A stretch of DNA of 64,000 nt from Nereocystis luetkeana (Eukaryota > Sar > Phaeophyceae > Laminariales > Laminariaceae), in NCBI GenBank assembly GCA_031213475.1, contig JARUPZ010000012.1, positions 8,948,727 through 9,012,726 of the forward strand. The letters are read 5' to 3'. Both the position numbers and the translations under genes were made by a program. Below the pieces are notes generated by a model. It saw nothing but the letters and a program-made list of their open reading frames with translations. It was not told where the DNA came from and made no database searches. Position 1 is the first letter of the stretch, and each line of letters begins with the position of its first letter. Below, piece after piece: positions 1 to 64,000 of the stretch.

Positions 1-75
1 AGATAGATCATCTACAAATAGATCAGGTAAATCATCTACAAATATATCAGATACATCATCTACAGCTAGATCCTC
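1..75. repeat. GATC-rich simple repeat
   Basis: Degenerate short repeats built around ATCATCTACA and TAGATC. The same vocabulary recurs at 497-655 and 2395-2455, so the first 2.5 kb looks bracketed by one low-complexity family. No coding signal is seen. Confidence 0.5.
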
Positions 76-149
76 TACTCGTAGCGGTTATGATATTCTG
101 TGCAGGATCTGACGCGTGCTACGATACTATAGCGGCATCGAGCACCTTT

Positions 150-362
150 TTGCCGAACAGATTTTCCGAATGACGGGGTGTTTTTCCTTCCTTATAATAA
201 CCCAAAATCGTTGGAAATCCATTCCTTTTCTTTTTCTTCTTCGCACAATGCATTTTGGTACACCCCCCCCCCCCTATGTATAGACCATGGGGATTTTACT
301 CATCCGGTTGCGCTTTGTTTTTACTTGAAGCCAGTTTTTTTGTGTGACTTGCCACAGCACTG
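150..362 (+). repeat. Interspersed repeat family D, copy 1
   Basis: Diverged copy of a sequence also found at 25507-25725 and 57676-57888. Shared landmarks are a GAATGACGGG-like start, a CATGGGATTTACTCATC-like block, a Phe/Leu-rich stretch and GAAGCCAGTTTT. This copy also carries a poly-C run at about 266. Class unknown; no terminal repeats were recognised. Confidence 0.45.
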
Positions 363-496
363 AGTACAACCGTTCCTCAAGCGGGGTGCACCTCTACTAA
401 CTGAGGCATGCTTCATCTGTGTGGTACAGATTCCGACCCAGGAAACATGTCCGAGGCCATGCAGATCACAAGGCTCCCGTCCGGTAACAGTGTAAA

Positions 497-655
497 TCAT
501 CCGATAGAGCGAGCTAGATCCTACATATCAGATCAGAGACATATCAGATCAGAGATCTACCTCGTACATTATCTGCCCTGATAGATCTAGATCATCAAAT
601 ATATGGGGATCGATGATCTGTAGATGATCTGTGGATGATCTGTAAATGATCTGTC
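497..655. repeat. GATCTGTA-type short tandem repeat
   Basis: Contains ATATCAGATCAGAG twice and then about four tandem copies of an 11-bp unit close to ATGATCTGTAG (613-654). Simple satellite-like DNA with no coding potential. Confidence 0.5.
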
Positions 656-1010
656 GAAGGTGTGTCAACTTTTAACTTTGCCCAGACATACCGGACATAT
701 CCCCTTTTTTATTTTTATTTTATGATCTACAAGCAGTAGACCCTTCACGGCAGACAAGTCCCTGATCTATACGACCCGCGCCAAGATCTATGAACGCAAC
801 AATTTCCTGGGTTCAATCCGTGCTCTATACTTTATGCTGACCCCCGCACATCTCACAACTGCAGATACACGATCTAGATGATCTATCTGATCTACGTAAT
901 ATAGATCGTGATCTGTCTCATGTGTGAGACTTTGCAAACTCCAGCTGAGCAAACGTCGGTCGCTTTGTTGCGCATTCCTCGTGACGGACACGGTATTATA
1001 TGAATATGCT

Positions 1011-1110
1011 TTTTTTTTTTTTTTACCGTTGCACTTTTTGTTAATTTTTTTTTTTTTTTACCGTTGCACTTTTTGTTAATTTTTTTTTTTACCGTTGCAC
1101 TTTTTGTTAA
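1011..1110. repeat. Tandem T-rich repeat, three units
   Basis: Three head-to-tail units of a poly-T run followed by ACCGTTGCACTTTTTGTTAA, with periods of about 36 and 32 bp. A related T-run plus ACCGGTGCA occurs near 4745. Length variation lies in the T-run. Confidence 0.7.
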
Positions 1111-1139
1111 ATCTTTTTTCTTTCTCTTCTTTCTTTCTT

Positions 1140-1262
1140 CCTCTATCCCATTCACTTATCCTCCACCCACTCTCTCCCGTTCCCTCCCGGTACGCAGTAA
1201 CTCTCGAGTCCGGGATCACTTACACAGCGGCCGCCGCCTCCCTCCCCCTCACTACGGAGCAT
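1140..1262 (-). repeat. Diverged SINE-like body
   Basis: Resembles the 3' half of the SINE copies at 38535, 50713 and 51996. Shared blocks, as read on the plus strand, are CCCATTCA, GTAACTC, TCCGGGATCAC and a pyrimidine-rich stretch. No tRNA-like head is visible, so it is either a relic or another family sharing the same central core. Confidence 0.35.
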
Positions 1263-1437
1263 GAACATATATCATGGCTCTCGTAATTCCAAGCCATTTT
1301 TATCTCCGAAACGCTAGTAGTGCAGAGTCCCTAAGGAGGTCTTAACCCTTTCGGTACCGTGCCTTATACAGACCTAAACCCTACTCCAATTCCAAGCGTT
1401 TCGCTTCCACAACGGGAGTACAGTCATCCTGAATCAG

Positions 1438-1533
1438 AGCTTCTACGACCGCAGTCCCGTTTTGGGGGACAAACTAGCTGGAATTTGAGTGCTTTGTCGC
1501 CCGAAACGGGACTGCACTTCTAAAAGGGTTTAA
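1438..1533. mobile_element. TTAA-type foldback MITE (family A), decayed
   Basis: Near-palindrome with CGCAGTCCCGTTTTGGGGGAC on the left arm matched by an inverted right arm ending CTAAAAGGG. The left TTAA flank is eroded. Member of the family defined at 38837-38933. Confidence 0.7.
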
Positions 1534-1671
1534 GAGCGATTTTCCGCCCATATATCTTGTTTTTTCCCTGCGAACGGAAAGTATGATTTTGCATGTACGT
1601 ACTTGGTCCAACAAGCAGTAGCCTGTTTTTCTTTTGCCTTGCGAGGCAAAAATTGTGACGGATGGGGCTCC

Positions 1672-1772
1672 TTAACACTTTCAGGGCAGCAGTCCCGTTT
1701 TGGGAACAAACCAGTCAAATTCTAAGTAGTTTGTCCCCCAAAAACGGGACAGCAGTCCTAAAAGCGGGCAAG
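1672..1772. mobile_element. TTAA-type foldback MITE (family A)
   Basis: Starts at TTAAC and has arms GCAGTCCCGTTTTGGGAAC and GTCCCCCAAAAACGGGAC. The right end is degraded (AAGCGGGC). Two family members lie within 240 bp here. Confidence 0.7.
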
Positions 1773-2344
1773 AGGGCAGAGTGCTGTCTGCTACCATTCC
1801 TATTAATAGTATTCGCTCTAAAAGGCGAAACGAACAAACAAGTTTCCGTCAACAGCGCTGTTCGCAGAAACACAAAATAAGCGTGGCAATGACTGCTGGA
1901 GGAGTCGTTTTCAAGCGCCCCCCCCCCCCCCCCCCCGGTCCCCTCCCTACCGAGCGAGCATACTCGATACAAAACCCTCCGCATGGTTCTTTGTTGTTAC
2001 ACCGATACCACCCCCAAAAACAAAAGAGGCGAGGGCCTATTTATTACGACAAGAAGCCGTGCCAAACTCCCGCCTTCGAGCTCATGTTCTACCTTCGACC
2101 CTTTCGGAGACACGACAGGACAATAAACAGGCCCAAGGTGTGACGCAAAGCGCAAACCTCGTTTCAAACATCAAAATCTTCGAGGAAACTTGCTGTAATT
2201 ATTTATTTTCCGGTTTGGAAATGCTATCTGACCAAAACAATTAAATAAATTACCCTCGGTTTCATTTTAATTATTTCGTACCGGAAATAGAGGTAATTTT
2301 ATATTTTCCGTCTACGGGCACACGAAAATTTGGCGATAAAAAGT

Positions 2345-2390
2345 GACGACTTGCAGCGACGGCTTGCAGCGACGACTTGCAGCAACGGCA
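2345..2390. repeat. 15-bp tandem repeat, three units
   Basis: Three copies of a unit close to CGACGACTTGCAG, slightly diverged from one another. Short and of no evident function. Confidence 0.6.
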
Positions 2391-2771
2391 GGCTGTGATC
2401 TACATACAGCAGATGGTCTAGCTGATCTGTCTGATCTGTAGATGATCTATCTGTTCCATTGTGTGATGTAGTGTCTCCAAATTGCAGATGCGGTTGAAAA
2501 AGGGGGAAACAAAAAAAAAAAGTAGACGCATCGCACGATGACGGTATTTACGTATACAGGTGCGTCATGACCGTGATACCCGCGCGAGTACACACTCTGC
2601 TGCTGTACCTCGAGTAGGTTTAGTAATCTGGGAGAAGGGATCTTCAGGGATGTTTTTGACTCGAAAACTGCGTACCGTGGTCTGCACATCGAAATACTGA
2701 GAAATTTCCTGGTTCGATGCAAACGCGGCTGCGCCGCGTTTATGGCGAGTTTTGGCCCGTTTTGGATGCGG

Positions 2772-2800
2772 TTTGGGGTTAGGGTTAGGGTCAGGGGTTG
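2772..2800 (+). repeat. Telomere-like motif (TTAGGG-type)
   Basis: GGGGTTAGGGTTAGGG followed by degenerate TCAGGGG and TTGGG. Too short to be a telomere, so at most an interstitial trace that could be chance. Confidence 0.3.
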
Positions 2801-3952
2801 GGTTGGGTCTTCGCCCGTGGCTTGATCCCAACAGGAACCAAAAACACCTGAACAGTCTACCAACCTAAAGATCTTTTCTCCCAGATTGTTAAAAGGTCCC
2901 CGTTGTACCGCTGCTGTGGCATGATATCGTACAAGCACTCGGAACAGGACGCGGGCACGCGGGCCCAGTGCCCTTACGGCTGCTGCGCGCGTGCATCGAT
3001 GACACATGCTTCACGTTTGGTTTCGTTGCGGTGGCGGCACTCTCGTCTACAGAAACAAACGTTTCATACAAGAACGCCTCCATATATCTCTCGTATATAG
3101 GTGCAAGACTGCTCGATAGGTCCGCCAATCTTCTTGACGCGCAGCCCGCCTCATCTGCTACATATGTTTTGATCTCAAAAGGCTGTTTTGTAATACCAGG
3201 TAATACCAGGTACCTGGTATATATTTTTTCTCAATACCGTACGACACTACAGACAGCGGTGACAGCAGCCCTGTCTGAGGCACCATGTATAGGTGGCAAG
3301 TGCGTTTGAGTGCACGTCGAGAAGGACGGAAGCACTATACAGCAGCCTCGATGAGCGTCGACGCGCGTACTGGCACACAGCACGCGTGCCTGACTGCCGG
3401 GTACGCTGCATCTGCAGACCGAGTGCAGGCAGTGTAGGCCACCGCAATCGAAAACGAACACCAGACACACCAAACGAAGCGCATGTGTGTACGGCCATAA
3501 AAAGCCACACGTCCGCGTGCCGTTCATACCGCTGAGACCACCGGGTATATTCGTGTCCTGCAGCCTCGAAAAAGGCAAAGACCGGTCGAGTTTGTCCGCA
3601 ACAAATCGCGGCAGCTCCTATATAGCTCTCCTCTCCGCGTGCTGTTGATGCAGCAGACCAGGGATACATACCGCTATATACCAGCCAGGTACATGGAATA
3701 CTCAAGATGCCTTAAGGGGGGGGAACACTGGTCGCCTTCGATCGACAATGGTTGCGGCACCCCTCTACAAGCATGCGATTCTCTAGCTGTGTCCCAGTAC
3801 AATTCAGGCTCAACAAGCAAGTTGCTTTTGAAAACCAACACAGGCAGACACCTCTCGTATATACAACTATGCGTAGGTACGAGGCGTACATTATGTACGC
3901 TGCTGGACTGCTGGACGCGTTATCGGGGGTTCAAGCCAGATAAGAAAGCCTC

Positions 3953-4059
3953 TTAACCCCTTTAAAACTCCAGTCCCGTTTTGGGGACAATGCACTCAAA
4001 TTCCAAGTAAGTTGTCCCCAATTGTCCCCAGAACGAGACTGCAGTCCTAAAAGGGATAA
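3953..4059. mobile_element. TTAA-type foldback MITE (family A)
   Basis: TTAACCCC start, arm CAGTCCCGTTTTGGGGACA, and an inverted arm with a duplicated TTGTCCCC segment that lengthens the loop side. The right end reads CTAAAAGGGATAA, a diverged TTAA flank. Confidence 0.8.
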
Positions 4060-4716
4060 GTAGCGCCTCAGGTATCGCACACTAGAACCACTTACTTAGG
4101 TCTCAATCCCTGAGCGTGCTCGGTTGGTGCATCCCTGGCCTCTCAGAGCTCCCACTTCGAAACCGCCACCTTTTTATTACTTGCCGGGCCTTTCCAGCGG
4201 CTCTTTGTTTTCTCGGTCCTTTCTTCTTTTTCTTCCGGTTCGTGTGCGTGCGTGTACTCCGAGCACGGCACCGCGGGAGAGTCCGGCGCCGTCGCGGGTG
4301 ACAGCGGGTGAGGGGGAGCTGCAAGGAGCGCAGTCACCGCTTTCCTGCCTAGGCGTCGCGTGTGCCTCGAAACACGAGGGATGCAGGAACGGGCTCTGTC
4401 TGGCCTCCATTTACTTGTGATTTTGGATAGATTCCGTACGAGATATAAGGGTCGTTCGATGTTGCAAGATAACATTCAAGCGGTGCTTATTTTTGAGACC
4501 ACGTTCAAATTGAAAGAGGGAGCTGCGAAGTCTGAGTACCAACATTGTCGACCTGGCGAACGACGGCCCCGGTGAGCACCGGGCTTCACGCGTGGCGGTC
4601 GACGGGGCTGACTGTGGCAGAGAGTAAGGAAAGCTTTACCCGGACCGAATAGGTGGCGAGGTGGTCGCGAGAGGGGCGGGCGGCGTACGAGGCTGAGAGA
4701 GAGGCTCTGCTGTACG

Positions 4717-4747
<31 letters not shown>

Positions 4748-6379
4748 GGTGCAAGGTGTTCCAATCAGACAGAAAAATATTTCATGAAGGGGCGGGGATT
4801 TTTTTTCTTTTCGATTTTTTTGGTTTCATTTTCATTGTTTTCGCGGTGCTGCTGTGCCGTGCTGTGCTTTCTCTTTCCACGTTAAAAGAGGAAAAGGCTG
4901 TGTTTCGTACAGCAGTATATGCAGCAAGCATGTCAAAAGAGGAAAAGGATTACCCTACCTCGGGTATGTACGTACGGTATGTGAGCGAGCGTAGAGGGCC
5001 ACGTACGCCCGGCAACCGCCCGCGACGCGAAGCGTATATGGCGTCCGAGCTGTTTTCTCCTGAAGCATGGCGGCGGGACTCTTGGCATTATCAAGTCGCC
5101 GGTTTGCCACTTCGATCGATCAGTAAAAACCTATATTCAATCATGGAACTCAGTCCGCTTTGCATACGTAGTAATTTGGTATATATTTTCCCTTCCTGAG
5201 CAAGCGTAACGGGGCGGCGTAGGCCGCCCGCGGAGCGAAGCGCCTTGTATAATACACCGCATCCACCCCCCCCCCCCCCCCGCCCCCCCTTGCCAAATAC
5301 CTGGTACACCTCATACCGCACAGCACTGCAGGAATAATACACGTAGACTACGGTACCACGTACTCGTAAACTTCTAAGTGCCCACAAATACGTGTGGGCT
5401 ACAGGCTCTTTGCACCTATTGGGCTACCTGGTACAGGCTCTTTGTACTGCTGTACGTACTTGCTTCGCTGACCAGACAGCTGGTGCGCCTCTGGCGGGAG
5501 GAAACAGGGGTAGAACACACCTGGTACGGCACATTGATCCGCACTGTACTGACACAATGCTCGACTATTGATACAGCAGTAGTCTGCTGCTGCACTGGTG
5601 CGTATGTATACCTATCGAGGGACGAAGGCCTCCATCGTCCTCGAAGGCACAGCCGAAGGCAGCAGTCAGCGAGTGCACTGATGGCTTTCATCCTAAACAC
5701 GCCGTCTGAAGGCTGTCTGCGCGCCTGTTCGTATCCACCAGGTACCAGGTATGTATCCTTACCAGGTACCGTAGTGTACTTTCGAAAGTATTACGAGTAC
5801 GAGTAATTATCTTTTTCTGCTGATGTACTCACAGCTGTTGATGTCTAAATATAAAAAAATGTTCATAAAATATACCACTCCGTCCCCAAATATAAGAACC
5901 TGTTCTGCACTAATATTTAATAAAAAGGTGCTTATATTCAGGGGCAGAGTGGTACCAGGTAGAGACTGCCTGCTGCTTCTACTCCGTTCGTATACGAGCG
6001 GAACCACTGCAGTTGTGTGTGGGCTGACTGCCTTCTGCTGTTGTTTTACTGCCGTTACGTAGGCTGGGGGTGCCGCGTTCTCCCTCTCAAGCGACCCATC
6101 TACCGCCAACAGAGTCAGCAAACACATACGTAACCCAACGCACTGAAGGGTTCGCAGATCATAAAGCAGTAGAGGACAGTCAGCAGACAACATGACATCC
6201 ATTCTTCTGACAAACTGCAAGCGTCGGACCACCTAATTGCTTATTGTACCAGAGGTAAATGTATGTACCGCCGCATCATGTATCATTAGCAAGTACAACA
6301 CGGCGGCATAATTAGGTTACTCGGATCATGTCACGCACCCCGGTTTTCGTTGGTCAACTAATAATACTTTTCATAATGT

Positions 6380-6425
6380 TTATACTCGTACTATTACTAT
6401 TACTATTAATATTATTAATACTACT
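6380..6425. repeat. (ACT/ATT)n microsatellite
   Basis: Trinucleotide-like run of ACT and ATT units inside AT-rich DNA. No other feature is seen. Confidence 0.6.
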
Positions 6426-6785
6426 GCTGTGGAGGAGAGCGATGCTCTCATCTTACCCTCAGGTTCCTTGTCCAACGATGACGAGAGACGGGTGCCAACA
6501 TCAGCGGAAGGCGATCCTATCAGCATCTGCGTATGTACATACTGCGTGCTTGACCTACAGATAGCAGACGTACGAGTCATACAGTTCGCCCAACACACAA
6601 TCAATACGGTACAGACAGCAGTACGTAGGGGGAAGGCCGCCAGGTTGTATAGCCCAAACACCAAAGGGACCACCTGGAGGCACAAGCTTCCGCCTCAACA
6701 TATACATATATACGATACACACACATCCGGGAAGGGTCGCACACTGGACCACGCTGGCACGGCCATAACTCCACTTCTCACTCAC

Positions 6786-6968
6786 ATCGACGACATTCAT
6801 GGTCGGCCTGCTGCGCATGGCCCCCGCCGCTCGCGCCGTCGCTCCCGCCCTTGACCCCGAGCTCACACCCATCCCAGTAAAGGCGGACGGGGTGACGAAC
6901 GCGTCCGCTCCCAAAAACATAAACGCTACAAGAGCCAACGCGATCTTCATGGGGCTAAACTGACCCAT
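6786..6968 (-). CDS. First exon of a probable plastid-targeted protein
   Basis: The open frame from the ATG at 6968 encodes 61 residues before GTGAGT, a strong 5' splice site, so I read it as a first exon with phase 0 exit. Residues 7-22 (MKIALALVAFMFLGAD) form a hydrophobic signal peptide. It is followed by an A-DAF-VTPSAF junction, with Phe right after the expected cleavage point, then a Ser/Arg/Ala-rich stretch (GVSSGSRAGATARAAGAMRS). This bipartite layout, signal peptide plus ASAFAP-like site plus basic transit peptide, is the known import signal for the secondary plastids of heterokont algae. Met7 is an alternative start that gives a more compact signal peptide. The mature part would begin in exons to the left, which I could not recognise, so the enzyme or complex is unknown. 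The frame stays open past the donor to 6555; an unspliced reading is possible but less likely. Confidence 0.6.
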
Positions 6969-8237
6969 GGTTTCCGTGCAAGGTGCAAGGGGGGAGGGTC
7001 CTTGGCACTTCGTCTAAGTGGGTGAGGCGCTCTTCGGTTGCTGATGAGGGCAGTTTTTCTCTCTGCCACAATCAGCAGTCTCAGCGCATGTACGAGCAGT
7101 ACGAATCTTATGAACGAGGGGTTTCCACGCTCATGTTGCGCCGTGCGTACCAGGGGGATATATAGCTATACTGAATATTATGTGGGAAATCTAAACTACA
7201 TCGACCAATCAGAGGCCTACATACGTACCGCTTTTGATTCCGCACATGTACAGTAATACCCGATGCCACTGCCACACAACATTTTCGATGCTGCCGTACT
7301 TGCTGAGTGATGAGGAAGCGAGCGTCGCTGCGGCGAAAATATATACCGGTAGTGATTGCGATAAATAACCCAATGATGTGACATAGAGAGGCAGTGAGTA
7401 ACGGGGTAGCAGATCATCTGTCTATCGTACCGTTGACCTGTCAGGAAATGTTTTTTGTGCTATAACCGTTGGAAACAGACATCGCCACTTCGGACAGCAT
7501 CGAAGCCTGCTGGTTTCACTTGTAGCGCAGTACACCGCGTGCTGGTCGTCGCTTACATGCTTCATCGCGTACTAATAATACATACCAGGTACCTGGTACG
7601 GTATACCAGTACGAAACAAGGGAACGTGCGTGGGATGCGGCGAGATGTCGTGGGATCCGGAGGTGGGAGTTCGTACGGGATACCACGAGATTCCACGTCA
7701 GCTCGCAAGGGATCCCATACGAATAAAATCACAATAACCTTAGTTTTCTTTAGGGTATTATTTCTGAGTGGTCAACGATGAAGTTCATGCTGCACATTGT
7801 CGGACGGCAAACGCCATGATATAACCTGCAGTCACGGTGGCGTCGCTCTGGTCTCCGTACGTCAGAGTCCGCTGGCCAGGAACAGATACACCCAAACGAA
7901 GCTCAGGGGGGCATCAATATTCGGGGTCTACCAGGAAGGGGCGTGTGGGGATCCCTGGATTAGCTTCTGTAGATCAGCAACCCCGCCACGTTCTTCGACA
8001 AGATAGCGGGGACAACGTCATTGGTAGGAAGGAGGTATGTTTCCATGGAGCAGTAAGGCCGCCATGATCTTGGACAAAGGGACGGTGTGGGCCATGTTCA
8101 TATTTACCGTCTATCGTCCCTGATATTAATAGAATCAATCTTGTCCAAGCGCCAACGGGCTCACGGTGCGACTGCCGTGGTGTAAATCACTCTTAATGCC
8201 ACCCAAGGTGAAGCCTTCTTTACACCGTAGTATGGGT
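6969..8237. other. No gene recognised
   Basis: Mixed-composition DNA between the plastid-targeting exon and the copia element. It holds two overlapping TACCWGGTA motifs (7583-7598). The part just left of 6968 to about 7100 should contain the promoter of the minus-strand gene, but no motif stands out. Confidence 0.4.
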
Positions 8238-8242
8238 AACGG
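8238..8242. repeat. Target site duplication of copia element 1, left
   Basis: AACGG immediately before the left LTR, identical to 14348-14352. Five base pairs is the usual copia duplication length. Confidence 0.9.
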
Positions 8243-8507
8243 TGTTCGTAGAGTCCAAACCTGATGCCCCGTAGAGTCCAAACCTGGATGCCCTGACCAC
8301 CACGTGGTCTGATGAGATTCTTTATAGTCGTTGTATTAGAGGACAGAGGAGGAGAGAGAGCGGAGCCTAGCTCGTAGCTCGGAGCGGAGAACGGAGTGCT
8401 CGAACTCTCCTCATGAACACACGGCAAAATTCACAATAACGCCTGCGAAGATATACGCAACTCTCTACAACTTGTAACCGTCGCTGCTGGAACGATCCAA
8501 ACGAACA
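8243..8507 (-). repeat. 3' LTR of copia element 1
   Basis: 265 bp, bounded by TG and CA. It matches 14102-14347 closely but carries an extra tandem copy of a 23-bp segment (TAGAGTCCAAACCT and its neighbours) near its plus-strand left end. Confidence 0.92.
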
Positions 8508-8520
8508 CCCTCCCTGGCTC
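8508..8520 (-). other. Polypurine tract of copia element 1
   Basis: On the minus strand GAGCCAGGGAGGG directly abuts the 3' LTR, the expected plus-strand primer site. Confidence 0.75.
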
Positions 8521-11500
8521 TTCACAGCAGCAGTGACGAGACCGAAGAGACATTCAAGACTTGCTAGGACCTAAGAACAGCCAACGACAGTACCGCAGGA
8601 GGAAACCCGGCCACCGGGTAAAAAACCCCTGTATAACACATATACTCCAAACCATTGCAATTGAACAACGACCGCATTCCAAACAATGACCATGGCCAGA
8701 AAATAAAATGCCAAGCTGTGCCCTACTCCCCCATGCCCCTCAAAGTAGCGCAGGGTTGGCGACCTGACAAATTATTCCTCGCATCACTCAAACATGACTC
8801 ATCGACCAACGCCCATACCCCCTATTCGCCGTCCAAGGGCAGATTCAACAAGAACCTACGATGAGACTTAAAAGGGGTCGCAGCAAGGGATTTCGTCAAA
8901 ATATCCGCGTGCTGATCTTCCGAAGCTACGAACTGAATGTCGATCTTCTTAGCACGAAGTAGCTCTCTGACAAAATGAAAACGCACGTCAATATGCTTAC
9001 TCCGCGCAGAACAAAGAGGGTTCTCAGCCAACGCTATGGCCCCCTGGTTATCCTCAAAAACCCGAACACATGATCCGCTTAGCTCTGGACAAATAAACGA
9101 CAACACCGCGCCCGTAAACAAAGCTTCCTTCACCCCTTCACCCAGGGCGACATATTCTGCTTCTGCTGTCGACAACGTAACACACCTCTGCGTGCTACTT
9201 GCCCAACTGACGGCCGCACCCCCAAGGGTAATTACCGTCCCCGATACCGAGCGCCTATCGTTCGACTTACCGGCATAATCAGCATCACTATACGCTGTCA
9301 AATCCAATCCCGAACCCCGCACAAAAGTCAATCCCATAAACCTGGTCCCATGGAGGTAAGCCATAATCTTCAAAACTGCCTTCCAGTGCCTCTCCGTTGG
9401 GTTGTGGGAGTGGCGCGCCACAGCACGCACAGCGTTCGAGATGTCCGGCCTCGTCATGGTCGACAGCCACATCAAGCTGCCCACAGCCTCCCTGTACGGC
9501 CAGTCTCGCCCAATTTCGCCCTCCTCTCTTGGACCTAGTTCCACACCGGGGGTCGCGGGGATGTCAGAGGATGAGTTAACACCAAAACGATTCAGCATGC
9601 TCTCTATAAACGCCTTCTGCGTAATCTCCAATGTTCCCAACTCCCAGTCGCGTTTGAAAGCACAACCAGTATACCAAGTCAGTTCGCCGAGGTTATTTGT
9701 GGGGAATTTCGTAACTAGCGCGGCATGGAAATCTCTGCATGTCTCGTCCGATCCTGCGATCACGATGTCATCTACATGGACGGCCATGATCAGTTCTACC
9801 TTGTCGTCCACAACCATGCGAAAAACACACGGGTCAGACCTACACTGCTCCATACCGTACTCTACCACGGTTTCCACCAATAATCCGGCCCACTGCCGTC
9901 CGCTCTGCTTTAGACCATACAGTGATCTGTTCAAGCGGACGATCCTTCCTGACATGTCACCACCCCCTCCGGGTAGTTTCATGTATATCTAGGCGTCGAG
10001 TTTCGCGCGAACAAAAGCTTGCGCGACGTCTAGATGAAAAATCTTCAGACCATATTCGTTGGCAACAGTCGCCAGAATTTTAACTGACGCTGACGAAGGA
10101 GTTGGTGCAAACGTTTGAAAGTAATCTACGTCCTGCACCTGGCTAAAACCCTTAGCCACAAGTCTGGCCTTTGTCTTTACTATCATACCATCCTTATCCG
10201 TCTTGTAGGTGAACACCCACTTCGCGCCTACAGGTTTCCGCCCTCGTGGCGGTGTCGCGGCTTCATATGTACCGGTCGTTTTGTGACCGTCCAACTCAAT
10301 TTGCATGGCCTCGTGCCACGCCGCTTTATATCGGGAACGCTCTACATCTGCTACGGACTGCGGGGGCGGTTCTACGTCTTCCGGGAAACCACTCGGCATG
10401 CACACGCTCAACTCCCCTTTATTCTCCACGGCAGGTCCCCCGGCCATCAAGGCCACTGCGTCCTCCGTCGTCCATGACGTACGATTCAGGATACTCCCAG
10501 GCGTCGTCCACCACTCGTACGCTGCCGCAAGCAGCGCGTCTGCGGCTCCTCTGTCCATCTTTAGCTGGTTCACAGCAGGTTCACCCTCCAGGCGTTGGCT
10601 CTGACCCCTGGTCCGGCCCTGTACTGTTGGAGGGAGCCGTCCCCAGCTGCTGAGCTCGTGTGCTGGCCTGCCCGACAGGATCGCGGGAGGGCCCTCACCG
10701 TTCCCTTGGCCGGTGTCGGAGACTGATGCTGCACCCGGGTCGCTTTCGGCCCTCCCTGGCGGGACCGAGGAGGCGTCCACGGCGCCCCCTTGAGACGAAC
10801 CCATCGTCTCAGCTGTTTCGGCCCTCCCCCTCGGGGCCGAGGAGGCGTCCATGGCGCCCCCTTGAGACGAACCCATCGTCTCTGGTGTTTCGTCGCCGGC
10901 CTCGCCGGCGACAGGTACCTGATGTATGCGCTCCTGCATAAACGCGTCCAGGTCAAAACCCCACGTCACGTCGAGGTCGTTCAAGTGAGCCAGACCGTCG
11001 TCCAGCTCATTCACCACCCCCCCAACACCTCGATCCGACGTGCTCACGTCGTCCGCCTCGGACCCCCCTTTTCCGTAGACAGGGAGTCATTCGCCTGGGC
11101 AGGTACAGGTGGTGCAGGCGACACGCGTTGCCAGGTGACATTTCGCGTGATTAGCACAGTGCGTTGCCTCGTCAATACTCGTACTGAGTCTCGGGGGTAG
11201 TTGGGTGCAGGGCCAAGGTAAAAGCACTCTTGTGCTTTCACCTGTGACTTGTTTTCCCTCTTCACCTTGCAGTAGCCAGGCTTGAGAAAAGGTAGTAATA
11301 CTACCGGGGGGGGGCTACCATGCCACATCTCATGCGGCGACTTGCTCTCAGGGTTAGCTGTCGTTGCAGTGCGGTTCAAGGCGTCACACGCCCAGTGGGA
11401 CGCTTCCGCCCACAATGACGCAGTGGCCGGGAGTTGCGTGCCGGGAAAAGCTCTTTAGCCTGGATTCGGCCCGCCATTGCGGCCGTCTCGATCAAACCCA

Positions 11501-14101
11501 GCGCGCGCTCTCCTACTCCGTTAAATTGGGGGCTGTAGGCTGTCGTAAATTCCTGCTTGATCCCTCGTGATCTACACAGGTCGCCAAACTTGCCTCCGCG
11601 GAATTCGCCACCTCCATCAGATCGGACGATTACCACAGTAGAAGGGACACCATCTGCACGAGAATCCGCAAGAAACTGCTCGAGCAATTCCGTGGCGTCC
11701 GACTTGTGGCGCATGAAGTACACCCACGTATACCGTGAAAAATCGTCGCGCACTATCAGAGTATACCGCTTTCTTCCGAGAGACTCTACCACCTTAGGTC
11801 CACTCAAATCCACTAAAACCCTCCCAAGCTTCTTAGCTGCTCGTGTGTGTGTGGACTGCTTGATACCTTTGCGGAGACCCTTTGCCATGGAGCACCCTCT
11901 GCACTCCAGCAGCTTTCCCTCGAGGACAATCCCTTGCTGCTCCGCGGTCTTGCGGAGTAGTACCTCATGGGAGTGCCCAGCCGCGCAGTGGAAATCATTG
12001 ATGTTGATCGTAGACTTGTGGGGCGGTTGCCCCGGGGCGAGTACAGCACAGGCACTTTCCCCGCAACTGCGGTCGATCCGGTAGCCGTACAGGCTGAAAA
12101 GGGTCCCCCTCAGCGGAAACACGATCGAACGCTCTGAATTGAGCCTGACTACAATCCCCGTGGGGCGCCCTTCGAAAGTGTGATCGTTTTTGACGAGAGT
12201 GGGCAGGGAAAACAGGTGGTAGCGGAGATCCGGCACGTGCACAACATTCGTAAGCAGCACTTGCACGAGACCATTTCCGGACCGAGAGATAACGCTTATG
12301 TCACCGTAACCTTCAATCGATCGAGTGGATCCATCGGCGATTCGCAGTTCCAGGTTGCATTCTATATAGTTGATCATGCAGTCAGCTGACGGCGTCATGT
12401 GAGTAGATGCACCACTATCGCATATCCATGCCTCGTCTCCTACCTGCCAACCAGGTTCCCCTTCCCCCGAACCATCACCGTTCTTGCTTGCTTCCTCGGC
12501 CTTGAAAGCTGAGGCCTGGACCGTACCTTTGTCTTGGTCGTCGTCCCTTGCCCCAACCTCGCTCGCCACCGCCATGACAGCTTCTTCTTTCGATGAGGGG
12601 CAGACATCAGCAGCGTGCCCCAGCCCGTTGCATCGACTGCAGCGGTCCATGGACATGGGACAGGCATCCGCAGAGTGCCCCCGTCCTTGGCATCGGCTGC
12701 ATAGCTTCGCCGTGCAGTCGCTCTTCCAAGGGCCCTTCGTGCCACACCTATGACACTTGCCCACTGGAGTACTTCCGCTGGTGGCTTTGGCGCTGCTGCC
12801 ATTGCCACCAGCAGCCGCGGCTGAACCACCACCGCCCTTGTTGGTGCCTCTTCCACCTCGTCCAGGCTGTCGTCGCCGTCCGCCGTTTTCTCTGCCATTG
12901 CCTCCACCTTGTCCGCGACCACCGCCACTGCCGCCGGCGTACATAGCATGGCCTGCGTGGCCAGCGTTGGACCCCTTCTTCCTGTTTCCAGAAATTCGGT
13001 GATGCCGTTCTCGGACAGCCTTGATGATGTCATCACGGCCGATGCTGTCACGTGATGCCAGGTTCCGAGCCTCCACCTCGTATTCAGCAGGCAGAGCGTC
13101 AATAAAAATGGTGCACAGCATATGGTCGTCTACTGACATTCCTGCTGCGCGCATTTCCGCGGCAAGATCCTCGATCCTGCCCATCTCCTCGAGCGGGTTG
13201 CTCCCCGGCGCTATCCTAAAGCTATTTAAGCGCCTCGAGAGGTCCGACTTGGCCCCCGTCGTTTGAGGGCCGTACCACGCAAGGAGAGCGTCCCACGCTT
13301 GCCTCGGCGAGGTACACCTGTGTAAAATGTTCTTGTCGCTCTTGCTTTTGAGCGCAGTCGACAGGAAATTCCACGCCAGAGTATGCACGTGCACACTTTC
13401 GCGGCTAAACCCCCTAGCGACAAGCATCCAGTTCTCAGTGTCCAATTCCCCTACGGGAATGTACTGCGGTGGATCTGACACGAAAGCAGACAAGAAACCA
13501 ACTCCTTTGGCGTAATACCTAGCGTCTCTTGTCCAGGAGTTGAACTCAGGCTTCAGCCCACTAAATGATGGCACAGGAGTATGTTTGAATGCCAAATGAC
13601 GCGAGAGAGGTAGATCAAATCCACCATCCAACTCACCGCCAGGGTATGCACCCCATTCTCCAGTCCTCCCAGGCTGGTCTGGCTGACCCCTCGGTGGGCC
13701 AACCTCGACAGGCAACGCAGTTCTTCCGCGTCCAGTTACTCCCAAATCTGGCGAGGCGCCCTCACGCAAATTTGTCTGATGTTCTGATGCAATATCCCGT
13801 GCCATGCCTACAGCAGCAGCAGGGGTTTCTCTTACAGCAGCGGGCACTATCCCACGCGGGATTTGCCCAACAGCAGCGCTTCCCTCAGCGCTGCCGGACT
13901 CCGATCGGCCGTTGTTCCTCGTGAACTCGGCCATCATTTCCCTCATGGCGTTCATCATCGACGCCTGACTGTGCTCAATCGCCAGCCTTACCTCGCGCCT
14001 CAGATCTTGCTCACCCGGAGAATCGTGCTCCACGTGAGCCGACCTCTCCGAAGGCATCTTGGCTTCTGGTACCAGACCTCAAACGTTCAAGCGCACTAGT
14101 G

Positions 14102-14347
14102 TGTTTGTAGAGTCCAAACCTGGATGCCCTGGCCACCACGTGGTCTGATGAGATTCTTTATAGTCGTTGTATTAGAGGACAGAGGAGGAGAGAGAGAGAG
14201 CGGAGCCTAGCTCGTAGCTCGGAGCGGAGAACGGAGTGCTCGAACTCTCCTCATGAACACACGGCAAAATTCACAATAACGCCTGCGAAGATATACGCAA
14301 CCCTCTACAACTTGTAACCGTCGCTGCTGGAACGATCCAAACGAACA
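14102..14347 (-). repeat. 5' LTR of copia element 1
   Basis: 246 bp, TG to CA, the 5' LTR of the minus-strand element. About 28 bp inside it the minus strand reads TGGTACCAGAAG, similar to the initiator-Met-tRNA primer site used by many copia elements; this assignment is tentative because of the spacing. Confidence 0.92.
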
Positions 14348-14352
14348 AACGG
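14348..14352. repeat. Target site duplication of copia element 1, right
   Basis: AACGG directly after the right LTR, identical to the left flank. Confidence 0.9.
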
Positions 14353-15482
14353 ATGCGAGGCCGTCACGGTACTGTTACTTAGTATCCGAGCGAAGCCGGA
14401 TCCTCACATCCCACCTGGTACTCTGGTGGCAATGCCCAGACGAGGACCAAGCTGCCCTTAAAACGGTGTTACCTTCCTGGAAGGGGCGTCGTGGATGGGC
14501 GCCGGTCACCGGATTTCGCCACACATGGGTGTCGTCGCTTCATGCGAAGTACAGCTGCACACATCGGAGGGACACATCCTGCTCCCGGTGCGTTGCCAAA
14601 AAACACGAGCAGAACTCTGCGAACAGGCGGTGACCCTTTTCTCCCCGGACACGTCCAATTGCAACGAATTATCGTGTTGCTCGGTTCGGATTGGTTCCGA
14701 GTGAAGCAGCGTGCTCGTGAACGTGGCCATCGGTAGGCCGCTGTCGGCGTACATGGTGTGCCACGACCAGCTTGCTCACGGAATCTTCGACGGCTTTTGT
14801 CAAGACCTTTGCGACTGCCTGTTTCAACCGTAACGAATAGCACCGCCAGAGGGGCGAAAGTGGAACATCGACGGCGCGCCGTTGCAGAGCCAGTGTGACT
14901 GCTTCCAGCGCAGAGCGGGCGGGCCGGAGATATGCCGGTCAAGACAGGAACGGCCGGGGAGGAGTTAGGCGATTGATCAAAGGGGTATCCAGGGGGTGGA
15001 GGGATACTATCGAGACTGCCCGTATGGTGCATGAATCTGGCCTTCGAGTTGTAGGTTCCATCTGGAAGAGAAACACTGTGTGGTGCTGGCTCTACAAGTG
15101 CCAGCCAATCATTCAAACTTACTTACCTTCGGGTGTACTTGGGTGTCTTCCCCCCACCGGGTCGGTCGAGAGTACCTGTCGGGAAGCCCTCGCTCGTAGC
15201 TGGCGGAGACGCAGCCGCTGCAGGAGGTGCCTACCATACCGCCGACGGTGCGACCGGAGGTGTCCCAGTCGCGTCCAAGGCAGCCTTCGCCAACGGGTCA
15301 GTCCCGACCGCCGTCGCAGCAGACCCCATGGGTGAGGTCGGTGATCGCGCCGCCTCGGTCAGCGAGACCACGACCGCAACCGACTGTATCGCCTTATGCC
15401 AGGTCACCCCCGGCGTCACCTGTGACACTGCCGCGGCAGCCGTTGCCGACGACTGCCCCCCCCTCCGACAGGGATACTATCC
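14353..15482. other. GC-rich stretch, no gene recognised
   Basis: Overlapping open frames occur on both strands, as expected in GC-rich DNA, but none shows a domain, signal peptide or convincing exon ends. From about 15200 the plus strand becomes Pro/Ala/Thr-coding in several frames and may be the remains of the N-terminal part of the RING gene that follows. Confidence 0.35.
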
Positions 15483-16016
15483 TTGACACCAGAAGTGGTC
15501 CTGGCGCTCGAAGCGTCACCGCAGTCAGCGACCACACAGGCGCAGTGGCCGCTACCCAAAGGCCGTCGCCGGCGACGCCCGCGGGGGGCGCTCGGTGGGA
15601 GGACGCCGGGATCCGCTTCGACCCAAGAGCCGCCGCCCCCGCCGCCACCACGGACAGCGTCGCCGACACCCGCAGAGAGTGCGGAGCCTCGAGAGGTGGC
15701 CCTGGAAGAGTGCTGCGTGTGCTACGATTTCCTGGCGACCCCGATTATTCGTCTTGGCAGCTGCTCTCACCGACTCCACAAGCCGTTTTAGGCTGCCCTT
15801 CACGTCAGAGCGGCGGCCAACCTTCGTTGCCCCTCATACAGCACGGCCGAATCAGTTAAAGAAGCCTATAGAAGAGCACTCCGACAGTGCAGCGAAGAGG
15901 TCATGGCAAAGGCAATGGCTGCCTCGCGGCGGGCTGTACCGGTCAGGAGAGGAAGGGGGTCATCCACCAGGACCTCACTCGGGGCGAGGGGAGGGCGGGT
16001 GATAATCAGTGTTTGA
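15483..16016 (+). pseudogene. Decayed RING-finger protein gene
   Basis: A plus-strand frame encodes a Pro-rich, low-complexity N-terminal part and then the start of a RING finger, ECCVCYDFLATPIIRLGSC followed by SHRLH (CxxC then CxH spacing). After an in-frame TAG at 15789-15791 the same frame continues AALHVRAAANLRCPSYS. This looks like the second half of the domain with the last CxxC pair reduced to CPSY, and is followed by a helical tail (ESVKEAYRRALRQCSEEV). At least two zinc ligands of an intact C3HC4 RING are missing, in addition to the stop. RING proteins usually act as E3 ubiquitin ligases; this copy should not. A remnant of a multicopy family is the simplest reading, though a sequencing error at the stop cannot be excluded. 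Confidence 0.4.
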
Positions 16017-16645
16017 ATCAAGTTGGTGGAAGAGACCGCTTTACGCGCACGTGCCCTGCTCATGCGATGTGCACCGCCGTTGTACCCTAGGCTTCGTTGA
16101 TCTCCCGATCCAGGGCCAACGGGGCACGCATGCTCAGAACCACGTCAGGCGCCCAAATCCATCCCTACATGCGGCGCACGAATAAACGTACCTACACACG
16201 CTTCATCACCACAGATCCGTGGTCTCGGTAGATCGGCGGACACGGCAGAAGACCATAGAGGCAAGGATCACCGCGGCTGAGCCCCGCCTCGGCAGAAGGT
16301 TCGCCGCTCTAACCCTAGGCTTCGTTGTCGTGGAGTGTAGCCTAGAGAGGAGAGAAGGCCATCGGCGGAGATTTGCGTGGCACGGTTCCTCAGCAACCAC
16401 AAATGGAAACGCCGTGCATGGCTGGCGGGAGCACACAATCGGCCGTCAGGGGTTCGCTTTCACCGGTTGGTTCGCTCACACGGAGTGCGTCGTAGGAAAC
16501 GTATACGGGGCCTCCGGCGGGCGAGACGACCGGTTTGGGGTACTCGTAGTCATACGAGAAGCGAATGGACCGCCCGATGTATCGGGGGTGTAGACTTCCA
16601 CTTGTGTTGTTGGACTCGGAGTGATGGCTGTGTTGGCGTGAGCAC

Positions 16646-16819
16646 CTGTATTATGTTTGATGCGTAGGCCATTTCGCTGACCGGGTCGATAATTGCGGTT
16701 ATTGCCGTTGTCGTGCTCTGGCTCTTGAACCAGGCACCCACTATAATGTCGTGGCGATCGGTGAGGTGCAGCAGGCTACACCAAGCGTTCTTGCGTACCG
16801 TGGAAGGTGATTTACCCAT
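16646..16819 (-). CDS. Possible exon, unknown protein
   Basis: Minus-strand open stretch with protein-like composition (NAWCSLLHLTDRHDIIVGAW and a Ser/Thr-rich region ending ASNIIQ) that stops at CAG|GTGCTC. A second open stretch just left of it (about 16480-16630) reads as a Thr/Pro/Ser-rich linker. It could belong to the gene at 17330-18504, but phases could not be settled. Function unknown. Confidence 0.25.
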
Positions 16820-17260
16820 CGATTTCTTGCGTGCAAAACGTTTTTTTGAAACAATGGCCTGTCCTTTTAAAGTGTGAACAGGTCACTACCGCTGATGATG
16901 CCGTTGTAGTTTCAATGGCTGATTCACGCTAGTTGGCTTTGCGCGAAGGCCCGTTGTGCATAACTTGATCAGCACACATACATGCTACGCTTAGCAGTCA
17001 CTGCTCGATCAAGGGAGAAATCATTATCCGCTTCTTCCGCGCTGAACTTTATTTGTACGTAAATATCAGCGAGTCCTTCGTGCACTGTGCCCAGTCTGCT
17101 GTCGTCATTGACCACCTCGTCCTTGTGCACCAGCTCGCCTCTCAAATGATTTACTTCATTCGTGAATATATCAGGGACTTACCCTTCCTACATATCCCTT
17201 CCTGAAGAGGTGAGTTTTTAGTATGTATGTGCTTACGTTGACGAATTAAATCCTGTTATG

Positions 17261-17382
17261 GGGTACCATAGTAAATAGGACCTGCAGTACACCCAAAAAC
17301 CTACCAGGGTAGATATTTATCTATTTGTACTAAACATATTTGATCCTATTCACTACCAGGTATGGTCCACCGTAACAGTACA
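17261..17382. mobile_element. TA-type foldback MITE (family B) with a 7-bp insert
   Basis: Left arm GGGGTACCATAGTAAATAGG and right arm GATCCTATTCACTA-TGGTCC match family B. The right arm is split by an extra CCAGGTA (17356-17362) that is absent from all other right arms. Internal CCTACCAGGGTAG is a variant of the same 9-mer. Confidence 0.65.
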
Positions 17383-18504
17383 TCCTACCGGTAGTATTTA
17401 TGACCAAGCCATTCCAAGCAGCCTTCCCATTCACGAATTCACCTCGCCTTGGCTTGAATATGAGAGGAAAACTCGCCTCTGCTTCCAAAGCGCCCAGGAA
17501 CAAGAAGTCGAAAATATGTCGGTTGCCACTGGTGCCAGGTTTGGATGTCCGTCGATGTCGGAGATCAGATGCTGTCGTAGTCCGTATTACCAGTAGACCG
17601 ATGATGCCGAAACTGGATCCGACGATGCCAAATACGATCATGGTGCTGCCGACTGTGTGTCGGATCCATGTGCAGTCGAAGAACGCGGGGATGTTTGGTT
17701 CCGTGTCGGCAGGAGGTGTAGCCCCCGTGCCAGGCTGAGTAGTAGCCGATGTACTGACTTGGGTTGTTCCCGATTCATCAACGATCTGTGGCTGTTTCAC
17801 AGCACGTGTAGGCCTTCTGGTCATAGAGGATGCACGAGGACGAATGCGATCGGGCTCAGGGCAAAAGGACGCCCTTCCGAAAAATCAGAGATCCCGGAAT
17901 GACGTATGCTTATAGCGGACTGCGCCGAACGTTTCCATACGTCCTACTTGCGGCCCGTGAACTTGCCGCCGACCGCTGTGATACGCTTGTCCACCGCGTA
18001 AGCTGCTTTGGTTGGATCTCCCATGACCATGCCGCTGTTGCCGTCGGGGCTTGATCGTTATTTCTTCAAATGATTTCCTCCTCACTTGAGAAATTGAAGA
18101 TCTATCTCCGCTCGAACTTCTTGGTAGATCTTGAAGAACTCAGCAGGACGTCGTAGCTCGTTTGTCATTCGTTTCGGAGGTCAAATGTCGAGGCTCATAA
18201 CCTGAAAAAGAATGAGCGCCGTCAAGGCTGTTTCTGTGAAGCGAGATTGCGGAGGTGGCACCGAATTGTCTGTGAAGATCACTCGCGATGAAGAAAAAAG
18301 AAGACGGTTTGAAAAGCTCTTTTGTGGCCAAAATAGGCAATGACAGAGGGTGATCGAGCGGGGGTTTGCCTGTACCTGATCATCGCGAATTGTGCCCAAG
18401 GTACTGGCAGGTGCACTCTGTGGCAGCCCGTCCAGTTCCCTGCAACCTTCTTTGCAACGTTCCCAGTAACGCTCTTTGATACTCATTGTGGAAAGCTGGT
18501 TACC
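17330..18504 (-). CDS. Probable four-exon gene, single-pass membrane protein, function unknown
   Basis: Four minus-strand exons join in phase: 18504-18376 (phase 0 exit), 18138-18086 (phase 2), 18034-17948 (phase 2) and 17873-17330. The order of features is a charged region with paired cysteines (ERYWERCKEGCRELDGLPQ) and EFFKIYQEVRAEIDLQFL, then GDPTKAAYAVDKRITAVGGK. A Thr/Ser/Pro-rich stretch precedes one membrane segment (GSTMIVFGIVGSSFGIIGLL) with basic residues after it. I do not recognise the family. The true start is probably further upstream, although an ATG lies in the first listed exon. The last exon, as an ORF, runs into a family B MITE that supplies its final codons and stop, so the natural end may be earlier. 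The acceptor of exon 2 is ambiguous (CTGCTGAG or ACGAG, both phase 0). The model is inference from splice phase only. Confidence 0.4.
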
Positions 18505-18587
18505 CTGTACGGCGACCAACTTCCCGATACAGGAAATGTGATTATTTAAAAGTACATGGGTTCCGCATGGGCCCCCGATATACCTCA

Positions 18588-18690
18588 GAGAGCGGGGTTC
18601 GACACGGTCACGATCGGTGGTCTTGAGGCCGCCTCCCACCGCGCACGGTGGAGAAGGCGCGGCGGAGGCCTGGCCGCGACAAATCGGAGC
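18588..18690. repeat. GC-rich duplicated segment, copy 1
   Basis: About three quarters identical to 18855-18945. Shared blocks are GGCCTCCGCCG, CGCGCGGT/CGTGCGCGGT and CGGCCTC/CCC-AGACC. Very GC-rich within AT-richer flanks. It does not look like a known mobile element. Confidence 0.5.
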
Positions 18691-18854
18691 TTTCAAGATA
18701 TTTTCGTCGAGTATGACTGTCAATCTCCTCCATCGATGACAAAGCGGATCATTCAAAATATTTTCGCCGAAAAGACTTACCAGGTATCAATCTCCAGCAG
18801 CAGCTGAGACTTGTGCCGAGCCTTCCCTTAATCTACCACAAGAGCGAGGTCCGA

Positions 18855-18945
18855 CGCGGCCGCGCTTGGCGGTCTCGGGGCCGCCCCCGACCGCGCGTGG
18901 CGAAGAAAACCCGGCGGAGGCCGGGTCGCGCGACCCGCCAAGAGC
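18855..18945. repeat. GC-rich duplicated segment, copy 2
   Basis: Partner of 18588-18690 in the same orientation, about 165 bp away. Internally semi-palindromic. Confidence 0.5.
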
Positions 18946-19350
18946 AGCCAAGAAAGCGAGGGCGAGCCGCTCAGCTGAACGGCTTTGTTGTTCAAGAACC
19001 TAAACTCCAATACAAAGCTGGGTGTCTCCGCTGCGCACTCCGGCTTTACCTAGAAGGGCCGAGATGGCTTGCGATTGGTCATAAATATTGGTGTCGACTA
19101 GAAACGACAAAACTCGAGTTTCGCCGCATATCGTATATATCCGCACCTATAGATGGGAGACGTTCAGCTCACTCATGCAAAGTGACTCCACATGGACATA
19201 TATATGGACATCAACGCCCATCTTTCAACGTGATCGACCGTTCATGTACCCTGCCAGGGGGTCGTCGTTTTCTACTTTACGACTCCTGGCACGCTCGATT
19301 ATTGTACCGCCATGTGTTTAAACGCGCCGGATCGGTCCTTCAAGAACAAC

Positions 19351-19469
19351 TATTACGGGGGGCCATAGTTAACAGGACCAAATATTGATAGTAAAAATGG
19401 CTGAATATATACCAGGTAGGTTTTTATGTATTATACCATAGGTCCTGTTAACTAGGGTCCCCCGTAATA
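19351..19469. mobile_element. TA-type foldback MITE (family B)
   Basis: TATTACGGGGGGCCATAG at the left is matched by the inverted CTAGGGTCCCCCGTAATA at the right. Inner arms are TTAACAGGACC and GGTCCTGTTAA. Loop contains TACCAGGTA on the plus strand (TACCTGGTA in the orientation of the other copies). Confidence 0.9.
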
Positions 19470-20550
19470 CTGCTTTTTTTGTTTTTTTGGTCAATGGTGG
19501 ACGTCCCCTTTAGTTTGCGGGGTGAAAAATACCGCGTGTCAGCACTCCCGCGCCACCTTGGAAGAACGCGGTTGGCCTGTACGTCCGACTTCACGGATCT
19601 CGGACCGCGCAATCCACGGCGACATCAAGATTTGAGTCCTCCTGGAACATCTACTTTGAGATCGACCTCACTACCGTGGCCCATACCGTCCGTGTCATGA
19701 ACGGAAACAAAAAAAATATGTGCGCGAACGTGAAAACGCGCTTTCATTACGAGTTCCGGAATTGAGACCTACCAGGTGTGCTTTGAGGTCACGCGCATTC
19801 TCTCGTTCTTCCCACCCCATCTTGTATAGACAAAAATAGATATTCGAGGCCGATAGTTCAGTCCCCCGGCCCCCGTGCGCGCTCCGTGGCCCATCTCCCG
19901 GTTGGGCTATTTCCTGATAGATCTCATTTCACAGGGCTCATTCCACGGTAAGGGGTTGTTGCATCTCTTGCCTTGTGAGGCGATTTTTTTTACCGGCTGG
20001 GCTCCTCAAGTGAGCAAGCAACTACAGAAGTAGCGCCTAGAATTGTTGGTCGGGTTGCTGTGACAAAATTTCTTCGGAGTGATGTTCCGGGTGAGGTACT
20101 GACCTCCCTACGTGAGGATACCAGATAATAAGGTGCAGCACCCCATATATACCGTGTGGCAATGCTCACCGGGGGCTACAACTCTACACCTGGCAGTGAC
20201 GTGCAGCCCGCCCGCCCCCCCCCCCCCCCCCTGTACTGGGCTTGGGGGGGGCGTTTGGGCACTTTCCTAAAAAAGTGGGGTATGTATGTCCTACCCTAGG
20301 ATGCGCTTCGTATATGTCGGCCCTCTCACTCCCTTTGTAGATGTTTTGCGTTAGGTTGCCGCGAGAAAATACCGCAGTAGTTTTGCGAAAGTACCAGTAT
20401 GCTCCACGTACTCGCAGCGCCTAATGTACTGGTATCGCCCAGTATCACCATCCTCGGCAAGGCCGAACCCGCGGCCTAGTTGTACATGCAGGATATCGCC
20501 CACCCCTAATCACCCTATTTACGCCCCCACGCGTACCTTCTGCAGATACG

Positions 20551-20648
20551 TTAACCCTTCTAGAACTGCAGTCCCATTTTGGGGACGAACCACTCATTTT
20601 TTCGAGTAGTTTGTCCCCAAAACGGGACTGCGGGCCTAGAAGGGTTAA
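20551..20648. mobile_element. TTAA-type foldback MITE (family A), nearly intact
   Basis: TTAA-CCCTTCTAG at the left and CTAGAAGGG-TTAA at the right, arms about 40 bp, loop about 8 bp. Both TTAA flanks are preserved. Confidence 0.9.
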
Positions 20649-21718
20649 GGAAACCACACGAAAACTATCCATTCCACATATGCACACGTAGCAGCGGGGC
20701 GTGGGGCCGGGAGGTATGCCATGTCTTGAGAAAATTTGACGAAACCGTTCGTGTCAACTTTCGCCCAAATATTCCACCTGTACCCTGGCAGGGTAGCAAC
20801 GTGTATCATGTCATGCATAGAGTCGTGTGAGTGCATACCGTCGCACCTGCACAGTGCCGGGACGGCACAAGGTTTTCACCGGCCAGGTGGGGGAGATACG
20901 CGGCAATATTCGCCACAAACTACGAGCGTGACAGCACCCTTTTGTCGTCAAAATCGATTCACTCCCCAATTCAAGTGGGGGGGGGGGGGGGGGGGAGGGC
21001 GATACTATGTTTTCTTAAGTAAAAGCACACGACTTGTGACAACAGTTTTGGCGTGTCTCTCACCGAAATTGAACGGCCCTCCAAAACCATAATTAATAGT
21101 TCAACCTAATCCTACAGAACGAGTGTTATCCAAAGTGTTGAAAAAAAGACAAAACGCGGGTGCAATCATAAACCCTCTCAGCATCGGGCGCGAGAATATC
21201 GCGGAGGAGGGAAATATGATACGTGTTTTGAGAAAAGACAAACTAAACGTGACAACACCCCTTGTGACCTTTTCTATCAAAATCGAGACCCACCTCTCCA
21301 GAAGCAGGAATTAACCCTTTTTCTGTCCACATACAGCAGTTGTCCCACACTCTGCCAGTAGGTTCAGCTCGTCGTACCCCCCCCCCCCCCCCCAACAAAC
21401 ACCCCACGAGCGCAGTTCTAAACCAACCACTCTCTCGTCCTCCCCATATGTAGTACCAGCGTGTTCTGCGCCAGGAGCCGTCTCCTTAGCCGGACCAAGC
21501 AGTGGGCTGCATGCAAACCACCGTACCATAGATCGTTTCGCCCCCAGCTTACGAGGTCGAGTACACAGCTAGGAATGGCCGTCGACTCTTTTCTTTGCTG
21601 GACTCTCGGGGTATCCACTTGGCCCAGCCAAGCGCGGCAACGCTCCTCGTGTATTTCCCAGGACAACTTCCCCCCCCCCCCCCCCCCCTCCCCCCCGATA
21701 TATTATATGTAGGTTGGG

Positions 21719-22045
21719 TTGGCGTCGTTTGGCCATGACACCGCAACGATTGCCGCTCACCACTTGAGCCACACAACCAGGGTGCCGTTTGTGTTTTTTT
21801 TGGCGACGGCTGGTGGTCGAGTGAACAGATCATCTGTGCGGGGTGGAGAGCCTTTACCCCGCACAAGGAGAATGATCGTATCACGCACAGTAGTAACGCC
21901 TATGGAGTAAAGCACCCAAGAGGCAGACACATAGTACTTCAACTGTTGTCTCTGGAAGTGGCTACGCCGGAGGCGGAAATGTGACTCATCGAAGTACATC
22001 TTTCCTATCGAGTACCCCCCCCCCGCCCCCCCCCCCCCCCCCCCC
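21719..22045 (-). repeat. Interspersed repeat family C, copy 1
   Basis: Related to 29740-29960 and 36686-37195, sharing CACCCA-GAGGCAG, CCCCGCACAAG and CAGGGT-CCGTTT on the plus strand. The minus strand is open over the whole unit (157 codons from 22230) and contains YSIGKMYFDESHFRLRRSHF and YVSASWVL. The C-terminal neighbour of 36686-37195 reads YSIGEMY and VSASWVA in the same arrangement, so the family may once have coded for a protein. A 30-bp poly-C tract encodes poly-Gly inside it. Family unknown. Confidence 0.5.
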
Positions 22046-22467
22046 CCCGCGCTCACCGCCCTAAGCATGTGTCTGCCGCATCCGAACATGACCCGTGTTT
22101 GTCGCTCGAAGCCCGTCTCCCTTTTCAATACGACCGCCCACAGCAACCAAACCAGATCGTAGACAACAAAACCACCCTTGAAAATAGGAAAACCGTGCGT
22201 GTTCCGTGGACTAATGATACGTGACAACAACCGTGTGAGACCCTAACAGAGGCGCCTTACACAAACATGTATCAGGTATACAGCAGTAGAGTATACACTC
22301 GCGCTCTTACAAGATGTAAGACAGTACTTCGAGTCTTGCCCTACATGCGATGGGACTAAGCTGTGTTTTTTTCATGTGTTAGATGGGGGTTATTCGCTCA
22401 AAGACGTGCCCAACACAGAAAATGTCCGCAAGGTTTAGTTTAGTGGGCGTACTTCGTATACTCTCGA

Positions 22468-22690
22468 AGCACCCGAGTACCCACGTCGGTATGGCGAAAA
22501 CATCCAGAACTGATACCCGGGTACCGTACCCCCTGGTGGGGGTCTGGAGGTACCCGAGTACCTACCCGGGCATGTCGAAAAGCATCCGGGATTGGTACAG
22601 TACCGTACCCCCTGGTGGGGTATATCTTGAGGTACCCGAGTACCTACCCGGGTATCGCGAAAGCATCCAGGTTCAACTCCCGGGTAACCC
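22468..22690. repeat. 81/82-bp tandem repeat, about three units
   Basis: Units start at acccgag (22471, 22552, 22634) and share GGTACCCGAGTACC, CGAAA-CATCC and ACCCCCTGGTGGGG. Starts about 75 bp beyond the LPMO stop codon, so it probably lies in or next to the 3' UTR. Each unit is rich in self-complementary KpnI-like GGTACC and CCCGGG words. Confidence 0.8.
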
Positions 22691-22764
22691 AGCGTATACC
22701 GCCAAATAAAAAATACCGGTCGACGTGGGTAAATCAATCTTTCGTTGGGGGTCAAGATCCCCTG

Positions 22765-22950
22765 TTAAACGTCAACCGTGACGAGACGGGTAGAGCAGAT
22801 AGAAAGGTCCGCGAGCGGGATGCACTGCGAGTACCACTGGTTGCGAACGACGCAAGAGGCTCCCGACCAGCACTCCGTCGGCCCGCTCCAGCCTTCACCG
22901 CCGCACTGCTCCCACGAGTCCTGAAGACCGTCCTCGGGAGCGGGCGAACA
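22765..22950 (-). CDS. LPMO gene exon 8: CBM1 domain 2 and stop
   Basis: Acceptor GTGGCAG|T. Opens with the last Cys of CBM1-1, then the linker [11 protein letters not shown], then [20 protein letters not shown] and QWYSQC. The last 18 codons are not CBM-like; one more short intron before the stop cannot be excluded. Confidence 0.86.
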
Positions 22951-25900
22951 CTGCCACAATATGAGAGAAGGGAGCAGATTAAGGGGGAGGCGGGTGATGC
23001 GCCGTTGGTAGAGCCGTCTCGAGTAAAGTAACGCAATAGACGTAGTGCGCTGTGCCGTAAATCGAGCAAGGTAGCACACACACTCCTGGGGTGGGCCTCC
23101 GAGTCCGGTTTTCTCCAGAACATGTCTTCCCATAAGAGGCATGCATCGCTTGGCGTTTTCGCTCGACATCTTGCGAAGTTTCGTGCGAGGGGGTTCGCTA
23201 TCCTGCGTGGCGTGTTTTTTTTCGGCATACGTATACTTGCTGCAGTCGTCAGCGGCGGGCATCTTAACAGATGACGGTTGAGCGCTGCCAACGGATGCGG
23301 TTGTCGCTTTGGCGATATGGGGGCGGTACTCCCCCGGTAATACGAGCAAGCACTGACTGCTGTGAACGGCTGGTATGAACAGTGCGTTGCCCCTGTTTTA
23401 TTGGACGGAGGACATAATGTTTTTTGATCGAAAAAAGCACGCTTGCTTTTTTGCATGAAAATACCTCGAGAAACAATTGTACATACATCTCTCTTTCTCT
23501 TGATAACTGCTATTGTACGCCATCTCTCTATGACTACTACTATTGCGCGGCGGTTTCGTGTTGGCCGAAACATATATTTTTACCCACGCGCCGCTAAAAT
23601 GCCGCCTTCCGTCACGTCACTCGTTGCCGCCGCGCCTTCGCCACGTTTCTTCCGACTAAAATGCGTGGCATCGTTAGCGAATCGTGGTGCTTGACAGGTA
23701 GGAATGCCACTTTTCAGGCCAAATTGTCACTGGAACGGACTATGAACACACTCCTAAAACAAACCGGGGGAAGACGGAGTGCTTTTGAGTGATGCGATTT
23801 GTTTTTGTAGTTTTGGCACGAAGATACCCCCAAGAGAAGCGCAAGACAACAAGACGTATTTTGTGTACTCGTACACATAACAATTGCCACGGCGTTATTG
23901 TAGGGGTGCGGCGGCTCATTATTTTCTGAGAGCTCCTCGCACGAGCTCAACGTCCGAAACCCGCCTTCCAAGAAGTTTGTTCGCGCACCCCGACCAAGGT
24001 TGCCAAGCGCAAGAGTCAAAAAGCACAACGCGGTAAACGTATTGAGCGACCGGATGCTGTTGACCTGAGGAGAGCTCAACCGGTCAGAAAATATCAAGCC
24101 TAAAAACCGTGGGATGAATTAAGAATATACCAAACTACCTACGAACAATGACGACAGTAGTACTAGTCGCTTCCCGCAGCGTGGGGAAAAAAACATCGGC
24201 AGCAGAAAAAAAGAAGCGAGAGGCAACACGCAACCCCACCTGGGAGTAGGTTTCGACGAGGTCTTCGCAGGCATACCCCTCGGTGCAGCACGTCGATCCA
24301 GACCAGTTTATCCCGCCACACTGCAGTTGGTTGTCGGTAAAGACGGAAAGCGGGGGGGGGCGGCAGGGGCAACGTTCAGGACAGAGACCATCGAAAGCGA
24401 GGCGGGAGCCAGAAATCACGGCGTCATGTAAATGGCACTGGGGTGTGTACAGGTGTTGCGTCTTGTGGACGGGTTAGGTGACGAACGTGTTGGGAGAATA
24501 CACAGTTTATGACCGGCCGGGGTCCTCAACGGAGGGTTGCTCTGACCAATGGTTGACACACACACACTGCCTGTGTACGGTCAGACGAACATAGCTACTC
24601 CTAACCATCCTAAGCCGAACAGAGCAACCCTGGAACCTGACCCTGACCCAACCATACCAAAATCTCGGATGATTATTAAGTGGAAAAGCTCTCCGTTTAG
24701 GAGCGCAGTCCCGTTTCGAGACGAGCTACATGGAATTTTCCTTTTACCTGGGGGATCTACACACTCCTTGACCGGTCTGTCCCCACGTCGGACCTGCCGT
24801 TCTAAAAGTGTTAGCGGGACCCTTTCACTTGGGGGTGCCTACCCACCCTCGTCGAAGCACCACATTCTTGTTTGTGTACCTAGGTCTTCTTCGGGAGACA
24901 TACGTACAAGGAATTCCTCAAGCGAATTAGCCTAGAGGAAAAAACAGGCGCATCTGCTAGGGTGGCATGCGTCACGTCTCCATCACGAGGAGTGCGGGGC
25001 CTAGACACACGCGTGGTTGGTGAAGCGCGCAACAGGCCTAAGCAGCGTTGAGTTGGAGGGGGGGTCACGATATTGATCTACTCGTACGCTCATCAAGTTT
25101 TCGGTTCGGACTGGGTACACATCTCCCAGGTTGAAAAAAGTAATTTGATTGGATTCCGAACCCCCCCCCCCCATAGGTGTGGGTGGGAGGTACGATTGGA
25201 ACCAGCGCTACGCATTGCCAGATGGCGAATATTATATCAGGTATAAAGGGCTTTGATATGAGCCATCGGTGGCTATGTGAACGACCGCATTTGCCGGTCA
25301 CCTCGCACATTGTTGGTTTTTAAAGCGATATACAGAACGAGATATTTAGTACTATATTTGAGGATACAGTATTAATAGTCGAATCTGTCGGGAGGGAGTT
25401 GTGCACGATACACTTTCGGGACAGAAAACATGACAAACAATAGTGGAAACTATGAGCGAACACACCGGACAAATGGCGCGTTCTACGATAGAGATAGCAC
25501 CTTTCCGCTAATATGTTTTCTGAATGACGGGGGCTCCTGAACCTTAATTCGTCGGAATGCCCGTCTAGTTCCGAAAAATGACATTTTTGTATACTTGGGC
25601 CATGGGATTTACTCATCGGGATGCAATTTGATTTTGGCTGAAGCCAGTTTTCAGGTCAGGTATGGAGCTCTTTACGTGAGGAGCCTCAGAAAAGTCAGGG
25701 TGAATTCTGTCGTAAAACGCCTCAAATCCTCGATGACAGGAAATACGCATCGACATCAAGACTGCCCGCATACTGCACTACACGCTGGCTAACAAATTGC
25801 TGTAAGCTATACCCGCACCCCCGACAAGATCACTCGTAGACCTCTCCGTTAAGAACCTCCCACAGAAATCTCCGATAAACACCTCTTGAGTATATCTTCA

Positions 25901-28900
25901 ACAGACACTTCCGAAAGAAAAAATCTCGTTTGGGCGGGAACACCATTACATTCCCCCCGTGTGCCAGTTTCGCATACGGGTTTCCATGGCGCACTTACTT
26001 GGCCGTACGCCCCAACCAGAACAGTGCAGCTTCCATTGCCCTCATCTTCCTCGGGCATGATAGGCGCAAACGTCGCCGCAGGCGCGACAGGTGCCGGCGT
26101 GGGAGTGGTTACTTCCCCTACAAAAAACGGTGGGTGATGCCAGCAGGGGCAGGGGGGGCGGCGGGGAGGGCGTTACTCATTTGCTGCATGCCTTGGTCAT
26201 TTGACCATTGACCACGTATCCCTTTCGAGGTGGAGTAGTGTACTCATGTCATGCATGGCCGTAGTCGTATGACCACAGGCCCTCGCAACCTTTCAATGCC
26301 TGGACGGAGCACGTTCGCTTGCACCCAAAGGCCGAAGCTTCGCCGAAGTGTTCCCGATTTTAGTCGCATAAAGGGTGGCATGCATCCTACTTGTTGGGCG
26401 CGGACTCGGCACCTCTTTGCGAGCTGGGCGGCAGGGGAGAGGGGTTACATCAACACTCGCTTCATGTGTTTGTACTATCAGGGATTCTCACAAAAAAGAG
26501 GGCGTTTTCATTTTTACCAGGAATTCTCAAAAAGAAGGCGTTTTTATTTCAGTTCTGACCAAGGACACGTACGGTAGGGGGAGGGTCACTCCTAGGTTCC
26601 GTGTTTTCAGCCGCTCATAGCCGAGTGACTACTACCCCCAGCACAACTATCCCCCCAACCTTTCGTGGTAATTATTATTATTATCAATTATTATTATTCT
26701 TCTCATTTTTTTTTTTTTGCCTTTTTTGGTTCCTTCGTGATATGCATGCACCGTTATGACATTTTGTTTTGTCACGCTTTCGCCAACGAACAGTGCCCAG
26801 CATGTTATCCAGTTCGAGTCCACGTTTTTTTAGTGAGGCACGACAGATCATGTCACCCAGAACGCGTGAACGCTGTGCTGCGATATTGAACGCGGTGTCA
26901 CTCTTCTAGGGAGGCGTTTTTCGGCTATTGTGAAGGACTCTTCTCACCGCACTGCATTGCCTCCGCCTCTGCGTTGCAGTCGTCAAGGATGATCGCCGTG
27001 TCGTCCCTATGTATTTGATAAAAAAAACCCCCGTCATGTTAGCGAGATCGAGCGAGTGAGCCACCCAGAACGTTAGATCTAATGCTGTCGGCAAAAATAG
27101 CCAATCGAACAACTGATATCATTGCGTTTGCTTTGCCAGACCCGACAATCAATGTGTGTTAACACGAGCTTCGACATTGATCACTCATCAAGGACTCACC
27201 ATGTCGAACTCCGACCTGACCTTTCTGTAAGAGCTATATTAAATAACTTCAATGCCTAGCCGACTACGTGGACTCAATATTAAATAATCGGCGACACCTC
27301 AGCCAACTCGCGTACATCCCTATTTTGATGTCATCATTTTTTTAGAGCCGATGAGCGCGACTATAAGTTTATTTTTCGCGACTACCCGACCGCTCTACAT
27401 ATCCTCCATGGCGTCGCAAAATAATCTGCAGCAAGCCACAACACGCAATACGCGCGATCGAAGCGAGCATATCATGCACAGCTTTCAAATGTGCACGTTT
27501 GGCTCGCTCACCTCGGCAGGACCGGAACGCACTCCAAGTTGCAGTTGCCGCGAAGGCTCCTGTGGCAAAACGAGATACAGAAAAACTAACGCATGTCGGA
27601 TATATCGTGATCCAATTTCCGATTGTGTCACATATCGGTCACATCTCATCCCAATATTTTACACATCGGATGTATCAGATCCCATTATTATTAGCTCATA
27701 CATATAGGACAGAATCAGACCCCACTAGTTCACAGATATCGGACATATCCAGTCCCATTATATCACATATCGGACATATCGGATCCTAGAATTTTCACGT
27801 ATCGGGCATATCAGATCCCATCAATTCACATATCGCACATAATCAGATCACATTGGTTCACATATCGGACATAATCAGATCCCATAATTCACATATCGCA
27901 CACACCAGATCACATTGGTTCACACATCGGACATAATCAGATCCCATCAATTCACACATCGCACACACCAGATCACATCGGTTCACACATCGGACATGAT
28001 CAGATCCCATAATTCACGATTGGTGATCATGTTGGACATTGTCAGATCCCACAACTTCACGATCTAGATCTTCGGAGCGGACATTTAAGATCCCTCGTGT
28101 CTTACGGTCTGAACGATCTGGTTCCGTCCTGGGTTTGCCGGGCATGGCCTGTGTCACACCTCACACGACTCTTGTTGCAGAGCATATGGCAACAACAGCG
28201 AAAGCAGGCTCCACCGCACAGGATCCACTGCTGTCGTAGATGGTCTTAATCGATAATCACCGCTCGTTGTAGCTCTCTGTCTACATGCTTCGAAGTATGT
28301 CTGACCCGTGTGTGTTTTGCTTTTCTGCCGGGCAGGTTCTGCTTCACGCGGCTCTCGCTTCTGAAAAAGAATATCGCAACAGGGAATCTTTAGGACCTCA
28401 TGCTTGTAGATGATCTACTTCGAAGTACATGAACTACTACTGCTGCAGTGGATCGTCGTCCGTCCGATGCGTGGAAACATTGGAGACATTGCAGATGTTG
28501 TGGATGCCGTCCGGAAAGGGAGCCGGTTAATTGGGGGGGGGGGGGGGGGGGGGGGGGCAAAACCCAGGTTGTATTATTTACAAGATTACACGAGGGCGTC
28601 CCAGAAAAAGAGAAAACGACAACACCGCACATACACCCAGAGCTCGGATTGGAAAAACCAACGGGTGCGTTATGATCACAGCACGAAATAAGATAACACA
28701 CCCGGTATTTGTTTAGGGTATTACTTCTTCATTTGGTTGTATAGTACTCCACTCCGCCCTGCGGCGCGTCGATTGTTTTTTTCGTATATCCTACAGGTAG
28801 GTGCCTATTTCTATGCCGGGTTTTGCTTGTATTGTATGGACAATGCTTGGTAACACGATTTACTATTAATATATGTGCTACTTGTTGCTGTGATATCGCG

Positions 28901-31900
28901 GTTTCCATCCGACAACGTGTATTTAGAGCATAATCAACGCCATTGTTGCTCGTATAAACAGCCACTACACGGAAATAGAAGAAAAACACACAGGAAACTG
29001 TTAATAACCGTTGTTGCTGGTAAGTATCGAAAGCAAGCCTATCGGCAGGTACTGTAGCTAGGGCTTGCTTGTGTGCATATGGAAACGACTATTATTCACA
29101 ATCTGCCTTTCCAGAATCAACCACACAAGAAAACAGAAAATATAAAACACGACACAAAAAAACGCGTGTATTGCTCCGCATACCACCAAGCAAACTGTTG
29201 ACGTTCTCACGTTTGCCGCCGATGCTCAACGCTCCTCCCTGCCTTGTCCTACTCAGAGCAGCTGTGGCCAGCTCATCTCTGCTAGTGAACGAGTCCGCCC
29301 TCGCAACCTTACGCTGCTGCCTTACACTCCTGTTGCGTGCGACTCACTCTGCGACCAGCTTGTCCATGCCTGTGCGCAAGCCCATCATTACACCTAGATT
29401 TACGCCGCTGCTCTACACTCCTGCTCTGCTCGACTCACATTGTGACCAGCTTGTCCATGCCAGTAAGCAAGTCATCGGGCAACCAGGTGATGTCATTGTT
29501 TCGGAGGAAGCTGTACGGGCGGAGTGGTGAGCCGGAGGGACGGGGGGGGGGTGGTCGGCGAAGCGATAACTAATGGTGCCAGTCGACATGCGCCCTTGGG
29601 AATTGCTCTAAAATTTACTAGGATAAGCCACCTTGATCATGTCATCGTTGGTGCTGTCGCGAAATCAATATGCGCGGGATTTTACCTACAGCTGGTGCCC
29701 AGATTGGGTAGGCGTCGCTTGGCAGCGCCCTTGCAAAACACGCCTGACATTTGGGTGAGCTAGACACCCAGGGTACCGTTTCCGGTTTTGCTTTCAGCGG
29801 TCACCATGAATGGCGGTCGAGATGCAGCATATCGTGCGGGATGGAGAGCCTTCAACCCCGCACAAGGGGGACGGTATCGCATAACTTAAACGGCCAGGCA
29901 CCCACGAGGCAGTTACTCGTCATAGCTCGAAGACGATGGTTGACGCCGACACTCTCTTTCGAGCTTCGGCGCAAGATAGGGAGGGGCTTCACAGCTCCTG
30001 CCGCAAGGGAGGAGCTACGGTTCGGGTGCCGCCTGCATTTTTTTCTGAGTCTCTTCTTCACCTGAGCTTCGTATCCTAGTGAAACATAAAAAATGGATGT
30101 TGACCCTTTTAGCGCCGCAGCCCCATATGTGGGGACAAAGCACTCAAATTATAAGTAGTTTGCCCCCCAAAACGGGACTGGGGCCCTAAAAGGGTTGAGA
30201 AAAAATGCACACTATATCGACTAACACAATGGTTGATAGCTTTAGTGCTACCAACCATTGAACCGTCTACCAGGAGCGTGAGTGCCTAGCAGCAGTACGG
30301 GGTGCGAGCATGTTGCTCCAGTGCCGGACGACTCCCTGTCACTGCTGTAACTCGGGACACCAATTTGTATCGTCTCCCGATCACGCAGCAGGTATTATTA
30401 TAGCCATCTCTGTAACCGCCACGTTTTTTTCTTTTTTTCTTATCATCAAATTTCCCCTCTCAAGTCTCAAGAGGGTTACAGACTATCCGACCAACCAATG
30501 CCATGGCCTCGTAAAACTGTCACGAAAAACATCGATCTGCAAAGTATATATCACGATCACAAATATCCCGGCCCTAAAGTGCGTCCCCTTCTGGGCGAAT
30601 GCTACAGTACGGTTGATAGTGGCGCATCAACAAACCTCTGAGAATCCTCGCTGGAGGAACTAAAAATCCCAGTGACAATATGAAACAAGATCGCTTCAAG
30701 GGTAAGCGCGCATTTAACTCCCCCGACGAGTAAGGCCAGATGCCTTACAGTACACCTGCAACAAAAACGATCGGAAGACCGAACGATTCTACTAATACCA
30801 GGTAGTTTTTTATGCATCATGTCCTTGAGGAGGGTCGGTCGCCAGCCAGAAAAGTTTGTCTTGCAGGGCAGCAATAATGCTATACCTATTACGTATCGTA
30901 GCGGGTGTCCCTACCATAAAACGCCTCCAAAGACTGTATAGGTCTTATCGCACGTAAAACGTTTCGTGGGGGTAATAATGCGAGCGGATGACCCTGTGCG
31001 GCCATACATTTTCTTGATCTTCTCCAGTTGTCCAGTGGCCTCGAAGCACTCCCGAAGGTCACCGACATCGCTTTCTGTCAAGTCGCAGTCGGTGAGGTCA
31101 CTGTTGCGCGACGGCATCACGGGAGACACAGCAACCAACAATGCAGCAGAGGGGGCGTAGCCGTGAAGAAGGGCCCCCACAATTGTTTTTTACTGTTTCT
31201 GGTCTACGGTAAGCAGGGGGCGCGGTCAGAGGCAAGGGGCTCAGACAGCGGAGATCGACATACTGCACCCTTTTTAGTACACGACAAGAGACTGATGGGA
31301 AATACTGCAACGTTCGCCGATGCGGGGGGGGGAAAGCGTGTACGTATTGGATCAAGACATGTACTGCATGCAGCGTTGAAGAAATAGGCAAAACGCGTCA
31401 TCCACCACAGCTACCAGCTATGCACGCAAGCGATGCACTGTGATACATGTGTTGTTCATCATGCCCTCCTGATTCGATGCGTTTGCTGGGCTAGTCTGCT
31501 GCCTTTCGCCGTCCGGATTCTTTTTTCTTCAGATTCCAGTCAAACAATACTTATTACCTGGCCCACTCGTACTTTACTCGTACACGCCCGGGGATTCAAT
31601 TCGTGTGCACAATGCGCTCGACGTCGAACACCTTTTGCAACTATCCATCCAGCGACCGGAGGTACAGCAGTATACATACACACTGCAGTACGGTTACGAT
31701 AGCAAGTGCCTTCTGGCAAAATCTTCCGTCCTTCGATTTCGATCGAAATGCCGCACACCGCAAGCAGATCATGTACATATCATACAGATCATGGATCCAT
31801 CTATCTATCTATCTACAGTAGGTCACATATTCCTTCGCCTACCGTATTGAGATATTGAGGATATGCAGGGTCCCCATAGTGCAGATTCAACCTGAGGAAA

Positions 31901-34900
31901 AATGTCATACCGTAGAATCATGCAGAATATGCGAGTCCCACCCGTCAGCATCAGCTACTGCTGCTGTAGATCATACCTGCACGATCGGGAGTAGACCTTC
32001 CTGGAAACACTCAAGACCATGACGTGGGAATCGATGACCTGTTCGAGCTGATAGAAGTTTTGTGTCTGTGCCCGCGACTCGTTGCGCTTTATACATCTAC
32101 GTTCTCTCGTGGGGTGGGACATTTCGCCCTCGACACCCTGTTATGTATACCCCTGGTACGCACTATTTACAAGGGATTCATAATGTATTAATAGAATGTA
32201 CGGGGATCTGGCAAAAACAAAAACGTACTGCTGTAGTAGACGCCCTGAAAATGTAGCAGGAGGAGCGAAAAAAACCCCTTCAGCGGCGTTTCTCCTTCGT
32301 CATCACAAGCAGTGTACAGTAAGTACACATCAGTAGTTTTTACTCTCGGCAGCTCGGTACCCCATTCATGACGCGGACGGTAATACTCGGTGTAAAGTCC
32401 AGGGGTCCTGGAAACACATACTAAAAGTTAACCCGCCTTGAAATGCAACGGCAAGATACAACAAAACAGTAGCCGTGCTTCTCACATCGTTTTTCCTGAG
32501 CAGCGGTAGTCGTCGCTGGTGCTGTCGAGGCAAGCGTTGGTGCTTCCTGCTCCTGCAAAGGGCAACAGCATGGAAAACGGGGAGACGTCGTCGTGCTCAA
32601 GCGCCCGCGAACAAACTGTCCTCACCGAGTACTTGTTTTGAGAGCAAAGCGTGTATCGGTTGCGCAGGAAGCACACAGACGGGCGTCGTCGTGCTTAGCA
32701 CCCGCAAACAAAAATGTCGCGACACAGCAGTACCTCATACACACGTGTCGGTTGAATTGCAAGTACTTAGGCATCGTCGTGGTAAGCGCCCGTAACAAGA
32801 AAAGCTTCACAACAGAGTGTACCGCAGTTGAGAACAAACGTTTCTGCGTGGGTTGAAAAACAAGTACCTGGTGCGTAGGTGTCCGTACATAAGTAAGTGT
32901 ATAACGCCCGCAAACAAAAATTCACCACACGAGTAACCTTGAAAACATAAGATCTGGCGGAGTCAACCACCTTACTCTCCTTAGCATATACTTCAATTTT
33001 TTGCATTTAGTTTCCATGGAAGCTACCCGTACTTTCATACAAGTGAAATATCCTTCCTTTCTCGGAAGTGAATTTACTTACCTATGCCAATGGTACAGCG
33101 AAGTTGCAATAAAAAGTTTGAATTTCAAAGATACCCACCAAATTTTTTCAGAACACGCTTCCTATGGGCCACCTAAAAAAAAAAAAAAAGTTCCTAACTT
33201 TTGGAAAAGCTCGAAAAAAGCAAATCTGTGGCCGATGTTGGGCCAACATCGGCTTGAGAAAAACTCAGGCCGATCTTTGGTTCGAAGCGGCGAGATTCCG
33301 AGTCCTCGACAGACATCGATCAACAAAACCAACGATTGCGTCATGAATTCTGAACGGAGTGCGCTCGTTAGGGGCTCCGACCCTAGGGTCACCGTCTTCA
33401 CCCCATGGCCGGTGTCATGTGGCGGGAGCTGACCAGGCGTGTAATAAAAAAACATTTGGCCGCTGGTTTGCACAAAACAGAAGACAAAACTTCTCCATCC
33501 GTCTCGAATGGCAAAAAATAGACTTTTTTTCAGGTTTGGGAGGATACCGTGAGACGCCGCCGGCAAGCTCTCGCCCCCTAGACCATGGATCCGCCTGATA
33601 TCTTCGAGGCCGTCATCTATACTCGTTGGGCTTGCCAGATACCGAGTAGGTTGGCCGTGGGCTGAGTCTATGTCGAGATCGAGCGTCGATCGTCGCGCGA
33701 GCTGGTTTCGATCACCGTGTTGACACTTTGCGACCAGAAAAACACAAATTGCGCCGCCTGCAGCCGTTGGGGGAAAAAAAGCAAAAATCAAACATTTTTC
33801 TCTTTTTTTCCCACAGCGGCGGTACGAGAATTTTTTCGGCTGTTTTTTTAAAGCCATATATTTGAAAAAAAACTTTTCAACTTCGCGTTTCCATTGGCAT
33901 GGGTCTACCTTAATTTTTAATCTTCCATGAAAGTCAGCAAACTTCCACGGAACGGGAGTCAATTTTCACTTCCTTCCATTGAAATTCGTGGAGGTTTTTA
34001 TTGTTGGAAGTGGAAGCTTTCACCAGCGTCCAACAATAAAAACCTCCACGACCACGTTTGGTGGCAGCTAGCTGCCATTCACTGCCGCCTTGCACAAGAG
34101 TCCATCGATTTCCCGTGCTTCCAATATATGGTGATTCCTTTACTTCGCAGAGAAGAAATCGTTTACTTGCATTTTTATTTATTCATTTATTTTTTTGCTC
34201 ATCCCATTTATTGTCTTCGCACATCTTCTTCTCTCTCTCCTTCCAACTCGTAACTCAGATCCGGGGTCACATAGCAGGCTCTTCTACCCCCTTCCCTCTA
34301 CGGTACGTGCCTTCATTTTTAGCATGGAAGGAAGTTGTCTACAGTACTTTCTTCCATAGATAGGAAGATTATTGCTGGGGACCGTAAATAAAATAGGACC
34401 TACGGTGCTCACAAAAACCTACCAGGTATATACTTACTTACCTGGTACCTGCTTTCACTTAAAATATTTGGTTCTATTTACTTTGGTCTCCCGATCATCA
34501 CGCTCGGTGGAAGCCGCCATTGAACCCACAACTTCCCACCGACGTCGCAATACTTGCACCACAGCTCCCATGGACTTCATTTACTTGGTATTAGTAGAAA
34601 AAACGTTTTACTTCCATGGAAGTTGTTCGCTTTCATGAAGCTTTTTTACTTTTTTGGAACTACAGTAAGTAATAGTTTTACTCTACATAAAGGCAAAAGT
34701 TACCACAACTAGTGTAATCTATATTTTCCTACCATGGAGGTGTTGTTACTTCCATGTAAGTAAAATTTTACTCCCCGGGTAGTTTTCTTAGCCTCCATGA
34801 AAGTATGTTGACTCCCACGGTTCCTGATATCAGGGTGACCGGCGGGCCTCCGGCGGCTTCTGCGGAGAGCTGGTATATTTCTCCACCTCGTGGGTGGGAT

Positions 34901-37900
34901 CCGGGTGGGAGCAGGGGCCCATTGTGGGCTCATGTTGCCAAAAGCGGGTGCAGGGGCAGCAGGGAGATTGGAAGAATACCGGATTCTATGCAAGCTTACG
35001 AGTACACAACTTCCACGGAAGTGAACCCAGCTTTTCTGTAAGTTAAGTACATTTTCTTCCGTTAACGCTGATGAAAGCTTCCATTCAATCTTGTCTTCAC
35101 TTCCATGCGAAAATATCCAACTTCCATGGAAGTGTCTTTACGTCCACGGAAGCTACCTCAAACAATATTTGGCGTAAGGGGTCGAGTTGGCGCCCGTAGA
35201 AGAATGCGTAATACCAAGCGTTCCTCGCATGAAAACTTCTGCATTTCACCAAAAACCCGATTTCGAGAAACAAATGCGTGTCAAACCCGACGAACTATTA
35301 TCCTAAGAGCGAGCTGTACCTGAACTATTTTTTTACAAGCATTACCGCCCTCGTCAGCACAACTAGTGCATTAGAGGTGATACTTGTCAGTAGTCATCAC
35401 ATTCGTTACTCGATTACACTCATCATGTCATCTGCTATACATTGACGCATTCTAGGTGCAACAGACAGTTTTCCAGTCTGAGTTAGAGTAGGATAGCAGC
35501 AGCTGTCTTTTTACGCATATACTGCTGTGGACCCGTACGCACAGAATAAAGTCGCAGTGACAAAGTAGTACCATGGATCTACGGCAGACAGCACATTTAG
35601 TACGTGCTATTATCATTGGTAAATGGAAAGGATATCTTCAGTATCCCTCCGGGACCGGAGCCATCCCACAGTAGGGGCGAACCAGACGTTCCTGAGCCCT
35701 TCACGTTAGGAGCTCAATATCTTACCCGATACATCACTTGGAAGAAATTCGTTCGTGCCACCCGACCGGCACTTGTATCCGCTAGTCCTAGAACGAATAA
35801 ACGAGTAAAATCTCGATCCTAACTAGTAGTTCCTCTTTTAGAGAACTCAGATAGGTCAGAAACCTTTGGCCCAAAAAAGTACAACCCCTACCGTGGGGTG
35901 ACGTCACCGGTAGCATACTTTTACTGTTGTAGTTCTGGTCGGAGTACCAGCATAGATAGGCTACACGGGGATCATGAGTATGTACCCCAAGAGATATTGT
36001 TTTTTGTAGGAAATCTGGAGGTTTCTCTTCGTTGTTTTTATTTCGAACGGAATACAACGGTATATTCCCTTAGTTGTGTTCTATGTTTGACCGAAATGGA
36101 AGGGTCGGCCTTTGTTGCGAGCTGGGAGCGCACACGCCCCCCCCCCCCCCTCCCCCCCCCCCCTTCAGCTCATCAAATCAATCTACACTGTGGCTTGGGG
36201 TCACCACACCATCTTATTCTTCCGCTTCTATTTTGAAGCCCCACGTACACGTCACCTGACAAGTGGCTACGTGTTTCGCCTCGAGCATCTTGACTGTGTG
36301 TTGCCGGTCATCGGCGATCGAGTCTAGGCGTACACCTCAGCTCAAGAGCTGGTTTTTACACACGCCAATCACCATATATATCTAATGAACTGCAGATATA
36401 TGCCGAGAGAATGGATGACTTGGCAGCTGTGGGCTATATTATCAGTGGCGATGTGTCCTGTAAAGCCGCCGCCATACCCGTATCCGCATGGGAAAACCCG
36501 GGGATGCCCTCTGGATGTCCCCAGGTTATCACAGATACGAAGTATATTGGGTAGTTGCTCAGCCGGGTAGAGCCCCCCCCCCCCTCCTATCCACTTCGTC
36601 TCGAAAGGGATGCGTGGCCAATGTTTGAAGGACAAATGCGGGAAAAAATGAGTACCCTCCCGCCCTCAAAACCTGGTATATATAGGATGGGTTGGCGTTG
36701 GTCGGCGACGACGCTGTGAAACACGCCTCTCCTTACGTGATCTAGACAGCCAGGGTACCGTGTTTTTGTTTTGGCGGCCACCACGGCTAGTCATCGAGTT
36801 TGATTATTCTTGTGCGGGGAGCACCTTCCCTTCGCAAAAGGGGGACGCTCGTATTGCGTAGTGTGTGTATGGTAAGGCAACCCACGAGGCAGATACATTG
36901 TAGACCCGTTGCTGTTTCTGGAAGTGGTCACACCAGAAAGTAGATCAGTTCATTGGCGCAGTCGTCCATATGCAAGCATATTCGCCTCATACCAGTTCTT
37001 AGTATAGGATGCAACTCACCCTTCATGCGACTCGCCGGACACCTCGCGGCGCTTCGCGCTAGATGCAAGCAATGGCTGCATGGTCGGTGAAAACCCGACA
37101 TGCTCCGTCCCGGCATTGTAGGGATGCGAGGGTCTATGGCCATACGACTACGGCCATGCATGATATCGAGTACATCTCTCCTATCGAGTACACCCCCCCC
37201 CCTCCCCCTCCCCAGACAGCAGCGGGGTGGAAGAATGATAGAAACTGCGATCGTGGGTGGGACACCAGGATGGGTACCATGCGGATCACCTTACACAAAA
37301 CGTGGGGGTACTCGTGTTAAGGGTGGTGAACTTGTTCCAGCTTACGATCCTGTGTTGGAGACACTATTCAGTGCGGTGCGCCGGCAGAAGAACTGAGGTA
37401 CATCATACCTTCAACGAGAAAAAATAATTAGGGAGTCAACAGGAGTAACTTCTAACACTTCCCACTACAAAATACCAACAGACAAATCGGGGAAATTATC
37501 GGAAGGGATCAAGAGAAAGACGGCGAGGCAGGGTGGGTGGAGAAAGAAACTTCGGCAGGGTAAAGTACTGCAGTAGTAGTGCTAGCTAGTACTTGAGAAG
37601 AGTTCCTAGCGACATGATGAGGATTGCCTTCAAGAGGAAGCGCGACGAAGTAGGACTGCTGTGCTGATGAGAGATAGGAAAAGCAGGACGGGAGGGAGAA
37701 CCCTTTCGAGTCACGATGGAGCCCAAAGCGAGCAGGGGGTGTGGCAGGGCACAGGCGACATAAAAAGTGTCGGCATGCGTTAAAATACTAGCGCATGGAG
37801 GGTTCGTTTAGCTACGGGTAGGGAAGCGACGAAGCAAGCATGCAGTCCTAGGCTGGATAAGCAAGGGGAGGCAAGATAACATGAAACGGCTCAAAAGGGA

Positions 37901-40900
37901 ATGGGGGAGAAGTAGTTTTGGGCGCAGAGCAAGTAGGCACAACCAGAAACGCAGACGGACATAAATCTCAAAGAAGAGAGCGTGTAAGCACTCGCAACGA
38001 CAACCGAGAAGGAACAACAGACACGACACCGAGAAGGAACAGCAGACAAGACCAGAGATGATAGCGATACGAAAAATAAGCTGGGAATACGATCATAGAA
38101 CGTATGTGGAGCGCAAGATAACAGAAATTGCCGAACGCGGCCGGAAGATTTCGGAAACATTTACAGAAGGCGCTAGAATTCACTATTACGGGGGACGATA
38201 GTTAATAGGACCTCTGGTACACACAAAAAACCTATATATTTAACCATTTTCACTAACAATATTTGGTCCTATTAACTATGGTCCCCCGTAATAACTAGGA
38301 AATAAATGGAGAGTGAAGGCGAACTTGAAGAAATGCGCAGTACTTGTACCGAACGAAGGTAAGGTAAACATGGAACATGTCAGTTGGAAGTTGGGAGAAG
38401 AAGAATCACCGAACGTTGACTATTCCGGGGGAGCATAGTAAATAGGACCACATATTATTGGTAAATACAGGTAAATACGTAAGTTTTGGTGTGTACCGTA
38501 GTTCCTATTTACTATATATATCTATATATATATATTTTTTCTCATCCCATTTATTATTTTCGCACATCTTCTTCTCTCTCCTTCCAACTCGTAACTCAGA
38601 TCCGGGGTCACATAGCAGGCTCTTCTCCCCCCTTCCCGCGACGGTACGTGCCTTCATTTTTTTTTTATCGCGAGAAGATTTCAGCCTTTTCTTCCCTCGT
38701 CGACTCGCATCGAATCGTGCCTACCCACGCTGCAAGGCGCTCTCAACAATTGAATCCTTTTTTATTTTTCCAAATAAAGTCAAAGTCCGACCCACCTGGG
38801 GCTCGAACCCAGGACTCAAACAAGTAGAATTCGAGGTTAACCCTTTTAGGACCGCAGTCCCGTTTTGGGGACAAATTACTTGAAATTTGAATAGTTTGTC
38901 CCCAAAACGGGACTCCGGTTTTAAAAGGGTTAACCACTTGAACCACCGGGGCGACCGTAATAGGAAAGGGTAAATAAAACGTATACTAGATGGATGCGAT
39001 CCTAACAGACTCGCACCTCAACACTAGGATCAAGAGATGTATCCTGATGAATTTGGTAGTACCAAAGCTAGAACATGCAGGAGAACCAACGGAAGGGAAC
39101 GGAAAGTTTGTGAAACAGCTGGAAACATTACAGAGGACAGCAGCAGCAAAAAAAGACGAAGGTTGTTGTTGTTGTTGTTGTTCTCACATTAACTCTCTGA
39201 CGAAGGAGTCCGTGGTCACACAAAGGTGCTGGAGCCCTAGGAAGATCCGAAAAACAAAATTTTTTTCGAAAATTCGGCTGCCTCAAAATACACGAGACGG
39301 AAAAAGCGCACACAAGATAAAACCAATGTGCAAAACTGAACTAACATGGCCGCGGGTATATCCTCTCAACTATAATATAGAAGAGTACCCCCGTTCCCAC
39401 CACTAACCAACTCGTGGCTGCTGACTACAGCGGATGCTGTCTGAAGTGCTGCCTGCACCGTACGAAACGCACGGTAGTCGTGAAAACGAAAGAGGAACAC
39501 ACCTCCTGCCTGCTATCTGGAGTGCTGTCAGAGTGAAGACTCGCGGATATGCAGTGAAAAAAGGAGCAATCGAACCTTACTACCACACGAATATCAACGA
39601 TCGCCATCTCTTCCTGGACTGTCTGACACAAAAAGGTGCAGCACAGTTTTGATACCACGTCCCTGATAATTGCGTAGGTTATTCCCCATGAAGGGTATAC
39701 AACTCGTTAAACTACTAAGACCAGTGACGAGTACCGGTAGATACTATTCTGCCTCGTGAAAAACAATACCAGGGAAAAAACAAACTATGACTGCTTCTCT
39801 CGTGATGATAGTGTGCGCGCAAATCATGGGTCTCCATGCACCGTCTTCCTGCCGCTCTTCATGGCCGCATCATCGCCTTGGCCCAATCCACCCGCTCCTT
39901 TGCGCGTGCACTCGTTGCCATTCCCTTCCAGTCGTTTCCCTTTCTCCGTCATCCTGAAAAACAAAATGCTCCTCGCACTTGCGGTTCTGATCTGGGAAAT
40001 AAAAATTCTCGCGCAGGGGGAGGTCAATCCGTCTCTTCTCCGCACGTCGACGCTCAGTCTCCCTCCTCCCTCGTCGTCGAATCCAGCCTCCTACCGGCGC
40101 AATAGACTGTGCCGTAGTGTGGCCTGTGGTGGCGCCTGCCTCCGCGCATGGACACCCCGATTGAGCATTGCTGCTCTGCCGCAGCTGCCTAAAAAGACGC
40201 GCGAATCGTAGGTCTCCGTGCCTGACGCACCACGTACGACCCAACTCTACTGCCGCCTGAGCCTCGCGGCCACAGGCAGCAGCAAGAAGGTATCACTCCT
40301 TGAGGGTGAGTCCGGCCTTACACCCGCCAGAAAGACCTACCCCACTCGCTATTAGCCTGATAGGGCATGCCTCGCAGCATTCCTTGCCGAGGCAGCGAGG
40401 GGAACGGAAGGAAGGTGTTCAAGGACGACGAGTAATACAGCATAACTGGGAACGTACCCACATGAGGCAAAGAAAAGTTGAAATGACAAACTGCTGTACC
40501 AGGTATAAAATAAGGAACATGGCCGAAGAAGTTACCCCCCATTACATGGTTGATAGCTATATGTGAAACACTAACAAATGGGCGAGTTAGAATGAGGTCG
40601 ACAGCGTAGTCGAGAAAACTTGGAAGGATGTATTTATTAGCAAGAAGTTGATATTATTAGTTAATAGGAAGCAACCAAGGAGATTTGTATGATATCCGTA
40701 GAGAAGGTTGGCAGGTACAAGGCATGTACCAGGGTAGAAAGAAATGAAATACTTTAATAGCGCTAAGACACAAGGTGAAATCGGAGAAACACCAAGAGAT
40801 GTACCGGGGGCTAAGCGAAGGGATGGGAATGAAAGCGTTCGCACGGCTCGACGGACTTTGGGAAAACGCTGAAAGTGCGATTCCGTATGGGGGACCTGGA

Positions 40901-43900
40901 CCTGCCAGAAAGAAGGAGCTTTACAGAGAAGCCGGGGGAGAAAGTAGTGAGCAGAAATGTCGTTGTGGCAAAGCAATAGAGGGCACAACTCACATTGTAG
41001 GAGAATGTGAAATGTACAAGTAGGAATGGGATGTGTTAGAAGAGACGAGGAAATAGACGGATGTGACACGTGTGTGTGTTCTTCGAATTAAACCGTTCTT
41101 TCTAACCGTCGACACCCAGCACAACCAGTGTCCGTGCCGATTCTTCAATCCTAGAAGAGATACAAGGTCTGTGGTCACAAAGCTACGCCAGAGATACTAC
41201 GTTGCCACGTACCAGGTATCCAGTAGCATCGAAGTGGGCAATGCAATGCCATGTCATCATACTAGATACGACAGGCACGACATACGCAATCTATGAAATA
41301 GAGAAACGAAAGGAAACCATCAAGGAGAAAATAAGACAAATCGAAAGCGAGAAAAAAAAAAATGAATGAAAAACTAGAAGAAACAATCTGTCGTGCCCCC
41401 CCCCCGCAGGCGAGGTGGTCAACACTTGAAAAATAACGAGCTGGAAAAAAAGCAAAAAATTGCAAAAACACAACTGCTTGTAAGCAGAGTAAGACAAAGA
41501 ATCAAGGCAAAAATAACTAAGGGAAAATAACAGGCAGACCAAAGCCCAAAGCACCCTCCAGGTGGCGGCAGCAGTTTGTGGTACGAGTAGTATAGCCAGG
41601 TTCTCCCTGCTAATCCGCCTGGAACCTTGCTACCCAGACTGCCGTCTCCGCCCTGCGTTCGTCAACTATGCCCAGCCCCTTGGCGTCAGACAATACGAAA
41701 CGAGCAGAGCATGTTCGTCATCCAACCACGCCACACGACTCCTTCAGTTCGGCTTATCAATCAGAAAAGGAAGAGGAAGAGAAAAAAATAACATGAAAAT
41801 CACGGAGAATCAGCGCGAGAAAGAAAAAAACAAAACTAAAAGAGAAGACAATTGAAGACCACGTTCGAACCAGCTGCACCAATTGGTGGCACTAGTAGTA
41901 TGGTCATGTTCTACTTCCTAGTCGGCCTGGTGCCTTGCTACCCTGTCTGCCATCTCCTTCCTGCTTTCGTCTACCGCAGTTTCCCTCCTACTCCTCCTGT
42001 CCCCCCCCCTCTTCGTTTTCCCTTGGTCGGGCTTTCTGCTACTTCTGTTGCCCCCTCCACCCCCGTTCCCTTGGACACCATCCACGGTGGATGCGCGGCG
42101 CTGCCTACTCATCTCAGCCTCAGCCTCGTGCCACCTCACCATGAACCTCCTTTCGGCTGCTTCAAGGATCCCCCAGTACCACTCCCCCGCCTTTTTGGCT
42201 GCAGTGGACCACAACGCGGTCTCAACTCCGAACACCTAGGGGGCAACTTCCGTTGACCCTTCGGTGGCTCGGAACTCCCTAAGGTCTTCGAGTATGCATC
42301 TATGTCAAGTCTTACACTGTCCGCCTGGTCTCGGGTTCTCCCCACCAGCTATCGTCCCGAACATTACCCGACTGGGTAATTGCTCCTTGCTTTGCCGTGC
42401 CACGCCCCCCGCAAAGAAGAGCCGCCGTTTACGAATGTTCGTTTCGATGCTCTCGCAACGTGTCATCTTGAGGGCCTTCGCGTACGAGAGGGTGACATGG
42501 CCAGTACAAAGTCGGCGCGGGAAGCCAATGACTCGTAACAGGACCTGGTGGAGAGCCGTTCGAAGCTTGGCAAAGTGTTCCGCTCTGAGGGTCCACGTCG
42601 CACACCCGTACAGCAGGGTCTCAATCACCTCGGCCTTCAGCATTCGGACTTTAAGGCTAAGGGGGGCGGTCGTCGTATCATACAACCCCGGGCCGAACCG
42701 TAGGCATGCTCGAGGCATGCTCGCAGAGGCGGATCCATCGGTCGATTTGGAGCGAGAGGTCAGCGGTTTCGTGGATAATGCCGCCTAGGTATAAGAACTG
42801 GGTCGTCGGGTCTGGTGTTTGTAGGAGCATTGTCTCTGTGCTTTTTTCCGACACCGTGAGGTCTGTTGCTTCGAAGACAGTCACCACGACTGTCATCATT
42901 TTCGCGAGCCCTTTAGCCGACTTCGAGACAATTCCTGCATCATCGACGTACAACATGCCCCATACAGCCCTTCGCACGCACGCCAATGGCTCCTGCTTCT
43001 CTGTTCGAACTACTCCAGCATCACCGAATTGAACCAAATCCCTTACGATGGCTTCGTCTTGGCTGAGCGTACTAGTACGACGTTTGACGCAGCATCGAAG
43101 AATACGTTGAACAGTAACGGTGATAGTACACAGCCTTGCCGCAGCCCCTGCTTGACATCAAACCGTTCCGAGTGCTCGCCGTCATCAGTACGCCCGCGAG
43201 CCCGCATGCCATCGTGGAAATTGGGGATAACTCTCAGCATATTGGTTGGTACGCCAAAGCGTGTGAGTACCTTCCATGACAGCTCTCGGTCGACAGAGTC
43301 GTACGCTTTCTGCAGATCGATGAAGCACGCGTGCAAGGGGATTTTCCTCTGTCGTCCGAGCTCTTGCAACCGGCGCACGACGAACAACATACCAATCGTT
43401 GATCGTGCGGGGCGGAAGTCGCACTGTTCCTCAGGGAGTAGTTCCTCGGTCTCGCAGTAGTTGCTGAGGCGGGGCGCGAAGAATTTCAACAACACTTTGC
43501 CTGGGTGGGCAAGAAGCGAAATCCCTCTGTAGTTGTTGCAGTCAGTTCGGTCCTTTTTGTGAAGGACCTTGATGACCGCATCTTTCCATTGCTGGGGGAC
43601 TTCTCCTGTTAGCCAAACATTGACATAGAGGAGTTTCGTACACCCAATAGCCGCGAGACAACTAAACTATCGCTGTCCTAGGTGACAGATGGTGGCCACA
43701 GGCGGCGAATCAGGAAGGGCGACAAGATTAGCGAAACGTTTTTATGAAGTACATGGAAACCACGCAATGAGCGCCGAACCATTGGAGTTCTCCATCAGGT
43801 CTGGGAACGGTGCTCCGTCCGTCTCGAAACGGATGCGTGGTGAATGATCAAATGACTTCTAGTAAGGGAAGCAACACGTGAGTCTCTCTCCCCCCCCCCC

Positions 43901-46900
43901 CCCCCTCCGCCTCGAGTCCTTAACGCTACGAGTGGTTCACCTGCTGTGATGGCGATGTCAGCGCAGTTCCAGAATTCCTCAGGGTAGGGGAAACCCTCGC
44001 CGCACGGAGGCGGGTCGAGGTGAATCCAGTCGGACACCAGCGGAGCGCACCCTCCCGGAACGGAGTTGGGGCTGAACTCTTCGTACCCCGGGTGCCGGCA
44101 CGAGTTCCCGGTGTCTGTGGCGTTTGATTGTGTGCGAAACACACGTGTTCACGGCAACGGTATAGAAGGGACGGTCAGTTTTCTTAAATCGCTTTTTAGG
44201 AGACACGCTTGTGTGTTCGTATCCCCTTTAGAAAGGGGGATTTTCCCAATGCCTCGAGTGGGGGGGGGGGGGGTGCTTCTTCAACCCTTTTTTACTTATA
44301 GAGACGTCAGTTTCTTAACCCTTTTAGGAACAACGAACTTGGAATTAGAGTGGTTGTTCCCCAAATCGGGACTGCACTACTAAGTATAGGAGTTCATCCA
44401 CTGCTGAGAGGGGGTGCGTCCGCTCTTTCACCCTTTTTAGAAGGGACGCCGTTTTTTTTGTCTCCTTTAGATGGGACGGCAGGGATAATACCTGCCACTC
44501 TGTACCGGGATACAACAACCGTCGTCATAGAAATAGTTAATCCACAATGCCCTTACCTTTCGGGAAGGAGTGACGACATCATTTTCATGAAGAGCTCCAC
44601 ACTTAACATCAGTACGTCACCTAACTACCTTCTTGGGACAAAAAAAAATAGGAGAGAGAGAGAGCTAGACACACAACATCATGTGCTCTCTTACGACAGC
44701 AGTATGGGTGTAACTATCAAGCACAAACACGCCTACTTTCAGAGCTAATTTCGTCCGATTTCCTCTTCGACAACGCGGAGTGCCTGTTTCAACCGATCCC
44801 ACCCTCACACACAGAGCACGGGAATCTCTAGAGTACCAATTACTTGCTTCAGACTTTGTGGAACATGGCATCGATCAGACCTTGAAATCAACTTGAAACA
44901 AAACGTAGGAAAATATGGTGTCCCTCTTGTGGGGAAAAAAGGTGAAATGCAACATCGGGTGCCGCAGCTGAGGGATCCCGCGCCGTCAGCAAGAGTTGAC
45001 CGGCCCCAAAAACGGCAACTCTTTTCTTGCATCATAAGCACGCCCCCGTTCGAAACAAAACTCACAGTAAATCATCTGCACGACGCAGCGCGTGCAGCTC
45101 AGCCCTTCGGGCAGCACGAAGCGACCGGTTACCAGGTAGCCGGCGGTTGCGCCGTCCGTCTTCGTCTGGTCGGTCTCGGTGGCGCGGCAAGGCGGGTCCA
45201 GGAAGTAGCGACCCGGGTGCCTCGGGTCTATCGGGCTGGCGCCCTCGTCGTCCGCCGCGCGGTTGAGCGGGTGTTTGTTAAAGCATTCCTGGGTGACGAT
45301 GCCATCTTCTCCGTCTTCTAGGTCGGCGGTATCGCAGATGAAGTACTCCAGGTGGCCCTGTTTTTGTTTTGAGTTTTATCAAGATGATGGTGTTTGGGGG
45401 GGGGGTATTCCTCGTGGTTTTCTTCTTCCGGGGGGTGGTTACGAGGGATCAACGTTCAAGCTTATTCATGCTGCACTGGCACATTGGTCGGGTGGCAGAC
45501 GCAATAGTTGTAAAAGTCGGTATGGCGGTAGATTGGTTTGTTTTGGGTCACTGGTGTATGTACGTGTGCTTGACGTTGCTAGGCAAATGCGAATTAAGGG
45601 GGCTTGCCAGACCACTTCAAGGGTGGACGAGACTACCCTCCCGCGCTCGCATTAGCTTGGGCGTGAAACGTTCATTGCGGATTGCGGGGGCATTGAACAT
45701 TATAACAACCCCTACAAGCTGTCGTCCGCCTCTCAATTCGGTGCGCCCAATGGTGTGCTACACTGTTCAATACCTCCACATGTATTTTGTGTACACCGAC
45801 GTGGTGCAAGAGGGGCTCCCGCCACCTGTGGTGCTGCGCTTTCAAAACCAAACGTGTTTTCGCGTAGTACATGTTGCGGTAATGTAACCTCGAACTGCTC
45901 GTAACAACCTGCGTCATGAGTAACTGTCGGCTCCAGTTTAGCGCCCCCCTCCATTGCCGCAGCATGGATTTATACAGCAATAAATGCTTTATACACGAGT
46001 AAAAACGTTGGAACGTCGCGGAGTCACCCCACGGTAGGGGGTCGCACTTTTTGGCCCAAAGGTTTCTGACCGATTGAGTTCCCGAAGAAGTGAGGAACAG
46101 GAGTTAGGGCATGAAAAACTTTACTCGCATATTCGTTATAGGACTAGCTCATACAAGTCAAGTGCCGATCCGGTGGCGCGAACAATTTTCTTCCGAGTAT
46201 TGTATCGAGAGTCATATTGAGCCCCTAATGTGAGGGGCTAACTTCTGTTGCACCCCTACCGTGAGATGGCTATCCGATACAGGGCAAGTAACTTATTGTA
46301 ACTGTGGGTATACCAGGTTGATACTACTCCTGTACCTCCTACTCAAAAACAGGAATCACAACAAATAGTTGACGGAAGCATAAAAAACAAAGAGGCCATG
46401 GGATTGTTTCATGACCGTGCGGTCTTCTACATTCTTTGGTGTTTTGAGTCTACTCCCGTGGAAGCTTCCATAGCAGTGGACGTCATGTTGTCCTTGAAAG
46501 TTGATGGTAAGCTTCCATGGTAGTTAGTTGGCGAAAGCTTCCACGGTGGTAGTCGGCGAACGCTTTCATGGAAGCAACTTCAGTTTCACAGAAGTAGTTT
46601 GGTGGACTCTGAAAGAACGGTCCGGTCTAGTCTACTCACCCAGTGGAAGGTAGATATGACGACTTTCATCTCGATGACCGCCCCCTCTTCGTACGTGTCC
46701 AGCACCGGGTAAATGCTGCTCTCCCTCCCGAATGTGTTGGTACCCTCCGCTGCCGTCTGCAGCGCGTTTGTGCCATCACAGAGCGGCATGCCATCACGGA
46801 CAGGGTGTAAATCACGGCATGCCACATCACGTTCTGCCGCAACAATAATCCGTCGCGGTCTACTGTCGCAACAGCGGTGCGTAGTCTCAGCGGCATGCCA

Positions 46901-49900
46901 TATCTATACTTGACGGCACGTCAAACGCAACATATCGGCACGGATCACAGCACATGCACGCCATCACGGAGCGGCATGTCACCAGAGCAAGCTCCTCGCC
47001 GCATTGCCAAACTTTCACAGCATACCGCCACGGCCTACTGTCATCACAGCAGTGCGAAATTACAGCGGCATGGTATTGACAATATCTCGTTACAGGACAT
47101 TGTCACAGCATGCTATCCGTTCATGTTCTCCACCCCCCCCAACTAGTCCTGTCACAGAGGCATGCCCTGACATCATGTCATCACGGCCAGCCACAACGGC
47201 ATGCCATCACGACCTGTCATTTGTTCGATTACAAAGGATGCACCCCTGAGCAACGAGGGGATGAACCACCGCGACACTCCGTAAGCGAGGAGTGGTCAGT
47301 CGTAGCTTTATTCTCTATGTACGGGCAGGATCATAGCATTGTCAGCATGTCATGCCATTTCGGTCCGTCATCACAGCATGCCATCACCGCGTACATCGCC
47401 ACAGCGTGTCATCACGGCATGTCACCGCAGCAGAAGAGCCGAAGGCAACGCGAGCAAATTACCGGCAAGCACATAGTTCCGCCTAGGTCGCCACATAATC
47501 CCCGGACGTACGTCCACAACGGACGGGGTAGTATGAAAAGCTGCATCATTGAAGGTTATAATCGGTAAGCTAACTCCTGTATTAATACATCAGAAATGGG
47601 CTACTGCGGTGCTATGCATTGCCAAATGCAGCTTTTTTCTTGTTACCCACCTGTGTTCTGGGTCATTGCTGTAGTCTATGGGTCTACCAGGTATGTACGA
47701 GTAACATGAAACCGGCATCGTTAACGGCTATAGCCGGCACTCTACAATACTTTTGAGCTACGGGCTAGTGCTGAACATACAATTACCATCCCCGCCAATT
47801 ATATGGCTCCCCAGTTGTCACCCACCTGTTCTGGGTCGCCACAAAACCCCGGGGATGGTACAAATCAATCCCCGGATTGACGGCTATGATATGTAACGGA
47901 TGGGCAACATGATAAGCTGGTGGTTGAAAGTTATAACCGAGGCAAGCTAACCGAACCCCAGCTACGGGTTACTATACAGCACAGCAACCACCACTCACTG
48001 CCAAAACACGGGCCTTCCCATTTGTCCTCCCACCTGTTCTGGATCGCCACAGATTCCGTGGCGGACCGAGATCTCTTGCGGCTCGAGGTAGTTGCCGTTG
48101 CTGGCGAGCTCTCCGAGGTCGTAAGCAGCCCTAAGGGGCCAATTGCCCCCCCCGTACTTTTCCAGGACATCCGCCGGCGTGTTTGCTTCCCCGCGCGCGC
48201 GCACCGCCATGGGTCCCCTCGACTGGTAGCAGTGGGGGCAGTAGTTGATGTCCGGGAAGTCGCTGTAGTCGAGAATCAAGGGGCGTGCGAAAAAATTGCA
48301 ATTGATGCGCATATATATATATATGAGTGTATCTACTATTAATACATGTTTCATCAGTTAAACAGGTACCTATATTTTTTCGCGGGGGGGGGGGGGGGGG
48401 GGGGGGGTGAGTGGGTGGGGGCGCGATGATGCTCGGAGACACTGCTGTAGCAAGACGAGGCAGGCAGGCTTTGGTGGCGAATTCGGAGGCGTATCCCACC
48501 GGCGGGATCCAAGCGACTGCTTCTCATGTAAATACACTTCGTGCACCACCAAGGACAACGGACAGACAGAGCGGGATTGCAGGTGGACCGCTGCTGCCCG
48601 GGAGAGCTTAGAGAGGGGTGTCGGGAATGGAGGAGGCCATGGTGGAACGGGAAGGGGGGATAAGAGAGGGGCTTTCTTTGCCATAGTACCCCTAAGGGCT
48701 TGGGTCGAAAATATTAAACGATTCACGCGCAGAATTAATACATGTACACGTGCCTGTAACTTCTGTAAGGCTTTCATACCCTTACGGAACCAATCCACAT
48801 ACCCTACAGAATACACACTTTCATCCGTCATTTATCCGTCGATGTATATATTCTCGTATGGCTGCTTTCTTCTTTCTTTTTTTTGCTTGCGGGAGAATGC
48901 GAGCTTATACCAAACTACAGAACTGTAGTAGTACCTGAAGGCCAAGTTAAAACCCCAAGGAAGGAAGTGCCATCGAAATGAAGCAAGTACCATGGGGCAC
49001 AACGAAATATGCGCGTGACCGTCGCTCGTCCTCTAGGTCGACGAGCGTGTACCTCCCATCCAGGTGAGAACTACGCTGAGCGGTACAAACGAACCGTAAA
49101 AACGCATACCAGGGTACCTGATAATAAACATACTCCGTTGCAAGCTCTTGAGAGTACACACTATTACGGGGGACCCTAGTTAACAGGACCTATGGCGTAC
49201 ATAAAAAACTATATATTCAAGCATTTTTACTAACAATATTTGCTCCTGTTAACTATGGCCCCCCGTAATAGTGTTGGATATCGTACCGAAACTTTCGATC
49301 TTTTATCTATCGTTCGATAAAAAAAAACAACTTATCGAACCGAAAAAACCGAAAAAACTTAGGGTATTTCGATATTAGTCTCGATAATTCGATGAACGAT
49401 AACGATACGATAAAACGATAAAAGGCCGAACGCCCCTCGCTGGGCGATAGGGGACACGGCAACAAACCAGCATTATAACCTGGTATACACGTATAATATC
49501 AGGCCATGGGTGTAACACCATCTGATTACTTGGTTGGAGTATTCAATACCAGGTGTGTGCATGTACCTGGTACGCAATAGGGACACGAGCCCCAAGAAAA
49601 GGAAGGCTAAGATTGATAGGAAAATAAGTAGTTCGGGAATCTTTTTACTGGAATTGGTGCATAACGCGCCCCCCTGCTCGGGTAAGAAATGAGTACCCCC
49701 CCCCCCCCCCCCCCCCCCTGCTCGGTTAAGAAAAAAATAGGAAATCAGGGAGTCTTTTTTCTGGAATTAGTGGACAACGCGCCCCTTTTCTCGAGTAGGA
49801 AATTCAGCCTGGGCCAGGTTCCTTGCTTCATATTATGTCTCCAGCAGCCTCTACATGGTACGTTGATTCTGGTGAAGAAACTACTATTTTTAATCCTTAT

Positions 49901-50710
49901 GTTGTATTTACCGGCATGCATCTACTTTTTTTGCTGTATATACATGTAATGCGACAAACAGCTGAGTTATACCTAGTATACACATACTTATAGTAGTAGG
50001 AGTACAGCAGTTCAGGATGCCTATACTAAGAAAACGAGCAACGAGATTAGCAAGAAACATTGACATTCGGGATTCGTTACTAAATAATGAAATTAGTATA
50101 ATACGCCCATTCTCATTGAATAAATCCATCCTAAGCCAGCTTTCCTGTTTCTTATCGAGTGTACTTTGGATACCAATGAAATACAACAACATTGCGATGT
50201 GGGTGGATAGCGGTGTCATCACATATCATATGTAAGTAAATGTAGCTAGTTACACGGCGAGGGGTGGAGAGGGAATACGGCTACAGAGGAAGCAGGACGG
50301 CGTGGGAAGACCCTCCTTTAGGTGCGACTTCAAGCAGTATTGGGCAGCTGCACCGCACAACCTTCAGGGCGTTGCAGTTAAAAAAAGCCTGGACATGTAT
50401 TAAAACAGCGCACTCTGTCATTCGACCTTTTCTTTATAGTTTGAGAGGAGAGAACTTAGCACTTACTTGCAGCAGCAGGTAGCAGCCAGGGTGGTAGGTG
50501 CAGGGGGGGGGGCGGAAATCACAGGGGAATTAGGAAAGGGCGGGTAGAAGTGATTGCAGGAAACAGGTGAAGATATCCATGACGGGGTTTACGCTTAATT
50601 TTGGTCTAGTTTTCGTCAAGTATTCAGGAATGATTCAGGAGTATAGTGAGTGGTCCGGTGTCTGGTGCGCGCAGCAAAACATTTTACCAGTATGCGCGAA
50701 TATCTGCCCA

Positions 50711-50743
<33 letters not shown>

Positions 50744-51994
50744 CATCCCATTCATTATCTTCGCACATCTTCTTGTCTCTCTCCTTCCAACTCGTAACTC
50801 AGATCCGGGGTCACATAGCAGGCTCTTCTCCCCCCTTCCCGCTACGGTACGTGCCTTCATTTTTTATCGCGAGAAGATTTCAGCCTTTTCTTCCCTCGTC
50901 GACTCGCATCGAATCGTGCCTACCCACGCTGCAAGGCGCTCTCAACAATTGAATCCCTTTTTTTTATTTTTGCAAATAAAGTCAAAGTCCGACCCTCCTG
51001 GGGCTCGAACCCAGGACTCAAACAAGTAGAATTCGAGGTTAACCACTTGAACCACCGGGGCGACCGGCATGGCAAGTAACAAAGTCTGTTTTAAACGCCT
51101 ACCGAACCCTGAAAAGGCGTGTATCGGGATCAGAAACTAAACGTATTTTGTTCTACTTCGCATGGATAAAGGGCTTGAAAAAAAAAGCCTGCGGCGAATT
51201 CAAAGGGGCTCAGGAAAAATGTCATTTAGACCAAAATGTTGCGCCAGCGCAACAGCTATTTAAATCCCTGGTCTGATTGGTCCTTTCTGAAGTCGTTGAA
51301 TTATGATTTCCCTTCTATACGTGGATGGTGTGATTGATATAAGCACTGCTGTACTTACACGGTCATTTGGCAAATGAAATGGCGATAAATGTGGGCAAGG
51401 TATCCGGTGCTACATACTGGGTGTATTATTATTTCTCTTGCCATCCGACCATGGTATAGGGTTATCGAAGTTATTTCGGCCTTCTCGTACCGAAACCTTT
51501 CTGGTTTCGATATCCAACCCTAGCACACACCATTGACAGCTTCAAATCCCCTTCAGCTTTTTTATTAAATTGTTACGAACACGTCGTCAGTTGCGATGTA
51601 GGTCCGATTGAGTTGCAGGGAATATTCTTTGAAAGTTGTTTGATATTTTCCCGATATCTGATAAATATGTGACTGTTGGTTGCTCTAGTTCCGATATTAT
51701 TTATTGCCTGTCGCTATCGACCACTCACTCGTACTAAGATGTTTTTTTTAGCCCTTGTAGTATGTACTCTGTGCAGTCCCGTTTTTGGAGACAAACAAGT
51801 CAAATTCACACGGTAGTTTATCCCCAAAACGGGACTGACCGCCGTTTAACCCTTTTAGAACCGCAGTCCCGATTTGGGGACAAACTACTTGAAATTTGAA
51901 TGGATTGTCCCCAAAATGAGACTGCAGTTCTAAAAGGGTGAAAAACGGTTGACGTGGTTTTCCTTCCATAAGCCAGAGCAATTTCGTCACGGCC

Positions 51995-52035
<41 letters not shown>

Positions 52036-54951
52036 CATCCCATTCATTATCTTCGCACATCTTCTTCTCTCTCTCCTTCCAACTCGTAACTCAGATCCGG
52101 GGTCACATAGCAGGCTCTTCTCCCCCCTTCCCGCTACGGTACGTGCCTTCATTTTTATCGCGAGAAGATTTCAGCATTTTTTTCTTCCCTCGTCGACTCG
52201 CATTGAACTGTGCCTACCCACGCTGCAAGGCGCTCTCAACAATTGAATCCTTTTTATTTTTATTTTTGCAAATAAAGTCAAAGTCCGACCCACCTGTGGG
52301 GCTCGAACCCAGGACTCAAACAAGTAGAATTCGAGGTTAACCACTTGAACCACCGGGATGTATGATATCATGGTGTTCGTATCTTTGTGGAGTAGTTTTG
52401 TGACCACATATTATTAATATGAATACCAGATATTGAAGGATCGGCACGGACACTGGTTGTTCTGGATGTCGACCGGTAGAACGAACGGTTCAAAGTGAAC
52501 ACATACCATCGCCGTGCCGGTGGTAGGGCATCTTATTCCATAGATATTCATGTACCTGGTACTTCCAAGAACAACAGCCGTACCATGTGTGTTCTTCACA
52601 TTAAACCGTTCTTTCTACCCGTCGACATCCAGAACAACCAGTCAGTGTCCGCCGTGCCGATTCTTCAATCCTAGAAGAGATACAAGTTCTGTGGTCACAA
52701 AGCTACGCCACAGATTTAGTAAATAGGACCTACGGTACACACAAAAACCTGTATATTTCCCATCTCTTACGAACAATATTATTTCCTACTGGTATTTCCT
52801 ATTATAGTCCCCCGTCATGATGGGGTGTGTCGACCTTTCGGCTTTCCGCGAACAACACCACGCACGATTCGTCGGAAGGTGTGCAGAAAAAAGCTCTCGC
52901 GTCGGGCCTCCAGGGTCAACCCTTTGTAATTTCCTTCGGTGCGTTGCAGCTATTGCAGCTGCAAATCAATACAGTTAGTACTGCTGCTGCTGTGGAAGTT
53001 TACCGATCGGTAGATACGATGGAAGGATATGGACAAGATCGCCTTGATCTCCCACGTACGTATGGAACCATAGGGGGCGCACGAGGTGGTGGTGGCAGGT
53101 AGGGTCGGCAATCAGACTTCCTTCTAGCGACACCCCTCCATACGAGCCCTCCCCTGTTGACGAACCCAGCTGTTTCAGAAAAGGCGGCACTTTTTACTGT
53201 TGGGGATCGCACGGAGGTACCTCCTACGTACAGGGAATCAAATTCATCACGACGAACGTGCGTACGTATTGATACTAGCTGCTCTGGGTGTGGGTGTGTG
53301 TCATACACATTAAACCATTATTTCTATCCGAAAGCGACGATGCCGCAGACGTACATACGCGATATTTGTTTGTATGAAACACGCGCTGTCTCGAGCGAGT
53401 GGGTACGACTTTGGGCAAGAGGCGATATGTCCATGGGAAACACCGATACAAAAACACGGGCTATTAACCCCTTTAGAACCGCAGTCCCGTTTCGGGGGCA
53501 CACAACTCAAATTTCAAGTAGTTTGTCCCCAAAACGGGGGACGGCGGTTTTAGATTGGCTAATAATGGCATATCTCTCGGTGTGGGTCCCGAGGCGAGGC
53601 GTGCTCTTCTATACCTGGTACGCCACGAGGGGAGGGCCCTTCTACTGTACTGTAGCACCGCAGCCTCGTTTTTTGAGGACGGACGAGTGAGAATTTGAGT
53701 GCTTTCCCCCACACAAACGGTGCTGCGGTCCTGAAAGGGTCAAGGCCCTATTATACATAGGGATTCGACTATTATGATTAATAATACTGCTGCTGCTGTG
53801 TAGTGGTAGCGTTTTCCTCTCTCGAGGGCGACCTTTTTTGGCCCTGTTTCATGATACCATGTGCAGCAGGTAGCTGCGCTTGTGACTGTGCTGTGGAGTG
53901 TACAGCAGCAACCCTACATTACAGCACGCTCGACGGTGGTGTACACGTCTAGCTCGCAATCCTACTTGTAGGAGAAGGAACCGGTACAGTAGCTGTACGG
54001 ACACTTTCGTGGGGTAGAATTGAAATCACGTCCGAGATCACAATCATCATGCTGTATACCCATTCGATGCGAGTCGACAAGGGAAGAAAAGGCTGAAATC
54101 TTCTCGCGATAAAAATGAAGGCACGTGCCGTAGCGGGAAGGGGGGAGAAGAGCCTGCTATGTGACCCCGGATCTGAGTTACGAGTTGGAAGGAGAGAGAG
54201 AAGAAGATGTGCGAAGATAATGAATGGGATGAGAAAAGAAAAGAAAAAAAAAACACCCGTTCCTTGAATCAGTTATTTTCGCCAAGCAAGCGCAGATCCC
54301 AATCGATCCTATTTTTGACACCTTACTAGCGGGTCTACCACACACAGGCAAGTGATACTTCCCTCAAACGAGTACTCTCAACTCCTTTTGGAACCGCAGT
54401 CCCGTTTTGGGGACACACTACTTATAATTAGAGTGCTTTGTCCCCACATATGGGAGTGCGGTGCTAAAGGGATTAATGAGAGTTACTGGGTTTGTCCCGA
54501 CAATGAGAGCGCGGTGCTAAAAGGTACAACTGCAACCAGTGTTTTGAGGACAAAATACTTGGAACCAGTATATAGGGCCGTTCGGATTTTTGCCAACAAC
54601 AGTCCAACGAAAAATAGGCAGTTTTCGGACGCGAAAATCAACAGCGAGCGAGCGCGGTGAGTGTGCTTTTCGCGCTCGTCAAGCTTGCGCGTTCGGCACT
54701 TGTTACACTGCTGTAGAGCAGTAGTAGTCACAACCCCAAGCAGGTCGCAGCAGCCGCACCACCATAGTGAAAAAGATCGAAGTAACTTACGATGTTTGGA
54801 AGGCCGAAGTGTAGTAAAAGTTGCGGCTGATAGGCTCCATGAGGTACACGTGGCCGTCCACCTCCCTCGGCAGAACGTTGAACACCAAGCATCCGGCAAT
54901 GATGCCGATGAGTGCCGAAACCCAAGACGAAGCAGCATGCGGCCGAGCCAT
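22765..54951 (-). CDS. Secreted LPMO (AA15/chitin-binding-4-like) with two CBM1 domains
   Basis: Eight exons (54951-54791, 48262-48034, 46756-46640, 45357-45066, 44114-43941, 26117-25999, 24320-24240, 22950-22765) total 1359 nt, giving 452 residues and a stop. Every junction is GT-AG and phases match (2,0,0,1,1,0,0). Residues 1-33 are a signal peptide. His34 starts the mature protein in [11 protein letters not shown], typical of copper LPMOs, whose histidine brace uses the N-terminal His. His168 in [13 protein letters not shown] is the likely second brace ligand, and Phe314 or Trp315 in EEFWNCADI the axial position. CPHC, CGDP, CVVQMIYYTGNSC and the many cysteines fit the AA15/CBM_33-like fold. 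Residues 326-352 form a Pro/Thr/Ala linker. CBM1 domains lie at about 362-392 (YGQCGG..YSQC) and 404-434 (EQCGG..YSQC). The expected role is extracellular oxidative cleavage of cellulose or chitin; substrate unknown. No polyadenylation signal was seen. Confidence 0.88.
24240..24320 (-). CDS. LPMO gene exon 7: CBM1 domain 1 core
   Basis: Acceptor CTGCAG|T after a long pyrimidine tract, donor CCCAG|GTGGGG, 27 codons, phase 0 at both ends. Encodes [12 protein letters not shown] through YSQ; the final Cys of this CBM1 is the first codon of exon 8. Confidence 0.86.
24690..24815. mobile_element. Decayed family A MITE in LPMO intron 6
   Basis: GCAGTCCCGTTTCGAGAC arm and a CTGTCCCCACG..GTTCTAAAAGTGTTA arm, with a loop expanded by unrelated sequence. 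Old copy. Confidence 0.5.
25507..25725 (+). repeat. Interspersed repeat family D, copy 2
   Basis: Best preserved with 57676-57888. They share TTCGTCGGAATGCC, TTCCGAAAAA, GTATACTTGGG-CATGGGATT, AGCCAGTTTTC and GTATGGAGCTCTT. In LPMO intron 6. Confidence 0.6.
25999..26117 (-). CDS. LPMO gene exon 6: linker
   Basis: Acceptor TTTTTTGTAG|G with a good T-run, donor CCAA|GTAAGT, phase 1 in and 0 out. Encodes [17 protein letters not shown], an acidic patch and [14 protein letters not shown] completes the first CBM1 (YGQ|CGG). Confidence 0.82.
26231..26400 (+). repeat. Interspersed repeat family C, partial
   Basis: Matches the right part of 36686-37195 in inverted orientation. Both start with a frame reading MHGRSRM and MPGRS. 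About 70 per cent identical by eye. Confidence 0.5.
27590..28060. repeat. Satellite array, about 29-bp monomer
   Basis: About 16 diverged units of the type TCACATATCGGACATATCAG plus ATCCCAT. In the right half two variants alternate (GGACATAATCAGATCCC and GCACACACCAGATCAC), forming a dimeric higher-order unit of about 57 bp. Lies in LPMO intron 5. Confidence 0.85.
29310..29476. repeat. Tandem duplication, about 89-bp unit
   Basis: Two copies sharing TACACTCCTG, GACTCAC and GACCAGCTTGTCCATGCC, about 80 per cent identical. The plus-strand frame runs through both. Confidence 0.6.
29740..29960 (-). repeat. Interspersed repeat family C, copy 3
   Basis: Same orientation as 21719-22045, with CCCAGGGTACCGTTT, GAGAGCCTT-ACCCCGCACAAG and CACCCACGAGGCAG. 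The open frame of the family is interrupted here. Confidence 0.5.
30101..30198. mobile_element. TTAA-type foldback MITE (family A)
   Basis: TTGACCCTTTTAG at the left and CTAAAAGGGTTGA at the right, arms intact with about 10 mismatches; flanks drifted from TTAA to TTGA on both sides. Confidence 0.8.
31797..31815. repeat. (ATCT)n microsatellite
   Basis: Five tandem ATCT units. Confidence 0.8.
33987..34050. repeat. Perfect 22-bp inverted repeat
   Basis: CGTGGAGGTTTTTATTGTTG (33987) and its exact reverse complement ending at 34050, arms of 22 bp, loop about 20 bp. No terminal motif ties it to families A or B. Confidence 0.85.
34187..34325 (-). mobile_element. tRNA-derived SINE 1, tail fragment
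   Basis: Plus strand shows the reverse complement of the 3' half: T-run, CTCATCCCATT, CAACTCGTAACTCAG, GGGGTCACATAGCAGG and GGTACGTGCCTTCATTTTT. The tRNA head is missing. Confidence 0.8.
34372..34495. mobile_element. TA-type foldback MITE (family B), diverged
   Basis: Arms GGGGACCGTAAATAAAATAGG and ATTTGGTTCTATTTACTTTGG. Loop holds TACCAGGTA and TACCTGGTA facing each other 10 bp apart (34420-34447). Confidence 0.6.
34600..35160. repeat. Cluster of ACTTCCATGGAAGT-type palindromes
   Basis: Exact or near copies at 34611, 34740, 34755, 34795, 35008, 35105, 35118 and 35135. Related copies lie at 33013, 33930 and 46465-46590. Scattered, not in tandem. Confidence 0.65.
35655..35905 (-). repeat. 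Interspersed repeat family E, copy 1
   Basis: Inverted relative to 46016-46270, about 70 per cent identical. Landmarks are TCACCCCACGGTAGGGG, GGCCAAAGGTTTCTGACC and TTTACTCG. Class unknown. Confidence 0.6.
36686..37195 (-). repeat. Interspersed repeat family C, longest copy
   Basis: Joins the segment shared with 21719-22045 and 29740-29960 to the segment shared with 26231-26400, so it defines the family's extent. It ends in CGAGTAC next to a poly-C tract, as does 21719-22045. Confidence 0.55.
38184..38293. mobile_element. TA-type foldback MITE (family B)
   Basis: TATTACGGGGGACGATAG and CTATGGTCCCCCGTAATA ends, inner TTAATAGGACC and GGTCCTATTAA. Lacks the ACCWGGT block in the loop. Confidence 0.9.
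38421..38520. mobile_element. TA-type MITE (family B) split by a SINE
   Basis: Left arm TATTCCGGGGGAGCATAG and loop are present. The right arm breaks off at CCTATTTACTAT where the SINE T-tail begins. CGTAATAG after the SINE at about 38956 may be its outer right end. Confidence 0.6.
38535..38957 (-). mobile_element. tRNA-derived SINE 1, copy interrupted by a MITE
   Basis: On the minus strand it has a tRNA-like head (GGTGGTTCAAGTGGTTAA as A box region, GGTTCGAGCCCC as B box), an unrelated body and a poly-A tail (poly-T on plus). A family A MITE sits inside the tRNA head at TTAA. Confidence 0.88.
38837..38933. mobile_element. TTAA-type foldback MITE (family A), defining copy
   Basis: 89 bp (38841-38929) from CCCTTTTAG to TTAAAAGGG with about 40-bp arms, flanked by TTAA on both sides. 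The same SINE position at 51039-51042 reads GAGG-TTAA-CCACTTG without the element, proving insertion at TTAA with duplication. TTAA targets and CCC ends are typical of piggyBac-superfamily elements, so it is probably mobilised by a piggyBac-like transposase elsewhere. Confidence 0.95.
41064..41550 (+). repeat. Interspersed repeat R1, long copy
   Basis: Head TTAAACCGTTCTTTCTA, CGATTCTTCAATCCTAGAAG and GTGGTCACAAAGCTACGCC; middle CATGTCATCATACTAGATAC; then an A-rich tail with TGTCGTGCCCCCCCCCGCAGG. Other copies lie at 52427, 52587, 55657, 56600 and 58660. Unclassified; the A-rich tail suggests retroposition. Confidence 0.6.
41562..41690 (-). repeat. Diverged duplicate of the LINE 1 3' segment
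   Basis: About 70 per cent identical to 41870-41990 in the same orientation (GTAGTATGGTC, CCTTGCTACCC, CTGCCATCTCC, GCTTTCGTC-type blocks). Probably a second, older LINE 1 3' end. Confidence 0.5.
41870..43665 (-). mobile_element. LINE 1, degenerate RT gene, 5'-truncated
   Basis: Minus-strand non-LTR reverse transcriptase. From 43620 it reads [19 protein letters not shown] and NNYRGISLL, then [34 protein letters not shown] and [16 protein letters not shown]. Next come the catalytic [11 protein letters not shown], the post-polymerase [12 protein letters not shown], and [20 protein letters not shown] and PRPGGQ. The frame shifts near 43040 and 42720, and an in-frame stop follows PRPGGQCKT near 42310, so it is dead. 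No endonuclease domain is visible, as expected after 5' truncation. It lies in LPMO intron 5, 276 bp beyond exon 5 and in the gene's orientation. Confidence 0.85.
43941..44114 (-). CDS. LPMO gene exon 5
   Basis: Acceptor CCACAG|A, donor GCAG|GTGAAC. The first two bases complete Tyr267, giving IYYTGNSC across the junction. Encodes the end of the catalytic domain, including [14 protein letters not shown] with the putative axial aromatic residue. Confidence 0.88.
44315..44386. mobile_element. Truncated family A MITE in LPMO intron 4
   Basis: TTAACCCTTTTAGGA start; most of the left arm is missing; right arm TTGTTCCCCAAATCGGGACTG remains. Confidence 0.6.
45066..45357 (-). CDS. LPMO gene exon 4
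   Basis: Acceptor AACAG|G, donor ACT|GTGAGT, 97 codons plus 1 nt. Starts GHLEYFICD, then [31 protein letters not shown] and [16 protein letters not shown]. The 9-mer TACCTGGTA lies in its coding sequence (45130-45138, Tyr-Leu-Val). Confidence 0.88.
46016..46270 (+). repeat. Interspersed repeat family E, copy 2
   Basis: Partner of 35655-35905, inverted. In LPMO intron 3. Confidence 0.6.
46640..46756 (-). CDS. LPMO gene exon 3
   Basis: Acceptor CTGCAG|A, donor TGG|GTGAGT, 39 codons in phase 0 at both ends. Encodes the beta-strand region [17 protein letters not shown] carrying the likely second copper-ligand His168. Confidence 0.86.
46780..47430. repeat. GCATGCCATCACGG-type dispersed short repeats
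   Basis: At least fifteen imperfect copies of GGCATG(C/T)CATCAC(A/G)G(C/G) separated by variable spacers, all in LPMO intron 2. Cluster rather than regular tandem array. Confidence 0.65.
47530..48070. repeat. Tandem triplication spanning the LPMO exon 2/intron 2 boundary
   Basis: Three diverged units of about 175-190 bp ending near 47665, 47850 and 48060. Each contains GGTTATAA-like and GCTACGGG-like blocks followed by CCCACCTG(TG)TTCTGG-TCGCCA. In the rightmost unit that last block is the real end of exon 2 with its donor. The other two keep a GTGGGT donor-like word. Confidence 0.75.
48034..48262 (-). CDS. LPMO gene exon 2
   Basis: Acceptor GACTACAG|C, donor CAG|GTGGGA. Residues 54-130; contains [13 protein letters not shown], a Gly/Trp loop ([14 protein letters not shown]) and the ICGDPEQ end typical of AA15-like domains. 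The end of this exon is repeated in degenerate form inside intron 2. Confidence 0.87.
49162..49270. mobile_element. TA-type foldback MITE (family B)
   Basis: TATTACGGGGGACCCTAG and CTATGGCCCCCCGTAATA ends; inner TTAACAGGACC and CTCCTGTTAA. Lacks the ACCWGGT block. Confidence 0.9.
50713..51066 (-). mobile_element. tRNA-derived SINE 1, full-length
   Basis: About 350 bp including a T-run of about 30 on plus (poly-A tail). tRNA-like head at the right end with B box GGTTCGAGCCCC. Provides the empty TTAA site (51039-51042) for the MITE in the copy at 38535. Confidence 0.9.
51770..51845. mobile_element. Family A MITE, truncated
   Basis: GTGCAGTCCCGTTTTTGGAGAC arm and inverted ATCCCCAAAACGGGACTG arm; outer ends lost. 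Abuts the next copy. Confidence 0.7.
51846..51942. mobile_element. TTAA-type foldback MITE (family A)
   Basis: TTAA-CCCTTTTAG left, CTAAAAGGG-TGAA right, full arms. Two copies side by side may mark a preferred target. Confidence 0.9.
51996..52357 (-). mobile_element. tRNA-derived SINE 1, full-length
   Basis: T-run of about 36 on plus, then the SINE 1 body and tRNA-like head ending CACCGGG. Very similar to 50713-51066. Confidence 0.9.
52427..52530 (-). repeat. R1 head fragment, inverted
   Basis: ATTGAAGGATCGGCACGGACACTGG reads as the reverse complement of the R1 head. Faces the fragment at 52587. Confidence 0.6.
52587..52712 (+). repeat. R1 head fragment
   Basis: TTAAACCGTTCTTTCTACCC to GCTACGCCACAGA, cut off by a family B MITE remnant. 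Confidence 0.65.
52713..52815. mobile_element. TA-type MITE (family B), left end missing
   Basis: AGTAAATAGGACC inner left arm and TTCCTATTATAGTCCCCCGTCAT right end. Loop lacks ACCWGGT. Confidence 0.6.
53464..53562. mobile_element. TTAA-type foldback MITE (family A)
   Basis: TTAACCCCTTTAGAACCGC start with full left arm; right end decayed (GGTTTTAGATTGG). Confidence 0.75.
53650..53745. mobile_element. Old family A MITE
   Basis: CACCGCAGCCTCGTTTTTTGAGG and GCTGCGGTCCTGAAAGGGTCAA; arms much diverged. Confidence 0.5.
54061..54253 (+). mobile_element. SINE 1, 5'-truncated, opposite orientation
   Basis: Body from CATTCGATGCGAGTCGAC to the A-rich tail. The tRNA head is absent, as expected of 5' truncation during retroposition. 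Confidence 0.85.
54379..54476. mobile_element. TTAA-type foldback MITE (family A)
   Basis: CTCCTTTTGGAACCGCAGTC start and CGGTGCTAAAGGGATTAA end. A second, partial remnant follows (54486-54560). Confidence 0.75.
54791..54951 (-). CDS. LPMO gene exon 1: signal peptide and N-terminal His
   Basis: ATG at 54951; 53 codons plus 2 nt, then GTAAGT. Residues 10-28 ([19 protein letters not shown]) form the hydrophobic core. Cleavage is expected after VDG33, exposing His34. Too short to stand out as an ORF because TAA follows at the donor. Confidence 0.85.
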
Positions 54952-55353
54952 CGTCTCGCCACTCAAAGGTACTTATTTACTTATGCTGTTGTTGGTACGG
55001 AAAGGCTGATGCGCCCGGGAAGGGTTGATCGAGGGGCGCAGCGTGCGTCTTCTGCTTGGTGCCGATTGGTAGCGGTGTAGTAATAATAGATATACCCGCT
55101 CTGGTTGTTGATTCTTTTGCTTGCTGTATGGCAAAAGGGCCAGAAGGGAGTGAACTGAAGTGGGGAGTGCGCTCCAACTATATACTCGCGAGTCACAATA
55201 CAGCTGCCGCTGTATTTGCCTGTTCATTCTTATCGGAGAGCGTTTTTTCCATAATTTCCAAAGTTTGGAAATAATTGGAGATATATGTATCAATTTATGG
55301 AGGCGTTCTGTCACTATTCGTGAAATTACCCAGAACCAAAAATATCAAGTTCG

Positions 55354-55450
55354 TTAACCCCTTTAGAACCGCAGTCCCAATTTGGGGACAAACCAGTCAA
55401 ATTTCAAGTAGTTTCTCCCCAAAACGGGACTGCGGTTCTGAAGGGGTTAA
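55354..55450. mobile_element. TTAA-type foldback MITE (family A), nearly perfect
   Basis: TTAA-CCCCTTTAG and CTGAAGGGG-TTAA; arms match with few differences. Best preserved with 38837-38933. Lies about 400 bp upstream of the LPMO start codon. Confidence 0.93.
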
Positions 55451-55656
55451 CATTCCAATATTTATTTGGAAAAAAAACAGGAAACTATGGAAGATTGAAA
55501 AATTGCGCGAAAAAAATGCCGAAAATTTGGGGAAAAAGCTCTCCGATAAATAAGAATGTGACCCATATACGTAAAAATTATTTCATTTTTTTACTCGACG
55601 CGTACATATGTGCATACCCCGAAATAATGCCGCGCAAGGTGTGAACACAGTCAGTG

Positions 55657-56170
55657 TGTGTTGCGTGTGTGTTGTCCACAACATCCAACCGTTCTTTCTT
55701 CGTGCCCGTCGACATCCCGCACAACCACAGCAGTGCGTGGTGGCAGCGCCGATTCTTCGATCCTAGAGAGATAAAAGTTATGTGGCCACAAAACTATGCC
55801 TACGGTAGATACTACTACAGACTGTACATTGGCATGCTGTCGTATGCATTGCCCACTGCAGTACACACTGCACACGTGGCAACGTAGTATCTCTGTTGCG
55901 TAGCTTTGTGACCACAGAACTTGTATCTCTTCTAGGATTGAAGAATCGGCACGGACACTGGTTGTGCTGGATGTCGACGGGTAGAAAGAACGGTTTAATG
56001 TGAAGAACACACACACACGCACGGTGGACACTGCAATGCTCATGTCATCCCACTGGATACGCAAGGCGGCATGACATACACATTCTATGAAATATACAAA
56101 ACAAAAGAAGTTGACGAAAAAACAAAACAAATACAGAAAACAGAGAAAACGAACCGAAAGAGAAAAGACA
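55657..56170 (+). repeat. R1 copy with inverted duplicate of its head
   Basis: A plus-strand R1 head (55680-55800) is followed by an inverted R1 head (55886-56005) and then the plus-strand R1 middle and A-rich tail. Suggests template switching or an internal inversion. Confidence 0.6.
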
Positions 56171-56257
56171 AAATACCAGTTACTAATTATATACTGCTGT
56201 TGTGGCAATAGTATCGTAATCCATATTTCTATGTATGAATACCATCTTCTTTTTTTT

Positions 56258-56579
56258 CATCACTTTTACTTTCCAGCCTAGCTCGTAGGAGGTTTTACCC
56301 GCGGCGATCTTCTGGACAAGCCGTGGTCACAGGTGTCGTCCCTTCTCCCCCCCGGTACGTGCCTTTGTTTTTTGTCGCGCATTGAGTTCAGCATTCCCAC
56401 TACTCGCCGACTTTCATCGAAGGTAGCTAACTCACGCTCTCGCGCTTTCCGCTAATTTAATCAATTTCTATGCAAGAAAAAGTCCCTACGAGCATGCACT
56501 CGGTGAGACTTGAACCCACGAAACTGATCTTGATAGGCCCGCGGACCACCTACCAAGCCACCGGGGACGCCATCTGGCG
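56258..56579 (-). mobile_element. tRNA-derived SINE 2
   Basis: Minus strand: head GTCCCCGGTGGCTTGGTAGG with A-box-like and B-box-like (GGTTCAAGTCTC) segments, then a body that shares GGTACGTGCC, CTTCTCCCCCC and GTGGTCACAGG with SINE 1. A distinct family with the same central core. Confidence 0.7.
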
Positions 56580-56599
56580 CACTGTAGGCATAGATAGGT

Positions 56600-57110
56600 A
56601 TGTGTTCTTCGTCCTTCGTACCAGTCGACATCCACAGCACACAACCATTGTCCGTGCCGATTCTTCAATCCTAGAGAGATGAAAGTTCGTGCCGATTCTT
56701 CAATCCTAGGGAGATGAAAGTTTTATGGCCACAGAACTACGCAACAGAAATACGTACGACATTGATATGCAGTAATAAGTACGGTGGACAGGGAGTGCAA
56801 TGCGTGTGCCATCATATACAGGATACGACAGTGACGGGTTACACTTTAAAACAAACGAAACAAAAAAACGAATAGAAAGAGAACAGGAAAAAAAAAACAA
56901 ACTGTCGTGCCCCCCCGCAGGGTTGATGTTGGTAGACATTTGAATAGACACGAGCTAAAGAAACAAGACCACTATTAATATTAATATTAATACCTACAGC
57001 ACTACACTGCTGTACAGACAGAGTACAAGACGTGAAGAACACACACACAGACAGAGTAAAAGACGAAGAACCAAGGGCAGTCAGGCAAACCGAAGCACAA
57101 CAAAAAAACA
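56600..57110 (+). repeat. R1 long copy with duplicated segment
   Basis: CGATTCTTCAATCCTAGAGAG occurs twice in tandem (about 56658 and 56692), then middle and A-rich tail with TGTCGTGCCCCCCCGCAGG. Confidence 0.6.
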
Positions 57111-57675
57111 AAAACACCCGTAGTATATGAATGTGTGTGTTCTCCACATTAAACCCGTAATATAGGTATCTCTCGAATGAAGTCGGGAAGACACGTTTGC
57201 ACGGGGTCGAAAGGGTATTGCCCTGGTTTTCGTCGGGGGGACGCAATAAAACGGAAAGGAAAAATAGGTATGTATGTATGAACGTACTCTCAAGCAGGTC
57301 CATACCTGGTGCTCACATGTAACTGGCGGCAGCAACTCTCAAGGGCTCTAGTGTTGAACTCTCGGCCCTACAAAAGAAGCCCTGCTTGACAGCGAACGTC
57401 TTCCTTTTTGTTTTATCACCGGACATGTCCTGAAATTTTCCAAATGTTTTTTATTCCAACGTCTCCATCTACGTACGTACAAGTAGTGTTATCTTGGCCC
57501 GCCATTGTCCTACTCCCTTCCTTAACTGTCGGTAACACATCCACGTGCGTGCGTGGGCAGGTGTTTGGCGCGTTGCCCCGCTCACAAAGAGCGGCATACT
57601 ATATAGGCCAATAACCAGCAGTATAGGTATATTATTGACGCGTTCTGCGATGATAATAGAGGTAGAACATATATT

Positions 57676-57888
57676 TCCGGTAAAATACTTCCTGAATGGC
57701 TGGGCGCTCCTTAACCCACAGATTCGTCGGAATGCCAATCTTGTTCCGAAAAAAACCGTTTTCGTATACTTGGGGCATGGGATTATACTTTCATCTGGGC
57801 GGTTTGACTTTTTGCTCGAGCCAGTTTTCGGGTGAGGTATGGAGCTCTTCATACGCAGAGCCTAAACGAAATTAGGGCGAACCTCTAT
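57676..57888 (+). repeat. Interspersed repeat family D, copy 3
   Basis: Aligns to 25507-25725 over its whole length; flows directly into the left arm of the long inverted repeat. Confidence 0.6.
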
Positions 57889-57944
57889 GGATACGCGCCT
57901 TGCAGTTCTATCGCCAAACGGATTCCGCACTTTTGTTTTTTCGG

Positions 57945-58650
57945 CTGACTCCTATGGGACCAGAAACCAGAAACCAGAACAGGGTTTCCCCTTTGAAACC
58001 CACACAGCCGATGGGAGATACTATATGGTACTGGTATATACCTGGTATTATACCGCAGAAGAAGGAAAAAGCTTTCAACACACAACACCTACCACCGCCC
58101 ATGATATCTCGCCTAACAGGGCACGAGATAGCGTCAAACCTCCGTATGCTCCACAGCTCTGAACGTGGTTGCTACCAAGTGTGAGGGACGTTGATGCTGT
58201 GTGGCCGGGGTTCTCGCTCGAGACGTGAGATGAGCCTGACCCATTTGTGGCCTGTTTTTTTAGACGAAACTGGTTCAACGTCCCTCAAAACTTGGTAATC
58301 CATTTTCGTCTAAAAAAGATAGGCCACAAATGGGTCAGGCTCTCACGTCTCGAGCGAGAACTCCGGTCACACAGCATCAACGCCCCTCAAACTTGGTAGC
58401 AATCACGTCCAGAGCAGTGGAGCATACGGCCTCGAAAATTTGACGCTATCTCGTGCCCTGTGAGGCGAGATATCATGGGGGGTGGTAGGTGTCGTGTGTC
58501 TGTGTGTTGAAAACACAGGTTTTCATGTTTTGGGCAGTGATCGGAAATAAATGGCTCATGTCTGCCAACGGCACTACCCTGGGGTTTACTATACGATGAG
58601 GGGAAACCTTGTTTTGTTTTCCGGTTTCTTATTCCATACGACAGAGTCTC
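57945..58650. repeat. 0.7-kb inverted repeat (foldback)
   Basis: Left arm about 57945-58268, right arm about 58290-58650, spacer about 20-25 bp. Arms share GATATCTCGCCT-ACAGGGCACG, GGTTCTCGCTCGAGACGTGA-type and GACCCATTTGTGGCCT. Inner 200 bp about 90 per cent, outer parts about 65 per cent identical. Both arms encode PPPMISRLTGHEIASN and CYQV toward the centre. Confidence 0.8.
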
Positions 58651-58659
58651 AAGTGGGCT

Positions 58660-58815
58660 ATAGAGAGTGTGTGTGTTGATCACATTAAACCGTTCTTTCT
58701 ACCCGTCGACATCCAGCACCACCAGTGTCCGTGCCGATTCTTCTATCCTAGAAGAGATACAAGTTCTGCGGTCACAAAGCTACGCCACAGAGATACTACG
58801 TTGCCACGTGTTTGA
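58660..58815 (+). repeat. R1 head fragment
   Basis: TTAAACCGTTCTTTCTACCC to ACTACGTTGCCACGTG; no tail. Confidence 0.65.
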
Positions 58816-59259
58816 ATACGCTTGCTGTATAACGTGGCCTATATAACCGCGCGGCGTGCCCCTATGGCGTAGGTCGAGAAGAGAAATACTTGTACAATAA
58901 GCCACACACAACACACACCAGGTGGATCAATACCTTTCTGTCAGAGACCCCACCACATAAACCACACACAGGAGGTAAGCCGCACCAAGATTGTCACCGG
59001 CTGCACCACTCACATATAGACAGGCAGTAACGTTATCATCAAAGCCTGGACCGTATCATTAACATCAGCGACTGCTCCCGGAGGAGAAGCTCCATCCCTC
59101 CATCCACGAGGCATACTAGATAATGCCCCGATACATAATACGAAACCCCACAACACATGAAACCCCCAATATCCGTAGACCTGTATCACGCTACCGCATA
59201 CCACAAACAGCCCCCCTATTCGGTGCGCGATACGATAGGTCCCGAATATCTTATCACCA

Positions 59260-59430
59260 ATTGCCAGGTAAAACGGCAAGCCCCAAATTCCATAAATAGA
59301 TAATTGCCAAGGTAAAACGGCAACCCCAAATCCCATTCTTCATCGTTGCCAAAGTAAAACGGCAACCCCAAATTCCACACTTCAGAATCGCCAATGTAAA
59401 ACGGCACTCCCGATACCAAATATCTCAATC
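59260..59430. repeat. 42/43-bp minisatellite, four units
   Basis: Units at 59261, 59304, 59346 and 59388 share TTGCCAAGGTAAAACGGCAA and CCCCAAATTCCA. Because the period is close to a codon multiple, the minus frame shows repeated LGLPFYxGN. Position next to copia element 2 suggests LTR or flank. Confidence 0.75.
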
Positions 59431-59849
59431 TCGATTCCGGTGGAGACCTCCTAAAATATATCAAGACAGTGACTATGAGAAGGGAAAAAATCCAACAAAC
59501 GGAAGTATGTTGGTAGAACCTTAAAAAAAAATCAATAACACCGCCTTCACATAGATATCGTACCGCCCGATAGCATCGGCCCCCTGTTTTGCACTCTGGA
59601 AGAAGAGCAGAACAACAGAACGTCTCTGATGTAGGACATCTCAAATCGAACTATTATAGCCCCCCTGCTATTAGTAGGAGCTCACTCCGGGAGTATGCAA
59701 AAGTCAACAACATACTGCATCTAAATTTGAAAGTACTATGGATACTAGTAATTTTGGGTCCCCTGTACGTTGTGCATACTTGACCAATAGCCAATGGGTA
59801 CGGCACGATTCATCAAGACCATCGGCATACCCTATTGGCGTATTAACAT

Positions 59850-62800
59850 TACCCAACGCATGAGTACATCCCAATACTTTCTCCAATTCCCTAAAAATTA
59901 CTCTTCTCCGTTCTCATCACCCAATACCCCAAAACATCCGAAACCAAGAAATAAAAGCAAGAAATCACCACAAATTCATCACAAAGTTGCGATGAAAGCG
60001 GAACGCTTCCGTGGGCAAAGGCTTCGTGAGGAAGTGAGCATGCTGCAATGCCGACGATACGTGGACAATCTCGAACTCCTCATTAGCAACACGTTCCCGA
60101 AGGAAGTGATGGCGGACATCAATGTGCTTACTGTTCGGAGTGGTCACAGGGTTTTTCGCCAAATGTATCGCCCCCTGGTTATCTTCTTTCACCGTGGTAC
60201 ATCCAACATCGCGGTCCGGAAAAATAAAATCCAGAGATAACGCATGAAAATCGCCTCGCGGAAACTGGTGGCCATCGCCACATACTCTGCCTCCGTGGAC
60301 GAGAGGGCAATAGATTTCTGCGTTCTAGAGTAGAACGATACACAGCCACCAGCGCACATGATAACTCCACCAGAGACAGACCTCCGGTCATTGGCCTCGT
60401 GCGCGTAGTCCGCATCCACGTACAACTCCAACTGAACTCCATTACTCACACCCCTCTGGAAAGTAATACCGTACGTACTCGCAGATTTGATGTACATAAG
60501 GATGTGCAACGCCGCCTGCCAATGTAAATAACTTTGGTGCTGCAGAGTATCTTGCCACCGCCCGAACCGCGTTAAGGATGTCCGGGCGGGTCTGATTCGC
60601 CAGCCACATCAAATGACCTACTAACGACCGAAAAGGCTCATCAACGTCTGGTTTATCCTTGCCAAACACCTCAAGCTTTAGGTCAACCACCGCAGGAATG
60701 CACTTGCCGCGGGTGACACCGAACTTCGCTACGGTGCTTTCAGCGAAAACCTGCTGCGATATCGTCAATGTCCCTGCATCCCAGTCTCGAGAGAATCGGC
60801 AACCTGCGTACCATCGCAACTCCCCCAGGTTGTTGATAAGAACGAACTGGTTCAGGTCCTCACAAAACTGGTCACACCTACTCTTAAGCCCCCTCGCAAA
60901 TATGTCACCCACATGCACCACTACTACGATAGAAACGGCCCCCGCCTCCACCAAACGCATGACACACGCATCAGCCTCACACTGCTCAAAACCAAGACCC
61001 ATCATACCACGTACTTAGTGATGATGCCATTGCCGCGACGCCTGCTTCAAACCATACAGGCTGCGACATAACTTGACCACTTTACCGGACATCGACCCGC
61101 ACCCCTTGGGGAGGCGCATGTAGACGCCCTCGCTCAACTCTGACTGGACAAACGCCTGCTCGGCATCAAAATGGCATAAATCCAATCCCAAGTCACGCGC
61201 GACGGCAGCGAGCAAACGAATGCTCGCAACGGATGGGCACGGGGAATAAGTATCGAAATAGTCAACTCCTGTACGCTGTCCAAAGCCCCTCGCTACCAAC
61301 CTGGCCTTTGCCCGCACTACTCTGCCAAATTCGTTAACCTTCCAAGAATAAACACACTTAGCAGAGATCTCGTTGATTCCGTTTCGTTGCTATGTGCCTC
61401 TATCCTTCTCATCCACCCCAGCACCGAACGTCTTCGCGCGGTACAGACCGTCGAATTCAGTGTCCATGGCGTGGAACCACTCGTCTCCGTGTTCATCCTC
61501 GCACGCTTCGCGATATGAGTCGAGCGTTACCAACTCACTCGCAGGGCATGAAGGCAGTTCAGGGGCGGGCATGTGCGGCGGAGACTGATCGGCGATGACC
61601 ATGGCGATATTCTCCCGCGCAGCTAGCATCGAAACGAAGCCATGCTGCGTACCCAGGCCCCCCTGTTGCCGCGACGCCGACCGCGTCACCGCCGGCGATA
61701 CCCGCGGTCGCTGCTGCTGCTGCACCGGCATCTCCGACACAGTGGGCGCAGGTGCGGGCGAGGAGTCTGGCGATGCAATGGTTGCGGGTGGCGCAGGGGG
61801 AAGGGACATGGGCAAGGACTCCGTCGATGCAACGGTCTCTGGCGTCGGCTCCTGCTGCTGCGGTACGGACGACGTAGCCGACAGGGGTGTGGGCGAAGAC
61901 TCTGGCGTTACACCAGGCGATGGCGTCGACGGCTGGTACCACACCTCGAAGCCCCGCGGCGCTTGCGATTGCTGAGCTGGGTCACCGACAGCCCCCCCCC
62001 CTGGTCGGTGGCGGGGACCCGGTCATCGCGGTCCCTCCATCTAACGGTGCGCGCCGGTAGCCTCACGTCACATCGGTCGAGTAGCTCGCGATGCCGGATG
62101 GCGACAACATGATCTTGCTGCAATCCGAGGCGTGGTCGTTGCCGGACTTCAGGTAGAAGCATGGCTCACCCTTCGGCTCTGACTTGGCCGCCCGCTTGGC
62201 CTTGTGGCGTCCCGGCATCATGTATGGAAGCACCGGGCCCCTGTAAGGCCTCTCGTGGAACTTCTCGAACGAGCACCTCATGTCGGGTTTGTCATCCACT
62301 TGCGCCATGAGGTTGAGCGCGTCGCACATCCACGTCCATGCTTCCGGCCACGTGCGATCGTAGTTGAGCGCCTTGGCCGGAAACTCCACCCCATCGAACA
62401 TGGTCTGGAATTCCAAAAATGCAGCCTGGCCTCCATCGGCAACAAGAGCTAGCTTGCGCTCCACCCGCCCGTTGTGCTTCGGACCGTCGACGGAGGTGAA
62501 CTCGCGACGGACGTCGTTCTCGGTCATCCGCCTTTGGAACTCGGCGCTGGTGAATTCAGACGCGTTGTCCGCGCGAAGGCATCCAGGCTTCCCGTAGGCA
62601 TTTACGGCGGCCATGAAAGTGCGGAAACCGAGGGTAACGGTGGCCGCGCTCTTGTCCGGCAGAAATACCGGCCAGCCCATGTTGGTGGCGTCGTCGACGA
62701 TCATCAAACAGTGCCGAGCGCCGCCCGATGACGTCGGCATGGGTCCTGCGAGGTCGGCGAACAGGCGCTGCATCCTCTTCTCAGCACGGGACGATGTGAA

Positions 62801-64000
62801 TTTTGCGATGGCTTTGCGGGTTCTCTTCCCCCCCGCGCCCCCATCGCAATACCCCAAACGTCCCGTCACCTTGATGCCCATTTGACGAGCAGTCTCGCGT
62901 AAAATGACATCGTGGGCGTGGCCAAGAGAACAGTGCAGGTCGTTGACGTCTATCCATCTCTGCCCACCAGGCCTCAACACTGCAGCAGCAAGTGCGGGGG
63001 GTGTCTCGTGCCTCGCTACTCGTAGTTACCGAACTTTTCCTTGCGGAAAAACACGCGTCCGTTAAGCATGTGTGCCCCGTTGTGGTCAAGGATGATGACG
63101 TGTTCCTCTTGAATCACGTTAAACGAGCAAAGGTCGAAGGGGACCCCTGGCACATACGCCACATTCTTCAGGGTCACGGCTACGTCCTCCGCACAGCGCA
63201 TCACTAGATCGACACAACTGAAAAACTCTACCTTCATTTTCTTTCCATCGCCTATGATCAAAAACTTTTCATCGGGGGTAGGGGGTCTCTTGTTGTAAAA
63301 TAATGTACAATCACCAGTGCAATGGATTGACGCAGCACTATCTCCAATCAGAATCTTACTCCTAGGCTTTGTTGGCCTCACGAGACCACCACCAACAGAA
63401 AGAGCGTGCCACTTGCCTAAAGACGTCAAATGCGCCACGAGGAGAGTGGGCCACTTGACCTGCTGATCGCTGCTGGACGTCGCTTGGCTTTCGATAGTCG
63501 AGGAAAGAGGTCCGCCCTCGTAAGCTTCCCCGGCTACTCCACTCGGCTCTGGCTGACCTTGCACTCCGCCGCCCACACCGCCCTCGTTCCAGCATGATTC
63601 GCCGCCGCCCATACCGCCCCCATCCCAGTACGGTTCGCCGCCGCCCACACCGCCCCCGCCCCATTTCGGTTCGCCGCCGCCCATACCGCCCCCGCCCCAT
63701 TTTGGTTCGCCGCCGCCCATACCGCCCCCGCCCCATTTTTGTTCGCCGCCGCCCACACCGCCCCCGTCCCACTGCTGTACGCCTCCACCCACACCGCCCC
63801 CGTCCAATTCGTCGCCACGAAATACGAAGCCAGTTTGGTGCAGAGGCCAAGCTCCCGGTGGTGGCGGTGCACTGCTGTAGTGGTTCTGAGGTGCCGGAGG
63901 GCCATACGGAGGGGCCGCGACAATGTTTGCATGCATACGGGTAGGCGGGGCAGTGCGGCATTGCCTGGCCATATGACCGAAAGCGCCACAAGTGCTGCAG
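59850..64000 (-). mobile_element. Ty1/copia LTR retrotransposon 2 (fossil, cut by window end)
   Basis: Minus-strand copia element seen from its 3' side. RNase H (about 60000-60450; SKHIDVRHHFL, DADYAHEANDRRSVSGG) and reverse transcriptase (about 60450-61330; RAKARLVARGFGQRTGVDYF) come first. A Pro/Ser-rich integrase tail (61400-61950), the integrase core (62100-62980; DLAGPMPTSSGG, NEFTSAEF-like core), protease (about 63350) and a gag knuckle (CSTCGAFGHMARQC) at the window end follow. Broken in about five or six places, so older than element 1. A purine-rich tract near 59876-59895 may mark the 3' LTR junction (TG at about 59873 on minus). The LTR itself cannot be delimited because its partner is outside the window. 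The start given is approximate. Confidence 0.85.
63565..63810 (-). repeat. 36-bp tandem repeat inside copia 2 gag
   Basis: About six to seven units of exactly 36 bp coding for a 12-residue repeat of the type GGGGMGGGEPKW on the minus strand. Period preserved without frame change. Confidence 0.85.

What the first reader, a model, noticed from the sequence alone, without database searches (positions are those of the whole stretch)
22765..54951. A 32-kb gene for a secreted LPMO carrying two fungal-type CBM1 domains in an alga-like genome
Eight short exons found independently by protein-like signal fit together with all seven phases matching, for example ACATC|CGAC, TTTACT|ACACC, GCAG|GGGAA and CCCAG|TGT. 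The product has signal peptide, exposed N-terminal His, second brace His, conserved Cys and two CBM1 modules. AA15-like LPMOs and CBM1 are known separately in diverse eukaryotes. This particular LPMO-linker-CBM1-CBM1 order, in a genome that also shows plastid-targeting signals, is unusual and may act in remodelling of the alga's own cellulose wall.
Basis: partly seen in the sequence, partly recalled or inferred. Interest (0 to 1): 0.85.

Follow-up and report, generated by a model that had tools for sequence, protein, structure and literature searches.

The report
Secreted AA15 LPMO with two CBM1s
This is a convincing long, intron-filled gene for a secreted copper enzyme of the AA15 type that carries two small cellulose-grip modules; such fusions are already known in water moulds, so it is mainly a new member of a known kind, of interest because it may sit in an algal genome.

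Summary
Eight minus-strand exons between 54951 and 22765 join through seven GT-AG introns into an intact 452-codon frame. The product has a hydrophobic leader, then His34; LPMO_10 matches residues 34-320 over the full profile (E 5.8e-15) and CBM_1 matches twice. The only LPMO among the PDB hits is the AA15 enzyme 5msz; its second brace His91 aligns with His168 and axial Tyr184 with Phe314. The weakest joint is the 17.8-kb intron between LPMO and CBM1 exons: phases match and a six-frame Pfam scan finds only a LINE reverse transcriptase there, but no transcript was available.

AA15-CBM1 fusions are in print for Saprolegniales and AA15 for Phaeophyceae (passages). Less usual: two CBM1s, the first with an incomplete cellulose face and an 81-nt core exon that could be skipped in frame, and a possible algal host; a 2012 survey found no CBM1 in Ectocarpus or two diatoms. 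The host is not identified. Best reading: a wall-anchored, copper-dependent oxidase acting on the organism's own cellulose. The axial Phe leaves chitin open; defence or feeding is also possible.

The parts
54791..54951 (-). Exon 1: start codon, leader (residues 1-33), His34 (first brace His) and start of the LPMO domain
   Evidence: LPMO_10 profile position 1 falls on residue 34; hydrophobic stretch around residues 9-27
48034..48262 (-). Exon 2: LPMO core with YCPHC and GICGDP motifs
   Evidence: no Pfam hit alone
46640..46756 (-). Exon 3: LPMO core, ends at TFHW with His168 (second brace His)
   Evidence: no Pfam hit alone
45066..45357 (-). Exon 4: LPMO core (GHLEYFIC ... [16 protein letters not shown])
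   Evidence: weak LPMO_10 hit alone, E 0.043
43941..44114 (-). Exon 5: end of the LPMO domain with [11 protein letters not shown]; Phe314 at the axial position
26118..43940 (-). Intron 5, 17823 bases, with a LINE-type reverse transcriptase at 43046-43666 and other repeats
25999..26117 (-). Exon 6: Thr/Pro/Ala-rich linker and first residues of CBM1-1 (to YGQ)
24240..24320 (-). Exon 7: core of CBM1-1 (CGG...YSQ), 81 bases, phase 0 on both sides
22765..22950 (-). Exon 8: last Cys of CBM1-1, short spacer, whole CBM1-2, tail and stop codon

Best explanation
The gene makes a secreted, copper-dependent polysaccharide monooxygenase of the AA15 type. After the leader is removed, His34 becomes the N-terminus and with His168 forms the copper-holding histidine brace, with Phe314 at the axial site. 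A Thr/Pro-rich linker ties it to two CBM1 modules. CBM1-2, with a full aromatic face (Trp404, Trp430, Tyr431), should hold the enzyme on crystalline cellulose; CBM1-1, which lacks one platform aromatic, should hold less tightly or differently. The enzyme would then cut or loosen the microfibrils of the organism's own cellulose wall by oxidation, in growth or division. Shown: an open spliced frame, domain matches, aligned residues. Inferred: splicing, secretion, copper binding, cellulose as substrate, own wall as site.
For: Intact eight-exon frame; exon/intron GC contrast and GC3; LPMO_10 from residue 34 over the whole profile and CBM_1 twice; 5msz (TdAA15A) the only LPMO among hits, E 1.4e-7 for the LPMO domain; CBM1 face residues; no rival domain in intron 5 by Pfam on six frames, apart from RVT_1. 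Same domain order in Saprolegniales (PMC8393829, passages); [quoted passage not shown]
Against: Axial Phe is that of chitin-active TdAA15B and AaAA15A, while axial Tyr is called reminiscent of cellulose-active AA9s (PMC5823890; PMC8393829). Thr166 stands where TdAA15A has Ala89. The phmmer match to 5msz is in three pieces with E-values of 0.012, 0.38 and 1300, so the axial assignment rests on a short motif and its order. The E5-E6 joint spans 17.8 kb, starts at a weak donor (GTGAAC) and has no transcript evidence. No fold of the LPMO was made. Host not identified.
Confidence: 0.55

Rival explanations
1. Same protein, but the main substrate is chitin or another polysaccharide; the CBM1s only place it near cellulose, or bind chitin-like surfaces.
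For: Phe314 at the axial site, as in TdAA15B and AaAA15A; AaAA15A made C1-oxidised products from chitin (the cellulose result was cut off in the passage seen).
Against: Two cellulose-type CBM1s, one with a complete aromatic face; AaAA15A comes from a species in which only 1 of 31 AA15s carries CBM1.
Confidence: 0.2
2. Defence or feeding enzyme: the protein is secreted against the cellulose walls of parasites (such as oomycetes) or of food, not for the organism's own wall.
For: AA15 LPMOs are put forward as virulence factors in an oomycete (PMC8393829, title and passages); nothing in the sequence says which wall is the target.
Against: No direct data for it here; the Pfam scans made, which covered only part of the window, showed no defence or digestive neighbour.
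Confidence: 0.15
3. Two genes: an LPMO that ends in the read-through of exon 5 (stop near 43798), and a separate CBM1 gene made of exons 6-8 with an upstream exon not found.
For: The intron between them is 17.8 kb and holds transposable elements; the donor GTGAAC is weak and the exon 5 frame stays open for 48 further codons.
Against: Donor and acceptor phases match, exon 6 begins as a Thr/Pro linker as expected after an LPMO, AA15-CBM1 is a known order, and the read-through, which contains a run of seven Gly, has no Pfam hit.
Confidence: 0.1

Closest known systems
AA15 LPMO TdAA15A of Thermobia domestica (PDB 5msz)
   Same: Second brace His, GxCGD motif, LPxGxxCTxCVxQ motif and C-terminal EExxNCADIAI line up
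   Different: Phe314 instead of Tyr184, Thr166 instead of Ala89, LPMO domain of 289 residues against a 201-residue chain, and two CBM1s; T. domestica sequences are catalytic domain only
AA15-CBM1 proteins of Saprolegniales (Aphanomyces, Saprolegnia), PMC8393829
   Same: AA15 domain with C-terminal CBM1, in a stramenopile lineage; axial Phe in AaAA15A (passages)
   Different: Two CBM1s here and a 32-kb gene with long introns; the oomycete sequences themselves, and whether any has two CBM1s, were not seen
CBM1 of Trichoderma reesei Cel7A (PDB 1cbh)
   Same: Cys pattern; 20 of 36 positions identical for CBM1-2 and 18 of 36 for CBM1-1
   Different: CBM1-1 has Thr388 for Tyr31 and Val386 for Asn29 and two extra Cys (355, 375); its best solved match, 1azj, has Ala at position 31
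CBM1 proteins of algae (Porphyra purpurea, Ostreococcus lucimarinus), PMC3160888
   Same: Several CBM1s in one algal protein (passages)
   Different: No LPMO domain is mentioned for them in the passage; not stramenopiles (Porphyra red by that paper's own reference, Ostreococcus green by recall)

Membership tests
AA15 LPMO | Match to the LPMO_10 profile above its cut-off | tested here: met
   56.9 bits against 23, positions 1-183 of 183; the profile is not specific to AA15
AA15 LPMO | N-terminal His after leader cleavage | tested here: met
   Residue 34 is His and is profile position 1; hydrophobic leader. Cleavage site judged by eye, no dedicated predictor run
AA15 LPMO | Second brace His | tested here: met
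   His168 aligns with His91 of 5msz
AA15 LPMO | Aromatic axial residue (Tyr or Phe) | tested here: met
   Phe314 by the EExxNCADIAI motif; this piece alone has E 1300, so it rests on motif and order
AA15 LPMO | Closer to AA15 than to AA10, AA9 or AA17 | tested here: inconclusive
   5msz is the only LPMO among PDB hits up to E 10; no family-specific profiles or tree were available
AA15 LPMO | Beta-sandwich fold with the two His within copper distance | not tested
AA15 LPMO | Copper-dependent oxidative cleavage | not testable with these tools
   Needs purified protein
CBM1 | Match to the CBM_1 profile above its cut-off | tested here: met
   E7 alone 32.7 bits, E8 alone 48.8 bits, cut-off 20.6
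CBM1 (second copy) | Three-aromatic cellulose-binding face | tested here: met
   Trp404, Trp430, Tyr431 by alignment with Cel7A positions 5, 31, 32; that these form the face is recalled
CBM1 (first copy) | Three-aromatic cellulose-binding face | tested here: not met
   Tyr362, Thr388, Tyr389; one of three lost
CBM1 | Solved-structure-like fold | tested here: inconclusive
   Single-sequence model of exon 8 has mean pLDDT 47.6; no fold search made on it

The most novel reading that the evidence does not exclude
A photosynthetic stramenopile, most likely a brown alga, kept or gained a CBM1-armed LPMO and uses it to loosen its own cellulose, with a skippable CBM1 exon (E7) to switch between one and two grips, so that wall oxidation is part of normal algal growth.
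Probability: 0.25. Interest if true: 0.65.

Novelty: new member of a known kind. Interest (0 to 1): 0.42.

Why it matters
If the host is a brown alga, this would be a CBM1 protein in a lineage where a 2012 survey of one species (Ectocarpus siliculosus), and of two diatoms, found none (PMC3532174, passages), and a concrete candidate for oxidative remodelling of cellulose in algal walls. The main text of a 2024 account of brown-algal wall genes, PMC11468063, has no occurrence of AA15, LPMO or CBM1 (term search; its supplements were not read). It also gives a clean, testable gene model across a 17.8-kb intron.

Tried and rejected
Host identification: no genome is held for the window; no tRNA found (bacterial settings); no Rfam match at gathering score; one repeat pattern has no exact match in viral contigs. 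The host stays unknown.

Relatives of the LPMO domain: scans of viral contigs (1 stretch matched a pattern, 0 confirmed) and genome contigs (4 stretches, 0 confirmed) gave none. These hold viral, bacterial and archaeal contigs and a single protein finds close relatives only, so this says little.

A DNA pattern for the CBM1 start was not informative: 11 matches against 8.83 expected, and 26 shuffles had at least as many.

A rival gene inside intron 5: Pfam on three frames of each strand of 26118-43940 gave only RVT_1 at E up to 0.1. Flanks were scanned in part only: minus strand 55001-63990 and 1-8800, plus strand 14100-22760, and ten chosen ORFs. Introns 1-4, 6 and 7 were not scanned by Pfam.

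A coding-score scan lists 8 of 8 exons among segments over 12 bits, but it was trained on this same CDS and is circular; retroelements and other frames score as high, so it was not used as proof.

Single exons also gave sub-cut-off hits without meaning (SPEG_u2 for E5, Toxin_7 and Fimbrillin_C for E8). Structure of exon 8 alone: poor model, not used. NCBIfam gives only a hit far under its cut-off (16.3 against 75 bits). The presequence-like ORF has no Pfam hit and only E 1.7 to FCP17 in the PDB.

Viral origin, bacterial origin or a pseudogene were considered and set aside: the frame is intact, the introns look spliceosomal, and no viral relative was found in the one scan. Purifying selection could not be tested.

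Full report
Observation. A script rebuilt the model from the quoted junctions: minus strand, 54951 to 22765, eight exons of 161, 229, 117, 292, 174, 119, 81 and 186 bases, seven introns of 6528, 1277, 1282, 951, 17823, 1678 and 1289 bases, all GT-AG, 452 codons and a stop. Every exon is richer in GC than every intron (0.565-0.649 against 0.464-0.522) and GC3 is 0.764.

More than chance. The joined protein matches LPMO_10 from residue 34 to 320 over the complete profile (E 5.8e-15) and CBM_1 twice (E 3.5e-18 for the protein). Exons 1, 2, 3 and 5 alone give no LPMO hit and exon 4 only E 0.043, so the strong LPMO score depends on the joins, which is evidence for those joins. Exons 7 and 8 hit CBM_1 alone at 6.7e-8 and 6.4e-13. 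The joint of exon 5 to exon 6 has no such support: it rests on matching phase, on the Thr/Pro-rich linker at the start of exon 6, on the known AA15-CBM1 order, and on the absence of any Pfam domain in intron 5 apart from a LINE reverse transcriptase. Against it: its donor is GTGAAC, one of three of seven that depart from GTRAGT, and the exon 5 frame stays open for 48 codons into the intron. Several exons are short enough to be open in other frames as well, so openness alone proves little.

What it is. Among PDB chains the LPMO domain finds 5msz, the AA15 enzyme of Thermobia, at E 1.4e-7, and no other LPMO up to E 10. The match comes in three ordered pieces with E-values of 0.012, 0.38 and 1300. 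By this alignment His168 meets His91, Thr166 meets Ala89 and Phe314 meets the axial Tyr184; the roles of these three residues are from passages of PMC5823890. His34 is profile position 1 of LPMO_10. I call it AA15-like with fair confidence; no family-level profiles or trees were available to exclude AA10 or AA17.

CBM1s. CBM1-2 keeps all three face aromatics (Trp404, Trp430, Tyr431) and Asn428 and Gln433. CBM1-1 has Tyr362 and Tyr389 but Thr388 and Val386 at the positions of Tyr31 and Asn29. Its best solved match is 1azj, whose printed sequence has Ala at position 31; that such a change weakens cellulose binding is recalled, not tested. Exon 7 encodes the core of CBM1-1, is 81 bases long and has phase 0 on both sides, so skipping it keeps the frame; whether it is skipped is unknown. 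The mature protein has 23 cysteines, an odd number (positions), with Cys443 in the tail the likely unpaired one (inference).

How it probably works. Leader removed, copper held by His34 and His168, linker and CBM1-2 tying the oxidase to cellulose, cuts made in the wall. Domain order, residues and a leader-like stretch are shown by sequence; secretion, copper, substrate and site are inferred. The axial Phe is a real point against plain cellulose activity: PMC5823890 (passages) has axial Phe in the chitin-specific TdAA15B, and PMC8393829 (passages) found chitin products for an oomycete AA15 with axial Phe. I put the whole reading at 0.55, and the gene model with its AA15-CBM1-CBM1 order at about 0.85.

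What is known. PMC8393829 (passages): over half of the AA15s of three Saprolegniales carry CBM1, and 1 of 31 in A. astaci. PMC5823890 (passages): AA15 in Phaeophyceae and other algae, and AA15-CBM1 fusions, without saying in the passages which species carry them. PMC3160888 (passages): CBM1 proteins in Porphyra and Ostreococcus, which that paper labels a brown alga and a diatom although its own reference calls Porphyra red; Ostreococcus as a green alga is recalled. PMC3532174 (passages): no CBM1 in Ectocarpus siliculosus, two diatoms, Arabidopsis and rice. PMC11468063: no occurrence of AA15, LPMO or CBM1 in the main text (term search). PMC10154629 (12 of 17 places shown): CBM1 discussed for AA9, CBM14 for AA15. 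PMC8615602 (12 of 27 places shown): C-terminal regions of AA15s. In the ten paper searches I saw no report of an AA15 with two CBM1s or of CBM1 in a brown alga. These cover one open-access library, several lists were capped, most entries were seen as listings only, and asked for 3 of 5 terms so that its 15 listed papers (of 607) hold no CBM1 at all; the absence is weak.

Host. Long introns with transposable elements do not fit compact oomycete genomes (recalled), and the ORF at 6558-7013 contains what looks like a bipartite plastid presequence with a GADA-FVTPSAF motif (meaning of the motif recalled; weak PDB resemblance to FCP17, E 1.7). A brown alga is my guess, not a result.

Verdict.

Noticed in passing
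window 38510-38842, 50713-51044, 52005-52342, part at 34169-34320, inverted at 54083-54253: A dispersed repeat of about 330 bases whose end holds, on the minus strand, a GGTTCGAGCCC box like a tRNA B box; looks like a tRNA-derived SINE (SINE reading inferred).
   Followed up: partly
window 38837-38933, 51846-51942, 53464-53560, 54379-54475, inverted 30100-30200: A 97-base palindromic repeat; its reference copy starts and ends with TTAA, like a small inverted-repeat element.
   Followed up: no
window 43046-43666 (-): LINE-type reverse transcriptase (RVT_1, E 1e-23) inside intron 5.
   Followed up: partly
window 8825-14078 (-) and about 60000-63800 (-): Two Copia-type retroelements: the first with gag, Pol_BBD, integrase and RVT_2 matches, the second with RVT_2 and Pol_BBD in one frame and a sub-cut-off integrase match in another.
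   Followed up: partly
window 6558-7013 (-): ORF holding a plastid-presequence-like stretch (MKIALALVAFMFLGADAFVTPSAF); no Pfam hit, downstream exons not found.
   Followed up: partly
window 15426-15788 (+): Weak RING-finger-like end (E 0.028, under cut-off) of an ORF.
   Followed up: no
window 22521-22668: 82-base tandem repeat about 100 bases past the stop codon of the LPMO gene.
   Followed up: no
window 27700-28017: Tandem array of about 32/63-base units inside intron 5.
   Followed up: no
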